Shown one piece after another: positions 1-64,000 of a stretch of 64,000 bases of DNA. The stretch is from the NCBI GenBank assembly GCA_029233925.1, contig JARGOX010000005.1, positions 124,001 through 188,000 of the forward strand, in the 5' to 3' direction. The DNA comes from Rhizobiaceae bacterium. GTDB lineage: Bacteria; Pseudomonadota; Alphaproteobacteria; Rhizobiales; Rhizobiaceae. Within the stretch, counting starts at the first letter, position 1, and the number at the start of each line of letters is the position of its first letter. A program made the translations under genes and the position numbers. Under the pieces are notes generated by a model that had not been told where the DNA came from, did not search any database, and saw nothing but the letters and a program-made list of their open reading frames with translations.

Positions 1-143
1 TTTGTGCTGATGGCGACAAGCGCAGCATATTGCACCGGCGTAATATCAGATCCTGCCTGACCCACCTCGGCATGAAAGATGGCCACTGCAACCTGCTGAA
101 ACCGGCGCACCAGGTGCCCGGGCATTTCTTCAACGCTTTTCAC
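1..143 (-). CDS. MarR-family transcriptional regulator (N-terminal fragment, cut by window edge)
   Basis: Only the first 47 codons lie in the window. Read on the minus strand from a GTG at 143, preceded by GGGAG, the peptide contains MPGHLVRRFQQVAVAIF followed by DITPVQYAALVAI. This is the typical start of MarR winged-helix regulators of aromatic catabolism (first helix, then the LTPxQYAxL segment entering the DNA-binding domain). It is divergent from the hydroxybenzoate monooxygenase at 306, and the gap between them holds a perfect palindrome. The inference is an autoregulated, effector-responsive repressor of that monooxygenase. The effector-binding part is outside the window, so the ligand cannot be inferred. 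Confidence 0.85.
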   Translation of the reverse strand, partial: MKSVEEMPGHLVRRFQQVAVAIFHAEVGQAGSDITPVQYAALVAIST

Positions 144-169
144 ACAATTCTCCCGATTGGCTCGGCTAA

Positions 170-198
170 TTGACAAGTATGCTGATAATCAGCATACT
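170..198 (+). promoter_or_regulatory. Promoter with overlapping palindromic MarR operator
   Basis: TTGACA at 170-175 is a consensus -35 box. With a 17-nt spacer, CATACT at 193-198 is a 4/6 match to -10. Positions 176-198 form a perfect palindrome (AGTATGCTGAT, a single A, ATCAGCATACT; 11-bp arms). It covers the spacer and the -10, as expected for a repressor that blocks RNA polymerase. It lies in the divergent gap between the marR-like gene and the monooxygenase. MarR proteins typically bind palindromes of this size; the assignment to this regulator is inference. Confidence 0.7.
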
Positions 199-305
199 GA
201 GTAAATACGGCATCTGTCAAACCGCCTGGCCGGAAGCAAAATCAACGGCCGCGTCACGGCCGAGCCAAACCAAGCGTATCACAAAACAGGCAGGGAGCGC
301 GGTTC

Positions 306-2249
306 ATGCAGTACCATCTCAACGGATTCAAAACCGGCGATCCGGCGATATCCCAACCATCCCACCCGGACGAGAGCGCTGCCCGCTCTTCTTCTGTCCC
401 TGAAGAAGTGGATGTGTTGATTGTCGGTTGCGGGCCGGCCGGGCTGACCCTGGCGGCGCAATTGGCCGCCTTTCCCGCCATCACAACCTGCATCATTGAT
501 CAGAAATCCGGACCGCTTGAATTGGGCCAGGCCGACGGCATTGCCTGCCGCACAATGGAAATGTTCGGGGCTTTCGGTTTTGTCGAGCGCGTCCTGAAGG
601 AGGCCTATTGGGTCAATGAGACAACCTTCTGGAAGCCCGACGGCACCAAGGACAATGGGGTCAGCCGTCACGGCAGGGTTCAGGATGTAGAAGACGGGCT
701 TTCCGAATTTCCCCATGTGATCCTCAATCAGGCGCGTGTGCATGATTTCTATCTGGACGTCATGTTGAAATCCGCCAACCGGCTGGAACCGCACTATGCG
801 CGGCAGCTGATCGATCTGAAGATCGACCCCACCAGTGGTGACGCAGCGCCTTCCCATCCGGTCACAGCCAGCCTCAAGCGATGCGACCCTGATCACGAAG
901 GCGAGGCAGAAACAGTCAAGGCGCGCTACGTCGTCGGGTGTGACGGTGCGCGCAGCGCTGTGCGAAAATCACTCGGTCTGGCGCTGCAGGGCGATTCTGC
1001 CAATCAGGCCTGGGGTGTAATGGATGTGCTGGCGGTCACCGACTTCCCGGATATCCGCTTGAAGTCATTCATACAATCTGCCGATGAAGGCAGCATTGTA
1101 CTTATTCCGCGCGAGGGCGGCTATCTGGTCCGCCTCTATATCGAGCTCGACAAGCTCAGTGAAAACGAGCGGGTTCTCAACCGCAATATCGGCGTCGACC
1201 AGTTGATTGCCGCCGCTCAGCGGATCATGCATCCCTACACGCTGGACGTGAAGGACGTTGCATGGTGGTCCGTCTACGAGATCGGCCAGCGATTGTGCGA
1301 CCGGTTCGACGACGTTCCGCAAGACCAGGCCGGCACGCGCCTGCCGCACGTGTTCATCGCCGGTGACGCCTGCCATACCCACAGCCCGAAAGCCGGCCAG
1401 GGCATGAATGTTTCCATGCAGGACAGCTTCAATCTGGGTTGGAAGCTGGCCCATGTTCTGGAAGGCAGGTGCCCGCCGCAATTGCTGCATAGCTACTCGG
1501 CTGAACGCCAGGCGATTGCCAGGGAGCTGATCGATTTTGATCGCGACTGGGCAAGAATGCTGAGCGCACCGGTAAAATCAACAGCAGATTCAAAGGGCGA
1601 CGGCGTTGATCCGCAGGAGGTCAAAGCCTATTTCGTCCGACATGGACACTATACCGCGGGAACGGCGACCCGTTACACAGCGTCTCTCATCACGGGTGCG
1701 CCGACACACCAGAAGCTCGCCCAAGGCCTGGTGATCGGAAAACGCTTCCACTCCGCGCCGGTCATCCGCCTGGCCGACGCCAAAGCGATGCAGCTCGGCC
1801 ACACGGTCAAGGCGGACGGTCGCTGGCGTGTGTTTGCCTTTTGCAATGATCAGGATCCAGCCGCGGATTCCAGCAGCTTGCACGCATTGTGTGATTATCT
1901 TGCCCTATCACCAGATTCACCGGTCAGAAAATATACCCCTGCTGGTTGCGATATTGATTCCGTGATCGATGTGCGGGCTGTTCTCCAGCAGGACCATCAA
2001 CTGCTTGACCTGGAGGCCATGCCCGCTTTTCTTGTGCCTGCCAAAGGCCGCTACGGGCTGCGCGACTATGAGAAAATATTCTGTCCGGAGCTGAAAGACG
2101 GCAATGATATCTTCGAGATGCGCGGCATCGACCGGCAACAGGGCTGCATGATCGTCGTGCGACCCGATCAGTATGTCGCTCATATTCTGCCGCTTGGGGC
2201 CTATCGGGAACTGTCGGCTTTCTTTGATGGTGTGCTCAAGCAGCCATGA
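306..2249 (+). CDS. mobA: FAD-dependent 3-hydroxybenzoate 4-monooxygenase (MobA type)
   Basis: 647 aa; ATG with GGGAG about 10 nt upstream. The N-terminus carries the dinucleotide-binding motif GCGPAGLTLAAQLA (about residues 41-54). A class A flavoprotein DG motif (VVGCDGARSAVR) follows at about 210, then the FAD-ribityl motif GDACHTHSPKAGQGMN at about 350. The C-terminal 200 residues are the thioredoxin-like domain of phenol 2-monooxygenase-type enzymes. Length and many blocks (the QADGIACRTMEMF region, GLSEFPHVILNQARVHD, ADGRWR, RGIDRQQG, VVRPDQYVA) match the 3-hydroxybenzoate 4-hydroxylase of Comamonas as I recall it. That enzyme makes protocatechuate from 3-hydroxybenzoate using NADPH and O2. 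Regulation by the divergent MarR protein is likely. No ring-cleavage genes lie in the window, so the product is presumably handled elsewhere. A related phenolic substrate cannot be excluded. Confidence 0.88.
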   Translation: MQYHLNGFKTGDPAISQPSHPDESAARSSSVPEEVDVLIVGCGPAGLTLAAQLAAFPAITTCIIDQKSGPLELGQADGIACRTMEMFGAFGFVERVLKEAYWVNETTFWKPDGTKDNGVSRHGRVQDVEDGLSEFPHVILNQARVHDFYLDVMLKSANRLEPHYARQLIDLKIDPTSGDAAPSHPVTASLKRCDPDHEGEAETVKARYVVGCDGARSAVRKSLGLALQGDSANQAWGVMDVLAVTDFPDIRLKSFIQSADEGSIVLIPREGGYLVRLYIELDKLSENERVLNRNIGVDQLIAAAQRIMHPYTLDVKDVAWWSVYEIGQRLCDRFDDVPQDQAGTRLPHVFIAGDACHTHSPKAGQGMNVSMQDSFNLGWKLAHVLEGRCPPQLLHSYSAERQAIARELIDFDRDWARMLSAPVKSTADSKGDGVDPQEVKAYFVRHGHYTAGTATRYTASLITGAPTHQKLAQGLVIGKRFHSAPVIRLADAKAMQLGHTVKADGRWRVFAFCNDQDPAADSSSLHALCDYLALSPDSPVRKYTPAGCDIDSVIDVRAVLQQDHQLLDLEAMPAFLVPAKGRYGLRDYEKIFCPELKDGNDIFEMRGIDRQQGCMIVVRPDQYVAHILPLGAYRELSAFFDGVLKQP

Positions 2250-2356
2250 CGAAAATTACAGATCCGGATAGCTGAAAAGCAGTTCACACTTTTGCGGAAA
2301 TGCTTTATGGACAGCGCCAAAGCATTGCTGCCATTTTCCGCAAAAAAGGACAGATG

Positions 2357-3529
2357 ATGGGCATAAAACCTCCGCTCTGTCTGTCGTTTTCAGAGCCCGT
2401 GGGCACTGAAGAGGCGGCCCCTCATTCGCTCGATGTGCTGTTCAAAATGGGCCAATCAGCCAGCCGCGCCGTTTCCTTTTCCTCCAATGGCGCACCCTTG
2501 AAACGAAACGGCAATGCGCTGTTGTGCCTGGGGTTGGTCCCGGCTCTCGAACTGGGTGTGGATCTGGTCATTGACGCCAAGGTTGATGCCGAACTGCTGG
2601 ACCGCTGCAACACGATACAAGCCCTCCTGTGTGCCTGGTATCCGGGCTACCGGGTGATCTCCATCACGGCACCTGTTGCAAGACCGGCCAGAGGATCCTC
2701 GCAACGAACGGCCGTGTTTTTCTCCGGCGGGGTCGATTCGTCCTATTCATTGGTGGAAAGGCGCGACAGCCTTGACGCGCTTGTGACGCTGATCGGCGCA
2801 GATGTCGATCCGCAACAACATGAACCGGCAGATCACCTTCGTGACCTTTCAAAAAATGTCGCCGAGGCCTTCGATATCGAGCAGATTGTCATCACCACCG
2901 ACATTCGGCAAGTCTCAGACAGCCTTGTGGGCTGGGTCGAATATCACGGCGCACTTCTCTCTGCGGTCGGCCACCTGTTATCGGACCGTCTGGACCATGT
3001 CCTGATCGCATCGTCAGCCGATGAGTCTTCGTGGAATAGACGCTGGGGGTCACATCCCGCTCTTGACCCGTTATGGAGCACGCAGGATATGCAGGTTGAG
3101 CATCATGGTCTTGTCCATAGATTGGCCAAAATAGAACGGATCACGTCGGTTCCGACACTCATGAACCATTTGCGCGTTTGCAATTTTTCCGAGGACAATT
3201 GCGGCGTCTGTCCCAATTGCAGCTTCATGCTGCAGGCCTTGGACCTGCTCGATGCGCGAAGCCTGTCACCCACCTATGCCCATGGCGATTCGTCAAAAAC
3301 AAGGCTGGAGGTTACAGGAGAAGGTTCCCTGTCTGACATGAAACATCTGCGCGCTGCCGCCCTCGAAAGTGGACAGGACGCTCTGATTTCGGCCATTGAT
3401 CACGCGCTGGCGGTCTATTCGGCAAAGAAACGCCGGGAGCGCCTTTTCAGGACGGCTGAAATGTCACGGCGTTTCAAGCGTTTCAAAAGGCAGATCCGCT
3501 ATCTGCACGTCAGCCGAAAGGGAGCCTGA
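2357..3529 (+). CDS. PP-loop ATPase (adenine nucleotide alpha-hydrolase fold, QueC/ExsB-like) with Cys4 site
   Basis: 390 aa from the ATG at 2357, which has AGGA 6 nt upstream; ATGs at 2300 and 2354 are less well placed. SGGVDSS (residues 123-129) is the PP-loop signature of enzymes that adenylate a carboxyl or carbonyl group or a tRNA base. GSHPALDPLW (about 231-240) resembles the downstream motif of QueC-like proteins. C275, C282, C285 and C288 form a C-x6-C-x2-C-x2-C probable zinc site. It opens a collinear run with an ATP-grasp protein (start 4 nt after this stop), a GNAT and a Mur-ligase-like protein, then a glycosyltransferase. A housekeeping queuosine role is unlikely here; activation of an acid or amide during surface-molecule assembly is inferred. 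The substrate is unknown. Confidence 0.75.
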   Translation: MGIKPPLCLSFSEPVGTEEAAPHSLDVLFKMGQSASRAVSFSSNGAPLKRNGNALLCLGLVPALELGVDLVIDAKVDAELLDRCNTIQALLCAWYPGYRVISITAPVARPARGSSQRTAVFFSGGVDSSYSLVERRDSLDALVTLIGADVDPQQHEPADHLRDLSKNVAEAFDIEQIVITTDIRQVSDSLVGWVEYHGALLSAVGHLLSDRLDHVLIASSADESSWNRRWGSHPALDPLWSTQDMQVEHHGLVHRLAKIERITSVPTLMNHLRVCNFSEDNCGVCPNCSFMLQALDLLDARSLSPTYAHGDSSKTRLEVTGEGSLSDMKHLRAAALESGQDALISAIDHALAVYSAKKRRERLFRTAEMSRRFKRFKRQIRYLHVSRKGA

Positions 3530-3532
3530 TCG

Positions 3533-4771
3533 TTGGAAAGCCTGGATACGATTTACCCGGAAGGCTCCTTTCTGGCCACGCGGCTTTCGGAATCCGCAAC
3601 AAAATGGGTTCCGGGCAACAGTCATGGCATCGAATCCCATACGGGGCACCTTCTCGCCTGCGTCGGCGATCTGCCCCTCCTTGTCCACAAGTCTGTCATG
3701 GCTCCGGCGGGTCTGTCTGCCATGGCGGCCTGTGGTGTATCCATTGCCAGAAATACGGAAACCTACCTGACTGCGCTCCAATATGAAGCCCGGGTACGCG
3801 AGCGTACGGGACTTGGGCAGACAGCCGCCTTTTCATATTCCCAAAACGATGACGATCTGATGTACAGGCCGGTATTGGTCAGCAATGACCTACTCCAGTT
3901 CCTGAACAACAAGGAAAATATCGCGACACTGGCAGACAGAAAAAATGTTGTGGCACGGTTTTCAGCAAACCAACACATTGCCAACGATTTCAAAGATCTG
4001 CAGGTGCCGATCGTTCTCAAAGTGGCTACAAATGCGCCCAATACGGGAGGTGCTGCTGTCTATGTGTGCCGCAAGCGTCGCCACCTCAAGCGCACAGCGG
4101 CGCAATTTCTCGATGCGACGGACATCCTGGCCGAACAATATATCGAAGCCGTAGGCAATTGGTGCATTCAGTTTGCTGTCCTGACTGACGGGACCGTTCT
4201 TTATGGCGGTGCCAGCCAGCAGATCTGTTTTCCCAATGGAATCCACGCAGGCAGTCTGATCGATGCAGCGCAGGAACCACCGACCGTCGCCGTTGATGCC
4301 GCGCGCAATGCTGTATGTGCCGGGGCTCAAAAAGGCTTCAGAGGCGCCTGCGGGGTGGATGTCCTGCTCGATCGCACCGGCGCGGCATTTGTGGTCGACT
4401 TGAATTTCCGTCCCGTATCCAGCACAGCGTTTGTTCATGACCATACGCGCCGATTTGGCAAAGGTCGGGCTGGGACGGCACGCCTTGCCTTTTGTCAATA
4501 TGGTGGCGCCCTCGCACGATTTCTTTATATCTGCCGGGACGGTTTCGAAGAAGGATGGCTGGTGCCGCTGGCGACATTTGATCCCGACTATGGAAATCTC
4601 GGCCCGGGCCCATCACGGATTCGCATGATGATTGTGGCAGATGATATGGATAGGCTGATGCACCGCGAACGGCAATTGTTGAACAGGAATATCCAATTCG
4701 ACACCATTGCCGACGTGCGCAAGACCCGACCCAAATGGCCGCTTTCGATTTCCAGATTTTTCAGGCGCTGA
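3533..4771 (+). CDS. ATP-grasp ligase of a surface-molecule cluster
   Basis: 412 aa with a TTG start and GGGAG 8 nt upstream, only 3 nt after the PP-loop gene's stop, so the pair is co-translated. Residues 1-125 are an unassigned N-terminal region. ATP-grasp features follow: K163 in VPIVLKVATNAP, the E201 region (ILAEQYIE), D276 in GACGVDVLLD and the metal/catalytic motif VVDLNFRP (D289, N291, R293). Enzymes of this fold join a carboxylate to an amine or thiol through an acyl phosphate. The next gene starts 4 nt downstream. Together with the Mur-ligase homologue at 6024 it recalls the two catalytic halves of cyanophycin synthetase, here as separate proteins; that comparison is inference. The substrate is unknown. 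Confidence 0.75.
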   Translation: MESLDTIYPEGSFLATRLSESATKWVPGNSHGIESHTGHLLACVGDLPLLVHKSVMAPAGLSAMAACGVSIARNTETYLTALQYEARVRERTGLGQTAAFSYSQNDDDLMYRPVLVSNDLLQFLNNKENIATLADRKNVVARFSANQHIANDFKDLQVPIVLKVATNAPNTGGAAVYVCRKRRHLKRTAAQFLDATDILAEQYIEAVGNWCIQFAVLTDGTVLYGGASQQICFPNGIHAGSLIDAAQEPPTVAVDAARNAVCAGAQKGFRGACGVDVLLDRTGAAFVVDLNFRPVSSTAFVHDHTRRFGKGRAGTARLAFCQYGGALARFLYICRDGFEEGWLVPLATFDPDYGNLGPGPSRIRMMIVADDMDRLMHRERQLLNRNIQFDTIADVRKTRPKWPLSISRFFRR

Positions 4772-4775
4772 TCAG

Positions 4776-5840
4776 ATGGCGCCCGTCACCGACGCCCATA
4801 CCTGCAAAACCATATCGTCCATCGCCGCGCTCGCACCCTATGAAAAACAGTGGGAAACCCTCAACGCAAAGATGGGGTCGGAAGCGCTCTTTACCCAATA
4901 TGCTGCAATCCGATGCAATTGGGACCGCTACAGCAACGACCGGGGATTTCGCCTTCATGTTTTTTTGATTTTTGATGCAGATGAAAGCCTTGTTTTTGCG
5001 GCACCCATGCTGCGTCGATACGATTTCTTTTTGGGAACATTTGTATTCCAATGGCTGAATTCAAAAACGCCGCTTTATGATGACCTTTTACTGAGCCCCG
5101 AGGCCGACCTGCAGACAATTGCGGCACTTTTCAATGATCATCTTCATGCGCACATATTCGCACGCAAACTGAAAATCGATTTTATACGCGACGGATCCGC
5201 ATTGGATCGCGTGTTACGCGCTCTCGACATCCCGCAGTTGGCAAATACGTCAAGCCCTGTGATGGATATTTCCATCTATGTCGATTGGGATGACTATCTT
5301 GCAAAAAAGGCGGCAAAAAGCAGGCAAAAATTCCATTCCTTGCAGCGTCATTTGGCGAAATCAGGGGGCTATTGCTTGGAAAACCTTGTCGATCCCGCGG
5401 AAATGAAGTCCGAAATAGGCAGGATTTTCAACAGAAAACGCCAATGGGTCGGTGAAGATGAAGGCAGGTCCGACTGGATCGTGCCGGCGGAAGCGGAGAA
5501 CTGGTTTCAGGACTTTTGCGGGACTTGCCTGCAAAAGGGCGAAGCATCGGTGTTGCGGCTGACATGCGGACAGGAGTGGGTTTCCAGTGTGCTGTTTTTT
5601 GCCCGCGGCGATACAGTCTTCCTGTCAAAAATTACCCATAACCCTGAATGGGCAAAACTGTCACCCGGATGGATTATCTCCATGGAACTCTGCAATCTTG
5701 CAATTTCAAACGGCTATCACAAACTGGACTTGATGCTTGGAAAGCAAGCATGGAAGGAACGCTTCACCAGCACGCAGATAAGGATCTCTACATGCCGGTT
5801 TCCTCTTCGCATGGGATGGATGAGCAGTAAATCCAGTTAA
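4776..5840 (+). CDS. GNAT acetyltransferase of the CelD/BioF2 (Acetyltransf_6) type
   Basis: 354 aa from the ATG at 4776, 4 nt after the previous stop; an in-frame ATG at 4707 lies inside the upstream gene and is disfavoured. The C-terminal half shows the pattern of Acetyltransf_6 proteins: an AxKSRQKFHSLQRHL basic segment at about 175-190, a linker, then strands such as VLRLTCGQEWVSSVLFFARGD and a helix with SPGWIISMELCNLAISNGYHKLDLMLG. These proteins are double-GNAT, Fem-like transferases common in exopolysaccharide and cellulose loci. An acyl or aminoacyl group is the likely cargo. It is translationally coupled to the ATP-grasp gene. Confidence 0.72.
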   Translation: MAPVTDAHTCKTISSIAALAPYEKQWETLNAKMGSEALFTQYAAIRCNWDRYSNDRGFRLHVFLIFDADESLVFAAPMLRRYDFFLGTFVFQWLNSKTPLYDDLLLSPEADLQTIAALFNDHLHAHIFARKLKIDFIRDGSALDRVLRALDIPQLANTSSPVMDISIYVDWDDYLAKKAAKSRQKFHSLQRHLAKSGGYCLENLVDPAEMKSEIGRIFNRKRQWVGEDEGRSDWIVPAEAENWFQDFCGTCLQKGEASVLRLTCGQEWVSSVLFFARGDTVFLSKITHNPEWAKLSPGWIISMELCNLAISNGYHKLDLMLGKQAWKERFTSTQIRISTCRFPLRMGWMSSKSS

Positions 5841-6023
5841 GGCCTGTTTTGACAGCGCAGAGTACAGAATAATAGAGACAAAAAGTATGTGGCACAGTCA
5901 GCGCGACAACAATAATACTGGCTACAGTCCGATTTTTTGGCTAAGTACCGAACCGGTGTCCACAATATGAAATGGGGCGGGTTTCAATGGCATTGAGGCG
6001 GTACAAGGCCAGCATACCGGCAT

Positions 6024-7391
6024 ATGGTTTTTCGACGCCCCATCGTCACATTGGCGATTTTCATGTGCATCAGATGGGAGCCTGGTTTGAGTGATTTTTT
6101 TGGCTTCCGGCCGGGGCATATCAAAGATGCATTCACAGCACATGAAGGTGCCGTGCGCAGGCGCATCCGCTTTTTGCGCCTGGGTTGGAAAGCCAAATTG
6201 GCCGAAAAGCGCCGCCGCAATCGCACGTTCGAACACGTCGTTACCGTGACCGGCAGTGTCGGCAAATCGACCACGACCCGCCTGCTGGGTGAAATTGCCC
6301 GCAGTCAGGGCGTCGTTCATGTCGGGTCCGGCTCAAACAACCCGGACGGCATTCGCGGGGCTTTCCTGAAATGTCCGACCGGCGCGCGAAGCTGGGTTCA
6401 GGAGACAAGCGGACACAACAAAGATGCATTAAACTCCTGTCTGCAATTTATTCAGCCGAACATAGCCATTGTAACGCGTATCGGAATGGACCACATCTCA
6501 TCACTTGGATCGATGGAAAACATCGCTGCAGTGAAGGGGCTGTCGGTTGAAGCGCTCCCTGCAGATGGCACTGCTGTATTGAATCTTGACGATCCGCTCG
6601 TTGCGGCCATGAAAAAGCGAACGGCAGCAAAAATCATCACCTTTGGTGAACATGAACAAGCCGATATCCGGCTAGTTCATGCATCTTTCAATTGGCCCGA
6701 ACGCCTCAACATGATCGTTGAAGAGGCCGGGCATCAGGTTGCCGTTCATTCCAACCTGATTGGAATGCGCTGGACCACGAGCCTGTTGGCAGCCATCGCT
6801 GGTGCGCGCGCCATGGGCATACCGCTCGAAGTCGCCGCCTCCGCGGTCACGAAAGTTCAGCCGGAAATCTACAAGGATTCCCTTCATGAAAAAGCCGGTG
6901 TGGCCTTCATTCTGGATTGCTTCAAAGCCGGGTATTGGACCATTCCTTCCAGCATCGCAACACTCAAGACGGCACAGGCCCTTCGCAAAGTGGCCGTCAT
7001 AGGAACTATTTCAGATTACAAAGGCAGCGCACGACCCAAATATGTTGAAACGGCGAAACAGGCGCTCGATGCAGCCGATATTGTCATTTTCTTTGGAAAT
7101 CATGCACAACGTGTTCGCCGCTTGCTCCCTGACTATCCCGATCGGCTTTTCATTTTTGAAACCTATGCGGAACTGGCACAGTTTTTCAGCGGTACCGTAA
7201 GGCAGGGTGATCTGGTCTATGTAAAGTCATCAGGCTCAGACCATCTAGAACGGATCTGGCATAATTTTGAAAGACCGATTTTCTGCGAAACTGATCATTG
7301 TGGCAGAAGGACAACCTGCAAAAATTGCAAATACCTCTATCGAAAACATTGGCGTAAACGCAGCCGGAAACCGCGCGTTTCTGCGGGCTAA
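6024..7391 (+). CDS. Stand-alone Mur-ligase-family amide ligase with C-terminal Cys4 tail
   Basis: 455 aa. VTVTGSVGKSTTT (P-loop at 76-84) is the Mur ligase ATP site. TRIGMDHISSLGSMENIAAVK (D156, H157, K171) matches the central block, with the lysine normally carbamylated in MurD/E/F. LNLDDPLV and the C-terminal VIGTISDYKGSARPKY region also fit. No UDP-MurNAc-binding N-terminal domain is seen: a basic N-terminal stretch of about 70 residues leads directly into the ATPase domain, as in CapB/PgsB or the Mur half of cyanophycin synthetase. The tail carries C421, C426, C432 and C435 (C-x4-C-x5-C-x2-C), unusual for the family. The start is uncertain: ATG 6024, or ATGs at 6063 or 6075. It probably forms an amide bond in the same pathway as the three genes before it; cell-wall MurF/MurC is unlikely. 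Confidence 0.75.
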   Translation: MVFRRPIVTLAIFMCIRWEPGLSDFFGFRPGHIKDAFTAHEGAVRRRIRFLRLGWKAKLAEKRRRNRTFEHVVTVTGSVGKSTTTRLLGEIARSQGVVHVGSGSNNPDGIRGAFLKCPTGARSWVQETSGHNKDALNSCLQFIQPNIAIVTRIGMDHISSLGSMENIAAVKGLSVEALPADGTAVLNLDDPLVAAMKKRTAAKIITFGEHEQADIRLVHASFNWPERLNMIVEEAGHQVAVHSNLIGMRWTTSLLAAIAGARAMGIPLEVAASAVTKVQPEIYKDSLHEKAGVAFILDCFKAGYWTIPSSIATLKTAQALRKVAVIGTISDYKGSARPKYVETAKQALDAADIVIFFGNHAQRVRRLLPDYPDRLFIFETYAELAQFFSGTVRQGDLVYVKSSGSDHLERIWHNFERPIFCETDHCGRRTTCKNCKYLYRKHWRKRSRKPRVSAG

Positions 7392-7586
7392 GAGCGGGAA
7401 TTTGCGCGGAAATGACTGGATAATTCAATGTAAACATCGTCTTTTTGAATGCATTCTGATAAGCAAATATCCGATAGATTTTGTCAGCGCCCCGCCATAG
7501 GGATTTTTATACATTGGTCTTGCCCTGCATCGCATCCAGATATGCATTGGCAGGTTTTTACTACAGAAACGCATAGGGTTGCCAGC

Positions 7587-8360
7587 ATGCTGGAATTGTC
7601 ATCTCCCCTCTTTCTGATCAACGTTGATCGGCATAGGCAACGATTGGAGCAATCGGAAGCGGAGTTCGCTGCGCATGGAATTGCATTTACCAGAGTCCGC
7701 GCTGTTGATCATCTTGATCTTACAGGCGCTGAAATGGACCGCGTCGCGTCAAAAGCAAATCCGCCTGAAATAAAATACCCCATCAATTCCGGAGAAATTG
7801 CCTGCTATCTGTCGCATATCAAAGTCTGGCGCCAAATTGCCAAAGGTGATTCTGCAATGGCTTTCGTGTTTGAAGACGATGTGCAATTTGCACCCGGGAT
7901 TGGTGATATCCTCAAGAGTATTGAAAGCGGCCCATTGGACTGGGACCTTTTACGGCTTTATTCAAACAAGCCAAAACCGATCATGCACCCTCGCCCACTT
8001 GGTACAGAACACGCCATCGGTTCCGTGGAGAAAATACCCATGTCAACAATTGCCTATGCGGTCACGCGATCGGCGGCCCGCCATCTGGCAGACAAATCGA
8101 TACCCTTTTTTTTGCCCGTTGATGCGGATCTGAAACGTTGGTGGGCGAACCGTTTATGCACCAAGATCATCGACCCTCCGGTCGCCTGGCCACGCAACGC
8201 CGATCCTGCTTCCAGCACGCTCCATCAGGGCCGCAACGCCCAGCGCGGAAATGACCTCATGACCCGGATGATCAATAATTTACGCTACCACAGAAACATT
8301 GCACGAAAAATCCAGGAAAACCGGAGCAACTTCCCCACGACGCGGCAGTTCTTCGATTAG
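7587..8360 (+). CDS. Glycosyltransferase family 25 (LPS/glycan biosynthesis)
   Basis: 257 aa from the ATG at 7587, where the family's conserved start begins (FLINVDRHRQRLE); the upstream in-frame extension to 7449 has no family features. Typical GT25 blocks are present: GEIACYLSHIKVWRQIA (about 70-86), FVFEDDVQF with its EDD metal-binding motif (about 95), a STIAYAVTRSAARHL segment, and PVDADLKRWW near the C-terminus. GT25 enzymes transfer hexoses to LPS core or other glycans on the cytoplasmic face. It follows the ligase genes in the same direction and converges with a pyruvyl transferase, so this locus probably builds a modified surface glycan. Confidence 0.85.
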   Translation: MLELSSPLFLINVDRHRQRLEQSEAEFAAHGIAFTRVRAVDHLDLTGAEMDRVASKANPPEIKYPINSGEIACYLSHIKVWRQIAKGDSAMAFVFEDDVQFAPGIGDILKSIESGPLDWDLLRLYSNKPKPIMHPRPLGTEHAIGSVEKIPMSTIAYAVTRSAARHLADKSIPFFLPVDADLKRWWANRLCTKIIDPPVAWPRNADPASSTLHQGRNAQRGNDLMTRMINNLRYHRNIARKIQENRSNFPTTRQFFD

Positions 8361-8371
8361 AGTGGTTTGCT

Positions 8372-9283
8372 TTACTGCACAGTCACCCGGTGCAGATTCT
8401 CCCGCCATGTCGCTATATATGAACCCAGTTTTCCTGTCGCATTGTCGTGAGCAATCACGTCACGGTCCAGCAGGTTGGCCAGTATCATGGCATGCAATCT
8501 GTCGGTTCTGACCATCTTTCCAGACCCGACCAAATCCAGAGCAAGTTGCAATTTACCAATCGCAAGAAAATCAAAAAACCGCAGTTTCAGGCGGTGACCG
8601 GGAACCAGAAAGGCTGCTTTGCCCACTTTGTTGAGCAGCCTCAGCCGGGCAAGATCTGACCAGTCTTTGCCAATGTCCTGCCCTGCATGGACTTGTCTGC
8701 TTTTCTCTCCGAGGCTTTCCGCGTCCTTGCGATAGATCTGGATGCTGCTCCTGGTGGGGACGATTCGGGGTGCAGCGAGCATATGCGCCAGATCCGGACA
8801 CAGGTCGGCATCAATCCCATAATGGTTGACGAGTTTCTTCCGGGTCATATTTTCGCGCGCAAAAACCGTTGCATTTCCGTGAGAAGCAAGAACATCCGCC
8901 GTTTGTCTTCGATGCCCCATATCAGAGGTCTCCTGCTCAGCCAGGCTCAGAGGCAACAATATGATCGGGTTTGCGGCCAGTTTTTCAATGGCGCTCAGGC
9001 GTCGTTGATGGTGCTTACCGTACAGATTTCCAAAACTTCCGCCGCCGAGAAAGAAAACGGCACCGTCATCGATTGCCTCCTGGCAACGCTTTGCATCAAA
9101 CCCTCGCAGGCTCGACACGTAACTTGGCGGATGGCCAAATTTCTCCTGAAGCGTCAGACGTGTTCCGGCCCATATCGCCGAATCGCCGGGATTGAGATAA
9201 TTGGGGTAATCGATAAGGGCATATTTTCCGGACCGGTCGACAGACGATTGGATATCCAGAAGCTTTCTTGTCAGCGAACGCAT
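8372..9283 (-). CDS. Polysaccharide pyruvyl transferase family protein
   Basis: 303 aa. YALIDYPNYLNPGDSAIW near residue 22 is the family's N-terminal NxGD-type motif. VFFLGGGSFGNLYG (about 76) and the C-terminal RTDRLHAMILANLL (about 263) are the other two hallmark blocks (GGG loop and R-x-DRLH). The family adds pyruvate ketals from phosphoenolpyruvate to sugars of exopolysaccharides, making them acidic. It is convergent with the GT25 gene (11 nt between stops), so it has its own promoter but probably acts on the same polymer. The sugar acceptor cannot be told from sequence. Confidence 0.87.
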   Translation of the reverse strand: MRSLTRKLLDIQSSVDRSGKYALIDYPNYLNPGDSAIWAGTRLTLQEKFGHPPSYVSSLRGFDAKRCQEAIDDGAVFFLGGGSFGNLYGKHHQRRLSAIEKLAANPIILLPLSLAEQETSDMGHRRQTADVLASHGNATVFARENMTRKKLVNHYGIDADLCPDLAHMLAAPRIVPTRSSIQIYRKDAESLGEKSRQVHAGQDIGKDWSDLARLRLLNKVGKAAFLVPGHRLKLRFFDFLAIGKLQLALDLVGSGKMVRTDRLHAMILANLLDRDVIAHDNATGKLGSYIATWRENLHRVTVQ

Positions 9284-9352
9284 GGGGTACGGGAAGACTT
9301 TCGGTAAAGGGTGGCTCTACGCTATAATACCCCATGGCAAAGCAACTTGGTA

Positions 9353-9598
9353 TTATTTCGGTTCGCAGCCAACTCCATTGTTATCCCTGTCCAGTCGATA
9401 GATATCCCGGCCAATAACGCGCACAGGTCCTTTGACATAGGCTGGGCCATTGCCATTGCCACCGGCACAATCGACGTCGCGGGCAATCGGCACGCAGGGT
9501 GGGTTTGCATAATTTGGATCACATACAGCGGATTGTGAAATGGCGGGCTGCAAGAAAGCCATCATGCAGAGGAATGTAAGCAACAACCAAACGCGCAT
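9353..9598 (-). CDS. Small secreted Excalibur-like calcium-binding protein
   Basis: 81 aa from the ATG at 9598, which has GGAAAG upstream; the longer in-frame start at 9655 would bury the signal peptide. Residues 1-22 form a signal peptide ending near ISQSA. The mature part has four cysteines, a glycine/asparagine patch (GGNGNG) and a C-terminal DIYRLDRDNNGVGCE, which matches the Excalibur pattern (DxDxDGxxCE) seen in extracytoplasmic nuclease-associated and orphan proteins. The role is unknown; calcium binding outside the cytoplasm is inferred from the motif alone. Confidence 0.7.
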   Translation of the reverse strand: MRVWLLLTFLCMMAFLQPAISQSAVCDPNYANPPCVPIARDVDCAGGNGNGPAYVKGPVRVIGRDIYRLDRDNNGVGCEPK

Positions 9599-9664
9599 GT
9601 TCTTTCCGGTGATCAACGGGTATGGATCGGGGTTTGCACCGCTATTCAGGAGCAATCCAGACCT

Positions 9665-12319
9665 TCATGCTGTCAGCCCCATCGGCTTTCTCAGATGGTT
9701 GACGAGGTCCTGCGAAGACATGGGCTTACCGAATACAAAGCCCTGAAGAATGTCGCAATCCATGCGCTGTAAAAGCCGCACGTGACGCAGGGTCTCCACG
9801 CCTTCGGCCACCACCTCGATGTTCAGCGAGTTTCCGATTTCCACGACCGATTTCACCAGGTTTCTGGCGGCCTGTGATTCGATCATCGGGGTGATGAGTT
9901 GGCGATCAATCTTCAGACGGCGGGGACTCAGCTTCAACAGGCTGATAATCGACGTATGACCGGTACCAAAATCATCGATTTCGATATCGATACCCAGTTC
10001 CTTTACGCGCTCTATATTGCGCACCACGACATCGCTGCAATCATCCAGGAAGATGGATTCCACCAGCTCGAAAGACAGCGTGCCGGGCGGAATTTTCAGT
10101 CCCTCCAGGCTTTCCAGCAATTCCGAGTCATGCAGTCTCTGGGCTGACACATTGACCGACGCATGGGGGATATCAAGCCCTTGCAGGGACCAGAATTTCA
10201 TATCCTTCAATGTCTGCCTGAGGATTACCCGGTCAATGGCTGCCATGACATTGAATTCCTCGGCAACAGACAGGAATTTGTCGGGCGTCAGGATGCCTCG
10301 CTCGGGATGATGCCAGCGCGCCAGCGCCTCAACACCGGTAATGGCAAGATTGTCGGCGGTATATTGAGGCTGGTAGAAGGGTACAAATTGCCCTTCCTCA
10401 ATGCCCCGCATGATTTCATCTGCAAGCTTCCTGGTATGCAGCGTTTTGGCCTGCAATTCCGGGGTATAAAAGGCGAAGCGATTGCGGCCCGTGCTCTTGG
10501 CTCGATAGAGCGCAAGATCGGCATTGACGAGCAATTGGGAAATTTCGGTCGCGCTCGAACCGGCGGTTGAAATGCCCACGCTGACGCCGAATCGACATTC
10601 CTTGCCTTCGTAGATCATCGGCTGGCGCATCTGCTCCACGATGGATTCGGCCAACCAGTTGAGATGATCACTGTCCGTATCCTGTTTGCATACAATGACA
10701 AATTCATCGCCGCCAATCCGCGCGACAAACTCTGATGGTCGCACCAGCAATGACAATATCTGCGAAACATGCACCAGCAGGGCGTCACCGGCAGCATGAC
10801 CGTAGGTGTCGTTGATCTGCTTGAATCGGTCCAGATCAACAATCAGCAGGGCATGAACGGCTGAGTCCAGATCTCTACTCAGCGCGGAGTTGGACAGTTC
10901 AAGATCCAGGAACCTGCGGTTTGGCAGTCCTGTCAGACTGTCATGCATGGCCATATGTTCAATTTGCGCTTTTGTTTTCTCGAGTTCGCTATTGCGGCGT
11001 TCCATCTCGGATTTGGCCTGTTTGAGGGCGTTTTGCAGCCGCATATCTGCCGTCAGGTCCCAGTTGACGCCAATGTAGCGCGCGCCGGGCCCATCGTCGT
11101 GAAATGCGCCTTTTGACCGGATATTGCGCACATCCCCATTGCCCAGAACAATCCTGAAATCGGATCGGTACGGACCCCGCGTGGCCACAGCCTGTTCAGA
11201 TTCTGCCTTGACGCGGTCCAGATCATCGGGATGGACATAATTCAACCAGTCACGTGGCTCCGGCGACGGCGCATCTGAGCGCAAGCCATACATTTCGAGC
11301 ATACGGCTGTCCCAGTGTACTTCTCTGGTTTCGAGATTCAGTTCCCAAACCCCGACTTTCGATGCGTCAAGCGCCATCTCGAGACGGTGGGACACCTGTT
11401 GCAACCTGTCTTCACGAACCTGCAGATCATCCATGGCTTTCTTTCGTTGTTCGGAAAGTCTGCCGAAGATAAATATGGGTAACAGGATGAAAAAACCAGC
11501 CAGAGCGATAAGCAGACGCTGAAACCAGAGTTCGGAAAAACCCTGTTGCCAACCGGTTTTGGGAACAGCTGCCAATCGCCAGGAACCATTGGGCAGTGAG
11601 ACATCGACGACAACGGGGCGGGACCCCAGGACATGCTCAGGCCCGAAGAACTGTGCGCCAGATGCCCCCGTTCCATCCTTGCCAACCATCGCAATGTCAA
11701 GAGACAGATCCGGATCATGCAGACCGCTGTCGCGATAGAGCGACTCGACATCAATGACAGCCGATACAAGTCCCCAAAACTCTTCCTTGCCATTGACCTG
11801 ATTAAACACCGGAAAACGCCCGATCAGTCCCTGGCCTCCCTGCACCAGATCAATCGGTCCGGCCATCACTGCGTCCCTCGCCTCCACAACCTTCAGGGCT
11901 GCTGCACGCTGTATGTCGTTTGCCCGATAATCCAGGCCGATGGCCTTCTCATTGCCGACAATGGGATACATCAGCGAAATCACCAGTCCCGGCGCCGCTG
12001 CAACATTACGAAGTTGAGAATTTTCAGTAAACAGATTGGATGCAAGTTCGGCAAACCGATCCTGCTGCATCTCCGGTTCCGTCTTCAATGTCGAAATCAG
12101 GCCGCGCACCAGATGGATGTTGGCGTTGATATTGCCTTCAAGCTTGGCACGGATAAGGCTGATCTGATCATGCACTGTTGTACGCAGTGCCTGTTCGGCT
12201 GCCTTGCGATTTTGCAGGTCCGCATAGAATGCCAGGACGACGATCAGGACAATGGCGATCAGACTCAAGGAACTGACCCGAGGCAATTTTCGATGCAATT
12301 TCTTGCCTGTGGAGTTCAA
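9665..12319 (-). CDS. Membrane c-di-GMP enzyme with CHASE, PAS, GGDEF and EAL domains
   Basis: 884 aa. A transmembrane helix at about 16-34, a periplasmic CHASE-type sensor at about 70-240, a second helix at about 268-290, a PAS domain at about 315-425 (WELNLETREVHW), a GGDEF domain at about 450-615 with intact RIGGDEF, then an EAL domain to the C-terminus. The EAL active site also looks complete: FYQPQ, EALARW, the FELVES block and DDFGTGHTS. Both cyclase and phosphodiesterase activities are therefore possible, and the net direction cannot be read from sequence. The neighbouring surface-polysaccharide cluster makes control of biofilm or surface glycan plausible. Confidence 0.92.
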   Translation of the reverse strand: MNSTGKKLHRKLPRVSSLSLIAIVLIVVLAFYADLQNRKAAEQALRTTVHDQISLIRAKLEGNINANIHLVRGLISTLKTEPEMQQDRFAELASNLFTENSQLRNVAAAPGLVISLMYPIVGNEKAIGLDYRANDIQRAAALKVVEARDAVMAGPIDLVQGGQGLIGRFPVFNQVNGKEEFWGLVSAVIDVESLYRDSGLHDPDLSLDIAMVGKDGTGASGAQFFGPEHVLGSRPVVVDVSLPNGSWRLAAVPKTGWQQGFSELWFQRLLIALAGFFILLPIFIFGRLSEQRKKAMDDLQVREDRLQQVSHRLEMALDASKVGVWELNLETREVHWDSRMLEMYGLRSDAPSPEPRDWLNYVHPDDLDRVKAESEQAVATRGPYRSDFRIVLGNGDVRNIRSKGAFHDDGPGARYIGVNWDLTADMRLQNALKQAKSEMERRNSELEKTKAQIEHMAMHDSLTGLPNRRFLDLELSNSALSRDLDSAVHALLIVDLDRFKQINDTYGHAAGDALLVHVSQILSLLVRPSEFVARIGGDEFVIVCKQDTDSDHLNWLAESIVEQMRQPMIYEGKECRFGVSVGISTAGSSATEISQLLVNADLALYRAKSTGRNRFAFYTPELQAKTLHTRKLADEIMRGIEEGQFVPFYQPQYTADNLAITGVEALARWHHPERGILTPDKFLSVAEEFNVMAAIDRVILRQTLKDMKFWSLQGLDIPHASVNVSAQRLHDSELLESLEGLKIPPGTLSFELVESIFLDDCSDVVVRNIERVKELGIDIEIDDFGTGHTSIISLLKLSPRRLKIDRQLITPMIESQAARNLVKSVVEIGNSLNIEVVAEGVETLRHVRLLQRMDCDILQGFVFGKPMSSQDLVNHLRKPMGLTA

Positions 12320-12331
12320 TTCCTGCGCCCC

Positions 12332-12367
12332 GCAATACGAATGTCGGGGGCAATACGAATGCCGGGC
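12332..12367. repeat. 18-bp tandem repeat, 2 copies
   Basis: GCAATACGAATGTCGGGG at 12332-12349 is followed directly by GCAATACGAATGCCGGGC at 12350-12367. The copies differ at two positions. It lies just upstream of the c-di-GMP gene, in a gap without other genes. It is one of several period-15/18 tandem repeats in this window. Confidence 0.85.
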
Positions 12368-12569
12368 GCAAAATCAAAACCGGTGCAGGCCAGATGTGAA
12401 AAACAATCGGGACTGCCAAACTCAAGGTTTTTCAGATTGTGCGCTTTGTACCTGACCATTTAGCATGGGTAGTCGAAAAACTATAAGATTAACTGAATCG
12501 GTTTGGTTAATACAATGAAACGGCTCAGTATATAGGACGCTTTTACTCAACAAATGCGGCATAACGCTG

Positions 12570-12607
12570 CCCCACCAGCCGAATGAAAGATCAGGCGGCT
12601 GGTGGGG
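12570..12607 (-). terminator. 12-bp perfect hairpin downstream of the DUF302 gene
   Basis: CCCCACCAGCCG (12570-12581) and CGGCTGGTGGGG (12596-12607) pair perfectly around a 14-nt loop. It lies 42 nt beyond the stop of the DUF302 gene on the minus strand. No T-run follows on either strand, so it may be a weak or factor-assisted terminator or an RNA-stabilising hairpin. Confidence 0.5.
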
Positions 12608-12649
12608 TGCCAGCTGAAAAATTTCAAGGCAGCAGAACAGCCGGTTTCG

Positions 12650-13039
12650 TCAGATTTGGCTGACTGCCTCAGCCAGCAGATCGCGCACCTGTCCAGCCAC
12701 CGACTGCAAGGCATCATTGTCAATGGCCGTCATCGACGCCACGGGATCAATGGCACTGACCTCCACGCCGCTGCCAACCTGTCGGACAATGACGTTGCAG
12801 GGCAACATTGCACCGACGCGTGGCTCTATCTTTATGGCTTCAAAAGCCATCTTCGGATTGCAGGCACCCAGAATGAGATAGGGATCAATGTCAGCTTCAA
12901 GCTTCTTTTTCATTGTCGCCTTCACATCGATTTCTGTCAGAACACCAAAACCCTTTTCCGCCAGGGCCGCCCGGGTGCGTTTGGTTATGTCGTCAAAGTC
13001 GGCGGAATCGAACAGTCGATTGATTGTATAGTCCATCAT
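12650..13039 (-). CDS. DUF302 domain protein
   Basis: 129 aa from the ATG at 13039 (a double ATG) preceded by CAGGAAAC; the in-frame upstream extension to 13192 is unlike the family. The core matches DUF302: DITKRTRAALAEKGFGVLTEIDVKATMKKKL, then YLILGACNPKMAFEAIKIEPRVGAMLPCNVIVRQVGSGVEVSAIDP. This small soluble domain folds like a dodecin/BAM-type barrel and has no agreed biochemical function; it often lies near respiratory or sulfur genes. Here it is divergent from a SHOCT membrane protein (193 nt between starts) next to the N-ATPase operon. Confidence 0.85.
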   Translation of the reverse strand: MMDYTINRLFDSADFDDITKRTRAALAEKGFGVLTEIDVKATMKKKLEADIDPYLILGACNPKMAFEAIKIEPRVGAMLPCNVIVRQVGSGVEVSAIDPVASMTAIDNDALQSVAGQVRDLLAEAVSQI

Positions 13040-13231
13040 GTTTGTTTCCTGTTTGTGGACAGATTTGTCGCCAAGGCCCAACGCAGTGGAAACCGAGCGA
13101 GTGAATATTATCTGATCATAACCATTCATGTGGTGAAGATATTGCTCCAGATCAATGCAAACATGCGCCAATAATGCATTGTGAAATCGCACTGAAGGTC
13201 ATCATGACCGGTCGTTGCGTGGAGAAATCAT

Positions 13232-13600
13232 ATGAACAGCCGCAAATTGATGAGAACATTGTCCGGTGCCGCATTTCTGGTCGCCAGCCCGCAACTGGCT
13301 TTTGCTCAGGACTCCACGTCACAACGCCTCAGCCAGGATTTTTATGGGCACAGCATGATGTGGAGCGGCTCCCATTGGGGAGGCTTCGGAATGGTGTTCG
13401 GAGCAATTCTCTTCATCGCCTTTCTGACCCTGTCGATTGTTGCAGCGGTTTTGATCTTACGATTTTTCGGCATCAGCACAGGTGGGCTTGGTTCATCATC
13501 AACGCGGCAAAACGCCATCACCATCCTCAAGGAGAGATTGGCCAATGGTGATATTGACGAGGCCGAGTTCGAAGAACGCAAGCGGCTGATCGAGAGCTGA
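13232..13600 (+). CDS. Small membrane protein with C-terminal SHOCT domain
   Basis: 122 aa; ATG with GGAGAAA 7 nt upstream. Residues 1-25 are a signal peptide (cleavage near AFAQD). A tryptophan/glycine-rich linker and one transmembrane helix (about 48-76) follow, and the last 35 residues are a SHOCT motif (AITILKERLANGDIDEAEFEERKRLI). SHOCT domains are short oligomerisation modules. The protein resembles the electron-transporter-like SHOCT proteins found near metal or respiratory genes. It converges with atpG (7 nt between stops). Confidence 0.82.
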   Translation: MNSRKLMRTLSGAAFLVASPQLAFAQDSTSQRLSQDFYGHSMMWSGSHWGGFGMVFGAILFIAFLTLSIVAAVLILRFFGISTGGLGSSSTRQNAITILKERLANGDIDEAEFEERKRLIES

Positions 13601-13607
13601 ATGTGGT

Positions 13608-14459
13608 TTATGACCTGGAGGCCGCTTCGCGGCTTGCCCGGTTGCCGGTGGCCAGTTCAATGATCTCCGCCGTGATTGATTCCTGGCGAACACGCCTCTC
13701 GATGGCAGCAAGTTCGGTCAATTCCCTTTCGATCTGATTTTGGGCTGACGACATCGCCGCCATGCGCGCTTCGTTTTCAGCGGCAAAGGCATAGAGCGCA
13801 ACATTGCAGATCAGGGCATGGAAATAGTCGGCGCTGAGCGACGAAATAAGGGCCAAATCCGGAAGGTTTGTTAAAGGCGCGTCGCCCTCTCGAACGGGTA
13901 GCGACGGCAGATCGATCGGGAAAAGCCGGCGTCGCGCCACCGTCGGCACACCGGATTGCCATGTGGTGTAGAGAGCATCCAGACGGTCAATGCCACCCGC
14001 ATCGATCCGCTGGTAAATTGCCCGCAGGATGGTGTCGGCAAATTTTGGAATACCCGGTGAATGCGACGGCATGGCTGCGCTCCACAGGGGTGTGATCCCC
14101 CTTTCGGCAAGAATGACCTTGCCTCTTGTGCCGATCAGGAAGAGGTTCCGGACCCCCGGATCCTCGCCAATGGCGTCAATCACACGCTCACTGAATGCGC
14201 CGGCGAATCCTTGTTCAGCACAGAAAACGAGCAGCGCCGGATCCGGATGCGCGCTCTGGCGAACCGGAGGCGTTGCAATGGGCGCCATGATCTGGCCCAT
14301 CGCCGCGGTGAAGGTCGCCGCATAGCTGTCCACAGAGATGATCTGTTGATGGGCCTGGCGCGCACGCGCCGCCGCCATGCCGGTCATGGCATTGACCACG
14401 GTGCCAAGCTGGCGAATGCCTTCCAGCCGGGCGCTGATATCGGCCAGACGCCCGGTCAT
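13608..14459 (-). CDS. atpG: N-type ATPase subunit gamma
   Basis: 283 aa, last gene of the N-ATPase operon; its ATG overlaps the atpA stop in ATGA. The N-terminal helix ([29 protein letters not shown]) and C-terminal helix ([40 protein letters not shown]) form the antiparallel coiled coil of the central stalk. The E-x-RMAAM-x-SA-x-N block is the classic gamma signature. The middle Rossmann-like part is divergent from housekeeping gamma subunits, as is usual for N-type enzymes. It couples c-ring rotation to the alpha3-beta3 head. Confidence 0.93.
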
Positions 14460-16015
14460 GTGGCGCCCCCTGATGCATCGTCTGAGGCCGTCCCGACGGC
14501 GTCCTCATTGGCAAAAAGCGATTTGGCAAGCTCCTCCATGGCGCCCATCATAACCTCCCTCTGTCCGTCATCCAGTGTCCCCGCCTGCAAGATCGATTGG
14601 ACGGCCTGCGGCGCATTGTCGTCGAGTGCTTGCGACAAGAGCGCGCGGAAATCCGAGACTGCATCAAGTGGCAATGAATCGAGCAGACCAGACTGCACAG
14701 CCAGCACCATGGCCACTTCATCGGCCAGACGCTGCGGTGCATATTGCGGCTGTTTGAGGATTGCCCTTATGCGCTCGCCGCGCGTCAATTGCCGGCGCAC
14801 GCGGTTATCGGGCATTCCGCCAAAGCGGGTAAACATTTCCATTTCCAGAAACTGTGCATAATCCAGCCGCAGCGATTTCGCTGCGTCGCGCAGGATCGGA
14901 GCCTGGGTCTTGCCGCCGACCCGGCTCACAGAGACCCCCACATCCACAGCCGGCTTCTGACCCTCGTGGAACAATTTGCTATTGAGCACAATCTGTCCGT
15001 CGGTGATCGAAATCAGATTGGTTGGAATATAAGCGCTGAGGTTGCCCGCATCGGTCTCGGCAATCGGCAGCGCCGTCAGCGAGCCGCCGCCTTTTGCCTT
15101 TGACAGTTTTGCGGCCCTCTCCAGCAGCCGCGCATGCACGTAGAAGACATCGCCGGGATAGGCCTCGCGACCCGGAGACTGATGGGTGAGCAGGGCTATC
15201 TCGCGGTGTGTGGCGGCATGTTTTGAAAGATCATCAATGACCACAAGCGCGTGCTGACCCCTGTCGCGAAAATATTCGGCCATCGTGAAGCCGGCAAAGG
15301 GGGCGATCCATTGCAGGCCGGGCGGACCTGAAGAGCCTGCAACGACGACAATGCAACGCTCAAAAGCCGCTCTGGACTGAAGGACATCGATGGCACGGCG
15401 GACGCTGGAGCTTTTCTGACCGACGGCAACGTAAATGCAGATCATGTCACTGGCCTTCTGGGCAATGATTGTATCAACGGCAAGCGTCGTCTTGCCGGTC
15501 GAATGGTCCCCGACAATGAGTTCACGTTGTCCGCGGCCCAGTGCGAACAATGTATCCATCACCAAAATGCCGGTTTGAACCGGCTCGGAGACCAGATCAC
15601 GTTCAACAATCGAAGGGGCCGGGCGCTCGATCGGACTGCTGGCAGCCGCCATGATCGCTTCCTTGCCGTCCAGCGGTCGGCCAAGCGGGTCGACAATACG
15701 GCCCAGTAGCGCATCGCCCACCGGTACGCGCACCACATCACCGGTGCCGGCCACGCTATCACCGGCCTCGATCTGCACGGCTGAATCAAGAAGGACACAG
15801 CCGATCCGTTCATCATCCAGCACCTGAGCATAACCGAACTGTCCCTTGCCAAACAGCAAAAGCTCGTCAAGCCGGACATCCCGCAGGCCTGATATCATCG
15901 CAACCCCGTCACCGATTTCCTCGACACGGCCCATCTGCTCGGACATTGGGCCAAGCGGCGTGGCTGCAATGCGGGCTCGCGCAGCCGTTAACCAGGTTTC
16001 ACCCTCATGCTGCAT
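14456..16015 (-). CDS. atpA: N-type ATPase subunit alpha
   Basis: 519 aa from the ATG at 16015, overlapping the end of atpF by 11 nt; a longer in-frame reading to 16093 would run deep into atpF and is rejected. The P-loop is [13 protein letters not shown] and the adenine-pocket region [14 protein letters not shown] is clear. The beta-barrel domain at the N-terminus includes [25 protein letters not shown]. This is the non-catalytic nucleotide-binding head subunit. It overlaps atpG by 4 nt. Confidence 0.95.
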
Positions 16016-16736
16016 CGCGCAGGTCCTTCGAAATGCGTTGCAGATCGGCCTGCCAACTGTTGCGCAACAGGAAATGCGGACTACGCAGCTCAAATCCGGC
16101 GATCAGGGCACGATCCACCCGGAATGTGATTTCCGGTTGCGTGCCGAAGGCAGCGATGATCTGCTTTTCGATGCGGGTTTGTTCGGCAGGCTCCAGCGGT
16201 TGGGCGCTGACCAGGTCAAGCGTGCCATCCGCCACAGCCTGTTTTTCCGCCGGCGTCAGTGCCTTGATCGCATTGATCAGCCACCCCAGAAAAGCCGCCT
16301 CTACGGCAGGCCCTTCAAGTCTTGCCGCCAGCCGCTTGGCGATGTCAACGGCAAGCGTTGCAGCCTGATCGGCGCTGGCCTTTTGCGCCGTGGCCGTATC
16401 GCGGGCGATTGCAGCCCTGGCCGCTTTCTGCAAGGTCTCTGCTTCCATCCGCGCGGCTTCCAGCGCTTGTGCCTTTGTCCTTTCGCCGTCAGTCTTGGCC
16501 GCCACAAGGATCGCGTCGCGTTCCGCGGCAAAACCAGCGCGGGTCTTTTCCATTTCAGCAAGTGTGGCATCCGCCTGCACGCGTTTTTGCGCAGCATCGT
16601 CCAGCAGTTTCTGTGTGTCACTGCGCCGTTTGGCAATCACTGCTGCCACCGGGCGCCAGAAAAAATGCTGGAGCAGCCAGACCAGGATGAGGACGTTGCT
16701 AGCCTGAAGGCCGAGGGTCCACCAGTCGATGTTCAT
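16005..16736 (-). CDS. atpF: N-type ATPase subunit b (peripheral stalk)
   Basis: 243 aa from the ATG at 16736, 4 nt after atpE's stop. One N-terminal transmembrane helix ([22 protein letters not shown]) and a long alanine/lysine/glutamate-rich helix (about 40-150) form the stator. The last 90 residues (after about 155) resemble delta-subunit-like sequence, consistent with N-type operons having no separate delta gene and a b subunit that is longer than usual. Housekeeping b subunits are about 160 aa. Confidence 0.92.
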
Positions 16737-16740
16737 GATG

Positions 16741-16986
16741 TCAGGCCAGCAATGGATTGGCGAAGAGCAGCAGAAGTGCAACCACCAGGCAATAGATGGC
16801 TGTCGTTTCGATCATCGCCAGACCGACAAACAGGGTGCGCGAAATGGTGTTCGCTGCCTCCGGCTGACGGGCAATCGCATCCATGGCAGCCGCCACGGCC
16901 CGACCTTCAGCCAGCGCAGGACCGATCGCACCAAAGGCAACCGCAAAGGCCGCGCAGATGATGCTGGCAAGTTTCAGATATTCCAT
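16741..16986 (-). CDS. atpE: N-type ATPase subunit c (rotor ring)
   Basis: 81 aa from the ATG at 16986 (AAAGGA 6 nt upstream); an alternative ATG at 17001 overlaps the atpB stop. Two transmembrane hairpin helices are joined by the ARQPEA loop. Helix 1 carries E27 in GPALAEG, where Na+-binding rings such as Ilyobacter have Q32. Helix 2 carries E60-T61-T62 and Y65, aligning with E65, S66, T67 and Y70 of Na+ rings. The double-carboxylate pattern (E27 and E60) is typical of N-ATPases. Whether the coupling ion is Na+ or H+ cannot be settled from sequence. Confidence 0.93.
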
Positions 16987-16997
16987 TTCATATCCTT

Positions 16998-17696
16998 TCA
17001 TTGAGATTGCCCGGAGGCTGCTTCATCGCTTGCAGGCTTGCTTTCACCCACTGTTGCGGCAATGAAAACGATGGCGAGAATGGCGAAAATATAGGCCTGG
17101 ACGAGACCCGTCAGCAGTTCGAGTGCCATCAGCGGAATGGGTACGAACAGACCGGCCAGTGAAGCAACGATGCCTATGACGAAAACGCCGCTCATGACAT
17201 TGCCGAACAGACGCACGAACATCGAGAAGACCCGGGTGATGCTTTGCAGTATATTGAGTGGGATCATCACCGGATTGGGCGCTGCAAAAACCTTCAGATA
17301 ACCCCCAAATCCCCTGCCGCGCACGCCGAACCAGATGATTGACAAAAAGACCAGCAGGGCGAGCGCCGCATCGGTTTCCAGTTGCGCGGTCGGCGGTTCC
17401 ACACCGGGGATCAGCGACGACCAGTTGGCGACAAGGATGAAAGCAAACAAGGTACCGACAAAGGCACGATAGGGTGCCGGTGCAGCCCCGGTCGTATCGC
17501 GGATCTGGCCATCAATCGCCTCGACGAAGACTTCCAGCGCAGCCTGACACGCCGTCGGTGTCACCGAAAGGCGCCGGGTCAAAAGGATCGACCCGAGAAC
17601 GAGAACCGCCATGATGATCCATGTCACGACAACAGCTGAAGTGATCGGCACGGGACCCAGATAAAACAGCGCAACGGATTCCAGCGGAGAATTCAT
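16998..17696 (-). CDS. atpB: N-type ATPase subunit a
   Basis: 232 aa from the ATG at 17696 in an ATGA overlap with atpR; the longer reading to 17729 runs into atpR. It is a polytopic membrane protein with the conserved helix containing [19 protein letters not shown] (the stator arginine is the R of VRLFGN) and the C-terminal helix [20 protein letters not shown]. It forms the ion half-channels facing the c ring. It is shorter than most housekeeping a subunits (about 250 aa in alphaproteobacteria). Confidence 0.94.
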
Positions 17697-17977
17697 GGTC
17701 GGCGCCTTTGCTGCGTTCGCATCACCCATTGCCGCCCCAAAAGGGTGCCCGCAAGCATGGCCAGCAGCGGCAGGGCGCCGAAACGGACCGCGCAGAAAAA
17801 CGCCGCGCCCAGAAGCGCCAGTCGACCGATCGTCAAAGCCAATGCCAGCACCGCGTGCTCACCTTTGACCATCAGGTCGGCGCAACGGCGCACTGCCTGG
17901 AAATAGAGCATGCCCAAAAGTACACCCACGGCGAGGCTTGCAATCAGTGGCGATAAAAAGTGCAAGGGTTCAATCAT
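17693..17977 (-). CDS. atpR: AtpR, N-ATPase-specific membrane protein
   Basis: 94 aa from the ATG at 17977 (ATGA overlap with atpQ). Three transmembrane helices: PLIASLAVGVLLGMLYF, VLALALTIGRLALLGAAFFCAVRF and LPLLAMLAGTLLG. It has the small size and the operon position of AtpR, a protein found only in N-ATPase operons and proposed to interact with the c subunit or its ion site. Its exact role is unproven. Confidence 0.85.
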   Translation of the reverse strand: MIEPLHFLSPLIASLAVGVLLGMLYFQAVRRCADLMVKGEHAVLALALTIGRLALLGAAFFCAVRFGALPLLAMLAGTLLGRQWVMRTQQRRRP

Positions 17978-18251
17978 GTCGCATTCATCCATTTCCAGGC
18001 GGTCCAGCCGCCCAATGCCAGCCCCAACATCAACAGCGGCGCGGTCCAGAAAATGCCAGACCCCAACAGACCATCGAGCCAGCGCCCGACAAACACACCG
18101 GCCAACATGGGCGCGACGATGATCCAGCCCAGCACGCCGATCTGTGCCAGCCGCCGACCGACCGACATGTCGCCTTCACGCAACCATCGCTCATGCCGTT
18201 CATGACGCAGGCGGGATTGACGGATCAGCGGATCGGTTTCATCGGGCTCGC

Positions 18252-18255
<4 letters not shown>
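17974..18255 (-). CDS. atpQ: AtpQ, AtpI-like N-ATPase membrane protein
   Basis: 93 aa; its ATG overlaps the atpC stop in ATGA. A charged cytoplasmic N-terminus (RQSRLRHERHERWLREGD) precedes two transmembrane helices (IGVLGWIIVAPMLAGVFVGRWLDG and FWTAPLLMLGLALGGWTAWKW). This is the AtpI/F0F1-AtpQ layout; AtpI-type proteins help assemble the c ring. Its placement between atpC and atpR is diagnostic of N-type operons. Confidence 0.88.
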
Positions 18256-20724
<2,469 letters not shown>

Positions 20725-23706
20725 TTAATGCGCCTCATCCCAATTGGATGCGGCGCTGGCCTCGACCTTCAGGGGGACTTTCATGGAAACAGCCGGCATA
20801 GCGGCGTTTTCCATGACGTCCGTGACCAGATCGATGGTCTTCTCCACTTCGTCTTCGGGCACTTCGAAAATCAATTCGTCATGCACCTGCAAAAGCATGC
20901 GGGCGCCAAGGCGCTTGGCATCAAGGGCCGGTTCCATCTTGACCATGGCGCGGCGGATGACGTCGGCAGCAGAGCCCTGAATGGGCGCATTGATGGCGGC
21001 GCGCTCGTTGAAGGCGCGCATCTGCGGATTGCTGGAGCGGATTTCCGGGTAATGGGCCCGGCGCCCGAAGATCGTTTCCACATAGCCGTGTTCGCGGGCA
21101 AAGGCCTTGGTCTCGTCCATATAGTCCTTGATGCCGGGGAATCGCTCGAAATAGGTCTTGATATAATCGCCGGCCTCGGAGCGGCCAATGCCAAGCTGAT
21201 TGGCCAGGCCAAAGGCCGATATGCCATAGATAATGCCAAAATTGATGGCCTTAGCGCGTCGACGCACTTCCGACGGCATGTCCTTGATCGGCACGCCAAA
21301 CATTTCGGATGCCGTCATGGCGTGAATATCCAGGCCCTCGGCAAAGGCCTGTTTGAGCGCATCGATATCGGCCACATGGGCCAGCACGCGCAGTTCGATC
21401 TGGGAATAGTCGGCCGAGACCAACTTGTTGCCGGGCTCGCAGACAAAGGCCGTGCGGATCTTGCGGCCTTCCAGAGTGCGGATCGGAATATTCTGCAGGT
21501 TGGGGTCCGACGAGGACAGACGGCCGGTCGTCGTGGCGGCCAGCGAATAGGACGTGTGGACACGTTTTGTCTGAGGATTGATGAACCCCGGCAGCGCGTC
21601 CGTATAGGTTGATCTAAGCTTGCTCAATTGCCGCCAGTCGACAATCTTGCGCGGCAATTCATGCCCTGCGGCAGCCAGGTCTTCCAGCACCTGCGCCGAT
21701 GTCGACCATTGACCGGACTTGGTCTTCGAACCGCCCGGTAAAGACATTTTGTCAAACAGGATTTCACCCAGTTGCTTAGGCGAACCCACATTGAAATTTT
21801 CCCCGGCCAGCGTGTGGATTTCACTTTCCAGTGCGGCTGCAGCCTGCGCAAATTCGCCCGACAGGCGCGACAGGATCTGCCTGTCCACCTGGATGCCGCG
21901 GGCTTCCATGCGGGCAAGCACAGGCACCATCGGCCGCTCCAGCCGTTCATAGACGGACGCCAGGCCTTCGGCCGCCAGACGCGGCTTGAGGACCTGCCAC
22001 AGGCGCAGGGTAACATCGGCATCTTCCGCCGCATAGGCGGTGGCCTTGTCTATCTCGACAAAATCAAATGTGATCAAGGATTTGCCGCTGCCTGCAACCT
22101 CCTTGAAGGGAATTGGCTTGTGGCCCAGCCAGCGCTCGGACAAGGCGTCCATGCCCTGCCCCCCAAGCCCCGCATCCAGCGCATAAGACAGCAGCATCGT
22201 ATCATCGAAACCCTGCACCTCGACGCCGTAGCGCTTCATGATCAACCAGTCGTATTTGAGATTCTGGGCGATCTTGAGGATCGAAGTATCCTCCAACAGG
22301 CTCTTCAGCCGATCAATGGCGTCGTCCATATCCATCTGGCCATCCGCCTTGCCGCCGCCCAGCAGATCGTCCATGCCGCTCTTGTGCGCAAGAGGTACAT
22401 AGGCAGCCTGAATGGGCGCGCTGAAAGGTGACGTGGCATCCTGTGGCTGATAGGCCAGCGAAAAGCCGACCAGTTCGGCCTGCATCGCGTCGAGCGACGT
22501 GGTTTCCGTGTCGAAGGCCACAACGCCGGTTTCGCGGGCTGCAGCAATGAATGCGTCAAGCGCCGCAAGGTCTCGGATGCATTGGTAGTTGCCATGATCA
22601 ATCTTTGCGGTGGAGGCGGCGGTGGCGCGGGCTTCAGCCAGCGCTGCCGGCGTCCAGCCGCTGTGCTGCTCCTCGCCGGAAGAGGGATCTCCATTGACTG
22701 CGGAACCATCTGCCTGAGTGGCGGTCTCCCCATTGTCACCGGCGTCCAGATCAGGACCGTGCGCCGCCTTGCCCCATTCGACCTCGATAAAGGCCGGTTC
22801 AATGGCCGCAGCATCCGTATCGGTTGCTTCTGCCACCCGGCGCGTCAAAGTGGCAAAGCTCATGGCCTTCAAAAAGGCGACCAGTTTAGGTCCATTCTGG
22901 GGTTCCAGATGGAAACTGCCCAGATCATCGACGACCGGTGCATCGGTCCGCAGCGTCACCAATTGGCGCGACAGCCGTGCCTGATCGGCAAATTCAATAA
23001 GGTTTTCGCGTCGCTTGTTCTGTTTGATCTCGGCTGCCCGCTCGAGCAATGTGTCGAGATCCCCATAGATGTCCAGCAGTTGCGCCGCCGTCTTCGGCCC
23101 GATGCCGGGAACGCCCGGGATATTGTCGGTCGAATCGCCGGCGAGCGATTGCAGGTCGATCATTTTTTCCGGTGCAACGCCCCATTTCTCGATAACGTCC
23201 GCCACGCCGATCTGCCGGTCCTTCATCGAATCATACATGCTGATGTGATCGGAGACCAATTGCATCAGGTCCTTGTCGGACGAAATGATGGTCGTGTGGG
23301 CACCCAGTTTTTCCGCCTGCCGCGCAAAGGTTGCGATCAGATCATCGGCTTCAAAACCCTCCATCTCGATGCAGGGTATATTGAAGGCCTGCGTTGCCTG
23401 CCGGATCAGTCCGAACTGCGGTATCAGGTCTTCGGGCGGCGCGGACCGGTTTGCCTTGTATTCGGGGTAAAGCTCCTTGCGGAAGGTCTTTGACGAATGG
23501 TCAAAAATCACCGCAAGGTGGGTCGGCGTCACACCAACGGATGTATCACGCGCCTCTGAAAGCAGCTTCCAGATCATGTTGCAAAAGCCGGCAACGGCCC
23601 CAACCGGCAAACCATCGGATTTGCGCGTCAGGGGCGGCAGGGCGTGATAGGCCCGGAAAATATAACCGGAACCGTCAATCAGGAAGAGATGATCGTCTTT
23701 TTTCAT
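20725..23706 (-). CDS. polA: DNA polymerase I
   Basis: 993 aa from the ATG at 23706 (MKKDDHLFLIDGSGYIFRAYHALPP, the usual start in this order); an in-frame TTG at 23736 is possible but not needed. The N-terminal 5'-3' exonuclease domain contains EGFEADDLIAT and GDSTDNIPGVPGIGPKTA. The 3'-5' proofreading domain has VVAFDTETTSLD, so proofreading residues are kept. The polymerase domain has motif A (VSADYSQIELRVLAH), the O-helix (RRAKAINFGIIYG) and motif C (QVHDELIFE). Role: Okazaki-fragment processing and repair. A short low-complexity linker (about 310-360) separates the exonucleases. Confidence 0.98.
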   Translation of the reverse strand: MKKDDHLFLIDGSGYIFRAYHALPPLTRKSDGLPVGAVAGFCNMIWKLLSEARDTSVGVTPTHLAVIFDHSSKTFRKELYPEYKANRSAPPEDLIPQFGLIRQATQAFNIPCIEMEGFEADDLIATFARQAEKLGAHTTIISSDKDLMQLVSDHISMYDSMKDRQIGVADVIEKWGVAPEKMIDLQSLAGDSTDNIPGVPGIGPKTAAQLLDIYGDLDTLLERAAEIKQNKRRENLIEFADQARLSRQLVTLRTDAPVVDDLGSFHLEPQNGPKLVAFLKAMSFATLTRRVAEATDTDAAAIEPAFIEVEWGKAAHGPDLDAGDNGETATQADGSAVNGDPSSGEEQHSGWTPAALAEARATAASTAKIDHGNYQCIRDLAALDAFIAAARETGVVAFDTETTSLDAMQAELVGFSLAYQPQDATSPFSAPIQAAYVPLAHKSGMDDLLGGGKADGQMDMDDAIDRLKSLLEDTSILKIAQNLKYDWLIMKRYGVEVQGFDDTMLLSYALDAGLGGQGMDALSERWLGHKPIPFKEVAGSGKSLITFDFVEIDKATAYAAEDADVTLRLWQVLKPRLAAEGLASVYERLERPMVPVLARMEARGIQVDRQILSRLSGEFAQAAAALESEIHTLAGENFNVGSPKQLGEILFDKMSLPGGSKTKSGQWSTSAQVLEDLAAAGHELPRKIVDWRQLSKLRSTYTDALPGFINPQTKRVHTSYSLAATTTGRLSSSDPNLQNIPIRTLEGRKIRTAFVCEPGNKLVSADYSQIELRVLAHVADIDALKQAFAEGLDIHAMTASEMFGVPIKDMPSEVRRRAKAINFGIIYGISAFGLANQLGIGRSEAGDYIKTYFERFPGIKDYMDETKAFAREHGYVETIFGRRAHYPEIRSSNPQMRAFNERAAINAPIQGSAADVIRRAMVKMEPALDAKRLGARMLLQVHDELIFEVPEDEVEKTIDLVTDVMENAAMPAVSMKVPLKVEASAASNWDEAH

Positions 23707-24151
23707 GGCGACAGGGATAACGCAGCCATTCGACAAGGTCCATGCCGATCAATGGGGAGTCGTTAAAAATATACTGAAGCATTTGCCCAGTCTGATCATG
23801 AAGTCGGTCTGGTCGTGAAACGAGTTTGTTCTTGCAGGCATCCGTTGCCAAGCCCATCCGATCGTGGCCCATCTGATCGTGATCGTGAGATTGGTACCTG
23901 TACTTGGGACCCTTTGACACGGCTGCGCGGTTTGCAATCGGACCGAATCGCATTATTTTGATCATGAACTCCCAAACTGGGAGCCGTGCGTTTCATTACA
24001 ATTTTAAACTATGCAGTAAAACCCGCCAAATTAAGGGGGTAACTATGCAGCACAAACACTCTATAACACGGTTGTGAGCTTTTTCTTTCATTGTGTCCTT
24101 GAATTGCCACAATTTTTCACCCAAATTCATATGACCGGCAAGCGAATATGC
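23707..24151. other. Intergenic region between polA and the sRNA candidate
   Basis: About 445 bases without a gene. It holds the polA promoter on the minus strand, the 15-bp tandem repeat at 23852-23881 and a possible -35 for the sRNA (TTGAAT at 24099-24104). Nothing else was recognised. Confidence 0.5.
23852..23881. repeat. 15-bp tandem repeat, 2 copies
   Basis: GCCCATCCGATCGTG (23852-23866) is followed by GCCCATCTGATCGTG (23867-23881) with one mismatch. On the minus strand it reads as HDQMG-HDRMG, but no gene is supported here. Confidence 0.85.
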
Positions 24152-24283
24152 CGATGTCTGGCGAGAGGCATGTCCCCCGCCACGCCGGACAGGAGCGGCG
24201 ACCTCATCCCCCCTCTCCGGGTCGCCGCTCAAATACCCAACGCCACCGTGACTAACCCCCCTCCAGTCACGGTGGCGTTTTTT
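24152..24283 (+). ncRNA. Probable trans-acting sRNA with three hairpins and C-rich (anti-Shine-Dalgarno) loops
   Basis: Three consecutive hairpins lie in about 130 nt. Stem 1 is 24155-24163 with 24183-24191 (9 bp, one G-U). Stem 2 is 24193-24203 with 24220-24230 (11 bp). Stem 3 is 24239-24253 with 24265-24279 (15 bp) followed by a T-run, a textbook Rho-independent terminator. Each loop carries a C tract (TGTCCCCC, CCCCCCTCTCC, CCCCCCTCC) complementary to Shine-Dalgarno GGAGG. This layout recalls the alphaproteobacterial alpha-r14/NfeR1 family, whose exposed anti-SD loops repress many mRNAs. The 5' end is approximate; TTGAAT at 24099 with a weak -10 near 24122 is a possible promoter. Family assignment is inference. 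Confidence 0.62.
24239..24283 (+). terminator. Rho-independent terminator (third hairpin of the sRNA candidate)
   Basis: AACGCCACCGTGACT (24239-24253) pairs perfectly with AGTCACGGTGGCGTT (24265-24279). The loop is AACCCCCCTCC and a run of T residues ends at 24283. Confidence 0.9.
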
Positions 24284-24409
24284 AATGCAAATTTTCCGCG
24301 ACAGGGCGCAAGACAATGGCGCCGGAATATTTAACGCCTGCCCCGTTTCCACTTGCCGCTGACCAAACTAAACTCGGCGCTCTGATTCCCATTTCCAGGA
24401 GCACCAAAC

Positions 24410-25795
24410 ATGACCGATCTTACCGCCGCGCTCTCAAAGGCAGACAGCAATCTGGACGAAAGCCTCGAGCGGCTGTGCGAACTGGTGCGGATCAAATCCA
24501 TATCAACCGACCCGGCCTATGCACCCGAATGTCGCAAGGCAGCGCAATGGCTGGTGGACAGGCTGAATGAACTGGGCTTTTCAGCCAGCATTCGCGATAC
24601 GGCAGGCCATCCGATGGTTGTTGCCCATCACGATGGACCGCAGAGTGCGCCACACGTGCTTTTTTATGGCCATTATGACGTCCAGCCGGTCGATCCGATC
24701 GCCTTGTGGTCAAGCGATCCCTTCGAGCCGGAAATAAGGGAGGCCTCACCGGGCCGCAAGGCAATCTTCGGGCGCGGTACCAGCGATGACAAGGGACAGT
24801 TGATGACCTTTGTGGAGGCCTGCCGTGCCTATAAGGAGACCCACGGTTCACTGCCTTGCCGCGTCTCGATCCTTTTTGAAGGGGAAGAGGAATCCGGTTC
24901 GACATCGCTCAAGCCGTTTCTTGAAGCCAATGCCGATGAACTCAAGGCTGATCTGGCCATGGTCTGTGATACGGGCATGTGGGATGCACAAACGCCGGCG
25001 ATCTCCGTCAGCCTGCGCGGGCTGACGGGTGAGGAAATCACCGTCAAGGCGGCAAACCGCGATCTTCACTCCGGCCATTTTGGCGGGGCTGCGGCCAATC
25101 CCATCCATATTCTGACCCGCATTCTGGCCGATATGCATGACGATGACGGGCGGGTGACGATTGCCAATTTCTATGATGGCGTCAAGGAAACACCCGAGGA
25201 TATCAAGGCCATGTGGGACGGTCTTGGGCGCACGGCCGAAGATTTTCTTGCCGATATCGGCCTTTCCATACCATCGGGCGAAAAGGGGCGCTCCCTGCTG
25301 GAATTGACCTGGGCCAGACCCACCGCTGAAGTCAATGGCATAACGGGTGGCTACACCGGCGAGGGCTTCAAGACGGTGATTGCCGCCGAGGCGTCAGCCA
25401 AGGTGTCCTTCCGGCTGGTTGGCGACCAGGACCCCGATGCCATCCGATCCAATTTCAGGGAATTCGTAAAACAGCGCATTCCGGCAGATTGTTCGGTCAC
25501 ATTCACCAAACACGGAACCTCCGGCGCCATTCATCTTCCCTTTGACCTGCCCGAACTTGTCAAGGCAAAGGCCGCCCTGCAGGAAGAATGGGGAAAGCCT
25601 ACAGCGATCATCGGCATGGGTGGTTCGATTCCGATCGTCGGCGATTTTCAGGCAAGGCTCGGCATGCAATCGCTGCTCGTCGGTTTTGCGCTGGAGGATG
25701 ACTGCATTCACTCGCCCAACGAGAAATATGACGTGCGTTCCTTCCACAAGGGTGTGCGCTCATGGATCCGCATCATGGACGCGCTGGCGAAATAG
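24410..25795 (+). CDS. M20/M25/M40 family dipeptidase/hydrolase
   Basis: 461 aa; ATG with CAGGAG about 9 nt upstream. Family metal and catalytic motifs are visible: FYGHYDVQPVDP (H and D around residues 84-86), GRGTSDDKGQ (bridging D about 125), EGEEESGS (catalytic and ligand glutamates about 157-159), AVCDT-type D in MVCDTGMWD, and the C-terminal HSPNEKYDV histidine. The dimerisation (lid) domain contains NRDLHSGHFGG. It is a cytosolic zinc enzyme cleaving dipeptides or N-acylated amino acids; the substrate is not predictable. It is single, downstream of the sRNA terminator and convergent with the acyltransferase. Confidence 0.9.
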   Translation: MTDLTAALSKADSNLDESLERLCELVRIKSISTDPAYAPECRKAAQWLVDRLNELGFSASIRDTAGHPMVVAHHDGPQSAPHVLFYGHYDVQPVDPIALWSSDPFEPEIREASPGRKAIFGRGTSDDKGQLMTFVEACRAYKETHGSLPCRVSILFEGEEESGSTSLKPFLEANADELKADLAMVCDTGMWDAQTPAISVSLRGLTGEEITVKAANRDLHSGHFGGAAANPIHILTRILADMHDDDGRVTIANFYDGVKETPEDIKAMWDGLGRTAEDFLADIGLSIPSGEKGRSLLELTWARPTAEVNGITGGYTGEGFKTVIAAEASAKVSFRLVGDQDPDAIRSNFREFVKQRIPADCSVTFTKHGTSGAIHLPFDLPELVKAKAALQEEWGKPTAIIGMGGSIPIVGDFQARLGMQSLLVGFALEDDCIHSPNEKYDVRSFHKGVRSWIRIMDALAK

Positions 25796-25835
25796 CCTTC
25801 TGGGCTTTGCCCTGCTGCCTCAGGCCACTTCTGTC

Positions 25836-26990
25836 TCAGGCCTGCGTCGGTTTCTCGTGGCCTGATCGGTTGGCAGCGGGAAGCTTTGCCCATTGCGGCC
25901 GCTCGAACAGGAACAGGCCATAGCCGGTTTTTTCAACGAGCCAGAACAGGATGATCGGCCCGATGACCGCTGCGATCCAGACCATCAGGGAGACGGTGCC
26001 GATATCGGAAATGATCCCGAGTTTCAGCAGGACGGCGCGGCTGGTCGCCATGGGCAAAAAGAAAGCCAGATAGATCACGATCGAATGGCTGCCGCACCAG
26101 CGGATGAACCTGGCCTGCTGGCAGCTTGCCAGCACGGCACTGATCGAGACCAGCGCGACAATGCCCGCCATGCCGAGAAGCAGCGAAACGAGCGGCATCT
26201 GCGAAAAAGGCAAGACCTTGCCATCCATACCGGATGTCACCCAGTGCGGCCATCCGGCAAGGGGCATCTGCCAGCGCGTGGCAAGCCAGGTCACCAGAAT
26301 GATGACAAGTGAGGCGGTCAACATCATTGTCGGTCTGTTTGATGCGCGCTGTGCCAGGTCAAAAAAGCGTCCGGAAAATGCATAGCCGGCGTAAAACCAG
26401 ATAAAATAATGGGCGAATTCGTTGACCAGCAGGGATGGCGTGTGAATCGGCAAGACCTGCAACAATGCGGCCAGCGCAATGACCAGCGGCGGCGACACCG
26501 GCCGCAGCCAGCGTGTCACGATGAAAAATACCGGCAATGCATAAATGAACCACAGGGTTCCGAATGGTTGGACAAAGGCCAGCGCATAATTGGTCAGGGG
26601 CGCCGCAATGCCACCTTCCGACATCATGCCCGGTGCCTTGAAGGCAAATTGGATGGTCAGCCAAAGCACATAGAAATAGGCAAAATGTACAATTTTCCGG
26701 TCAGTGAAAACAGCCAGCGGCCGATCAATGGTCCGCATGAGAAACAGACCGGAGGCCATAAAGAATGCCGGCATGCGCATCGGCTGGGCAACCTCGACAA
26801 AGACATGCATCCAGCCATCGGCTCCGACTGCCTTTTCCACGCCGGCAACGGAATGCAGCATCACCACGAGCAGAATGCAAAAGCCCTTCAGGTAGTCAAC
26901 CCAATCGACACGGCCTGATTCAATATGAACATAGTTTTTAGCCGGTTTGGCTGCGGTCGATACGATCGATCGCACATGCGCATTTGCCAT
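25836..26990 (-). CDS. Acyltransferase-3 family membrane O-acetyltransferase
   Basis: 384 aa with about ten transmembrane helices. The first helix carries the family motif VDYLKGFCILLVVMLHSV (catalytic histidine in the LH). MRMPAFFMASGLFL matches the R-x-P-x-FF-x-SG block, and FGTLWFIYALPVFF the central one. Such proteins O-acetylate surface sugars or peptidoglycan using cytoplasmic acyl-CoA. No polysaccharide genes are adjacent; the PBP gene is divergent, so a cell-wall substrate is possible but unproven. Confidence 0.85.
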   Translation of the reverse strand: MANAHVRSIVSTAAKPAKNYVHIESGRVDWVDYLKGFCILLVVMLHSVAGVEKAVGADGWMHVFVEVAQPMRMPAFFMASGLFLMRTIDRPLAVFTDRKIVHFAYFYVLWLTIQFAFKAPGMMSEGGIAAPLTNYALAFVQPFGTLWFIYALPVFFIVTRWLRPVSPPLVIALAALLQVLPIHTPSLLVNEFAHYFIWFYAGYAFSGRFFDLAQRASNRPTMMLTASLVIILVTWLATRWQMPLAGWPHWVTSGMDGKVLPFSQMPLVSLLLGMAGIVALVSISAVLASCQQARFIRWCGSHSIVIYLAFFLPMATSRAVLLKLGIISDIGTVSLMVWIAAVIGPIILFWLVEKTGYGLFLFERPQWAKLPAANRSGHEKPTQA

Positions 26991-27067
26991 GACTGGACCC
27001 CAATCTCATCGATGAAAGTTCGGCGCAAGCCTAACAAAGATGATCCAAGGAAGTCTTAACGCCGCAA

Positions 27068-27151
27068 ATGAAGGCTTTTAACCAGATGAAGGCTTTTAAC
27101 CAGATGAAGGCCGGGCACCAGATGAAAGCCGGTCATTCGCAACACAATTAA
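27068..27151 (+). repeat. 18-bp tandem repeat, 4 copies, forming a short open frame
   Basis: Two identical units ATGAAGGCTTTTAACCAG (27068-27085, 27086-27103) are followed by ATGAAGGCCGGGCACCAG (27104-27121) and ATGAAAGCCGGTCATTCG (27122-27139). The units are in frame and read MKAFNQ, MKAFNQ, MKAGHQ, MKAGHS, then QHN and a TAA at 27149-27151, giving 27 codons. There is no clear Shine-Dalgarno, so a translated peptide is not established. It lies between the acyltransferase and the PBP, which are divergent. Confidence 0.8.
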
Positions 27152-27205
27152 CGCCCCCTTAAATGGCCGCATTTAAAGTCCACTGACGCCTCAAGCACCA
27201 ACCCT

Positions 27206-29440
27206 ATGGAACCCATGGCCGGAAAACGTAAAAAACCAACCCGCATCGAGCCCAGAATCGACCGGCAGGACGATGCCAGGGGTGATGACCTGCGCGCCAG
27301 TTCCAAAGACAGGATTGGTGCTGCAGGAAAGAAGCCCCGTAGCAAGAATTCCTCTGGCAGCGGCAAAGGCAAACGCGGACCGAAATCGCGGTCCGGCGCG
27401 GCCCGCAGAGCATTTCCCACCTTCGTCAGGCGCACCTTGTACTGGTGTTTCGTGGTCGGTATCTGGCTGTGCATCGGCGTTGGCGGGCTTGTGGCCTTTT
27501 ATGGCGCGCGCATGCCAAGCGCCACGACCTGGAGTGTTCCCGATCGTCCTCCCAACGTCAAAATACTCTCCGCCAATGGCATATCGATGGCCAACCGCGG
27601 TGCCACCGGTGGTGAAGCCCTGACGCTGGCGCGCATGTCGCCCTATATTCCACAAGCCGTCGTGGCCATCGAGGACAGGCGCTTTTATTCCCATTTTGGA
27701 GTCGATCCCATAGGTCTGGCACGTGCCATGATCAGCAATGTCATTGCCGGCCGGATGGTGCAGGGTGGCTCAACGCTGACCCAGCAACTGGCCAAGAACC
27801 TGTTTCTGTCTCCCGAACGCACGCTGGAGCGAAAGGTACAGGAAGTGTTGCTGGCCGCCTGGCTGGAGCATAAATTCTCCAAGGACCAGATTTTGGAAAT
27901 GTATCTGAACCGGGTCTATTTCGGCTCCGGTTCCTATGGGGTGGAGGCCGCATCCCGGCGCTATTTCAAAAAGCCGGCCAGAGACGTCAATCTCGCCCAG
28001 GCAGCCCTGCTCGCCGGATTGCTGAAAGCACCGTCGCGCCTGTCACCGGCACGCGATCCCGATGCGGCGGAAGCACGGGCGCAGCTGGTGCTCGAAGCCA
28101 TGCGCGAAGAGGGCTTTGTAACCGACCGGGAAATCACCACGGCCATGACGCGGGCTCCCACCAAAACCAAAAGCTACTGGAGCGGCGCGGAAAATTATGG
28201 TGCAGACCTGGTCATGGATCAGATCGAGACCTTGATCGGCGGCAAGGTGACGCGCGACCTTATCGTCGACACGACCATCGATTTTTCCCTGCAGCAACAG
28301 GCAGAACATGCCATTCGCAGCGCTATTGAACGCGACGGCGGGAAGCTTGATGTTTCCCAGGGTGCGCTGGTCTCCATCGATGGTACCGGCGCCATTCGTG
28401 CCCTGGTGGGAGGCTATGATTATTCCACCAGTCAATTTGACCGGGCAACCAAAGCCAAACGCCAGCCGGGTTCCGCCTTCAAGCCTTTTGTCTATGTGGC
28501 GGCGCTGGAAATGGGGCGCACGCCGCTTTCGGTGCGCAATGACGCGCCAATACGTATCGGCAAATGGACGCCATCCAATTATGACGACAAATACCGCGGG
28601 CCGGTCACCCTGTCCGATGCCCTGTCAAAATCGCTCAACACGATTGCCGCCCAGCTTGTGATGGAAGTCGGACCCAAAACTGTTGCCAAAACGGCACGGC
28701 GACTGGGGATCGAATCCGCTCTGGAAGCCAATGCTTCCATTGCCCTTGGCACGTCGGAAGTCACCCTTACCGAATTGACGGCAGCCTATGCGCCCTTCAT
28801 GAATGGCGGCTACAAGGCAACCCCGCACATCATCAAAAGGGTCAGCACAACCGACGGCAAGGTGCTCTATGAGAATACCTACGACAATCCCCCCAGGGTT
28901 CTGACTCCTCACATCGTGGAAATGATGAATGCCATGCTGGTGCGGGTGGTGAGCGATGGTACCGGGCGAAAGGCACAGCTGATCAATCACCAGGCCGCCG
29001 GTAAAACCGGCACCAGCCAAGCCTTCCGCGATGCGCTCTTTGTCGGCTATACGGCAAATCTGACAACAGGTGTATGGTTTGGCAATGATGACGGCAAACC
29101 GACAAAAAATGTAACGGGTGGCGCCCTGCCGGCTGTTGCATGGAAGACTTTCATGGAAGGCGCGCACGAGGGGGTCGCAAGCGCCCGACTGCCCGGCCAA
29201 TACGTTCTGCCGGATAATCCGGCAAGCATCGCAGTGCCGGTCACCCGACCATCCAACGAACCGGTGCGAAGGCCTCCGGGCGAAATCGCCGAGGGTGCCA
29301 CGCCGCTTGAGGTCCCCGTTTCAGGCGTATCGCTTGACCTGACCGGCTCAACGCGAAAACGGCAGCCGCCTGCCAATATTGGCGGTCCAGAGGCTGCCGG
29401 CGCATCAACGACGCTGCTGGACATTCTTCTGGGCAATTAA
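27206..29440 (+). CDS. Class A penicillin-binding protein (PBP1A-like transglycosylase/transpeptidase)
   Basis: 744 aa; ATG at 27206 or 27215. A very basic cytoplasmic tail (residues 1-75, Lys/Arg/Ser-rich) precedes one transmembrane helix (about 76-100). The GT51 transglycosylase domain follows with AIEDRRFYSHFGVDP (catalytic Glu), QGGSTLTQQLAKNL, LERKVQE and NRVYFGSGSYGVEAAS. The transpeptidase domain has S-x-x-K in QPGSAFKPF, S-x-N in DALSKSLNT and the KTG motif in AAGKTGTSQ. The C-terminal tail is proline-rich and disordered. It polymerises and cross-links peptidoglycan in the periplasm. Confidence 0.93.
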   Translation: MEPMAGKRKKPTRIEPRIDRQDDARGDDLRASSKDRIGAAGKKPRSKNSSGSGKGKRGPKSRSGAARRAFPTFVRRTLYWCFVVGIWLCIGVGGLVAFYGARMPSATTWSVPDRPPNVKILSANGISMANRGATGGEALTLARMSPYIPQAVVAIEDRRFYSHFGVDPIGLARAMISNVIAGRMVQGGSTLTQQLAKNLFLSPERTLERKVQEVLLAAWLEHKFSKDQILEMYLNRVYFGSGSYGVEAASRRYFKKPARDVNLAQAALLAGLLKAPSRLSPARDPDAAEARAQLVLEAMREEGFVTDREITTAMTRAPTKTKSYWSGAENYGADLVMDQIETLIGGKVTRDLIVDTTIDFSLQQQAEHAIRSAIERDGGKLDVSQGALVSIDGTGAIRALVGGYDYSTSQFDRATKAKRQPGSAFKPFVYVAALEMGRTPLSVRNDAPIRIGKWTPSNYDDKYRGPVTLSDALSKSLNTIAAQLVMEVGPKTVAKTARRLGIESALEANASIALGTSEVTLTELTAAYAPFMNGGYKATPHIIKRVSTTDGKVLYENTYDNPPRVLTPHIVEMMNAMLVRVVSDGTGRKAQLINHQAAGKTGTSQAFRDALFVGYTANLTTGVWFGNDDGKPTKNVTGGALPAVAWKTFMEGAHEGVASARLPGQYVLPDNPASIAVPVTRPSNEPVRRPPGEIAEGATPLEVPVSGVSLDLTGSTRKRQPPANIGGPEAAGASTTLLDILLGN

Positions 29441-29494
29441 ACACTTCCGGCAATCCCGAGTGTGTAAATTGCTGTCATTCCTGCGCAGGCTATG

Positions 29495-29667
29495 CCTTTA
29501 CAAGTCTGGCCTGCACAAGTCTGGCCTTTACAAGTCTGGCCTGCACAAGTCCCGACTGCACAAATCCGGCACAGGCGTTTCTCGCGACAGTTGCCAGGAA
29601 CACCCATCAGTGAGTGTTTACGTCTGATTAACCATACCGGTATTCATGATGCCCGATTGCAACAAAT
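29495..29667 (+). repeat. Dispersed element copy A: five 15-bp tandem units plus conserved TTAACCAT block
   Basis: Five 15-bp units run 29495-29569, alternating CCTTTACAAGTCTGG and CCTGCACAAGTCTGG, with the last two degenerate. A flank follows with TTCTCGCGAC, TTTAC, ATTAACCAT (TTAACCAT at 29628-29635) and ATTGCAACAAAT (29656-29667). The same order and spacing recur at 45206-45344. It begins 54 nt after the PBP stop. TTAACCAT equals the CtrA half-site known from Caulobacter; whether it is one here is unproven. Confidence 0.85.
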
Positions 29668-30003
29668 ATCGGTGTTGTTACGTCAGCTCATTCTGATTGC
29701 AAACGCCGGGTGACCATTGCCCTGCATACCGCGCGCTTTGTCGTCCCTGACTGCGTCTGCACGATTCCCTCGAGAACGGTGCCTTGCTGATCAACCGCAC
29801 GCCAGGGCCAGCCCGAATGAGCAAAGATCCGAGGCGAAAGGCTTCCCGTTCAGGAATGAAACTGGTGTCTGCTTAGCCATAATTGGCATTCAGTCCGAAA
29901 CGCAATCAACCGCCTACCAGCAGAATACAGCAGCAGATGTTGAGACATTGTCGTCCTTTGCGTAGGGGCCAATTCGGGACACGCGCAGCAAGTTCCAAAA
30001 ATC
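29668..30003. other. Intergenic region upstream of the TRAP operon
   Basis: About 335 bases with no recognisable gene or hairpin. Short open frames show no family features. It leads into the AAACAAACGTTTGAC operator. Confidence 0.5.
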
Positions 30004-30018
30004 AAACAAACGTTTGAC
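30004..30018 (+). promoter_or_regulatory. Probable TetR operator (copy 1) before the TRAP transporter
   Basis: AAACAAACGTTTGAC contains the palindrome CAAACGTTTG (30007-30016). It lies 79 nt before the TAXI gene start. The same motif occurs at 34778-34792 (reverse orientation) and 43437-43451, with looser copies at 38950 and 39058, all in promoter gaps of this island, which encodes one TetR protein. Confidence 0.68.
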
Positions 30019-30096
30019 ATAACAAAGGAGGCCAGTTAGCTTGATAGGCGTGTGGGAGGACCGCACATAGAATGAATGTCTTTTTGGGAGGAAACT

Positions 30097-31308
30097 ATGC
30101 GTAAATCGCAGGATAAATCAGGTGTATCCCGTCGCAACGTACTCAAGCTTGGTGGGCTCGGTGTCGCCAGCGCAGCGGGTGTGGCGGGTGCCGTGTTTAC
30201 ACCGCACGTATCGAAGGCCGCTACAGGCATGGCTGACACGTTGATTTTCAAATGTCACGGTGCCGGCTCGGGCAATATCATTGCAACGGCAATTGCAGAC
30301 GCCTTGCAAAAGACGACATCCGCACGGATCCGAATTTCGCCGGCAGCCAATGGCGTAGCGCTGGTATTGCCGCTCAAGCTTGGCGGCGCCGACTACACAT
30401 TCGCCGCCAACGAGCTGTTTTTTGCATCGGAAGCCTCCTATGAATTTGGTACGCGTGACTGGGGCGGCCCGCAAAAATTGCGCATGGTGCTGGCGCCGCC
30501 GAAAGCTCTGGCTCTGGCCAGCGCGAAGGACGCCAATATCTTCACGCCGAAGGATCTCAAGGGCAAGCGCGTTGGCTACGTGAAAGGCAGCCCGTCGGTC
30601 AACGTCAAGACCGATGCCTATCTTGCCTTTGCCGGCCTGACGCGCGACGATGTCGAGGTCGTCTGGCTCAGCAATTCGTCAGTCGGCTCGAAAGAGGGGC
30701 TGATCAACAACCAGATCGATGCCGTGACCTACACCACCAACTCTCCGGTCATGAAAGAGGTTGAAATGTCCTCGCGCGGCCTGCGATGGGTCGAGTTCTC
30801 GCCAGATGACAAGGAAGGCTGGGCGCGGCTTCAGGCGATCATGCCGGCGATTACGCCGCGCCGCGATACCAACGGCGAAGCCATGTCTGAAGAGCATCCA
30901 GTCGACATCATGGGCTGGAAATATCCCCAGATCGCCTGTTACGATACACGCGATGCCGATGAGGTTTATGCGTTCACCAAGGCGCTGGACGAGTCCTTTG
31001 ACATTTACAAGACCGCGCACCCCGATATAGGCAACCTGCATATCTCCAAGGCTGGGCATGCGCCCGCTGACGTTCCGTTCCACGAAGGAGCGGTGCGCTA
31101 TCTCATCGAGAAGGGCGTGTGGAACGATGCTGACCAGGATTGGCAGGACAAGCGCCTGGCCCGCCAAGCTGCTTTACAGGAGAAATGGGACGCAGCGAGC
31201 GATGCCTTTGGACCTTGGCTTGCCAAGCAAAAATCTGAAGGAAAGGTCGAAAGCGACGATGCAGCCTGGGAGGAATTCTGGGAAGGATTCCGCACCGGCA
31301 AGATTTAG
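30097..31308 (+). CDS. TAXI-family TRAP transporter solute-binding protein
   Basis: 403 aa from the ATG at 30097, with GGGAGGA 6 nt upstream; the in-frame ATG at 30076 would precede this ribosome site. A twin-arginine signal peptide is visible (SRRNVLKLGGLG, then a hydrophobic alanine/glycine segment to about VSKAA), so it is probably exported folded. The mature part follows the TAXI pattern: FKCHGAGSGNIIATAIADAL, the DLKGKRVGYVKGSPSVNV block, and the NNQIDAVTYTTNSPV region. It captures a carboxylate-type ligand in the periplasm for the permease downstream. The ligand is unknown; the island suggests an acid that becomes a CoA ester. Confidence 0.9.
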   Translation: MRKSQDKSGVSRRNVLKLGGLGVASAAGVAGAVFTPHVSKAATGMADTLIFKCHGAGSGNIIATAIADALQKTTSARIRISPAANGVALVLPLKLGGADYTFAANELFFASEASYEFGTRDWGGPQKLRMVLAPPKALALASAKDANIFTPKDLKGKRVGYVKGSPSVNVKTDAYLAFAGLTRDDVEVVWLSNSSVGSKEGLINNQIDAVTYTTNSPVMKEVEMSSRGLRWVEFSPDDKEGWARLQAIMPAITPRRDTNGEAMSEEHPVDIMGWKYPQIACYDTRDADEVYAFTKALDESFDIYKTAHPDIGNLHISKAGHAPADVPFHEGAVRYLIEKGVWNDADQDWQDKRLARQAALQEKWDAASDAFGPWLAKQKSEGKVESDDAAWEEFWEGFRTGKI

Positions 31309-31315
31309 CACAACT

Positions 31316-31346
31316 GTCACCCGCCGCTTTTCACGCGGCGGGTGAC
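31316..31346 (+). other. Intercistronic 12-bp hairpin between binding protein and permease
   Basis: GTCACCCGCCGC (31316-31327) pairs perfectly with GCGGCGGGTGAC (31335-31346) around TTTTCAC. There is no T-run. Hairpins here commonly protect the upstream mRNA so that the binding protein is made in excess over the permease; that role is inferred. Confidence 0.75.
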
Positions 31347-31448
31347 TGGGCAGACGACATCGATTTATCGTGCGGATTTTCCACATTTTTTGCGACCGGC
31401 GATGCAGAAAAAACCGCTATACCGACCGGCAGGTTAAGGAATCTCAAA

Positions 31449-33377
31449 TTGAAGCCTGATGAATTTGCATTTGAAGCGCAGGAACGCAAACTCCCGCAGT
31501 TTGCCGACGCCATCGCGATGGTGCTGGGGCTGGCCGGGATCGTGGTCGGGCTCAATCACATCCTCGGCCTTCGCATTCTGGGCATCGTCCTGATCGAGAA
31601 CGTCTTTCTGTACATCGAAATGGTGCTGTTCCTGTCCATCACCTTCCTGCTCTATCCGGCTCGCAAGAATCACCACGGCGGTGTTCCATGGTACGACTGG
31701 ATTCTTTTTGCCTTATGCGCAGCCACCTGCAGCTACCTGGCCTGGAACGGTGAAAACATTGTTAATCTGGGCTGGGTGTACCGCGCGCCGATCACCATGA
31801 CGCTCGCCAGCGGCATTCTGTGCATTCTTGCGCTGGAGGCTGTTCGTCGGGTTGGCGGCCCGGTCATCCTGATCGTGTGCACGGTTTTTGCAGTCTTTCC
31901 GATGATCGCGCATGTCATGCCCGGGTTCCTGTGGGCACCGCAGCTGGAAATCGGCACGGTTTTGCGTGAACACGCCCTTGGCAGCGATAGCATCCTGGGG
32001 CAGCCAATCAAGGTCGTGACAACCGTCCTGATGGGTTTTCTGATATTTGGTGCCGCACTGATCGTCACCGGTGGCGGCCGATTTTTCATGGACATTGCCA
32101 TGGCGTTGCTGGGACGCACACGCGGCGGCACTGCCAAAGTCTCTATCATGTCGAGCGCTCTTTTCGGCTCGCTGAGCGGCAGCGTCCTGTCGAACATCGT
32201 AACGACCGGTCGGCTGACGATCCCGGCGATGCGGCGGGCAGGCTATCCTGCCAGCTATGCAGCGGCAGTCGAGGCGTGTGCGTCAACCGGTGGCACCCTG
32301 ATGCCGCCGGTGATGGGTGCAGTCGCCTTTATCATGGCTGATTTCCTGCGCATCTCATACGCTGAAGTCGCGATTGCCGCCATCGTACCTTCAATGCTGT
32401 TCTATCTGGCGCTGATCCTGCAGGTCGACATGTTTGCCGCGCGAAACAAGCTGCAGGTGCCGCCTGCCGATGATCTGCCCGACTTGTGGGAAGTGCTGGC
32501 GCGCGGATGGCATCATCTCGCCGGGCTGGTGCTGCTGACCTACCTGCTGATTGGCATGCGGCTGGAAACCTATGCACCCTATTATGCGACGGTCTTTGTC
32601 ATCGGCGTGGCACTTCTCCGCCGCCAGATCGGGCTGCGACACCTGGTGAATCTGTTGGCCGAGAGCGTGCGCACGATCGTCAATATTTTCGCCATTCTGG
32701 CTGGCATCGGCATGGTCATTGGTGCGCTGACCTTTACCGGCATTGGTGCTGCATTCTCGCGTGAACTCATCTTGTTTGGCGGCCAGAATGTGTTTCTCCT
32801 CCTGGTGTTCGGCGCGATCACGAGTTTCATTCTCGGCATGGGTATGACGATCACGGCGTGCTATCTGTTGTTGGCCACGATCCTCCCGTCCGCACTGATC
32901 CAGCAGGGCCTTGATCCAGTTGCTGTGCACCTGTTCATCTTGTACTGGGGGATGTTGTCCTTCATCACACCGCCCGTTGCACTGGGTGCGATGGCCGCGG
33001 CCAGCATTGCGGGAGCTGAAACCATGCCGGTCGGACTCAAGAGCATGCGGATCGGCGCCATCCTGTTCGTGCTGCCGTTCATGTTCGCCCTCAGCCCGGA
33101 ACTGATCCTGCATGGCGCGTTTGTCGACTGTGTCATTGCGATTGCTACGGCAAGCATCAGCGTGCTGCTGATCTCCCAGTGTCTGGAAGGTTGGGCCTAC
33201 CGGATCGGGGTCATTGGCGCTGTGCCGCGCGCACTTTTCCTGATCGCCGGTGCTACGCTGCTTTATCCTGGTGTCTACACCGATCTGATTGGCGCCGGCT
33301 TTGCAGCGCTAGGCTTTGGCAGCGCCTGGCTGAACCGCCAAAGGTCCGGCAAGTTGCCTACACTCGATAGCGCCTAA
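31449..33377 (+). CDS. TRAP transporter fused permease (4TM/12TM, DctQM-like)
   Basis: 642 aa with a TTG start (AAGGA 8 nt upstream) and no ATG nearby. About four helices at the N-terminus (small-subunit part, residues 20-165) are fused to a DctM-like 12-helix part. The latter shows the family block SIMSSALFGSLSGSVLSNIVTTGRLTIPAMRRAGY and the EACASTGGTLMPPVMGAVAFIMADFLRI segment, repeated in divergent form at TPPVALGAMAAASIAGAETM. Fusion of both subunits is the rule for TAXI-type systems. Transport is driven by an ion gradient. It forms one operon with the binding protein. Confidence 0.93.
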   Translation: MKPDEFAFEAQERKLPQFADAIAMVLGLAGIVVGLNHILGLRILGIVLIENVFLYIEMVLFLSITFLLYPARKNHHGGVPWYDWILFALCAATCSYLAWNGENIVNLGWVYRAPITMTLASGILCILALEAVRRVGGPVILIVCTVFAVFPMIAHVMPGFLWAPQLEIGTVLREHALGSDSILGQPIKVVTTVLMGFLIFGAALIVTGGGRFFMDIAMALLGRTRGGTAKVSIMSSALFGSLSGSVLSNIVTTGRLTIPAMRRAGYPASYAAAVEACASTGGTLMPPVMGAVAFIMADFLRISYAEVAIAAIVPSMLFYLALILQVDMFAARNKLQVPPADDLPDLWEVLARGWHHLAGLVLLTYLLIGMRLETYAPYYATVFVIGVALLRRQIGLRHLVNLLAESVRTIVNIFAILAGIGMVIGALTFTGIGAAFSRELILFGGQNVFLLLVFGAITSFILGMGMTITACYLLLATILPSALIQQGLDPVAVHLFILYWGMLSFITPPVALGAMAAASIAGAETMPVGLKSMRIGAILFVLPFMFALSPELILHGAFVDCVIAIATASISVLLISQCLEGWAYRIGVIGAVPRALFLIAGATLLYPGVYTDLIGAGFAALGFGSAWLNRQRSGKLPTLDSA

Positions 33378-33854
33378 TCGCCGACCGAAATACGAGGAAG
33401 CGAATCACCCGTCATTGCGCAAAGGGATTTGCAGGGCCCTTGGGCTGTAGCCGGACGTTGAAATTCTGGTTTCATTGCTTCCGCCGCAACTGAAAGTCTG
33501 TCCGACTGCGGTGAAACAGGCAATGTCCAACAGGGCCCGCTGCAGGATCGTCATCTGGAGAGAGAACCCAGACCTGTTCATGTCGATTCCCTTGCGTCTC
33601 AAGGCGCATTGAGCGCATCCGGGAGCTTGGCCATTCGGAGTGAGTACAGCCCCATTATGGTCAAGGCCAGCGCTCAGTAGCGCTGCCGGAGGGCGGTTCC
33701 AAACAACTTTTTGCAACCGCGACCTGTCGGTTCCTTCAAACAGAAAATCCATTCGTCAGGGGACGGCGCGCGGCGACCGGGTACATTGCCAAACAGCAAT
33801 ATTCCCAGACTTGATACCGAACAAGCCGGCCTGCAGCTTGTCTGGCCGGTTTGC
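33378..33854. other. Gene-free gap between TRAP permease and convergent sulfurtransferase
   Basis: About 475 bases. A 115-codon open frame on the minus strand (33405-33752) shows no recognisable family and no good ribosome site, so I do not call it. No strong hairpin was seen. Confidence 0.5.
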
Positions 33855-34730
33855 CTAGCCGGTTTGCATTGGCAGGTCGGGATCGGCCGCCCACTCGTTC
33901 ATCGAACCGTCATAGACGCTGACATTATTTTGGCCGGTCATTTTGAGGGCAAGGGCGACACAGGTGGCCGAAACACCGCCGCCGCAATAGCAAATAATCG
34001 GTTGATCGGCCGAAACCCCGGCTGATGCGAAAATTTCGGCGAGCTCGTCATGAGGGCGCAGAACACCAGTCTGAGGATCCAACAGTGTGTTCGCCGGAAT
34101 ATTGATGCTCGAGGCGATACGTCCGGGCCGACCATGGTGGATCGTGTCGGGATCGCCTCGAAATTGCTCTGGCGGCAGAGCGTTGACCAGCAAAGCATTC
34201 CGCGTATCGATCGCCGACAGGACCGCGTCCCTTGCAACAAAATGCGGTGGTGCGGAGGAGACACTCAAAGATGCAGGCGGATAGAGCGTGATCGCACTGG
34301 TAACAGGCCGCTTTTCGGCAAGCCATTTGGGCAGACCTCCGTCGAGCAGGAAGGCATTGGTAAATCCGATGTCCATCAGCATCCACAGGACGCGCGTTGC
34401 CCACATGTAGTGGGTTGCACTGTAGAGGATTACCTGTGTGTCATCGCCAACACCGAGGGCCGCCATTGTTGAAGCAAAATCGCTGCGCGCGGGCATGGTA
34501 AAGCGCAACGGACTGACCGGATCAGAAATGTCCTTTTCCAGATTGATATGGCAGGCTCCAGGGATGTGCTTCATTGCCCATTCATCGCGCCCACTTTGCA
34601 CACGAAACACCGTTTCAGGGTCGGGCAGAAGATAGGCCGTACAATCGTATATTCTAATTTCCGGTGCGTTCAGATTTGCCGCGAGCCAGTTGGTGCTCTT
34701 GAGCGGCAGGTTACCTGGGTATTCGGTCAT
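33855..34730 (-). CDS. Two-domain rhodanese/3-mercaptopyruvate-type sulfurtransferase (first copy)
   Basis: 291 aa; ATG at 34730 with AAGGAG upstream. Two rhodanese domains: an N-terminal one with IRIYDCTAYL and GACHIN but no cysteine in its active loop (ILYSATHYMW), and a C-terminal one with catalytic Cys in IICYCGGGVSAT. SseA/TST enzymes have CG-S/R-G loops, so the CGGGVSA loop is a variant. They move sulfane sulfur from thiosulfate or mercaptopyruvate to acceptors. It is divergent from the acyl-CoA ligase across the operator at 34778. A paralogue with the same loop lies at 38033, so the island appears built around sulfur handling. Confidence 0.88.
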   Translation of the reverse strand: MTEYPGNLPLKSTNWLAANLNAPEIRIYDCTAYLLPDPETVFRVQSGRDEWAMKHIPGACHINLEKDISDPVSPLRFTMPARSDFASTMAALGVGDDTQVILYSATHYMWATRVLWMLMDIGFTNAFLLDGGLPKWLAEKRPVTSAITLYPPASLSVSSAPPHFVARDAVLSAIDTRNALLVNALPPEQFRGDPDTIHHGRPGRIASSINIPANTLLDPQTGVLRPHDELAEIFASAGVSADQPIICYCGGGVSATCVALALKMTGQNNVSVYDGSMNEWAADPDLPMQTG

Positions 34731-34777
34731 GGGTGGACTCCTTCCTCATTCACACCATGCCATCACCGACAAATTTA

Positions 34778-34792
34778 TTCAAACGTTTGTTT
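34778..34792 (-). promoter_or_regulatory. Probable TetR operator (copy 2) in the sulfurtransferase/acyl-CoA ligase divergent promoter
   Basis: On the minus strand it reads AAACAAACGTTTGAA, identical over 13 of 15 bases or better to the copies at 30004 and 43437. It sits between two divergent starts (34730 and 34887), well placed to control both. Confidence 0.7.
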
Positions 34793-34886
34793 ACATTTTT
34801 TTGATCGTAGCCTATGTTTCCTGAGATCACGCGCGTGATCGCTATTGGAAGTCGTCACGCGGGGATTTATGGGAGGAAACAATCGC

Positions 34887-36419
34887 GTGAACATCTTTCA
34901 GACGCTGAATTGGCATGCCGGGCGCCGACCCGAAAAACCCGCCGTCTGCGACAAGGACCGGTGCCTGAACTTTCAGGAACTTGTGGATATGACGCAGGGC
35001 ATAGCAGCAAGACTTGATGGCGATGGAATCGGCTTTGGCGAACGTGTCGTGATTCTGTCCGACAATTGCATCGAGACAATTGCCTTTCTGCATGCAACCG
35101 CCTTGACCGGTTGCATCATGGTGCCGGCCAATACGCGCTACGCCGCGGACGAATTGCGCTTTCTGCTTGAAGATAGCGCATCGGCGCTGGTGTTGTTTGG
35201 AACGGCCCATAGGGACCTTCTCAATGCGGCACTAGTAGGACTGGCGACAAAGCCGCGCACAGCTGAAATCGGCGATTATTGCGCAATGCCCACAGCCGCC
35301 TCCATAGCCAAATGGCGCGAGCACAAAGGCTTCGAGCATGCCGATTACGGCTGCATCGCCACAGACGATGTCGCCATGCTGATCTACACCTCGGGCACCA
35401 CATCGCGGCCCAAGGGCGCCATGCTGACCCATGGCAACCTGCTTTGGAATTCGATCAACTACATCATGGAAAGTGAACTGCATCATACCCATTCGGCCAT
35501 CGTTGCGACGCCGCTGTTCCATATTTCTGGTTTTGGCGTATTGCATGGGCCTTTGCTGCATGCCGGCGGAACGCTGTTCATCATCGACCGGTTTTCGAGT
35601 GAGGCGGTAACCGGCGCACTCAAGACTTTCTTGCCCAGTCACCTGTTTCTGGTCTCGGCGATGTGGGTAAAGATGACCGAGGATGAGGGCTTTCTTGCGC
35701 AAACCTATCCCGAGACGACCTTTATTTCGACAGCGGCCGGACCGTTGAGCGAGGCGCGCCAGACGTCCATACGCGACCGGTTCCCAAATGCCGAATTCGG
35801 CTGGGGTTACGGCATGACTGAAAGCTGTGTGACGACAATCAAGTCGCAACGCACGGCAGAACTGGAAGGCCACCCGGGAACCCTGGGATATGGCTGGCGT
35901 CACGTCCAATACCGTCTGGTTGACGAGGCGGGAACGGTGCTGGAACCGATCGGCAACAGCGGTGAACTGCAGGTCAGGGGCCCGGTGGTGTTCAAGGGAT
36001 ACTGGAACAACGAGGAAGCCACAGCGGAGGCTATCATTGATGGCGGATGGCTGAAATCCGGTGACCTGTTCCGGTTCGATGAGGACGGGTTTGCCTATTT
36101 CATCGGCCGATCCAAGGACATGGTAAAGACCGGCGGCGAGAATGTCGCGGCCCAAGAAGTCGAGCAGGCTGTCATCCGGTGCCCCGGCGTACTCGATGCA
36201 GCCGCGTTCGGCGTGCCAGACGACCATCTCGGCGAGATGCTGTGTGTTGCGATTGAAACAGTGGCGGAAGCGAATTTGAGTGAAACCGCGGTGCGCGATT
36301 TCTGCCGAACGCAGTTGGCGGGTTTCAAGGTGCCCAAGCGGGTTCACTTCGTGGATGCGCTGCCACGCTCGTCATCCGACAAACCCCAGAAATTCAAACT
36401 GACGGAAATGTTCAAATGA
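34887..36419 (+). CDS. AMP-dependent acyl-CoA synthetase/ligase
   Basis: 510 aa from the GTG at 34887, which follows GGGAGGA by about 9 nt; an ATG at 34869 and a TTG at 34845 precede that ribosome site and are disfavoured. The ANL-superfamily motifs are complete: LIYTSGTTSRPKGAML (A3), GWGYGMTES (A5), WLKSGDLFRFDEDGFAYFIGRSKDMVKTGGENV (A7-A8) and the catalytic lysine in DKPQKFK (A10). It activates a carboxylic acid to an acyl-adenylate and then to a CoA thioester. Its stop overlaps the DUF169 start (ATGA). The substrate is presumably what the TAXI-TRAP system imports, or its product. Confidence 0.92.
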   Translation: MNIFQTLNWHAGRRPEKPAVCDKDRCLNFQELVDMTQGIAARLDGDGIGFGERVVILSDNCIETIAFLHATALTGCIMVPANTRYAADELRFLLEDSASALVLFGTAHRDLLNAALVGLATKPRTAEIGDYCAMPTAASIAKWREHKGFEHADYGCIATDDVAMLIYTSGTTSRPKGAMLTHGNLLWNSINYIMESELHHTHSAIVATPLFHISGFGVLHGPLLHAGGTLFIIDRFSSEAVTGALKTFLPSHLFLVSAMWVKMTEDEGFLAQTYPETTFISTAAGPLSEARQTSIRDRFPNAEFGWGYGMTESCVTTIKSQRTAELEGHPGTLGYGWRHVQYRLVDEAGTVLEPIGNSGELQVRGPVVFKGYWNNEEATAEAIIDGGWLKSGDLFRFDEDGFAYFIGRSKDMVKTGGENVAAQEVEQAVIRCPGVLDAAAFGVPDDHLGEMLCVAIETVAEANLSETAVRDFCRTQLAGFKVPKRVHFVDALPRSSSDKPQKFKLTEMFK

Positions 36420-37207
36420 GCGAGCTTGCATCAGAAATCAACGGCGAAATCCTGAAAGCACATTCGGCAGACCTGGTCGGTCTGTTACGCCTGCGCACCG
36501 AGCCAATCGGGCTCAAGCTGTTCGAGAGCCGGGACAATTTGATGAAAGTGCCCGGCGTTCGCCTCAAGATCGGCGAGCGGCGTTTGACCACCTGCCAGCT
36601 TGTCAGTCAATGTCGTCTGGTGGGTTATACGCTCGGGATCGTCGGCGACTCGGTGATCCGAAACTCAACCTGTTCGGATGTCATTGGCCTGGCAGCAGCC
36701 AGCGAAGACCACCTTTCGGGGCGACGTATGAACGGCCTGTGGTTTGGCAATGGCGAAGCGTCGCGCCAGCATCAGGACCAGATGCCGCGCGTTGAAAAGG
36801 ATCGCTACGAAGGATTGGCGGCTTCGCCCCTGGCAAAGGGGCGCCTGGATCCGCCCGACATCATCCTGCTTTATGCAAATCCGGCGCAGATGATCCTGTT
36901 TATCAATGGCCTGCAGCGCAATGATTACCGTCGCATCGAAATGAGCATTACCGGCGAGAGCGCTTGTGCTGACTCCTGGGGGCGCGCGCTTTCCACCGGG
37001 AACTCGTCGCTGTCGATTCCGTGTTTCGCCGAGCGTCGTTTCGGCGGCGTTGCCGATGACGAACTGCTGTTTGCGCTGACACCTGAGGACTTTATCGAGG
37101 GTGTGGTCGGACTCGGCGAACTCTCCAAGGTGGGGATCCGCTACCCGATACTGCCCTATGGAACCACGATGGATCCGGCTGAAGGCCTGGGTGCAAGCTA
37201 CGATTAA
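36416..37207 (+). CDS. DUF169 family protein
   Basis: 263 aa, translationally coupled to the acyl-CoA ligase by an ATGA overlap. It has the DUF169 layout: an N-terminal block ending RTEPIGLKLFES, a central cysteine-bearing stretch (RLTTCQLVSQCRLVGYTLGIVGDSV, then NSTCSDVIGL), RRMNGLWF, a DIILLYANPAQMILFINGLQ strand pair, then CADSWGRAL and the C-terminal RRFGGVADDELLFALTPED. The family function is unknown. Several conserved cysteines hint at metal or cofactor binding; coupling to the ligase suggests it acts on the same substrate or its CoA ester. Confidence 0.85.
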   Translation: MSELASEINGEILKAHSADLVGLLRLRTEPIGLKLFESRDNLMKVPGVRLKIGERRLTTCQLVSQCRLVGYTLGIVGDSVIRNSTCSDVIGLAAASEDHLSGRRMNGLWFGNGEASRQHQDQMPRVEKDRYEGLAASPLAKGRLDPPDIILLYANPAQMILFINGLQRNDYRRIEMSITGESACADSWGRALSTGNSSLSIPCFAERRFGGVADDELLFALTPEDFIEGVVGLGELSKVGIRYPILPYGTTMDPAEGLGASYD

Positions 37208-37264
37208 TACCCCATGCGCGGAGAACACACTTCCGCAAACCTGATTGAATAGTTGGAGAATCGA

Positions 37265-38002
37265 ATGTCCGGGTTAAAAATTGCACTGGTGACTGGCGCA
37301 GCCAGCAATATCGGCAAAGCGACTGCGGAGGATCTGGGCCGCGACCATCGTGTAATTCTCGCCGATATCGCTGATACCAGCGCGTTGGCCGCGCAGATTG
37401 GAAATGGCGCCATCTCCGTGAGCGGCGACGTCTCGAAAGCCGACGATTGTCAGCGCTGGATCGAGACTGCCAAGCAAGCAGGCGGGCTTTACGCCCTGGT
37501 CCATGCGGCTGGAATTACGCGCGAAACAGTTCCGGCGGGGAAGGTCAAACTGTCCGACTGGGAAGATATCATCCGCATCAACCTGACCGGCAGCTTCATT
37601 CTCATGCAGGCCGCAATGGAATTACTCGCGGCAACGGCAGATTCGAGCGCGGTGCTGCTTTCTTCGCGTGCGGGTCAGGTAGGGGCCTCCGCGCATGGCG
37701 TCAATCCGCAAGCGACCAAGCCACATTATGTGTCATCGAAGGCCGGTGTGATTGCCTTGACCAAAGCATTTGCGATGGAACTTGCTCCCAGGGGCGTCAG
37801 GGTCAACTGCGTTGCGCCTGGCCCGATCGAGGGCCCGATGATACCGCGCGAAAAATGGGGCGCAATCGCAAAAATGGTTCCGCTGGGCCGCCTTGGCCGA
37901 CCGACCGAAATCGCTGCCGCCATCCGATTCCTGTCGAGCGATGCGGCCAGTTTCATCACCGGTCATACGTTGAACATCAATGGTGGCACCTTCATGGAGT
38001 AG
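37265..38002 (+). CDS. Short-chain dehydrogenase/reductase (FabG-like)
   Basis: 245 aa from the ATG at 37265 (GGAGAA 4 nt upstream); a TTG at 37253 is less likely. Classical SDR: cofactor motif TGAASNIGKA near the N-terminus, VHAAGIT (NAG-equivalent), the catalytic serine in LLSSRAG, Y-x-x-x-K in HYVSSKAG, and the PG motif in CVAPGPIEGPM. It most likely oxidises or reduces a hydroxy/keto group of an island intermediate using NAD(P). It lies in the same direction as the ligase and DUF169 genes. Confidence 0.9.
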   Translation: MSGLKIALVTGAASNIGKATAEDLGRDHRVILADIADTSALAAQIGNGAISVSGDVSKADDCQRWIETAKQAGGLYALVHAAGITRETVPAGKVKLSDWEDIIRINLTGSFILMQAAMELLAATADSSAVLLSSRAGQVGASAHGVNPQATKPHYVSSKAGVIALTKAFAMELAPRGVRVNCVAPGPIEGPMIPREKWGAIAKMVPLGRLGRPTEIAAAIRFLSSDAASFITGHTLNINGGTFME

Positions 38003-38032
38003 CAGGCTGGCGATGCCGGTCGGCGTCCACTG

Positions 38033-38911
38033 TCAGCCGGTTTCCATGGGCAGGCTCGCGTCCCTCGCCCATTCGTTTAGCGAGCCATCATAAACCGCCA
38101 CATCAGCATGGCCGGTTATCAGCAAGGCAAAGGAATCGCCGGTGGCAGAGATGCCACCACCGCAATAGCAAATCACCCTGTCCTTGTCCTTGACCCCTGC
38201 CGATGCAAACAGGTCACGCATTTCTTCGGGTGAGCGAAAGGTGCCGTCAGCGGGATTGATCAGGTCGAAGGCATTGACATTGACGCTCGAACTTATCCGT
38301 CCCAACCGTCCGTGATTTATCTCGGTCTCACCGCGATGCTGATCAGGCGGCAGTGCGTCAACAATAATCTTTCCGGTTCCACCGATTGCAGCCAGAACCT
38401 CACCTTTGTCAGCAAAAGCGTCCGGTCGCGGGTGTGCAGTGAGGATAGCGGGTGTGTACAGGCATGGTGTGTTTGAAATAGGCTTGCCTTCGCGCTTCCA
38501 TTTGCTGAAACCACCGTCCAGAACTGCAGCGTTGTCAAATCCGATGGCGCGCAGCATCCACCAGACCCGCGTTGCCCACATCACCTGTCCGGCGGCGTAG
38601 AGCACGACGCGCGTGTCGTCACCTACGCCATAGGCGGCCATGCGTCTGGCGAATTCCTCCGGCGGCAACATGGTTAGCCGCAGACCACTGGACTTGTCGG
38701 AAAGGGCGTCGGGAATATTCAGAAACCCGGCACCGGGAATATGTTCGTTCCACCAATCGCTTTCGCCCGTATATTCACGAAATGTCGTATTCGGATCTCG
38801 GGCAAGGTAGGTGCTGCAATCAAATATGCGCATATCGGGATCGTCGAGGTGATCGCGGAGCCAGTCGGTTGTGACAAGCGAGTCAATTGATGGTTTTCTG
38901 ATGCCGTTCAA
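38033..38911 (-). CDS. Two-domain rhodanese/3-mercaptopyruvate-type sulfurtransferase (second copy)
   Basis: 292 aa from a TTG at 38911 that has GGAG 7 nt upstream; an in-frame TTG at 38935 is the alternative. It is a paralogue of the gene at 33855: same length, inactive N-terminal loop (VVLYAAGQVMW) and an active cysteine in VICYCGGGISATG. Differences are spread across the protein, so this is an old duplication. It converges with the SDR gene and is divergent from the DenD-like gene, with two operator-like motifs between them. Confidence 0.87.
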   Translation of the reverse strand: MNGIRKPSIDSLVTTDWLRDHLDDPDMRIFDCSTYLARDPNTTFREYTGESDWWNEHIPGAGFLNIPDALSDKSSGLRLTMLPPEEFARRMAAYGVGDDTRVVLYAAGQVMWATRVWWMLRAIGFDNAAVLDGGFSKWKREGKPISNTPCLYTPAILTAHPRPDAFADKGEVLAAIGGTGKIIVDALPPDQHRGETEINHGRLGRISSSVNVNAFDLINPADGTFRSPEEMRDLFASAGVKDKDRVICYCGGGISATGDSFALLITGHADVAVYDGSLNEWARDASLPMETG

Positions 38912-38949
38912 TTTCTTTCTCCGCGATTCAATCAAATTTCGCCATAATC

Positions 38950-38964
38950 AAACATACGTATAAT
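38950..38964 (+). promoter_or_regulatory. Operator-like motif (degenerate copy 3)
   Basis: AAACATACGTATAAT keeps the AAACAnACGTnT frame of the copies at 30004, 34778 and 43437 and contains the palindrome ATACGTAT. It lies 39 nt upstream of the second sulfurtransferase's start. Confidence 0.5.
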
Positions 38965-39057
38965 ATATTTACCCATATGCCTCAACTTCGGATCGCTATA
39001 TCCATTATATTCTGTAATAGCTTCACGCAATACGCAGACTCAAATATATTCAGTATA

Positions 39058-39073
39058 AAACAAACGATTGATT
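39058..39073 (+). promoter_or_regulatory. Operator-like motif (degenerate copy 4)
   Basis: AAACAAACGATTGATT differs from the island consensus AAACAAACGTTTGAA mainly by an A in the core. It lies 95 nt upstream of the DenD-like gene. Confidence 0.5.
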
Positions 39074-39167
39074 GAATTTGTAAAAGTTGCTACCGTTGAT
39101 ATCAACCTGATTCATGCAGGTAGAGGAGCCGTGCCGAGCGCACATTACGAACCGTGGAGGTGTGGTT

Positions 39168-40145
39168 GTGAAAGTCGTTCTAACAGGTGCTGGTGGATTT
39201 CTCGGGTCACATGTCGCGCGGGCGCTGCTGGAAAAGGGCACGCTCACCGATTCCGCAGGATGCGTGCTACCCCTTCAGGAACTGGTTGCAGTCGACCTGC
39301 ACCCGATCACCCAGGCATGGAGCGCTGACCCGCGTGTCAAACAGGTCACTGGCGACATTACTGACCCGGCCATTCTGGCCGCCGCCATTACGCCCGATTG
39401 TGTGAGTATTTTTCACTTTGCCGCCATGCTGAAGGCGGATGCATCAAAGGATTTCGCCGCTGCAATGAACTTCAACGTGCGGGCCACGATCGACCTGCTT
39501 GAGCGCTGCAGGGAAATCGGCACGAGACCCAAATTTTTCTTTGCCAGTTCGATAGGTGTCTATGGTGATGGACACACACAGGTCGACAATCTTACCCGGC
39601 ATGCGCCGGTCAGTTCCTATGGCAGCCACAAGGCGATCGGTGAATTGCTGGTCGATGACTATTCGCGCGCAGACGCGGTCGACGGACGCGGTTTGCGTTT
39701 TCCCATGGTTCTGGTCCGACCCGGACGCAACAGCACAGCGGTTTCCGGCATCATGTCGGGCATTATCCGCGAACCGATGCTGGGCGCGGATTTCACCATT
39801 CCTTTTGCTTCGGACCTTCGCATGCCCGTTACATCGGCGCACAATGCCGCTCAGGTTTCGGTGCAGGTGAATGATATGGCGGCCGACAGGTTCACGGAGG
39901 GGAGAACGTTCAATATGCCGTCACTCAATCTCAGCGTCGCTGACCTGGCCGATGCCGTGTCGACACGCGCGCCACACGAGAGCAAGGTCGGCACGTTGAG
40001 TTGGCGCATGGACTCGGCAATCGCGGGTATTTTCAACGGTCGTCCGGAGGCAATCGACAACCGCTGGGCGCTCGACAACGGACTGATGCCCGATGCAAAC
40101 GCGGCGACGATCGTCGACCATTTCATCGATGATTTAGGCCACTGA
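39168..40145 (+). CDS. NAD-dependent epimerase/dehydrogenase, DenD (D-erythronate dehydrogenase)-like
   Basis: 325 aa from a GTG at 39168 with GGAGG 7 nt upstream. Extended SDR: VVLTGAGGFLGSHVARALLEKG (NAD site), FHFAAML, catalytic serine in FFASSIGVYGDG and Y-x-x-x-K in SSYGSHKAIGELLVDDYSR. The segment VDGRGLRFPMVLVRPGRNSTAVSGIMSGIIREPM matches the signature block of DenD proteins as I recall them. Characterised DenD oxidises D-erythronate at C2; here the substrate may be another hydroxy acid. It is followed at 14 nt by the cupin gene. Confidence 0.82.
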   Translation: MKVVLTGAGGFLGSHVARALLEKGTLTDSAGCVLPLQELVAVDLHPITQAWSADPRVKQVTGDITDPAILAAAITPDCVSIFHFAAMLKADASKDFAAAMNFNVRATIDLLERCREIGTRPKFFFASSIGVYGDGHTQVDNLTRHAPVSSYGSHKAIGELLVDDYSRADAVDGRGLRFPMVLVRPGRNSTAVSGIMSGIIREPMLGADFTIPFASDLRMPVTSAHNAAQVSVQVNDMAADRFTEGRTFNMPSLNLSVADLADAVSTRAPHESKVGTLSWRMDSAIAGIFNGRPEAIDNRWALDNGLMPDANAATIVDHFIDDLGH

Positions 40146-40159
40146 ACAGGAGTTTCAAA

Positions 40160-40768
40160 ATGCCCTCTGTCGTAAGCGAACGTCATGAACTTGTGACGAC
40201 TGTCATGGATCGCATCATTGGCATTGTTGCGAGCGGTGCAGTAGAACGCGAAGGTCTCGACCTTATCAGACTTGCGCTGCTGGAACTTACGCAGCGGCCT
40301 GATCTGTTCACGGCGGAGCATTTCCACCCGCCCCGGGATCCGAAGCGCAACTCCAACATGTTTGAACTGTATCGCAGCGATGGCGACGGATCCACGCTGT
40401 ATGTCAGCATTGCCCCGGCCGGACTGACCACTCCTGTGCATTATCATACCACCTGGGCTGTCATTGCCGGATTGCGCGGCGCCGAGTTCAACCAGTTCTA
40501 TACACGAGACGACGCGGGGCGCCCGGTTGCCAGCAACAATTTCGTTGTGGAGAACGGAACTGCGATCACGATGATGCCGAACGACTTGCACTCTATTCGC
40601 ATTGTCGAAACTCCTGACCGCTTCTTCAGCTTCCACCTCTATGGATTGCCGCTGGAACAGGCCACCGAACGGATGTTCTATGTCGAAGATTCCGATGAAT
40701 GGAAATATTTTGCCCATCGCCCGAACATCCGGCAGTTCAATTTGGCAACCGGCCTTGCGGACGGTTAA
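40160..40768 (+). CDS. Cysteine dioxygenase-like cupin (putative thiol dioxygenase)
   Basis: 202 aa; ATG with CAGGAG 8 nt upstream. It has the CDO-family cupin pattern: metal ligands in TPVHYHTTWAVIAGLRGAE (H-x-H) and a third histidine in MMPNDLHSIRI, plus the preceding FELYRSDGDGSTLYVSIAPAG strands. Family members oxidise thiol groups (cysteine, 3-mercaptopropionate, mercaptosuccinate) to sulfinates with O2. Its place directly before a rhodanese gene (14-nt overlap) and between other sulfurtransferases supports a thiol substrate; this is inference. Confidence 0.78.
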   Translation: MPSVVSERHELVTTVMDRIIGIVASGAVEREGLDLIRLALLELTQRPDLFTAEHFHPPRDPKRNSNMFELYRSDGDGSTLYVSIAPAGLTTPVHYHTTWAVIAGLRGAEFNQFYTRDDAGRPVASNNFVVENGTAITMMPNDLHSIRIVETPDRFFSFHLYGLPLEQATERMFYVEDSDEWKYFAHRPNIRQFNLATGLADG

Positions 40769-42380
40769 AGCGCGCGACGTCACCACGCGCTATCGCGATG
40801 GCTGTGAGATTTCCCTTCTCGACGTGCGGGAGCAGTGGAGTTACAGCCGCGGCCATGCGCTGCTGGCCTCCTCCTGCCCGTTCAGTTCCCTGGAGCTGAT
40901 GATCGAAGATTTGGTTCCCCGCAAGTCTGCACCGATCGTGGTTATGGATGACGGAGCCGGGACAGGGAACAATCTGGCCGTACGAGCCGCTGCACGTCTT
41001 TCCGGATTGGGGTACGACAATGTTTCAGTGCTTGCCGGCGGTGCTTCAGTCTGGGCTGCAGCGGGATTCGCGCTGTTTGCCGGCGTCCACGCATTCAGCA
41101 AGCTGTTTGGCGAAGTGGTGGAGCATGACGACGCCCCGCCAACGCTGACGGCCGATCAGCTTGCAGAAGACCTGACACAGAATGCCGAGAATATTGTCAT
41201 CGATGTCCGGCCGCCAGAGGAATTCCAGCGCGCCAGTCTTCCCTGTTCGATCAATATACCAGCGGGCGAATTGTTGCGATCGTTGCAAACAATCGCGCCG
41301 GATGCCAACACGCCGATCGTTGTTCATTGCGGCGGGCGCACGCGTGGAATCATTGCAGCGCAAACCCTGATCGCGGCGGGCGTACCCAATCCGGTCCTGC
41401 TTCTTGAAAACGGGACGATCGGCTGGCGGCTAAGCGGGCGCGATACCGTTGCAGGGGTCGGCAGCTTGCGGCGCATAGCGATAGCGCAAACGGCGCCCGT
41501 GAATGGGCAGTCTGGTAGTAATTTTGTGGCGGCAAGCGGAGCGCGTGAAATCGACTCCACAGGACTTGCTGATACTATCGCTCAGACGCCAACGCGAACG
41601 ACTTACTTTCTCGATGTGCGTTCGCGGGCAGAGTTTGATCGGGGACATCATCCGCGTGCGCGCCATGTTCCCGCCGGGCAATTGGTCCAGGAAACCGATC
41701 AGTTCCTGGCGACGCGCAATGCGCGGCTTGTTCTTTTTGACGACGCCGGCGACCGTGCCGCTTTCGCTGCCTATTGGTTGCGCCGCATGGGTTGGCCCGA
41801 CATCACCTGGTTTTCCCTGGCGGACTGCACCCCAACGATGCTGGTGACGTCGGTCGACGATGAGCCGGCACCTGCATTGCCAATTGACCGCGTTGATCTG
41901 GTGACGCCTGCTGCCGCAAAAACGATGCTGGGCCTTGGCGACGCAGTGATCATCGATCTTTCGTCCAGCCTGGCCTATGAGAAAGGGCATGTGCCTGGCG
42001 CTCACTTTGCCATACGCGCGCAAATACGTGCTGAAACCATGACCAGACTTGGCTCGCAGTCAGACCTTATCCTGACCAGCGAGGACGGCGCACGCGCGGC
42101 CCTGGCAAGCGCCGATATCAGCGAAATTCATGCGGGTCGGATCCGGGTGCTTGAAGGCGGCAATCAGGGGTGGCGTGCAACAGGCTTCGCCCTTGAGACG
42201 GGCCCCACCTCAATGTTGCACAGTCCGCGCGATGTGCGCCGCTCGATCTATGAGGGGTCGTCGGACCTTTCTGCGGCCATGCAGGGTTACATCGATTGGG
42301 AAGAAGCGCTTGTCGAGACTGCCAAAGGGGAGGACTACCTGCCATTCGATTTGCCAAAGGCGTGTGGCTCAGGTCAATGA
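40755..42380 (+). CDS. Four-domain rhodanese protein with one intact active site
   Basis: 541 aa from a TTG at 40755 overlapping the cupin stop; an in-frame ATG at 40695 is the alternative, and neither has a strong ribosome site. Four tandem rhodanese domains are visible. Domain 1 starts at EISLLDVREQWSYSRGH, with VVMDDGAGT in the active loop. Domain 2 starts at IVIDVRPPEEF, with VVHCGGRTRG. Domain 3 starts at YFLDVRSRAEFDRGH, with VLFDDAGDRA. Domain 4 starts at VIIDLSSSLAYEKGH, with ILTSEDGARAA. Only domain 2 retains the cysteine; the others have Asp or Ser/Glu. The rest may bind substrate or partners. It is co-transcribed with the cupin and overlaps the convergent tetR by 7 nt. Confidence 0.85.
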   Translation: MRTVKARDVTTRYRDGCEISLLDVREQWSYSRGHALLASSCPFSSLELMIEDLVPRKSAPIVVMDDGAGTGNNLAVRAAARLSGLGYDNVSVLAGGASVWAAAGFALFAGVHAFSKLFGEVVEHDDAPPTLTADQLAEDLTQNAENIVIDVRPPEEFQRASLPCSINIPAGELLRSLQTIAPDANTPIVVHCGGRTRGIIAAQTLIAAGVPNPVLLLENGTIGWRLSGRDTVAGVGSLRRIAIAQTAPVNGQSGSNFVAASGAREIDSTGLADTIAQTPTRTTYFLDVRSRAEFDRGHHPRARHVPAGQLVQETDQFLATRNARLVLFDDAGDRAAFAAYWLRRMGWPDITWFSLADCTPTMLVTSVDDEPAPALPIDRVDLVTPAAAKTMLGLGDAVIIDLSSSLAYEKGHVPGAHFAIRAQIRAETMTRLGSQSDLILTSEDGARAALASADISEIHAGRIRVLEGGNQGWRATGFALETGPTSMLHSPRDVRRSIYEGSSDLSAAMQGYIDWEEALVETAKGEDYLPFDLPKACGSGQ

Positions 42381-43138
42381 TCGGATCCGGCTTTTGGTTT
42401 GGCCGCGCTCTTCTGATCATCGCTCAAGACGGGCGGCGCCAGAAAACCTGCTGCCAGGAACCCGGCTATGAGCTTGATGTCGCGCGGGCGATTGTGTGGT
42501 TCGAACTCAAACCCCATCAACTCGGCGATCTTGTGTGTGCGTCCGGTGTCTGCCTGTGTGTAAAACATCGTTCCGTACAGGCAGTTTAGGCGCCAGAAGA
42601 ATTCACTGTCCGACAGATGGGGGCAGTGAACCTTCAGCATCCGCCCGAAGCGGGTGCCGATCTCATCGTATCCGCGGTCGATAACGCGTCGCACTTCGGG
42701 CGACGGGTCGACCGACAGCTGGGCTTGCAACCGCGCGAAAAGACTCTTTGGCGGTTTGGAACTCGCCGGATAGCGCAGCGAAGGCATGATATAGGCTTCG
42801 ATCAGGTTTCTAACGGTGTTGAATTGATCCGCATCCTCGACCAAGCACCTGTCAAGAAGTTCGTGGCGTTCCTGGTTGAGCGGAACGATGTGCTTTTCAA
42901 ACAGCGCACGCAAGACGCTTTCCATACCACCGAAATGATAGTGCACCGCAGCCAGATTGACCTTGCTCTCCCGCGTCAATAGCCGCATTGAAACGCCCTT
43001 GAACCCGTAGCGGACAAACAAGCGTTCGGCAGTATCGAGGATGCGCTCCTTGGTGGATGGGGTGCCACTCTTGCTTGACGTTGCCTTCTTGCTGGGGGCC
43101 TTCTTCGGCTCTTTGCTGCCGTCACTTTTGCTTGTCAT
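42374..43138 (-). CDS. TetR/AcrR-family regulator of the island
   Basis: 254 aa from the ATG at 43138; the 17 residues before it in the longer reading lack features. A lysine/serine-rich leader (residues 1-30) precedes the HTH domain (ERILDTAERLFVRYGFKGVSMRLLTRESKVNLAAVHYHFGGMESVLRALF). The C-terminal ligand domain has the FARLQAQLSVDPSPEVRRVIDRGYDEI block seen in CerR/acyl-responsive TetR proteins. It is the only regulator in the island, so it is the best candidate to bind AAACAAACGTTTGAA. The ligand may be a CoA ester made by the island's ligase; this is inference. Confidence 0.88.
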   Translation of the reverse strand: MTSKSDGSKEPKKAPSKKATSSKSGTPSTKERILDTAERLFVRYGFKGVSMRLLTRESKVNLAAVHYHFGGMESVLRALFEKHIVPLNQERHELLDRCLVEDADQFNTVRNLIEAYIMPSLRYPASSKPPKSLFARLQAQLSVDPSPEVRRVIDRGYDEIGTRFGRMLKVHCPHLSDSEFFWRLNCLYGTMFYTQADTGRTHKIAELMGFEFEPHNRPRDIKLIAGFLAAGFLAPPVLSDDQKSAAKPKAGSDH

Positions 43139-43436
43139 AACCCAAAATCCCGAAAACATGCAGTTGCAGGTCTGAAGTCGTTGCGGCACCGCAGACCGCC
43201 TATAAAAAATATGCGTACTTACGATAGTTTAAGCTGTTTTCCTTGGGAAACCAACCTCTCTCCCTGACAAATTTGCGCAGACGCATGAGCAGCAAAAAGA
43301 GCGTTCCCGCCTCCCACCAGACTGACCGCAACACGGCAAGATGTGCCACTTGCACATGAACCCAGTCAAACGTCGGTTTATCCGCCAGGCAGAACAGCTT
43401 CGACCATCGTTCCGGCCCATCTTCCACTCAATAAAC

Positions 43437-43451
43437 AAACAAACGTTTGAA
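43437..43451 (+). promoter_or_regulatory. Probable TetR operator (copy 5) upstream of the GST gene
   Basis: AAACAAACGTTTGAA, the clearest form of the motif, lies in the 427-nt gap between tetR and the GST/enoyl-CoA hydratase pair, 114 nt before the GST start. The rest of this gap shows no gene. Confidence 0.7.
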
Positions 43452-43565
43452 AGAATACTGGACAAGATATGGCAATTCAAATAATGATTGGCTTCATTCG
43501 AAATGCGCGTCTGCAAGTTATGCAGGGGGCGCAAGGTGCTATTCCAGAATTCGCGAGGCAATCCA

Positions 43566-44216
43566 ATGAAACTGAAAATGTATCACGACTCAAACTGCCC
43601 CTATTCGCGCAAGGTGCTGATTATCGCCGCCGAGCACGGGCTGGATGATATTTTCGATTTCGTGTCGCCGTTCACGCCAGAAGGGCTGGAGGGTATTACG
43701 CGGGAAAACCCACTTGCCAAGATGCCGGCTCTGGTGATCAAGCCAGGTTTTGCGATCTTCGATTCGCGGGTAATCTGTCGCTATGTCGATACGCTGGCTG
43801 ACCAGAGCAATTCATTTTATCCTGAGGAGTCGTCCGAACTGTGGCAGGCACTCCGTTACGAAGCACTGGGCGACGGTATGGTTGATGCCGCCATTTTTGC
43901 GCGTCAGGAGCTGACACGGCCGGCTGACAAACACATGGCGGAGCGGATGAAGAAGCAGCTCGGGAAGGTTGACGAGGGTCTCGCTTGCCTGGAGCGCGAG
44001 ATCGATATGCTGGAAGCCTCAATGACGATTGGAAGCATCGCAACGTCCAATGCGCTGGCCTATCTCGATTTTCGCTGGCCGCAGATCGACTGGCGTGACG
44101 GCCATCCCCGCCTTGCAGAATGGTATGCGCAGATCAAGGTGCGTCCAACTTTTGCTGAACACGACTTCGTAGAATCCGACCTGCTGGTCAAGAAGCTGGC
44201 CGCAGCTACTCAATAA
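43566..44216 (+). CDS. Glutathione S-transferase family protein
   Basis: 216 aa from the ATG at 43566 with GAGG upstream. The thioredoxin-fold N-terminal domain begins MKLKMYHDSNCPYSRKV, with a CPYS active-site-like motif, the cis-proline segment AKMPALVI and the glutathione-binding DSRVICRYVD. The all-helical C-terminal domain follows from about residue 90. GSTs conjugate, isomerise or reduce electrophiles with glutathione; in a thiol/CoA catabolic island it may release a sulfur-bearing group. It precedes the enoyl-CoA hydratase by 87 nt containing a hairpin. Confidence 0.88.
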   Translation: MKLKMYHDSNCPYSRKVLIIAAEHGLDDIFDFVSPFTPEGLEGITRENPLAKMPALVIKPGFAIFDSRVICRYVDTLADQSNSFYPEESSELWQALRYEALGDGMVDAAIFARQELTRPADKHMAERMKKQLGKVDEGLACLEREIDMLEASMTIGSIATSNALAYLDFRWPQIDWRDGHPRLAEWYAQIKVRPTFAEHDFVESDLLVKKLAAATQ

Positions 44217-44240
44217 CCAACTTGTCACGCATTGACCTTT

Positions 44241-44263
44241 AGGGCCGGCTTATGCCCGGCCCT
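44241..44263 (+). other. Intercistronic 8-bp GC hairpin between GST and enoyl-CoA hydratase
   Basis: AGGGCCGG (44241-44248) and CCGGCCCT (44256-44263) pair perfectly around CTTATGC. No T-run follows; it is a likely mRNA-stability or attenuation hairpin. Confidence 0.6.
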
Positions 44264-44303
44264 GGGGCGGAGAACAAAATAGAATTAACGGAAGGATGGG
44301 CTT

Positions 44304-45128
44304 TTGAGTAACGAAATCAACTCCGAGTTTGAATGCATAACCTACGAAAAGCTCGACACTATTGCACGGATTTCACACAATCGCCCGAAGGCGAGGAATG
44401 CTGAGAGCCAGCTTCTGCTTGACGAAATGGATGCCGCATTCAGGCGCGCGGAGGCTGACGATGACATCCGAGTGATCATCATCGCTGGAACGGGTGATCA
44501 TTTCTCCGCTGGCCACGATCTCAAGGAGGCGCAGGCAAAGCGTGCCAACTTTACGGTTGAGGAGCGCTGGGCGTATGAGTCGTTGCGCTATTTCGATTAT
44601 TGCATCCGGATCTGGGACAGTCCCAAGCCGACAATCGCCCAGGTTCAGGGCGCTTGCGTGGCCGGCGGTTTCATGATGGCGAACATGTGCGATCTGGTGG
44701 TCGCCTCTGAAGATGCATTTTTCTCCGATCCGGTCTGCCACACGCTGGCTACCGCCTCTATCGAAGTGTTGATTCATCCTTGGGTTATGGGGCTGCGCCA
44801 AGCCAAGCACATGCTGTTTACAGGTGGCCGGCTCAAGGCAGCTGATGCTTTGGCGATCGGCATGGTAAATCTTGTCGTTGCGCGCAGTGATCTTGAGGCG
44901 GCGACATTGGCGGAAGCTGCCAAGGTGGCCGCTGCGCCACCTTTTGCTTTGCGGCTGCTCAAGCGCTCGTTGAACCGCACTTTTGACGTGCAGGGCATGC
45001 GATCGGCGCTGGAAGCCCATTTCGAGATTCACCAGTTGTCGCATGTTACAGAAGAATTTGCGACCAAGCGCTCCGAAGGCCTTGCCGGCGCTATTCGAAG
45101 CGCAAAAACGGTAAGTGATCGCAGTTAG
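44304..45128 (+). CDS. Enoyl-CoA hydratase/isomerase family protein
   Basis: 274 aa with a TTG start (GGAAGGA 9 nt upstream). Crotonase-fold features: oxyanion-hole block GTGDHFSAGHDLKEAQ and second oxyanion segment VQGACVAGGFMMANMCDLVVASEDAFFSDP. The usual catalytic glutamates are not both in place: the region around ATASIEVLIHP has one glutamate. It could therefore be a hydratase, isomerase or a hydrolase-like member. Acting on CoA esters from the island's ligase is the natural guess. It ends the island; the dispersed repeat copy B follows 77 nt later. Confidence 0.87.
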   Translation: MSNEINSEFECITYEKLDTIARISHNRPKARNAESQLLLDEMDAAFRRAEADDDIRVIIIAGTGDHFSAGHDLKEAQAKRANFTVEERWAYESLRYFDYCIRIWDSPKPTIAQVQGACVAGGFMMANMCDLVVASEDAFFSDPVCHTLATASIEVLIHPWVMGLRQAKHMLFTGGRLKAADALAIGMVNLVVARSDLEAATLAEAAKVAAAPPFALRLLKRSLNRTFDVQGMRSALEAHFEIHQLSHVTEEFATKRSEGLAGAIRSAKTVSDRS

Positions 45129-45205
45129 ACCGTTCGGGAGGAAATTTCCGGCATCGCAACCAAATGCCAGCCGGTTGGCGCCCTGTCGGTCCGTGCCCGG
45201 AAGTT

Positions 45206-45344
45206 CGTGCACAAGTCTGGCCTGCACAAGTCTGGCCTGCACAAGTCTGGCAGAGGCACTTCTCGCGACCGCTGACAGGCATATCCGGCAATGTTTACAC
45301 TTTATTAACCATGCCTTGAATTATGGTGCGTAATTGCAACAAAT
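45206..45344 (+). repeat. Dispersed element copy B: three 15-bp tandem units plus conserved TTAACCAT block
   Basis: Units at 45206-45220, 45221-45235 and 45236-45250 (CCTGCACAAGTCTGG, first one starting CG). The flank then matches copy A at 29495: TTCTCGCGAC, TTTAC, ATTAACCAT (TTAACCAT 45305-45312) and ATTGCAACAAAT (45333-45344) in the same order and near-equal spacing. This copy ends 98 nt before the lipid A deacylase gene, so it may contain its promoter. Confidence 0.87.
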
Positions 45345-45441
45345 CTTTACTTTCTCTCCTCCGTGGTTGCAAAGCGCTTGAAATTTCATCCATCGCGGGG
45401 TCTGTTGTCGCTAAATGAGAACCCATGGAGATATTGAGACA

Positions 45442-46026
45442 ATGCCGCTTTTGAGCAGATTCGCACTGGCCGCTTTGTTGGTTGTTGGTCTCGCTGGCCC
45501 CACACTGGCAGCGGACGATACGATATTGGGTGAGATCAAGGTCGGAAAATATTCCGATGTCTGGGAAGTACGCTTTGGCGGCGCCGCTTTCGATACCGGT
45601 CCGGCCTCACCCAATCACTTCTCCGGCGCAATCATCAACGCTGAGGTGCTGGCACCTTCTCCTGACTTCCTGGCAGTCATTGGTTCGCCGCGTCCACTGC
45701 TGGGCACGGAGATTGCCATTTCCGATGACCCGATTCATGTCATCTACGGGGGATTGAATTGGGAAGCCCACGTGACAGAGCGCCTTTACCTCGGATTTTC
45801 CGGCGGCGGTTCCTGGAACAGTTCGCAGGTGACCACCAATAGTTCATCCGGCGCGACAAAGAACCTGGGTTCGTCCTTTCTGTTTCTCCTGCAGGCAAGC
45901 ATCGGTTATGACGTAACCGAAAAAGTGACCGTACAGGCTTTCTACAATCATTTTTCCAATGCCTATCTTGCCACCAAGAATCCGGGACTTGAGTCCGTCG
46001 GTGGTCGGCTCGGTGTTCGATTCTGA
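45442..46026 (+). CDS. PagL-like outer-membrane lipid A 3-O-deacylase (acyloxyacyl hydrolase)
   Basis: 194 aa from the ATG at 45442; an in-frame ATG at 45415 would put nine residues before the signal peptide. The signal peptide ends near TLAADD. Mature beta-barrel strands (YGGLNWEAHVTERLYLGFSGGGSW, FLFLLQASIGYDV) end in the aromatic C-terminal RLGVRF. The catalytic His-x-Ser is in FYNHFSNAYL, which matches PagL. Its product would be 3-O-deacylated lipid A in the outer membrane, a remodelling that lowers endotoxicity. Single gene. Confidence 0.85.
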   Translation: MPLLSRFALAALLVVGLAGPTLAADDTILGEIKVGKYSDVWEVRFGGAAFDTGPASPNHFSGAIINAEVLAPSPDFLAVIGSPRPLLGTEIAISDDPIHVIYGGLNWEAHVTERLYLGFSGGGSWNSSQVTTNSSSGATKNLGSSFLFLLQASIGYDVTEKVTVQAFYNHFSNAYLATKNPGLESVGGRLGVRF

Positions 46027-46334
46027 AGGCGCAATGCGTTAGGATGTTGAATTTTTTCCATTGTAATTGCTGTCGGTTGAGGGCGATTGCGGAAAACAGG
46101 ATTCTGCCCCTGGTCAGCCGCCTTTGAACGGCAACACTGGTAGCAAAGCACTTTTATTGCAACCGTATCACATTGATCTGCATCATGAATTCGATTGACG
46201 ATAGGCGGTTTTTTCTTCTTATAGGGGCTGAATTCGCAGAAATTTCCTGCTCCGTGGATTCAGGGCTTTTCAACAGGCTGTCTGTAATGCTATCGGCGGA
46301 CACGCAAAGAGCGAAAGTCGAATCCGTATCCTGC
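46027..46334. other. Intergenic region upstream of the dnaK promoter
   Basis: About 310 bases without a gene. It contains the deacylase 3' end and the upstream leader of the dnaK promoter; no hairpin with a T-run or other motif was recognised. Confidence 0.5.
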
Positions 46335-46366
46335 CTTGCAGTCCCATAACGGCTTTCTTATATACG
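46335..46366 (+). promoter_or_regulatory. RpoH (heat-shock sigma) promoter of dnaK
   Basis: CTTG (46335-46338), an 18-nt spacer, then CTTATATACG (46357-46366). This fits the alphaproteobacterial heat-shock consensus CTTG-N17/18-CYTATNTNNG at every defined base. The dnaK ATG is about 100 nt downstream, leaving a moderately long leader. Confidence 0.68.
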
Positions 46367-46472
46367 GCTCAACACGATGCCTTTCGGGGTATCGGGGGAT
46401 CATGCCGCTAGGGACTGTCACATGGAATGCCGTTTCGGGTCCGGACAGTTCGCTTCAAGGAGAATGTAGAAA

Positions 46473-48401
46473 ATGGCAAAAGTAATTGGTATCGATTTGG
46501 GAACGACCAACTCCTGTGTCGCCGTCATGGACGGTGGAGACGCGAAGGTCATCGAGAATGCCGAAGGCGCACGTACAACGCCTTCAATGGTTGCGTTCAG
46601 CGACGATGGTGAACGCCTGACCGGACAACCGGCAAAACGCCAGGCTGTCACCAATCCTGAAAACACGCTGTTTGCAGTCAAGCGTCTTATCGGACGTCGT
46701 TATGACGACAAGCTGGTCGAAAAAGACAAACACCTGGTGCCTTACAAGATCACCAAGGGTGATAATGGCGATGCATGGGTCGAAGGCGGTGGCACAAGCT
46801 ATTCACCTTCTCAGATTTCAGCAATGATCCTTCAGAAGATGAAGGAAACGGCAGAAGCCTATCTTGGTGAAACCGTTGAAAAGGCCGTGATCACCGTTCC
46901 TGCCTATTTCAATGATGCACAGCGTCAGGCAACCAAGGACGCCGGCAAGATCGCCGGTCTTGAAGTTCTGCGTATCATCAACGAGCCGACCGCTGCTGCA
47001 CTGGCCTATGGTCTTGACAAAAAAGAAGGCAAGACGATTGCCGTCTACGATCTGGGCGGTGGTACCTTCGATATTTCCGTTCTGGAAATTGGCGATGGCG
47101 TCTTTGAAGTGAAATCGACCAATGGCGATACGTTCCTTGGCGGTGAAGACTTTGACATGCGTCTGGTTGAATATCTTGCGAAGGAATTCAAGAAGGATCA
47201 GGGCATCGACCTCAAGGGCGACAAACTTGCGCTGCAGCGGCTGAAGGAAGCTGCTGAAAAGGCCAAGATCGAATTGTCCTCTTCGGCCCAAACTGAAATC
47301 AACCTGCCGTTCATCACCGCCGACAAGAGCGGTCCCAAGCACTTGACCATGAAACTGACGCGCTCGAAATTCGAGAGCCTTGTGGATGATCTGGTACAGC
47401 GGACTGTTGCGCCCTGCAAAGCGGCCATCAAGGATGCCGGAATCAGCGCCGGTGATATTGACGAGGTTGTTCTGGTTGGCGGCATGACCCGCATGCCGAA
47501 GGTTCAGGAAGTCGTCAAACAATTCTTTGGCCGGGAGCCGCACAAGGGTGTGAACCCGGACGAAGTGGTTGCCATGGGCGCCGCGATTCAGGCCGGCGTT
47601 CTGCAGGGCGATGTGAAAGACGTGCTGCTGCTTGATGTGACGCCGTTGTCTCTGGGTATTGAAACATTGGGGGGTGTCTTTACCCGCCTGATCGATCGCA
47701 ACACGACAATCCCGACCAAGAAGTCGCAGACATTCTCGACGGCCGATGACAGCCAGAGTGCCGTGACTATTCGCGTCGCCCAGGGCGAACGTGAAATGGC
47801 CTCTGACAACAAGATGCTTGGTCAATTTGATCTGGTTGGCATTCCGCCGGCACCACGCGGTGTTCCGCAGATTGAAGTCACTTTCGATATTGATGCCAAC
47901 GGCATTGTCAATGTGTCTGCAAAAGACAAGGGCACAGGCAAGGAGCATCAGATTCGCATTCAGGCCTCCGGCGGCCTGTCCGATGACGATATCGAGCAGA
48001 TGATCAAGGACGCCGAGAGCAACGCCGAGTCTGACAAGGCCCGCCGTGATGCCGTTGAAGCCAAGAATCATGCAGAAAGTCTGATTCACTCGACTGAAAA
48101 GTCATTGGCCGATTACGGTGACAAGGTTGGCGAAGAAGAGCGCAAAGCGATCGAGGATGGTCTTACGGCCCTGAAAGCCGCTGTCGAGGCTGAAACGCCT
48201 GATGCGGAAGACATCAAGGCCAAGACACAGACATTGTCCGAGGCTGCCATGAAGCTTGGTCAGGCCATGTATGAGGCCCAGCAGGCAGAAGCTGCCCAGT
48301 CGGATGCGGCGGCTGACTCAGCCTCTGAGAATGACGATGTTGTCGACGCTGATTTTGAAGAAGTCAACGACGACGACGACGAAGAGAAAAAATCGGCTTA
48401 A
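46473..48401 (+). CDS. dnaK: Chaperone DnaK (Hsp70)
   Basis: 642 aa; ATG with AAGGAG 9-10 nt upstream. The ATPase domain begins [22 protein letters not shown]; other hallmarks are [37 protein letters not shown] and [11 protein letters not shown]. The substrate domain starts after [22 protein letters not shown]. The C-terminal lid ends in an acidic tail rich in Asp/Glu. ATP-driven folding of client proteins with DnaJ and GrpE. Controlled by the RpoH promoter upstream. Confidence 0.99.
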
Positions 48402-48409
48402 GCCGGACT

Positions 48410-48444
48410 GCCGGTGTGGTTTTGTCATGCAATGCCACACCGGC
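48410..48444 (+). other. 10-bp hairpin between dnaK and dnaJ
   Basis: GCCGGTGTGG (48410-48419) pairs perfectly with CCACACCGGC (48435-48444), loop 15 nt, without a T-run. It may partly attenuate or process the dnaK-dnaJ transcript so that dnaK is in excess; this is inferred. Confidence 0.6.
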
Positions 48445-48584
48445 CAATCGCCCCAAAGGGTTTTCCGGAAATCAGTGTTTGACACTTTCGGGAAATATAT
48501 CCAGTCATTTTACTATGGTTCCCATGGAACCCCTACGAAGCGACCGGATCAAGTCGGGCGAAATTCGTTCTGCGGAGCACATTT

Positions 48585-49724
48585 ATGGCCAAGGCTGACT
48601 ATTACCAAACTCTCGGTGTTACCAAGAGCGCCAGTGCGAAGGATCTGAAAAGCGCCTTTCGCAAGCTGGCAATGCAATGCCATCCGGACAAGAACCCGGA
48701 TGATGCAGATTCCGAACGCAAATTCAAAGAAATCAATGAAGCATATGAAATGCTCAAGGATCCGCAAAAACGTGCGGCCTATGATCAATATGGCCATGCG
48801 GCCTTTGAACAGGGTGGCCCAGGTGGATTTGGCGGTGGCGGCGGTGCCGGTGCTGGCGGATTCTCGGATATTTTCGAAGATATTTTCGGTGACATGATGG
48901 GGGGTGGCCGTTCGCGCCGTTCCTCCACTGCGCGTGAACGCGGCGCTGATCTGCGTTACAATATGGAAGTAACGCTGGAAGAGGCCTATGCCGGCAAAAC
49001 CGCGCAGGTTCGCGTGCCATCTTCCGTACAATGTGATCAATGTTCGGGTTCCGGCGCAAAGCCCGGTACCAATGCGGACACCTGCAGCATGTGCCATGGG
49101 GCCGGACGCGTCAGGGCATCGCAGGGATTTTTCTCGGTCGAACGGACCTGCCCGACCTGTCATGGCCGCGGCGAGACAATCTCCGACCCCTGTACAAAAT
49201 GTTCCGGTCAGGGCCGCGTCACCGAAGAGCGGTCGCTGTCGGTCAATATTCCGGCAGGCATTGAAGACGGAACCCGCATACGGTTGGCCGGCGAAGGCGA
49301 AGCCGGCATGCGGGGCAGCCCATCGGGCGATCTCTACATTTTCCTGTCCGTCAGGCCGCACGAATTTTTTCAACGCGATGGCGCCGACCTTTATTGCAAT
49401 GTTCCCATATCCATGACGACCGCTGCACTTGGCGGCCAGTTTGATGTGGTAACGCTGGATGGCGCAAAGACACGGGTCAAGGTTCCCGAAGGCACGCAGG
49501 CCGGAAAACAGTTCCGGCTGAAGTCAAAGGGCATGCCTGTCCTTCGGTCTCCACAAACCGGCGATCTGTACATCCAGATTTCGATAGAGACACCACAACA
49601 TCTGACCAAAAAACAAAGAGAACTGCTGGAAGAGTTTGAATCCTTGTCATCCAAGGAGAACAATCCAGAATCTTCCGGTTTCTTTTCCAGAATGAGGCAC
49701 TTTTTCGATACATTGAGCGACTGA
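48585..49724 (+). CDS. dnaJ: Co-chaperone DnaJ (Hsp40)
   Basis: 379 aa. The J domain has the HPD motif in [13 protein letters not shown] Gly/Phe-rich linker ([17 protein letters not shown], about 77-95) follows. The zinc region has four CxxCxGxG repeats: [24 protein letters not shown] and CTKCSGQG. The C-terminal substrate-binding domain ends with a short tail. It delivers clients to DnaK and stimulates its ATPase. Confidence 0.99.
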
Positions 49725-49947
49725 TGTCCTGAATCTGAAGTTTGCCGCCTGGTTCAGTCCGGTGCGCGCGAACTTCAGTTCTACCTCACGCTTCCTTTTG
49801 TTGCTTCCCGCAGGTGACAATGGAATTGGCGAAGGTTGAAGGATGCGCCAAAAGGGGAAATGCTCGCTTATATTTTCGTGCGGACTGGCTGGTAACGGTC
49901 GGGCCACGGTTGCAGGATATTATCGCTCTCATAGAGGAATTGCATGA

Positions 49948-50541
49948 ATGCGGCATCACCTGCCACAACATGTCGCCAGGCACCTCAATCGGAATCTTCG
50001 TTTTTTCAAGGGCCTCGTCTCGCAACCGAAAACCGTGGGCGCGATCGTGCCGACCTCGATCTATATGGCAAGGCGCATGGCAAGCGTTGCCAATCCGGCT
50101 TCCAATCTGCCGATACTCGAACTTGGCCCCGGCACAGGTGTTGTGACAAAGGCCCTGCTGAGGCGAGGCTTTGAGCCGAAAAATATCGTCGCGGTGGAAT
50201 ATTCCCCCGAGTTCTGCAAGCATCTGGCCTACGAACTGCCTGACATCCAGCTCATCGAGGGCGATGCATTCCAGCTCAATGAAACACTTGGCGCATTGAA
50301 ATCCCAGCATTTCGACTGTGTGATTTCCGGCATTCCGCTTTTGAATTTTCCGCTTGAGAAGAGAATTGCATTGCTTGAGGATGTGTTGAATCGGATACCC
50401 CGGGGGCGACCCATGCTGCAGTTTTCCTATGGTCTGGCATCGCCCGTGCCCGCGGGCCTTGGTCACTATTCAGTGACGCGTTTTGGCTGGGAGATCCGCA
50501 ACATTCCGCCGGCGCAGATGTGGATGTATCGTCGGACCTGA
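49948..50541 (+). CDS. pmtA: Phospholipid N-methyltransferase PmtA
   Basis: 197 aa from the ATG at 49948, GAGG about 10 nt upstream. It shows the rhizobial-type PmtA pattern: FFKGLVSQPKTVGAIVPTS near the N-terminus, the SAM-binding motif LELGPGTGVVTKALL, AVEYSPEF and DCVISGIPLLNFP. It makes phosphatidylcholine by methylating phosphatidylethanolamine three times with SAM. Position after dnaJ is conserved in rhizobia and relatives, which supports the taxonomic assignment. Confidence 0.93.
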   Translation: MRHHLPQHVARHLNRNLRFFKGLVSQPKTVGAIVPTSIYMARRMASVANPASNLPILELGPGTGVVTKALLRRGFEPKNIVAVEYSPEFCKHLAYELPDIQLIEGDAFQLNETLGALKSQHFDCVISGIPLLNFPLEKRIALLEDVLNRIPRGRPMLQFSYGLASPVPAGLGHYSVTRFGWEIRNIPPAQMWMYRRT

Positions 50542-50546
50542 ACCTG

Positions 50547-50806
50547 GAGCAGGTCTTGCTTTCATTGATTCACTCTGCCAGTTGTTTTTTTGTCAGGATC
50601 AAGTTGCTCTGCGAAGCGCGTACTTTAAGGTACGGGCAAGCGAAACGACGTGGATAGTGGCGAAAAAACAGCTGGCCCGAAGGGTAGTGGCCGCCCGCTA
50701 CGTTAGACGTCTCGACCGATACGAAAGCATCGCTCTTTACCGCCTTCCTGGCGGATCCACGCACTGGATCACGAACACAGTGGTTCAATGAAAGCCAGAC
50801 CTGCTC
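50547..50806. mobile_element. MITE/RIME-like inverted-repeat element (about 260 bp)
   Basis: Left arm 50547-50577 begins GAGCAGGTCTTGCTTTCATT; the right arm 50776-50806 is its reverse complement with about 4 mismatches in 31. A second, nested inverted repeat pairs the region around 50577-50592 (GCCAGTTGTTTTTTTG) with about 50660-50675. No transposase and no family-like frame inside. It fills the gap between pmtA and the FMN reductase. The structure fits non-autonomous intergenic repeats of rhizobial genomes; copy number elsewhere is unknown. Confidence 0.6.
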
Positions 50807-50834
50807 TAAACGCTGCAAACACAGGAGTTTGACA

Positions 50835-51419
50835 ATGACACCCTCCATACTCGTGGTTGCCGGTTCGACCCGATCAGGATCCATCAACGGTAAACTTGCC
50901 GACGCTGCTCAACTGGCACTGGCCCAATTCGGCGGCGATGTCACGCGCATATCGCTGCTTGATTATCCGCTGCCACTGGTCAATGAAGATCTGAAGAAAC
51001 AACAGGGTATCCCCGAAAACGCCATGAAGCTTGGGCGCATGATTGCTGCTCACGATGGCCTGTTCATCGCCAGCCCGGAATATAATGCTTCCATTGCGCC
51101 ACTGCTCAAGAACGCCATTGACTGGGTCAGTCTGATTGCGCGTGACGGAGAAAAACCATTCAAAGCCTGGAATGGCCGCTATATTGCTCTCGGTTCGGCC
51201 TCCAATGGCAGGCTGGGCGGTATTCGCAGCCTCAACCATCTGCGCTCGGTCATGATGGCCGTCGGCACCCAGATCATTACCGAGCAATGTTCGGTCAGTG
51301 ACGCCGCCGCTGCTTTTGATGAAGATGGCAGGCTGACCGATGAGCGAATGGCGGGCATCCTCAACAGGACCTGCAAATCCCTGATAGACCATTGCAAACG
51401 GCACGGTTCGCGCAATTGA
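50835..51419 (+). CDS. NADPH-dependent FMN reductase family protein
   Basis: 194 aa from the ATG at 50835 (CAGGAG 7 nt upstream); a TTG at 50829 is too close to that site. Flavodoxin-fold features: [16 protein letters not shown] (FMN phosphate loop) and [23 protein letters not shown], a strongly conserved block of this family, then [20 protein letters not shown]. It reduces FMN or quinones/azo compounds with NAD(P)H. Likely a quinone/oxidative-stress reductase; no partner oxygenase is adjacent. Confidence 0.9.
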
Positions 51420-51507
51420 CCATTGCACGCCGGAAAGCCATCGCTTAAACCAAATCCTTGAAACACAGATCCTCCAACTGTGTGATCAAACCATCAGAGG
51501 CAGAACT

Positions 51508-52209
51508 ATGAAGGATGCAAAAGACCGCCTGATCGTCGGGCTTGATGTCGCGACCACAGACAAGGCAGCAGCGCTGGTCTCACAACTGGGTGACGCCGTC
51601 GGTTTTTACAAAATCGGTTACCAACTGGTTTTTGCCGGTGGCCTTGAATTTGCCCGGGAGCTGATTGCCGACGGCAAGCGTGTCTTTCTCGACGTGAAAC
51701 TGCTTGATATCGACAATACGGTCTCAAAGGCTGTCGAGAACATCGTCAAATTGAATGTGTCCATGCTGACCATCCATGCCTATCCGAAAGCCATGAAGGC
51801 CGCCGTGGAAGCCGCACGCGGCTCGGACCTGTGTCTTCTGGGCGTGACCGTGCTAACCTCGATGGACCAGCAGGACATGATCGACGCCGGTTATGGCGAT
51901 GATCCACAAGCATTGGTGGCACGCCGCGCGAAACAGGCGGCGCAGGCTGGCATGGGCGGCATTGTCTGCTCGGCGGCAGAATCGGCTCTGGTGCGCAAGA
52001 TCGTCGGGCCGGATATGGCTGTCGTTACGCCGGGCATTCGCCCCAAAGGCGCTGACCATGGTGATCAGAAACGGGTTGTAACACCCGGCGATGCCCTGCG
52101 TGACGGTTCCAGCCATCTGGTTGTCGGTCGACCGATTGTTGCTGCCGATGATCCGCTGGAAGCGGCAACGGCGATTTTGTCAGAAATGAATCTGGCACTT
52201 GGCAGCTGA
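51508..52209 (+). CDS. pyrF: Orotidine-5'-phosphate decarboxylase
   Basis: 233 aa TIM-barrel. The catalytic K-x-D-x-x-x-x-D tetrad segment is [12 protein letters not shown]; substrate-phosphate contacts are in VTPGIRPKG and HLVVGRPI. It converts OMP to UMP in pyrimidine synthesis. The position between an FMN reductase and a DUF1330 gene is shared with rhizobial genomes. Confidence 0.97.
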
Positions 52210-52321
52210 ACGGAACCGATGGGATGTTGCCAAATGGCAAGACCTGTTGTGAACCATCCAAAACCGGGTGATCAACGACAGAAAGACCTGCAGCCCTTGG
52301 GCAGGCGATGAGGAGGATACA

Positions 52322-52615
52322 ATGGCAAAGGCTTACTGGATAGCGCGCGTGGACGTCAAAGACCCGGAGCGCTACAAGGATTACGTCTCGACGGCAAAAC
52401 CTGCTTTTGAGCAATATGGTGCAAAATTCCTTGCCCGTGGCGGTGCCTTCGAGGTACTGGAAGGGCAAGCGCGCGCCCGCAATGTCGTCATCGAGTTTCC
52501 TTCCATGGAAGCGGCCATGCAATGTTACAACAGTGACGCCTATCAGGCTGCACGGGCGATCCGCATCACTGTGGCCGACGCCGAAATGCTTGTCGTGGAA
52601 GGTCATGACGACTGA
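52322..52615 (+). CDS. DUF1330 domain protein
   Basis: 97 aa from the ATG at 52322 preceded by GAGGAGG; the in-frame upstream extension to 52268 is unlikely. It has the whole DUF1330 pattern: YWIARVDVKDPERYKDYVSTAKPAFEQYGAKFLARGG, then ARNVVIEFPSMEAAMQCYNSDAYQAA. The fold is a small ferredoxin-like (Dabb-type) barrel of unknown function. A hairpin lies just after its stop. Confidence 0.9.
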   Translation: MAKAYWIARVDVKDPERYKDYVSTAKPAFEQYGAKFLARGGAFEVLEGQARARNVVIEFPSMEAAMQCYNSDAYQAARAIRITVADAEMLVVEGHDD

Positions 52616-52617
52616 AA

Positions 52618-52636
52618 CCGGGAAGCCTTTTCCCGG
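52618..52636 (+). terminator. 7-bp hairpin after the DUF1330 gene
   Basis: CCGGGAA (52618-52624) pairs with TTCCCGG (52630-52636) around GCCTT, only 3 nt after the stop. No long T-run follows, so termination efficiency is uncertain. Confidence 0.5.
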
Positions 52637-52640
52637 CGGC

Positions 52641-52943
52641 TAGAGCGTTTCATGATCAAATGGAAACATTTGATGGCGGAAAGCCGTTTCACTCGGCAAG
52701 ACGCGTCGCGCAGCGCGATGTGGTGCATCGGGCAAGCGGCGCAACGTAGCCGATGGGCCGGCTTTCCCCACCCATTGAAGAAAGGGTGTTATTTCAATCC
52801 GGAGCAAGAGAGGGCCGATCGATTTTGCCCGCTGCTCGCGTTGACTTGCGCTTATGGTGGGAAGCACCGAGGCTTGCAAGTCGTCTAATCAGCAACCAAA
52901 ATCGATTCGGTCAAATGCTTCCATTTAGTCATGAAGCGCTCTA
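52641..52943. mobile_element. MITE/RIME-like inverted-repeat element (about 300 bp)
   Basis: Left arm 52641-52673 starts TAGAGCGTTTCATGATCAAA; right arm 52911-52943 is its reverse complement with about 4 mismatches in 33. No transposase inside. It separates DUF1330 from the GNAT gene, and the right arm ends 13 nt before the GNAT start. The arms differ from those of the element at 50547. Confidence 0.65.
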
Positions 52944-52956
52944 TCGACTGCGGTCC

Positions 52957-53481
52957 ATGGTTCACGGTGAAGAGAGCCGCCTACACGAAATAGACCGGCA
53001 GGCCGCTGGTCTATTCGCAGCGGTCGCCGTGGCGGACATTGCCGCCATTGCCAACAGACCTTCCATGCCTCTGGCGCAATTTGTTGTCATGCTGTCCGGG
53101 TGCACAGTCATCGTCGCCTGCAATCGGCAAGGTCTGGCGGTTGGATTTATCGCCGCTGACCGGGTCGGCGACGATCTCTTTGTCCGCGAACTCTCTGTTG
53201 CGCCCGATCATGGTCGCCTTGGTGTCGGATCAGCCCTTTTGCGCGCCATCATCAGCCATGGCCGCCAGAATGCGGTCCGGGCCTGCCTGCTTTCGACCTT
53301 TCGTGACTTTGCCTTCAATGCGCCTTTCTATCGAAAACACGGTTTTGCCGAATTGTCTTTGGCCGATGCTTCGCCAGCAATCCGCCAACGCTTCGAAGAG
53401 GAAATTCCCGCCGGCATCAGGCCCGGGCTGAGACTGTTAATGATCAATATGTTAGATCAAGGCAGCTCAAACAGGGATTGA
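52957..53481 (+). CDS. GNAT-family N-acetyltransferase
   Basis: 174 aa from the ATG at 52957. Longer in-frame starts (52753, 52915) would place the N-terminus inside the inverted-repeat element and are disfavoured. The GNAT core is clear: VGFIAADRVGDDLFVRELSVAPDHGRLGVGSALLRAII (motif A with R/Q-x-x-G-x-G/A) and NAPFYRKHGFAEL near the C-terminus. Substrate unknown. Its stop overlaps the AsmA gene's region by a few bases, so they are probably co-transcribed. Confidence 0.85.
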   Translation: MVHGEESRLHEIDRQAAGLFAAVAVADIAAIANRPSMPLAQFVVMLSGCTVIVACNRQGLAVGFIAADRVGDDLFVRELSVAPDHGRLGVGSALLRAIISHGRQNAVRACLLSTFRDFAFNAPFYRKHGFAELSLADASPAIRQRFEEEIPAGIRPGLRLLMINMLDQGSSNRD

Positions 53482-53486
53482 AAGAC

Positions 53487-56111
53487 ATGCGCCGACTGTC
53501 TGTGGGATTGCTCGTCATTGTTTTGCTTTTGACTGGCAGCGTGGCAATGGTGATATTTGGTTCACCCTTTGCCGATTGGCGCCGGGCAAGCGCCGAAGAC
53601 TATCTGACTGATCTGCTCAATCAGCAGGTGACGGTCAATGGAGACGTTGCTGTCAATATAGGCCGCGATATCAGCATCAATGCGACCGATATCATCGTCA
53701 AGAATCCGGCGCGACCTGCAGCCAAGGCTCAAAAAATTGAAAAGATCGGCATTACCTTTGCTGCCACTTCAGCATTTGCCGGTCGGATTGCCGTCAAGGC
53801 ATTTGCACTTGATGGCGCGCGCCTCGACATATTTGCCGCCGACAGACAGATACCTGACGATGATCTTCTTCAAATCAAGCAAATCAGCAAGCTGCTGTCA
53901 GGCTTCCTGAACAATCCGGTCTCCGAAGATTTTGTTCTTCGCAATATGACCATCGACATCCATGATGCGCAATCCGGTTGGAATGAAAGCATCACAATCG
54001 ATCATCTCGACTTTCACAGTGCAGATGATGGAACGGCCATCCAGATCCTCGGCAAGGGTACATATAATGCGGCCGCACTGGCGCTGAAAGGCTCCTTAGG
54101 CGGGGCTAAGGGAACTGCGCAGCGCGCGCTGGCTCTTTCCCTTGAATTTCCCGGCTCAATGATCGGTCTGTCGGGTTCACTCAATACATCCGCTGAAATA
54201 GCGGCCATCGATCTGAAGATTGATTCTCAGGCGCAATCGCTTGGCGATCTTCTCGATACCTTGCAATTGGCCCGGGTGATCGAGGGAAAGGGGCATTTCA
54301 AGGCGCATATTTCCGGACCGGTCAACAGCTTGCAGGCGCAGATGATCGATGCCGCCGCCAGCAGCGAAGACGGTGCGTTGCTGAATTTTTCCGGCCAGGT
54401 AGCAGATCTCAATGCGCTCAAGGGCATTGATCTGGCTTTTCATGGACAATTGCCCGAAAAGATCGCCAGGACACTGGCGCAAACCACGACTTTCGATCTG
54501 GGATTGAAGAATTTCAACGGCCGCATCAAGGGCAGCGCCAGCGACTTGAAGCTGGAACAATTGGTCCTCCACACCGATCTTGTTGCCGCCGAACTCAAGG
54601 ACATCGGCCCGATATCAGTGCGCAGCATTGCAAGAGATCCCAAAGGCAGGCTTGAAGTGCTGGGAATCCATGTCCTGAACGGACCGCCAGGTGCCCGAAC
54701 ACTGGATATCACAGGCGATATCACCAACCTGCTGCAGTTCAGCGGGATTTCGCTGCAGGGCAAGCTGGATATGGAGACTGCCGGTTTTTTCAAAGGGTAC
54801 AATGCAAAAACGGGCGCTGAACTCGGGCGCTTGCGGGGCACCATGTCCATTGATGACGCCAGCGGCAGCCTGGCAATCAAGGCGCTGAAAGCCTCTGTCA
54901 CCGACAGTAAACTGATCACAATGACCCTTGAGCAAAAGGCAGGGGACGCCAGTGCGCAGGCGGACATGCGGCTCGATATCAATCTCGACATTCCACAGGT
55001 CGCAGCCTTTTCTGGCGCACTGGACCAGAAATCGGATTTCAACGGCCCACTGACATTTACAGGCCAGGCCGCACTCGGAAACGGCGAACCGAAGGTCAAT
55101 GGTCGTGTCACCGCAGGCAAGACCACCTTCTCAGGCAAGCTTGAAGGTGTGTTGCGAGACCAGAAACCTCACATCATCGGCACCATCAGTTCCGACCTGC
55201 TGTATCTGCGTGATATGCGGGCACTCTTTGGCCTGCCGCGTCTGCAGATCGGGCGAGAGAACAAGACAGCGAATGTGGAGGCAAAATTGTCCCGTGAGAT
55301 CGGCGCTGATCTGACCCTGCAGGTTGGCAAAATCAGCGGGTCTGGCGAGAGCGTCAGCCAATTGGACGGACGATTGACCTATGCAAACAAGATCGCCAGG
55401 CTGGAGCCCTTTCGGGTCTCGTTTCTCGGCGGTACCATCCATGCAAAGACAACCATCGACTTCACGACGAAGACACCGCAGGTAAAATCATCCGGTCAGA
55501 TTACCGAATTGCCAATCGGAAACCTGCTTGTTGCGCTGGAGGTCGCGCAATTGCTCACCGGAAATTTGACCACACGTTTTGATATTTCCGGCAGCGGAAG
55601 CAGTGTCGGACCGTTTTTGAAAACCCTGAGCGGTGAGATCAGTGCTGCCCTGCGGGATGGTTCGGTCAAGACCGACCTGATCGATCTGACAGGCCTCAAT
55701 CTGGTCACATGGCTGGCAACCAGGGCCGACAAGAACAGCGTCAAGCTGGTCTGCGCCGACATGCCATTGCAATTCAAGGACGGCAAAGGCGCAACCAATG
55801 CCATGGCCTTTGAAACCGAAAGTGTAAAGGTTATCGGCAAGGGCACTGTGGATATGCGCAACGATACGATTGATATGGATTTTCAACCGGCCCCGAAACT
55901 CAAGCAGATGGTTGATATCGTCTCGCCATTTCACGTGGGTGGCGCCTTGTCGCGCCCCTCCATCACCCTCAAACAGGGTGTGGTTGGACGCGCCGCAGAA
56001 GAAATCGTTACATTGCCACTCAATCTTCTTGGATTGCTGACAGCGGGCGACAAAAAGGCTGTGGCAACCCAGAAACCCTGCATGATCCCGGCAGGGCACA
56101 AAAAGGGCTGA
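53487..56111 (+). CDS. AsmA-family protein (bridge-like lipid transfer type)
   Basis: 874 aa from the ATG at 53487; an in-frame TTG at 53478 overlaps the GNAT stop. One N-terminal transmembrane helix (LSVGLLVIVLLLTGSVAMVIFG) anchors a large periplasmic beta-rich protein. The first domain has the AsmA pattern (YLTDLLNQQVTVNGDVAVNIGRDISINATDIIVKNP), and the last 250 residues carry the conserved AsmA C-terminal region (SGQITELPIGNLLVALEVAQLLTGNLTTRFDISGSG; DMRNDTIDMDFQPAPKL). The family is linked to outer-membrane assembly and phospholipid transport. Confidence 0.9.
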   Translation: MRRLSVGLLVIVLLLTGSVAMVIFGSPFADWRRASAEDYLTDLLNQQVTVNGDVAVNIGRDISINATDIIVKNPARPAAKAQKIEKIGITFAATSAFAGRIAVKAFALDGARLDIFAADRQIPDDDLLQIKQISKLLSGFLNNPVSEDFVLRNMTIDIHDAQSGWNESITIDHLDFHSADDGTAIQILGKGTYNAAALALKGSLGGAKGTAQRALALSLEFPGSMIGLSGSLNTSAEIAAIDLKIDSQAQSLGDLLDTLQLARVIEGKGHFKAHISGPVNSLQAQMIDAAASSEDGALLNFSGQVADLNALKGIDLAFHGQLPEKIARTLAQTTTFDLGLKNFNGRIKGSASDLKLEQLVLHTDLVAAELKDIGPISVRSIARDPKGRLEVLGIHVLNGPPGARTLDITGDITNLLQFSGISLQGKLDMETAGFFKGYNAKTGAELGRLRGTMSIDDASGSLAIKALKASVTDSKLITMTLEQKAGDASAQADMRLDINLDIPQVAAFSGALDQKSDFNGPLTFTGQAALGNGEPKVNGRVTAGKTTFSGKLEGVLRDQKPHIIGTISSDLLYLRDMRALFGLPRLQIGRENKTANVEAKLSREIGADLTLQVGKISGSGESVSQLDGRLTYANKIARLEPFRVSFLGGTIHAKTTIDFTTKTPQVKSSGQITELPIGNLLVALEVAQLLTGNLTTRFDISGSGSSVGPFLKTLSGEISAALRDGSVKTDLIDLTGLNLVTWLATRADKNSVKLVCADMPLQFKDGKGATNAMAFETESVKVIGKGTVDMRNDTIDMDFQPAPKLKQMVDIVSPFHVGGALSRPSITLKQGVVGRAAEEIVTLPLNLLGLLTAGDKKAVATQKPCMIPAGHKKG

Positions 56112-56275
56112 GCAGCCCAATGAGCCACTTTGCATGGTGCAATTGCAGGCAAAACATTTCACCGCGACGGTGTGAATGACGCAATAGTTGCGAAATGCCG
56201 CATATCTGGTACTTCACCTTGATGGCCACTTTGGCTATGTAACGGTGCAACAGACTATTGATCGTGGAGACGAGC

Positions 56276-57253
56276 ATGACAAAGAACAACGTACCGAAGC
56301 TGGTGACAGTGTTTGGCGGATCCGGATTTGTCGGTCGCCATGTTGTTCGGGCACTGGCACGCCGCGGTTACAATATCCGGGTGGCGGTACGCCGCCCTGA
56401 TCTTACAGGTTTTTTGCAGCCAATGGGCAATGTGGGCCAGATCGTTGCAGTTCAGGCAAACCTGCGCAATCGCGCATCGGTGGATCGCGCTGTGCAAGGT
56501 TCGGATCATGTCATCAATCTGGTTGGTGTGTTGTTTGAAAAGGGCCGCAACAATTTTGACAATGTTCAGGATTTTGGCGCACGCGCTGTTGCTGAAGCTT
56601 GCAGAGCGCGCAAGGTGGCACTGACGCATGTGTCGGCCATCGGAGCAGACAGCAAGAGCGAATCGCAATATGCCCGCACAAAAGGACTTGGCGAAGATGC
56701 TGTACGTCACATATTGCCCGGTGCAACCATCATGCGCCCCTCCATCATTTTCGGCCCGGAAGACGGATTCTTCAACAAATTTGCGGAAATGGCGCGCTTT
56801 TCGCCTTTCCTTCCGCTGATCGGTGGCGGGGAAACGCGGTTTCAGCCGGTCTATGTGGCAGATGTTGCAGAAGCCATCGCCAAAAGCGCCGATGGCGGGC
56901 TCGAAAGCGGCAAGATCTGGGAACTTGGCGGCGTTGAGGTTCTGAGCTTCAAACAATGCCTGGAGTTCATGCTGGAGACCATTGCACGCAAACGGGTCTT
57001 GATCCCGGTTCCCTGGTCTGTGGCAAAATTTCTTGGCAGAGCCCTGTCGCTGGTACCTCTCGTGGATCCAGCGCTGACGAAGGACCAGGTCATTCTTCTG
57101 CAAGAAGACAATATTGTGTCCGAGGCCGCGCAGAGCGAAGGTCGCACCCTTGCAGGGATGGGCATTGAGGCAACGACACTGGAAGCAATTTTGCCATCCT
57201 ATCTGGTTCGCTTTCGTCCAGCAGGACAATTTACCAAAGACCAGGCGGCCTGA
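56276..57253 (+). CDS. NAD(P)-binding epimerase-like protein, complex I NDUFA9 family
   Basis: 325 aa from the ATG at 56276 (GGAG about 8 nt upstream); a TTG at 56258 is less likely. Rossmann motif VTVFGGSGFVGRHVVRALARRG, then VINLVGVLFEKGRNNFDNVQDFGARAVAEACR and RPSIIFGPEDGFFNKFAEMARFSPFLPLIGGG, a block typical of the NDUFA9-like proteins. In mitochondria the homologue is an accessory subunit of complex I; bacterial members have no proven role. Its stop TGA is nested in the start region of the exporter gene (CTGA). Confidence 0.9.
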   Translation: MTKNNVPKLVTVFGGSGFVGRHVVRALARRGYNIRVAVRRPDLTGFLQPMGNVGQIVAVQANLRNRASVDRAVQGSDHVINLVGVLFEKGRNNFDNVQDFGARAVAEACRARKVALTHVSAIGADSKSESQYARTKGLGEDAVRHILPGATIMRPSIIFGPEDGFFNKFAEMARFSPFLPLIGGGETRFQPVYVADVAEAIAKSADGGLESGKIWELGGVEVLSFKQCLEFMLETIARKRVLIPVPWSVAKFLGRALSLVPLVDPALTKDQVILLQEDNIVSEAAQSEGRTLAGMGIEATTLEAILPSYLVRFRPAGQFTKDQAA

Positions 57254-58026
57254 GCGGCATTCTGGACTTTGTCGCACAGCTTCTGCCGGGCGCCGTCACA
57301 CCGCTTCAGGCAATATTGCTGATTGCGGCAAGCTGCCTGACCTCCCTGCTGACCGCTTCGGCGGGAATCGGCGGCGGCATGGTGATGATTGCCTTGATGT
57401 CTTATGTCGTGCCGGCCGCCGCGCTGATACCGGTTCACGGTGCGGTCCAGTTCGGCTCCAATATCGGCCGAACCGGCGTGCTGCGCCACCATGTGGACTG
57501 GGTCCGCTTTGCCGCTTTTTCCATCGGCGCCATCATCGGTGCAGCCGTCGGCGCCGCGATTGCCGTTCGCCTGCCAAACAGCATCCTGCTATCGGGTCTT
57601 GGCCTGTTCGTCATCCTGTCTGTCTGGATACCGCTCAGACGGCTTGCAGCGGTCAGGAAGAGCAGTTTTGCGCTGATCGGCGCCATCACCACGTTCCTCG
57701 GCATGTTTTTTGGCGCCACCGGACCGATCAATGCGGCCTTGCTTTCCAACAGTTTCAAGAACCGACAGGTTCTGGTTGGAACGCTCGCGGCCATCATGAG
57801 CGCCCAGCACGGCTTTAAAATCACCGGATTTGCCATTGTGGGTTTTGTTTTCTGGCCCTGGTTGCCGCTGATAGGTGCGATGATCTTGAGCGGGTTTGTC
57901 GGAACACTGTGCGGTTCACACATTTTGCACCGCCTGCCTGAAACGATTTTCCGCAGATTACTGAAAATAGTGCTGACTGTTCTTGCCCTGGACATGATTT
58001 ATCGCGGTTTGGGCATGTATTTGTAA
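57250..58026 (+). CDS. TauE/SafE (TSUP) family membrane exporter
   Basis: 258 aa if started at the CTG (57250) that shares CTGA with the previous stop. No ATG or GTG is available there, and a TTG at 57316 would remove the residues LLPGAVTPLQA that precede helix 1 in related proteins. Eight transmembrane helices in two repeats, with SCLTSLLTASAGIGGGMVMIALM and VHGAVQFGSNIGRT in the first and FGATGPINAALLSNSF in the second, are characteristic. TSUP proteins export sulfite or organosulfonates or import other anions. It is translationally coupled to the NDUFA9-like gene. Confidence 0.85.
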   Translation: MSGILDFVAQLLPGAVTPLQAILLIAASCLTSLLTASAGIGGGMVMIALMSYVVPAAALIPVHGAVQFGSNIGRTGVLRHHVDWVRFAAFSIGAIIGAAVGAAIAVRLPNSILLSGLGLFVILSVWIPLRRLAAVRKSSFALIGAITTFLGMFFGATGPINAALLSNSFKNRQVLVGTLAAIMSAQHGFKITGFAIVGFVFWPWLPLIGAMILSGFVGTLCGSHILHRLPETIFRRLLKIVLTVLALDMIYRGLGMYL

Positions 58027-58190
58027 TTTTAACAAATGAAACATTGAAAGTGCGCGAGACACTTGTTAAATGCCCTCACAAATCATTAGGAAATGGCTGT
58101 TAGATTGCCGTGGTGACCGTAGCGTCATCATGCAACAGGTGACTGTTGGCAGGATCGTCAGCGTTAAAACAAGAACATACTGAGGGAACT

Positions 58191-58361
58191 ATGACGGAAC
58201 AGAAGGTGATGGGCCGAACCATTTTTTCATCGTTCATCCTGGCTGGCGCAGTCATTCTTGCCGCGGCCTTTCTGGCTCCAGGCGCCGGACAGAGCAGCGA
58301 TGTCGACTGCAACAGCGCCTATGGCATCAATACATGTTCGGTCGAGAACAAGACCCGCTAA
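58191..58361 (+). CDS. Small single-span membrane protein
   Basis: 56 aa from the ATG at 58191 with GAGGGA 4 nt upstream; the in-frame extension to 58146 lacks a ribosome site. A short charged N-terminus, one transmembrane helix (SFILAGAVILAAAFLAPGAG) and a 22-residue polar tail with two cysteines (DVDCNSAYGINTCSVENKTR). I recognise no family. The Cys pair could form a disulfide if the tail is periplasmic. Gap to the P450 gene's 3' end: 86 nt, with a 15-bp tandem repeat. Confidence 0.55.
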   Translation: MTEQKVMGRTIFSSFILAGAVILAAAFLAPGAGQSSDVDCNSAYGINTCSVENKTR

Positions 58362-58407
58362 ACACTCACTCTCCTATCCCTTCAAAATCCATCGTCTTCA
58401 CCTGGGG

Positions 58408-58437
58408 TCAAGTGGGCCTGGGTCACGTGGGCCTGGG
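58408..58437. repeat. 15-bp tandem repeat, 2 copies
   Basis: TCAAGTGGGCCTGGG (58408-58422) and TCACGTGGGCCTGGG (58423-58437), one mismatch, lie between the small membrane protein and the 3' end of the P450 gene. Confidence 0.8.
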
Positions 58438-58447
58438 GGTCAAGGCC

Positions 58448-59818
58448 TCATCGCGCCGTTACACGCATGGGCAGTCCGCCATCAGGTTGAAGTGTCAGTT
58501 TCTGGACCGGCCATGGGTTTGTGTCTTGCGTACAATCAAAGCGAAAACGGCGCATTAAAACCCCCAGCGCAATCACCGCCTCCTGCAGCGCAAAGGTCGC
58601 GCCAATACATACACGCGGACCACCCCCGAAGGGCAAATACTGAAACCGCCCGATCGTGCCGCGATTTGCGGGAAGAAAACGCGCCGGCATGAATGCATCG
58701 GGCTGCTGCCACAAAAGCCTGTGGCGATGCAATGTCCAGGGCATGACCAACACCGTCGTCCCGGCGGAAATTTTTGCATCCCCCCACTGATCATCCTTGA
58801 TGGCCGCCCTGCTGATGGAAGGCGCCGGCGGATAAAGACGCATCGCCTCCTCAAAGGCAGCGCGCGTATAGGGCATGAGATCAAGCCATTTGACCGGATC
58901 GGGTTCGGATGCGAGGACGGCATCAATTTCCGTCTCGACCCGTTCGCGCTCCTGCGGCGCATTGGCCAGGCAGTAGAGTGTCCAGCCCAGCGCCCGGGCC
59001 GTTGTTTCATGGCCGGCGCCGATAAATGTGATGATATTGTCTTCCACCTCGCCACGGGTCAGGCCGCCGGGTTTTTGCTGGCGCAGCAAAAGCGTCAGAA
59101 AATCCTCAGGTACGGCCTGCGGATCACCTGCCATCAGGTCTATTCGCTGCTGAACCGTATCGGATACGATCTTGCGGAAATAGCCCAGCACCCGGTGTCC
59201 GCGAATGCGGCTGAGCCGGGGCAACCATTGCGGCGCCTTGAGCAGGTCGAACGGATCGACCCTGCCCATGGTTTCAAGCAGCCGTTCCACCCGGTGCCCG
59301 AAGTCTTCGGTCGAGGCGGAAATCTGGTCTGAAAAAAGCGTCACGGCCAGAATCTGATAGGTCAGCTCGGTCATTTCCTGAGCCATTTCATGAACGTCGC
59401 CATTACCGCTGAAACGGTTGGAAAATGTCTCGGTCCGCTTGAGCATCTGCTGCGCGAAACCCTGTGCGTGGCGCGGTGTGAAAACCGGTGCGACGGCCTT
59501 GCGCGAGCGCTTCCAGACATCACCTTCGGCTGTCAGCAGGCCATCGCGCAGGATTGGGCGCAAGACCAGTTGCCTGATCTTTCCCATCTCATAGTTTGAT
59601 GCATTGTCGACCAGAACGTGTTTGATCAGTCCGGGTTCATTGGCAAGCAGCATGCGTTCATTGAACAGAGACGCGAAAATCCATGGTTTGGTGTAAACGA
59701 GCTCCCCCCACAATTCGATCGGATTGCGGTGAACAATGCGGATTGCTTCCAGCCGTCCAGGCGGTTTTGTGCGCGGCTTGGGGGCGGGCGGTGTAAACGG
59801 CTCGATGAATGCGTCCAT
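58448..59818 (-). CDS. Cytochrome P450
   Basis: 456 aa from the ATG at 59818 (AGAGG 8 nt upstream); the longer reading to 59956 lacks features. P450 hallmarks: I-helix IGAGHETTARAL (acid-alcohol pair replaced by E-T-T), E-x-x-R in EEAMRLYPP, and the heme-cysteine loop FGGGPRVCIG. The PERF-like segment is PDAFMPARFLP. It oxidises a hydrophobic substrate using O2 and a partner ferredoxin system that is not encoded here. Divergent from gyrB, 216 nt between starts. Confidence 0.95.
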   Translation of the reverse strand: MDAFIEPFTPPAPKPRTKPPGRLEAIRIVHRNPIELWGELVYTKPWIFASLFNERMLLANEPGLIKHVLVDNASNYEMGKIRQLVLRPILRDGLLTAEGDVWKRSRKAVAPVFTPRHAQGFAQQMLKRTETFSNRFSGNGDVHEMAQEMTELTYQILAVTLFSDQISASTEDFGHRVERLLETMGRVDPFDLLKAPQWLPRLSRIRGHRVLGYFRKIVSDTVQQRIDLMAGDPQAVPEDFLTLLLRQQKPGGLTRGEVEDNIITFIGAGHETTARALGWTLYCLANAPQERERVETEIDAVLASEPDPVKWLDLMPYTRAAFEEAMRLYPPAPSISRAAIKDDQWGDAKISAGTTVLVMPWTLHRHRLLWQQPDAFMPARFLPANRGTIGRFQYLPFGGGPRVCIGATFALQEAVIALGVLMRRFRFDCTQDTNPWPVQKLTLQPDGGLPMRVTAR

Positions 59819-59983
59819 GGCTGAAACCTCTTCTGGTCTTAATATAGGCGCAGAATGGCGCAGACCAATGGTTATTCCATGCTCTGGGGCATTTGCCGCT
59901 TGTGCACCGCCGTTGAATAAAGCTAGCGTAAAGTTGGATTTCCCTGTGAAAATCACTATATTTCCGAGATAAAGCGCGTGTGA

Positions 59984-62482
<2,499 letters not shown>

Positions 62483-62877
62483 TAGACTGCAGGCAATTGC
62501 ATAAAACTGCGCGGCGCAGGACAGATTGAAGGATTTCGCGTTTTCAGATTTCAGCGCTGAGTGCGTTTTGTGCAAAAGCGCAGTTTCCTGAACGTGGTCG
62601 ATCTCATCCGACTCAATTTGAGACCGGCCCCAGTCGCCCAATAATCTATCCACGGCCATTGCCGATGAATTGACGGGGGTGGCCCGATCAAGTCCTATTA
62701 CGGGCTCTTCCGGTGAATCGTCCAGAACCGGCGGGGCGGCTTAAGTCAGCAATGCCCCTTGACGCGCAATTTCTTGCTCGGCTTGTTCAGGTCCGTGGTG
62801 ATCCAATTCCTGGTAACTTTGTTACGACCACAATCAGACTCTGGCTGTTTGCAACGTTAGAGTGTCCGACCTCACGT
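62483..62877. other. Gene-free region after gyrB
   Basis: About 395 bases with no recognisable gene, hairpin or repeat. It leads into the operators of the CMD/AhpD-like gene. Confidence 0.5.
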
Positions 62878-62917
62878 TTGAGTGATCACTCAATTATTTA
62901 TTTGAGCAATCGCTCAA
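62878..62917 (+). promoter_or_regulatory. Two palindromic operators upstream of the CMD-family gene
   Basis: TTGAGTGATCACTCAA at 62878-62893 is a perfect 16-bp palindrome. TTGAGCAATCGCTCAA at 62902-62917 keeps the TTGAG/CTCAA arms; the two start 24 bp apart, about two helical turns. They lie 55-94 nt before the gene. A third copy at 63655 precedes the next gene. This form is typical of TetR-type regulators; the regulator is not in the window. Confidence 0.68.
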
Positions 62918-62971
62918 AGTTACCTATGTGTGTGCCATCGAACACGAAAATCGCGCCTGAAAGGACACACC

Positions 62972-63541
62972 ATGGCAAACTTCCCGATCCACACAATCGA
63001 ATCCGCCCCCGAAGCCGGTAAGCCGCTTCTGGAAACCTCGCTTAAAAACAACGGACGCATTCCCGGCCTGCACGGCACAATGGCCGACGCGCCACCGCTG
63101 CTCGCCGCATACAACTTTGCCCACCAGCAGTTCATGGCGACCACGCTGACCGATGAAGAAAAAACCGTTGTTTGGCAAACCATCAACGTCGAAAACAACT
63201 GCCACTATTGCGTCCCCGCCCACACCGGAATCGCAAAGATGATGAAGGTCGACGATGCCATTACTGAAGCTCTGCGCAACGAGACGCCCCTGCCAACAGC
63301 CAAGCTCGAAGCGCTGCGCACATTCACTTTGGTAATGCTCCGTGACCGTGGATTCGTGTCTGACGCCGACACGCGGGCATTTCTCGACGCCGGCTTTACT
63401 GAAACCAACATCCTTGAAATCATTCTGGGCGCTGCACAAAAGCTGATGTCCAACTACACCAACCACTTTGCAAAAACCCCTGTCGACCAAGTGTTCCAAA
63501 AGTTTGCTTGGCAAAAGAAATCAGCCATTGCCGCTGAATAG
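62972..63541 (+). CDS. Carboxymuconolactone decarboxylase/AhpD-like family protein
   Basis: 189 aa from the ATG at 62972 (AAAGGA 8 nt upstream); the longer reading to 62930 covers only promoter sequence. All-helical CMD fold with the redox motif NCHYCVPAH (C-x2-C plus the following histidine), as in AhpD-like peroxidase/reductase members rather than true decarboxylases. It is preceded by two TTGAG palindromes and followed by a DsbA-like gene with the same operator, so both probably respond to one thiol-reactive or oxidative signal. Confidence 0.88.
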   Translation: MANFPIHTIESAPEAGKPLLETSLKNNGRIPGLHGTMADAPPLLAAYNFAHQQFMATTLTDEEKTVVWQTINVENNCHYCVPAHTGIAKMMKVDDAITEALRNETPLPTAKLEALRTFTLVMLRDRGFVSDADTRAFLDAGFTETNILEIILGAAQKLMSNYTNHFAKTPVDQVFQKFAWQKKSAIAAE

Positions 63542-63654
63542 TATAATGCCGGGGTGGGCGACCACTCCGGCCATCCAACCCCTTCGCAAGGACATCCTTT
63601 CGCAGCTTGCCACTGTCATTTGACCTGAAATTGGTTGAATTTTTCAAAAAAACA

Positions 63655-63670
63655 TTGAGTGATTGCTCAA
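63655..63670 (+). promoter_or_regulatory. Palindromic operator before the DsbA-like gene
   Basis: TTGAGTGATTGCTCAA shares TTGAG and CTCAA arms and the 16-bp length with the two operators at 62878-62917. It lies 107 nt before the DsbA-like start. Confidence 0.62.
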
Positions 63671-63777
63671 AAACACCATATGGTTGGTATGAAGAGGCCC
63701 ACCCGTATGCTTGGAAACACTTTACGTGTTGCCGCTGAAGCGTTTAAAAAAGCAAGCCGCACACCTATGGAGACATC

Positions 63778-64000
63778 ATGAATAGCAAAGCCGAACCCTT
63801 GCGCATCGATATTGTGTCGGATGTGGTCTGCCCCTGGTGTATCGTCGGATACCGCCAGATTGCAAAGGCGCTCGAAGCAACGGGCACCGCACATGAAGTA
63901 CATTGGCATCCATTCGAATTGAACCCGACCATGCCACCTGAAGGCCAGAACCTGCGCGAGCATATCACCGAGAAATACGGCACGACGCCCGAACAATCAG
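63778..64000 (+). CDS. DsbA/FrnE-family thiol oxidoreductase (N-terminal part, cut by window edge)
   Basis: 74 residues visible from the ATG at 63778 (GGAG upstream). It starts LRIDIVSDVVCPWCIVGYRQI with the thioredoxin-like C-P-W-C motif and continues with HWHPFELNPTMPPEGQNL, the FrnE/2-hydroxychromene-2-carboxylate isomerase-like pattern. No signal peptide, so it is cytoplasmic. It shares its operator with the CMD-family gene upstream. The C-terminal helical domain is outside the window. Confidence 0.85.
   Translation, partial: MNSKAEPLRIDIVSDVVCPWCIVGYRQIAKALEATGTAHEVHWHPFELNPTMPPEGQNLREHITEKYGTTPEQS

Follow-up and report, generated by a model that had tools for sequence, protein, structure and literature searches.

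A block of about 15 kb, comprising 13 genes of contig JARGOX010000005.1 of a Rhizobiaceae bacterium, is best read, with a probability of about 0.55, as a transferable cassette for a sulfur-containing carboxylate that would be partly degraded as CoA esters and controlled by one dedicated TetR repressor. We infer both the sulfur content of the substrate and the order of the steps. As judged from the protein families, a TAXI-TRAP transporter would import an organic acid, the thiol form of which, either free or released from a disulfide, a thioether or a glutathione adduct with the help of a glutathione S-transferase (GST), would be oxidised to the sulfinate by a thiol dioxygenase-type cupin, with Arg171 holding the carboxylate. 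An acyl-CoA ligase would form the CoA ester of the acid, and a short-chain dehydrogenase (SDR), a DenD-like protein and a crotonase would process the carbon chain. The sulfur would exit as sulfite or sulfane sulfur, carried to thiosulfate or cellular acceptors by the single active cysteine of a four-domain rhodanese and by two mercaptopyruvate sulfurtransferase-like rhodaneses; thiosulfate could be oxidised further by SoxB and SoxC of the host (827.7 and 636 bits versus cut-offs of 550 and 420, respectively). That the cassette embodies an undescribed, self-contained transferable pathway, one that combines a thiol dioxygenase of a new subfamily with rhodanese, CoA ligase, crotonase and DUF169, the carbon being handled as CoA esters and the sulfur via rhodanese persulfides, is a tentative proposal that we place somewhat below even odds.

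All genes named in the original prediction were recovered at the locus by family and profile matches. The island itself stood, whereas its edges, placed at 30,004-45,128 of the window (the 64,000-nucleotide stretch analysed), did not: the inserted segment spans approximately 29,526-45,220. The flanking genes, encoding PBP1-type, PagL-like and DnaK proteins, are contiguous without the island in four of the six same-genus relatives compared, and the insertion amounts to ~15.7 kb relative to the closest of them (G002). The whole island was found in two bacteria, at differing chromosome sites. All 13 genes recur in identical order in the genome of Oricola indica JL-62, with 59-87% identity and with other neighbours on both flanks; since gene order is conserved there amid different neighbours, with operators at the matching four places, the island is judged to be a real unit, and we read it as a horizontally acquired, transferable catabolic cassette. 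Between the two copies, third codon positions take most changes in all 13 genes, with dN of 0.09-0.32 and near-saturated dS of 1.1-2.1 for the 12 genes with computable dS. The G+C content does not set the island apart (56.8 versus 55.7%). The operators, the conservation of the block in Oricola and its insertion in this lineage make it probable that, as had been proposed, the genes form one co-regulated unit.

The TAXI-family TRAP receptor (30100..31308, + strand; 84% identity to Oricola) scored 149.7 bits with TIGR02122 (cut-off 84.35) and carries the signal SRRNVLKLGG, which we take to be a twin-arginine-type motif. The fused-type permease is encoded by a separate gene (31449..33377, + strand; 81%) and scored 553.2 bits with TIGR02123 (cut-off 320.65), so that receptor and permease, both above cut-off, belong to the TAXI-TRAP family. 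At E<=1e-50, TAXI relatives occur in 14 of 150 other relatives, the best with 40% identity. On three Rhodobacterales plasmids, TAXI relatives (~40% identity) adjoin CoA-transferase and lyase genes, and no sulfur gene is annotated near them in a gene table that is said to be incomplete.

The predicted CoA-ester enzymes are indeed present. The AMP-binding acyl-CoA ligase (34869..36419, + strand; PF00501/PF13193; 78% to Oricola; the start being the analyst's choice) is overlapped at its stop by the gene for the DUF169 (COG2043) protein (36416..37207, + strand; PF02596, 119.2 bits versus cut-off 27), the AF2 model of which (pLDDT 86.9) matched no fold in the PDB (E<=0.001). A FabG-like SDR (37253..38002, + strand; PF13561; 80%) follows, and a DenD-like extended SDR (39114..40145, + strand; 69%) scored 264.6 bits with NF043036, below the D-erythronate dehydrogenase cut-off of 325. 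The last two genes encode a YibF-like GST (43488..44216, + strand; 77%; the start may be ATG 43567) and a crotonase-superfamily protein of the PRK08290 subfamily (44304..45128, + strand; NF006140, 342.7 bits versus cut-off 280; 87%). A DmdD-like assignment of the crotonase was dropped, since the two hydratase glutamates, which we take to be the relevant motif, seem absent from the sequence read by eye. DUF169 neighbourhoods (80 of 123 loci kept) were likewise set aside as a substrate clue: no recurring operon emerged apart from a ligase gene beside DUF169 at loci L137 (ligase 47% identical) and L101, and the mixed genes of L122, where a two-domain rhodanese, DUF169 and an SDR are clustered without a cupin, together with MaoC-like, crotonase and GST genes judged from sequence beginnings only. 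No DUF169 function was found in the available excerpts of the open-licence literature searched. A single substrate would inform the TAXI receptor, the ligase, DUF169 and an uncharacterised branch of thiol dioxygenases together.

Several of these observations would also suit a sulfur-free acid, in which case the GST would conjugate a reactive intermediate (e.g. an unsaturated acyl-CoA) with glutathione, leaving the dioxygenase and rhodaneses to clear the resulting thiols, persulfides or sulfite. The GST and crotonase genes form a single run behind operator 4, and both the plasmid TAXI relatives in CoA clusters and the L122 cluster point in the same direction and weigh against the favoured reading. 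We nevertheless consider this explanation unlikely, though a serious contender, because clearance alone would hardly call for three rhodaneses and a thiol dioxygenase whose ligands are intact, and because the invariant arginine of the cupin subfamily would fit a carboxylate.

The two-domain rhodaneses A (33855..34730, - strand; loop CGGGVSA, Cys249; 69% to Oricola) and B (38033..38935, - strand; loop CGGGISA, Cys258; 75%) scored 171.6 and 162.4 bits, respectively, below the mercaptopyruvate sulfurtransferase cut-off of 250. Their loops are similar, albeit not identical, to CGSGVTA of 1urh, which aligns them with the 3-mercaptopyruvate sulfurtransferase type, and this likeness presumably bears on their substrate. 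No constant neighbour of the two-domain rhodanese was found in 24 loci; the most frequent one, whose sequence resembles alpha/beta-hydrolases, occurred in five. The four-domain rhodanese (40755..42380, + strand; four Pfam stretches; 59% to Oricola) matches 1yt8, which we take to be PA2603, across 508 residues (2e-102) and is thus of the 1yt8 type; its start, taken as TTG 40755, is overlapped by the cupin stop. As predicted, the rhodanese proteins are present, but within the four-domain protein only domain 2 has a catalytic-type cysteine, Cys192. This residue is conserved in all 46 aligned rows, in contrast to its equivalents in the other domains, which are cysteine in none (domain 1), two (domain 3) or three (domain 4) of them (Asp at position 65 in 44, Asp at 329 in 44 and Ser at 442 in 30). 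Four-domain rhodaneses occur in 77 of 385 genomes of the class (E<=1e-30). Of 40 rhodanese loci inspected, five of them chosen by way of the cupin, 25 had a detected cupin next to the rhodanese; none was detected in the other 15, which weighs against the favoured reading. In 8 of 28 relatives, cupin and rhodanese are fused in one frame.

Persulfide dioxygenase-rhodanese fusions of the ETHE1 type exist, and the island pair might be their counterpart, the rhodanese making or passing a low-molecular persulfide that the cupin oxidises to sulfite. The fusions among relatives, the invariance of Cys192 against the loss of cysteine in the other domains, and the overlap of the two genes in the island all speak for this arrangement. 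It is nonetheless quite improbable, as the characterised mercaptosuccinate and 3-mercaptopropionate dioxygenases (MSDO and 3MDO) oxidise plain thiols (PMC5373536, PMC8050391). The island bears on the role of rhodaneses beside thiol dioxygenases, the pair being widespread and fused in some relatives; no purpose for such a rhodanese was found in the literature searched, in the parts of the sources available.

The cupin (40160..40768, + strand; 68% to Oricola) was matched by neither Pfam (E up to 10) nor NCBIfam (E up to 0.001) profiles. The predicted thiol-dioxygenase fold was borne out by Foldseek, which matched mercaptosuccinate dioxygenase 8vni (1e-16, TM 0.83-0.87), 3MDO (1e-15) and rat CDO (4e-10). 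By sequence, too, 8vni is the best solved relative (6e-17), with a score of 65 bits as compared with 42 bits for 3MDO. The metal-ligand histidines known from 3MDO (PMC8050391) correspond to His94, His96 and His144, invariant in the alignment, and the Ser-His-Tyr triad of thiol dioxygenases (PMC10966181) is present as Ser157-His159-Tyr161; of the 21 rows, only the two of the island pair have this serine. Arg171 is invariant in all 21 rows, one residue out of register (phmmer) with Arg168, the residue that binds the carboxylate in 3MDO, and would fit a carboxylate. In the tree, the cupin falls outside the six-row clade of 8vni (support 99/87) and inside another, eight-row clade (100/99); it has N66 (HMMER) or M67 (MAFFT) where 8vni and 6 of 21 rows have the ARY arginine, which we read as defining the mercaptosuccinate dioxygenase family. 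The tree and the missing arginine make a strict mercaptosuccinate dioxygenase identity unlikely. The nearest cupins (L077 and L078) lie in same-strand runs in which the cupin and rhodanese genes are joined by two others; in L077 these encode acyl-CoA dehydrogenases similar to the pimeloyl-CoA pair, which links this cupin branch to CoA esters.

The predicted novelty of the gene combination held only in part: the dioxygenase-rhodanese core has already been published for the dioxygenases of mercaptosuccinate and 3-mercaptopropionate, and the pair is known and widespread rather than itself new. The comparison proposed with Variovorax and Advenella proved apt, since at the Msdo loci of Variovorax paradoxus B4 and Advenella mimigardefordensis DPN7 a dioxygenase of the same family is clustered with a rhodanese-domain protein (PMC5373536). 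There, a cystathionine beta-lyase gene adjoins in both strains, and Advenella also has a LysR regulator and an amino-acid ABC transporter (PMC5373536), whereas the island adds TetR, TAXI-TRAP, ligase, DUF169, two SDRs, GST, crotonase and two rhodaneses. A reading of the island as a mercaptosuccinate dioxygenase locus that carries additional genes and converts mercaptosuccinate via sulfinosuccinate to succinate and sulfite would accord with 8vni as nearest structure and with the rhodanese neighbour. It is very improbable, considering the clade of the cupin, its lack of the ARY arginine, the absence of metC, LysR and amino-acid ABC genes from the 13, and a ligase and crotonase that would be superfluous for mercaptosuccinate. 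In Pseudomonas, PA2602-PA2603 likewise pairs a 3MDO with a rhodanese (TST) in one apparent transcription unit; transporter, ligase and TetR are not mentioned with the pair in the available part of the source (PMC12947264), and 8vni, not 3MDO, is the closer relative of the island cupin. Deletion of tst beside 3mdo in Pseudomonas protegens did not significantly change 3-mercaptopropionate (PMC12947264), an observation against the favoured reading. The Advenella dithiodipropionate locus (Mdo, the desulfinase Acd, a CoA transferase) also couples a thiol dioxygenase to CoA-ester chemistry, but with TctC receptors, other regulators and an acyl-CoA dehydrogenase, the known type of enzyme for desulfination of 3-sulfinopropionyl-CoA (PMC5373536); the island lacks such a dehydrogenase, which likewise weighs against the favoured reading. 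No paper combining 'cysteine dioxygenase' and 'TRAP transporter' was found in the open-licence literature, which does not imply absence from print.

A chance assembly of neighbours without a common system, conceivable in that homologues of most single genes have other neighbours, is nearly excluded by Oricola, where the entire block recurs between different neighbours and its operators are conserved.

The recurring operators of the original prediction were found again, every one of the four promoter regions containing one. The element CAAACGTTTG is exact at 30007, 34780 and 43440 and has one mismatch at 39061. Operator 1 (AAACAAACGTTTGA; 30004..30017, + strand) lies upstream of the TAXI gene, operator 2 (34779..34792, - strand) between rhodanese A and the ligase, operator 3 (AAACAAACGATTGA; 39058..39071, + strand) between rhodanese B and the DenD-like gene, and operator 4 (43437..43450, + strand) between tetR and the GST gene; their counterparts in the Oricola locus (L103) are at 3962, 8355 (one mismatch), 12627 (identical) and 16951 (one mismatch), respectively. 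The 14-base pattern, written from the four island sites themselves, has four sites without mismatch in the 6.1-Mb genome, all inside the island. In the Oricola genome, four of six sites with <=1 mismatch are inside the island, at its four places. The genome-wide scan and the independent recurrence in Oricola therefore identify the operators as non-chance. One exact Oricola match falls outside the island and loose matches abound in the genome of the window, which speaks against the favoured reading; at <=2 mismatches there are 154 matches versus 95 in a reversed control, largely background.

The TetR regulator (42374..43189, - strand; TetR_C_30; 85% to Oricola; the start may be ATG 43138), which we infer to bind the four operators, is PsrA-like but scored 97.9 bits against the PsrA equivalog cut-off of 300. 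Three other relatives (36% identity) occur among 385 genomes, and their 3.6-kb loci, compared with the island genes only, contain no other island gene. Operators of the PsrA family follow the pattern C/GAAAC-N2-4-GTTTG/C, and PsrA dissociates from DNA when it binds oleic acid (PMC13104628). The island operators resemble CAAAC-N4-GTTTG of PsrA-type regulators (PMC13104628), two of the four sites fitting the N4 form, whereas the regulon is seemingly local, with four sites. Either the acid or its CoA ester probably acts as the inducer; clear edges, an own repressor gene and a four-site regulon make the island tractable for substrate finding. A fifth match to CAAACGTTTG, with one mismatch, lies outside the island at 63497, and five matches at <=1 mismatch in the window were reached in 14 of 100 shuffles and are thus not rare.

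Flanked by a PBP1-type penicillin-binding protein gene (27206-29440) and, at the other end, a PagL-like gene (45415-46026), the 13 genes of the island encode, in order, a TAXI receptor, a fused TRAP permease, two-domain rhodanese A (minus strand), an acyl-CoA ligase, DUF169, an SDR, two-domain rhodanese B (minus strand), a DenD-like SDR, a cupin, a four-domain rhodanese, a TetR regulator (minus strand), a GST and a crotonase. The ligase and DUF169 genes overlap, as do those of the cupin (stop codon 40766-40768) and the four-domain rhodanese (TTG start at 40755). The DenD-like protein and both two-domain rhodaneses do not reach the curated cut-offs for their namesake families, so these names denote resemblances. 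The DUF169 scan, covering one genome per species (84,980 species) and finding close relatives via short exact peptide patterns, returned 123 relatives, with 80 loci kept. Only one of these 80 loci, from Oricola indica JL-62, matched the island gene for gene in order and orientation (13 of 13 genes, 59-87% identity), in a scan that would overlook island copies with a diverged DUF169. The TAXI receptor, permease, cupin and four-domain rhodanese had no match at E ≤ 1e-6 in the other 79 loci, many of which are short contigs. In the Oricola flanks (roughly 3.9 and 2.1 kb compared), translated matches to the window are limited to short, scattered pieces; by sequence reading, one flank contains ABC permeases and a racemase-like gene, and the other a MerR-like regulator. 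Purifying selection appears to act on each of the 13 genes, since changes between the two copies fall mostly on third codon positions and dN is 0.09-0.32 against near-saturated dS (1.1-2.1, leaving out the crotonase, whose dS could not be computed). The island is one unit.

Comparison with the same-genus genome G002 demonstrated that the island was inserted at this site. There, the PBP1-type, PagL-like and DnaK genes occur together (97.6, 92.6 and 99% identity, respectively), with about 235 bases separating the first two; homology to the window extends on the left up to about 29,525 and begins again on the right from about 45,221, and the two ends overlap by 31 bases containing a short 'acaagtctggcctgc' repeat. 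The three flank genes are present without the island genes in four of the six relatives fetched (G002, G005, G006 and G007), while in the stretches taken from G003 and G004 the PagL-like gene was the only flank gene found; the seventh same-genus genome, G001, gave no PagL match. None of the seven genomes yielded a match to the cupin at E ≤ 0.001 or to the ligase at E ≤ 1e-110. The left end of the insert carries a copy, at 75%, of the region upstream of PagL, which suggests that the insert entered by recombination where the sequence was similar. Both insertion edges (29480-29670 and 45205-45345) have direct repeats, imperfect at 75% over 138 bases, with acaagtctggcctgc units in addition. The island described in the original prediction was borne out, on stronger grounds than reading of the window could provide.

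The putative operator CAAACGTTTG is found exactly in three promoter regions and with one mismatch in a fourth. Its 14-base form AAACAAACGNTTGA, derived from the island's own sites, is matched perfectly at exactly four places of the 6.1-Mb genome, every one inside the island, and with one mismatch at 17 more; allowing up to two mismatches yields 154 places versus 95 for a reversed control pattern. In the Oricola genome (5.1 Mb), six places were found at ≤1 mismatch versus one for the control, four of them at orthologous promoter positions (two exact, two with one mismatch) and two elsewhere, one of which is exact. The spacings of these four Oricola sites (4324, 4272 and 4393) agree with the promoter positions. 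The island TetR, which would bind the island's four operators, has a TetR_C_30 domain and is PsrA-like (97.9 bits versus an equivalog cut-off of 300). The published form of the PsrA site is C/GAAAC-N2-4-GTTTG/C, and PsrA is released by oleic acid (PMC13104628); CAAAC-N4-GTTTG can be read at two of the four island sites. That the island genes form one co-regulated regulon is well founded.

The cupin matched no family model, and its nearest solved protein is the mercaptosuccinate dioxygenase 8vni, both by sequence and by Foldseek (1e-16; model pLDDT 92.0); on sequence and predicted fold, it is a thiol dioxygenase. Histidines 94, 96, 144 and 159, Tyr161 and Arg171 are invariant in all 21 aligned proteins. 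Ser157, unique to the window and Oricola proteins (2 of 21 rows; Asn in six, His or Met in the other thirteen), matches the Ser-His-Tyr triad of 3-mercaptopropionate dioxygenase (3MDO), and the ARY-motif arginine carried by 8vni and six of the 21 rows is lacking from the island cupin. In a 30-row tree with an arbitrary root, the island cupin and its Oricola counterpart share a long branch (1.55) next to those of loci L077 and L078, an immediate sister grouping of modest support (82/78), within an eight-row clade (100/99) separate from the six-row clade holding 8vni (99/87); three long rows elsewhere were flagged as unsure. The proposed uptake and breakdown of an organosulfur acid, with its sulfur handled by rhodaneses, is supported in part: co-regulation and the capacity for thiol oxidation are well founded, and the imported acid itself likely contains sulfur.

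The four-domain rhodanese matches the solved protein 1yt8 over 508 residues (2e-102). Cys192 in domain 2 is invariant across 46 rows, and at the equivalent position the predominant residue is Asp in domain 1 (44), Asp in domain 3 (44) and Ser in domain 4 (30); the protein has one working active site, the other three domains being probably structural or binding. Of the 385 genomes in the class, 77 encode such a protein (E ≤ 1e-30), and a cupin was detectable beside it at 25 of 40 loci examined more widely, five of which were picked via the cupin, leaving 20 of 35 picked via the rhodanese, mostly by best scores. Among 28 relatives whose cupin reading frame was usable, 8 (L056, L070, L072, L076, L080, L084, L089 and L100) have dioxygenase and rhodanese joined in a single frame of 714-750 residues. 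The pairing itself is already published, as reported for the Msdo locus together with cystathionine beta-lyase (PMC5373536) and for 3MDO and its rhodanese partner TST in Pseudomonas, where TST deletion is described as having no significant effect on 3-mercaptopropionate (PMC12947264). The dioxygenase-rhodanese core is of a familiar type, here in a new context. Among plasmid-borne relatives, the gene order is metC-cupin-rhodanese in Aminobacter and cupin-metC-rhodanese-rhodanese in Caballeronia. In Caballeronia sp. NK8 (L102:10789-14835), the two tandem rhodaneses behind cupin and metC each match the four-domain protein, and the gene after them, on the opposite strand, encodes a TauE/SafE sulfite exporter.

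DUF169 (36416-37207) is possibly a new enzyme fold: its confident model (pLDDT 86.9) had no match at E ≤ 0.001 among 350,542 PDB chains (best 0.2) and none by sequence at E ≤ 1, and Cys86, Cys184, Cys203, His119 and Asp186 are conserved without exception in 40 rows. Loci with DUF169 are numerous in Acetobacteraceae, Acidimicrobiia and Burkholderiales. At L122:8593-13171, in a MAG that carries the label Asaia bogorensis, it clusters with a two-domain rhodanese, a MaoC-like protein, a crotonase, a GST and an SDR, with no cupin; MaoC, crotonase and GST were named from sequence beginnings only.

Concerning the CoA-ester side, the island contains a ligase, a crotonase and two dehydrogenases but lacks an acyl-CoA dehydrogenase. 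For 3-sulfinopropionyl-CoA, the known desulfinase is reported to be of the latter type (PMC5373536), so any desulfination at the CoA level would need another protein, for which the crotonase is a candidate. In L077 and L078, whose cupins are the closest to those of the island and Oricola, the cupin is first in a same-strand run, followed by a four-domain rhodanese and two genes whose size fits acyl-CoA dehydrogenases; these runs might reveal the acyl-CoA steps that go with this cupin branch. The L077 pair (run at 6480-11144), the only one scanned, resembles the pimeloyl-CoA dehydrogenase pair, with scores of 510.7 and 440.9 bits that each fall short of the cut-off, and the L078 run is similar. 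As the host genome encodes SoxC (636 bits versus 420) beside SoxB (827.7 versus 550) at L283:1268-4449 (host contig C3), thiosulfate can probably be oxidised further, the two Sox genes being context rather than proof.
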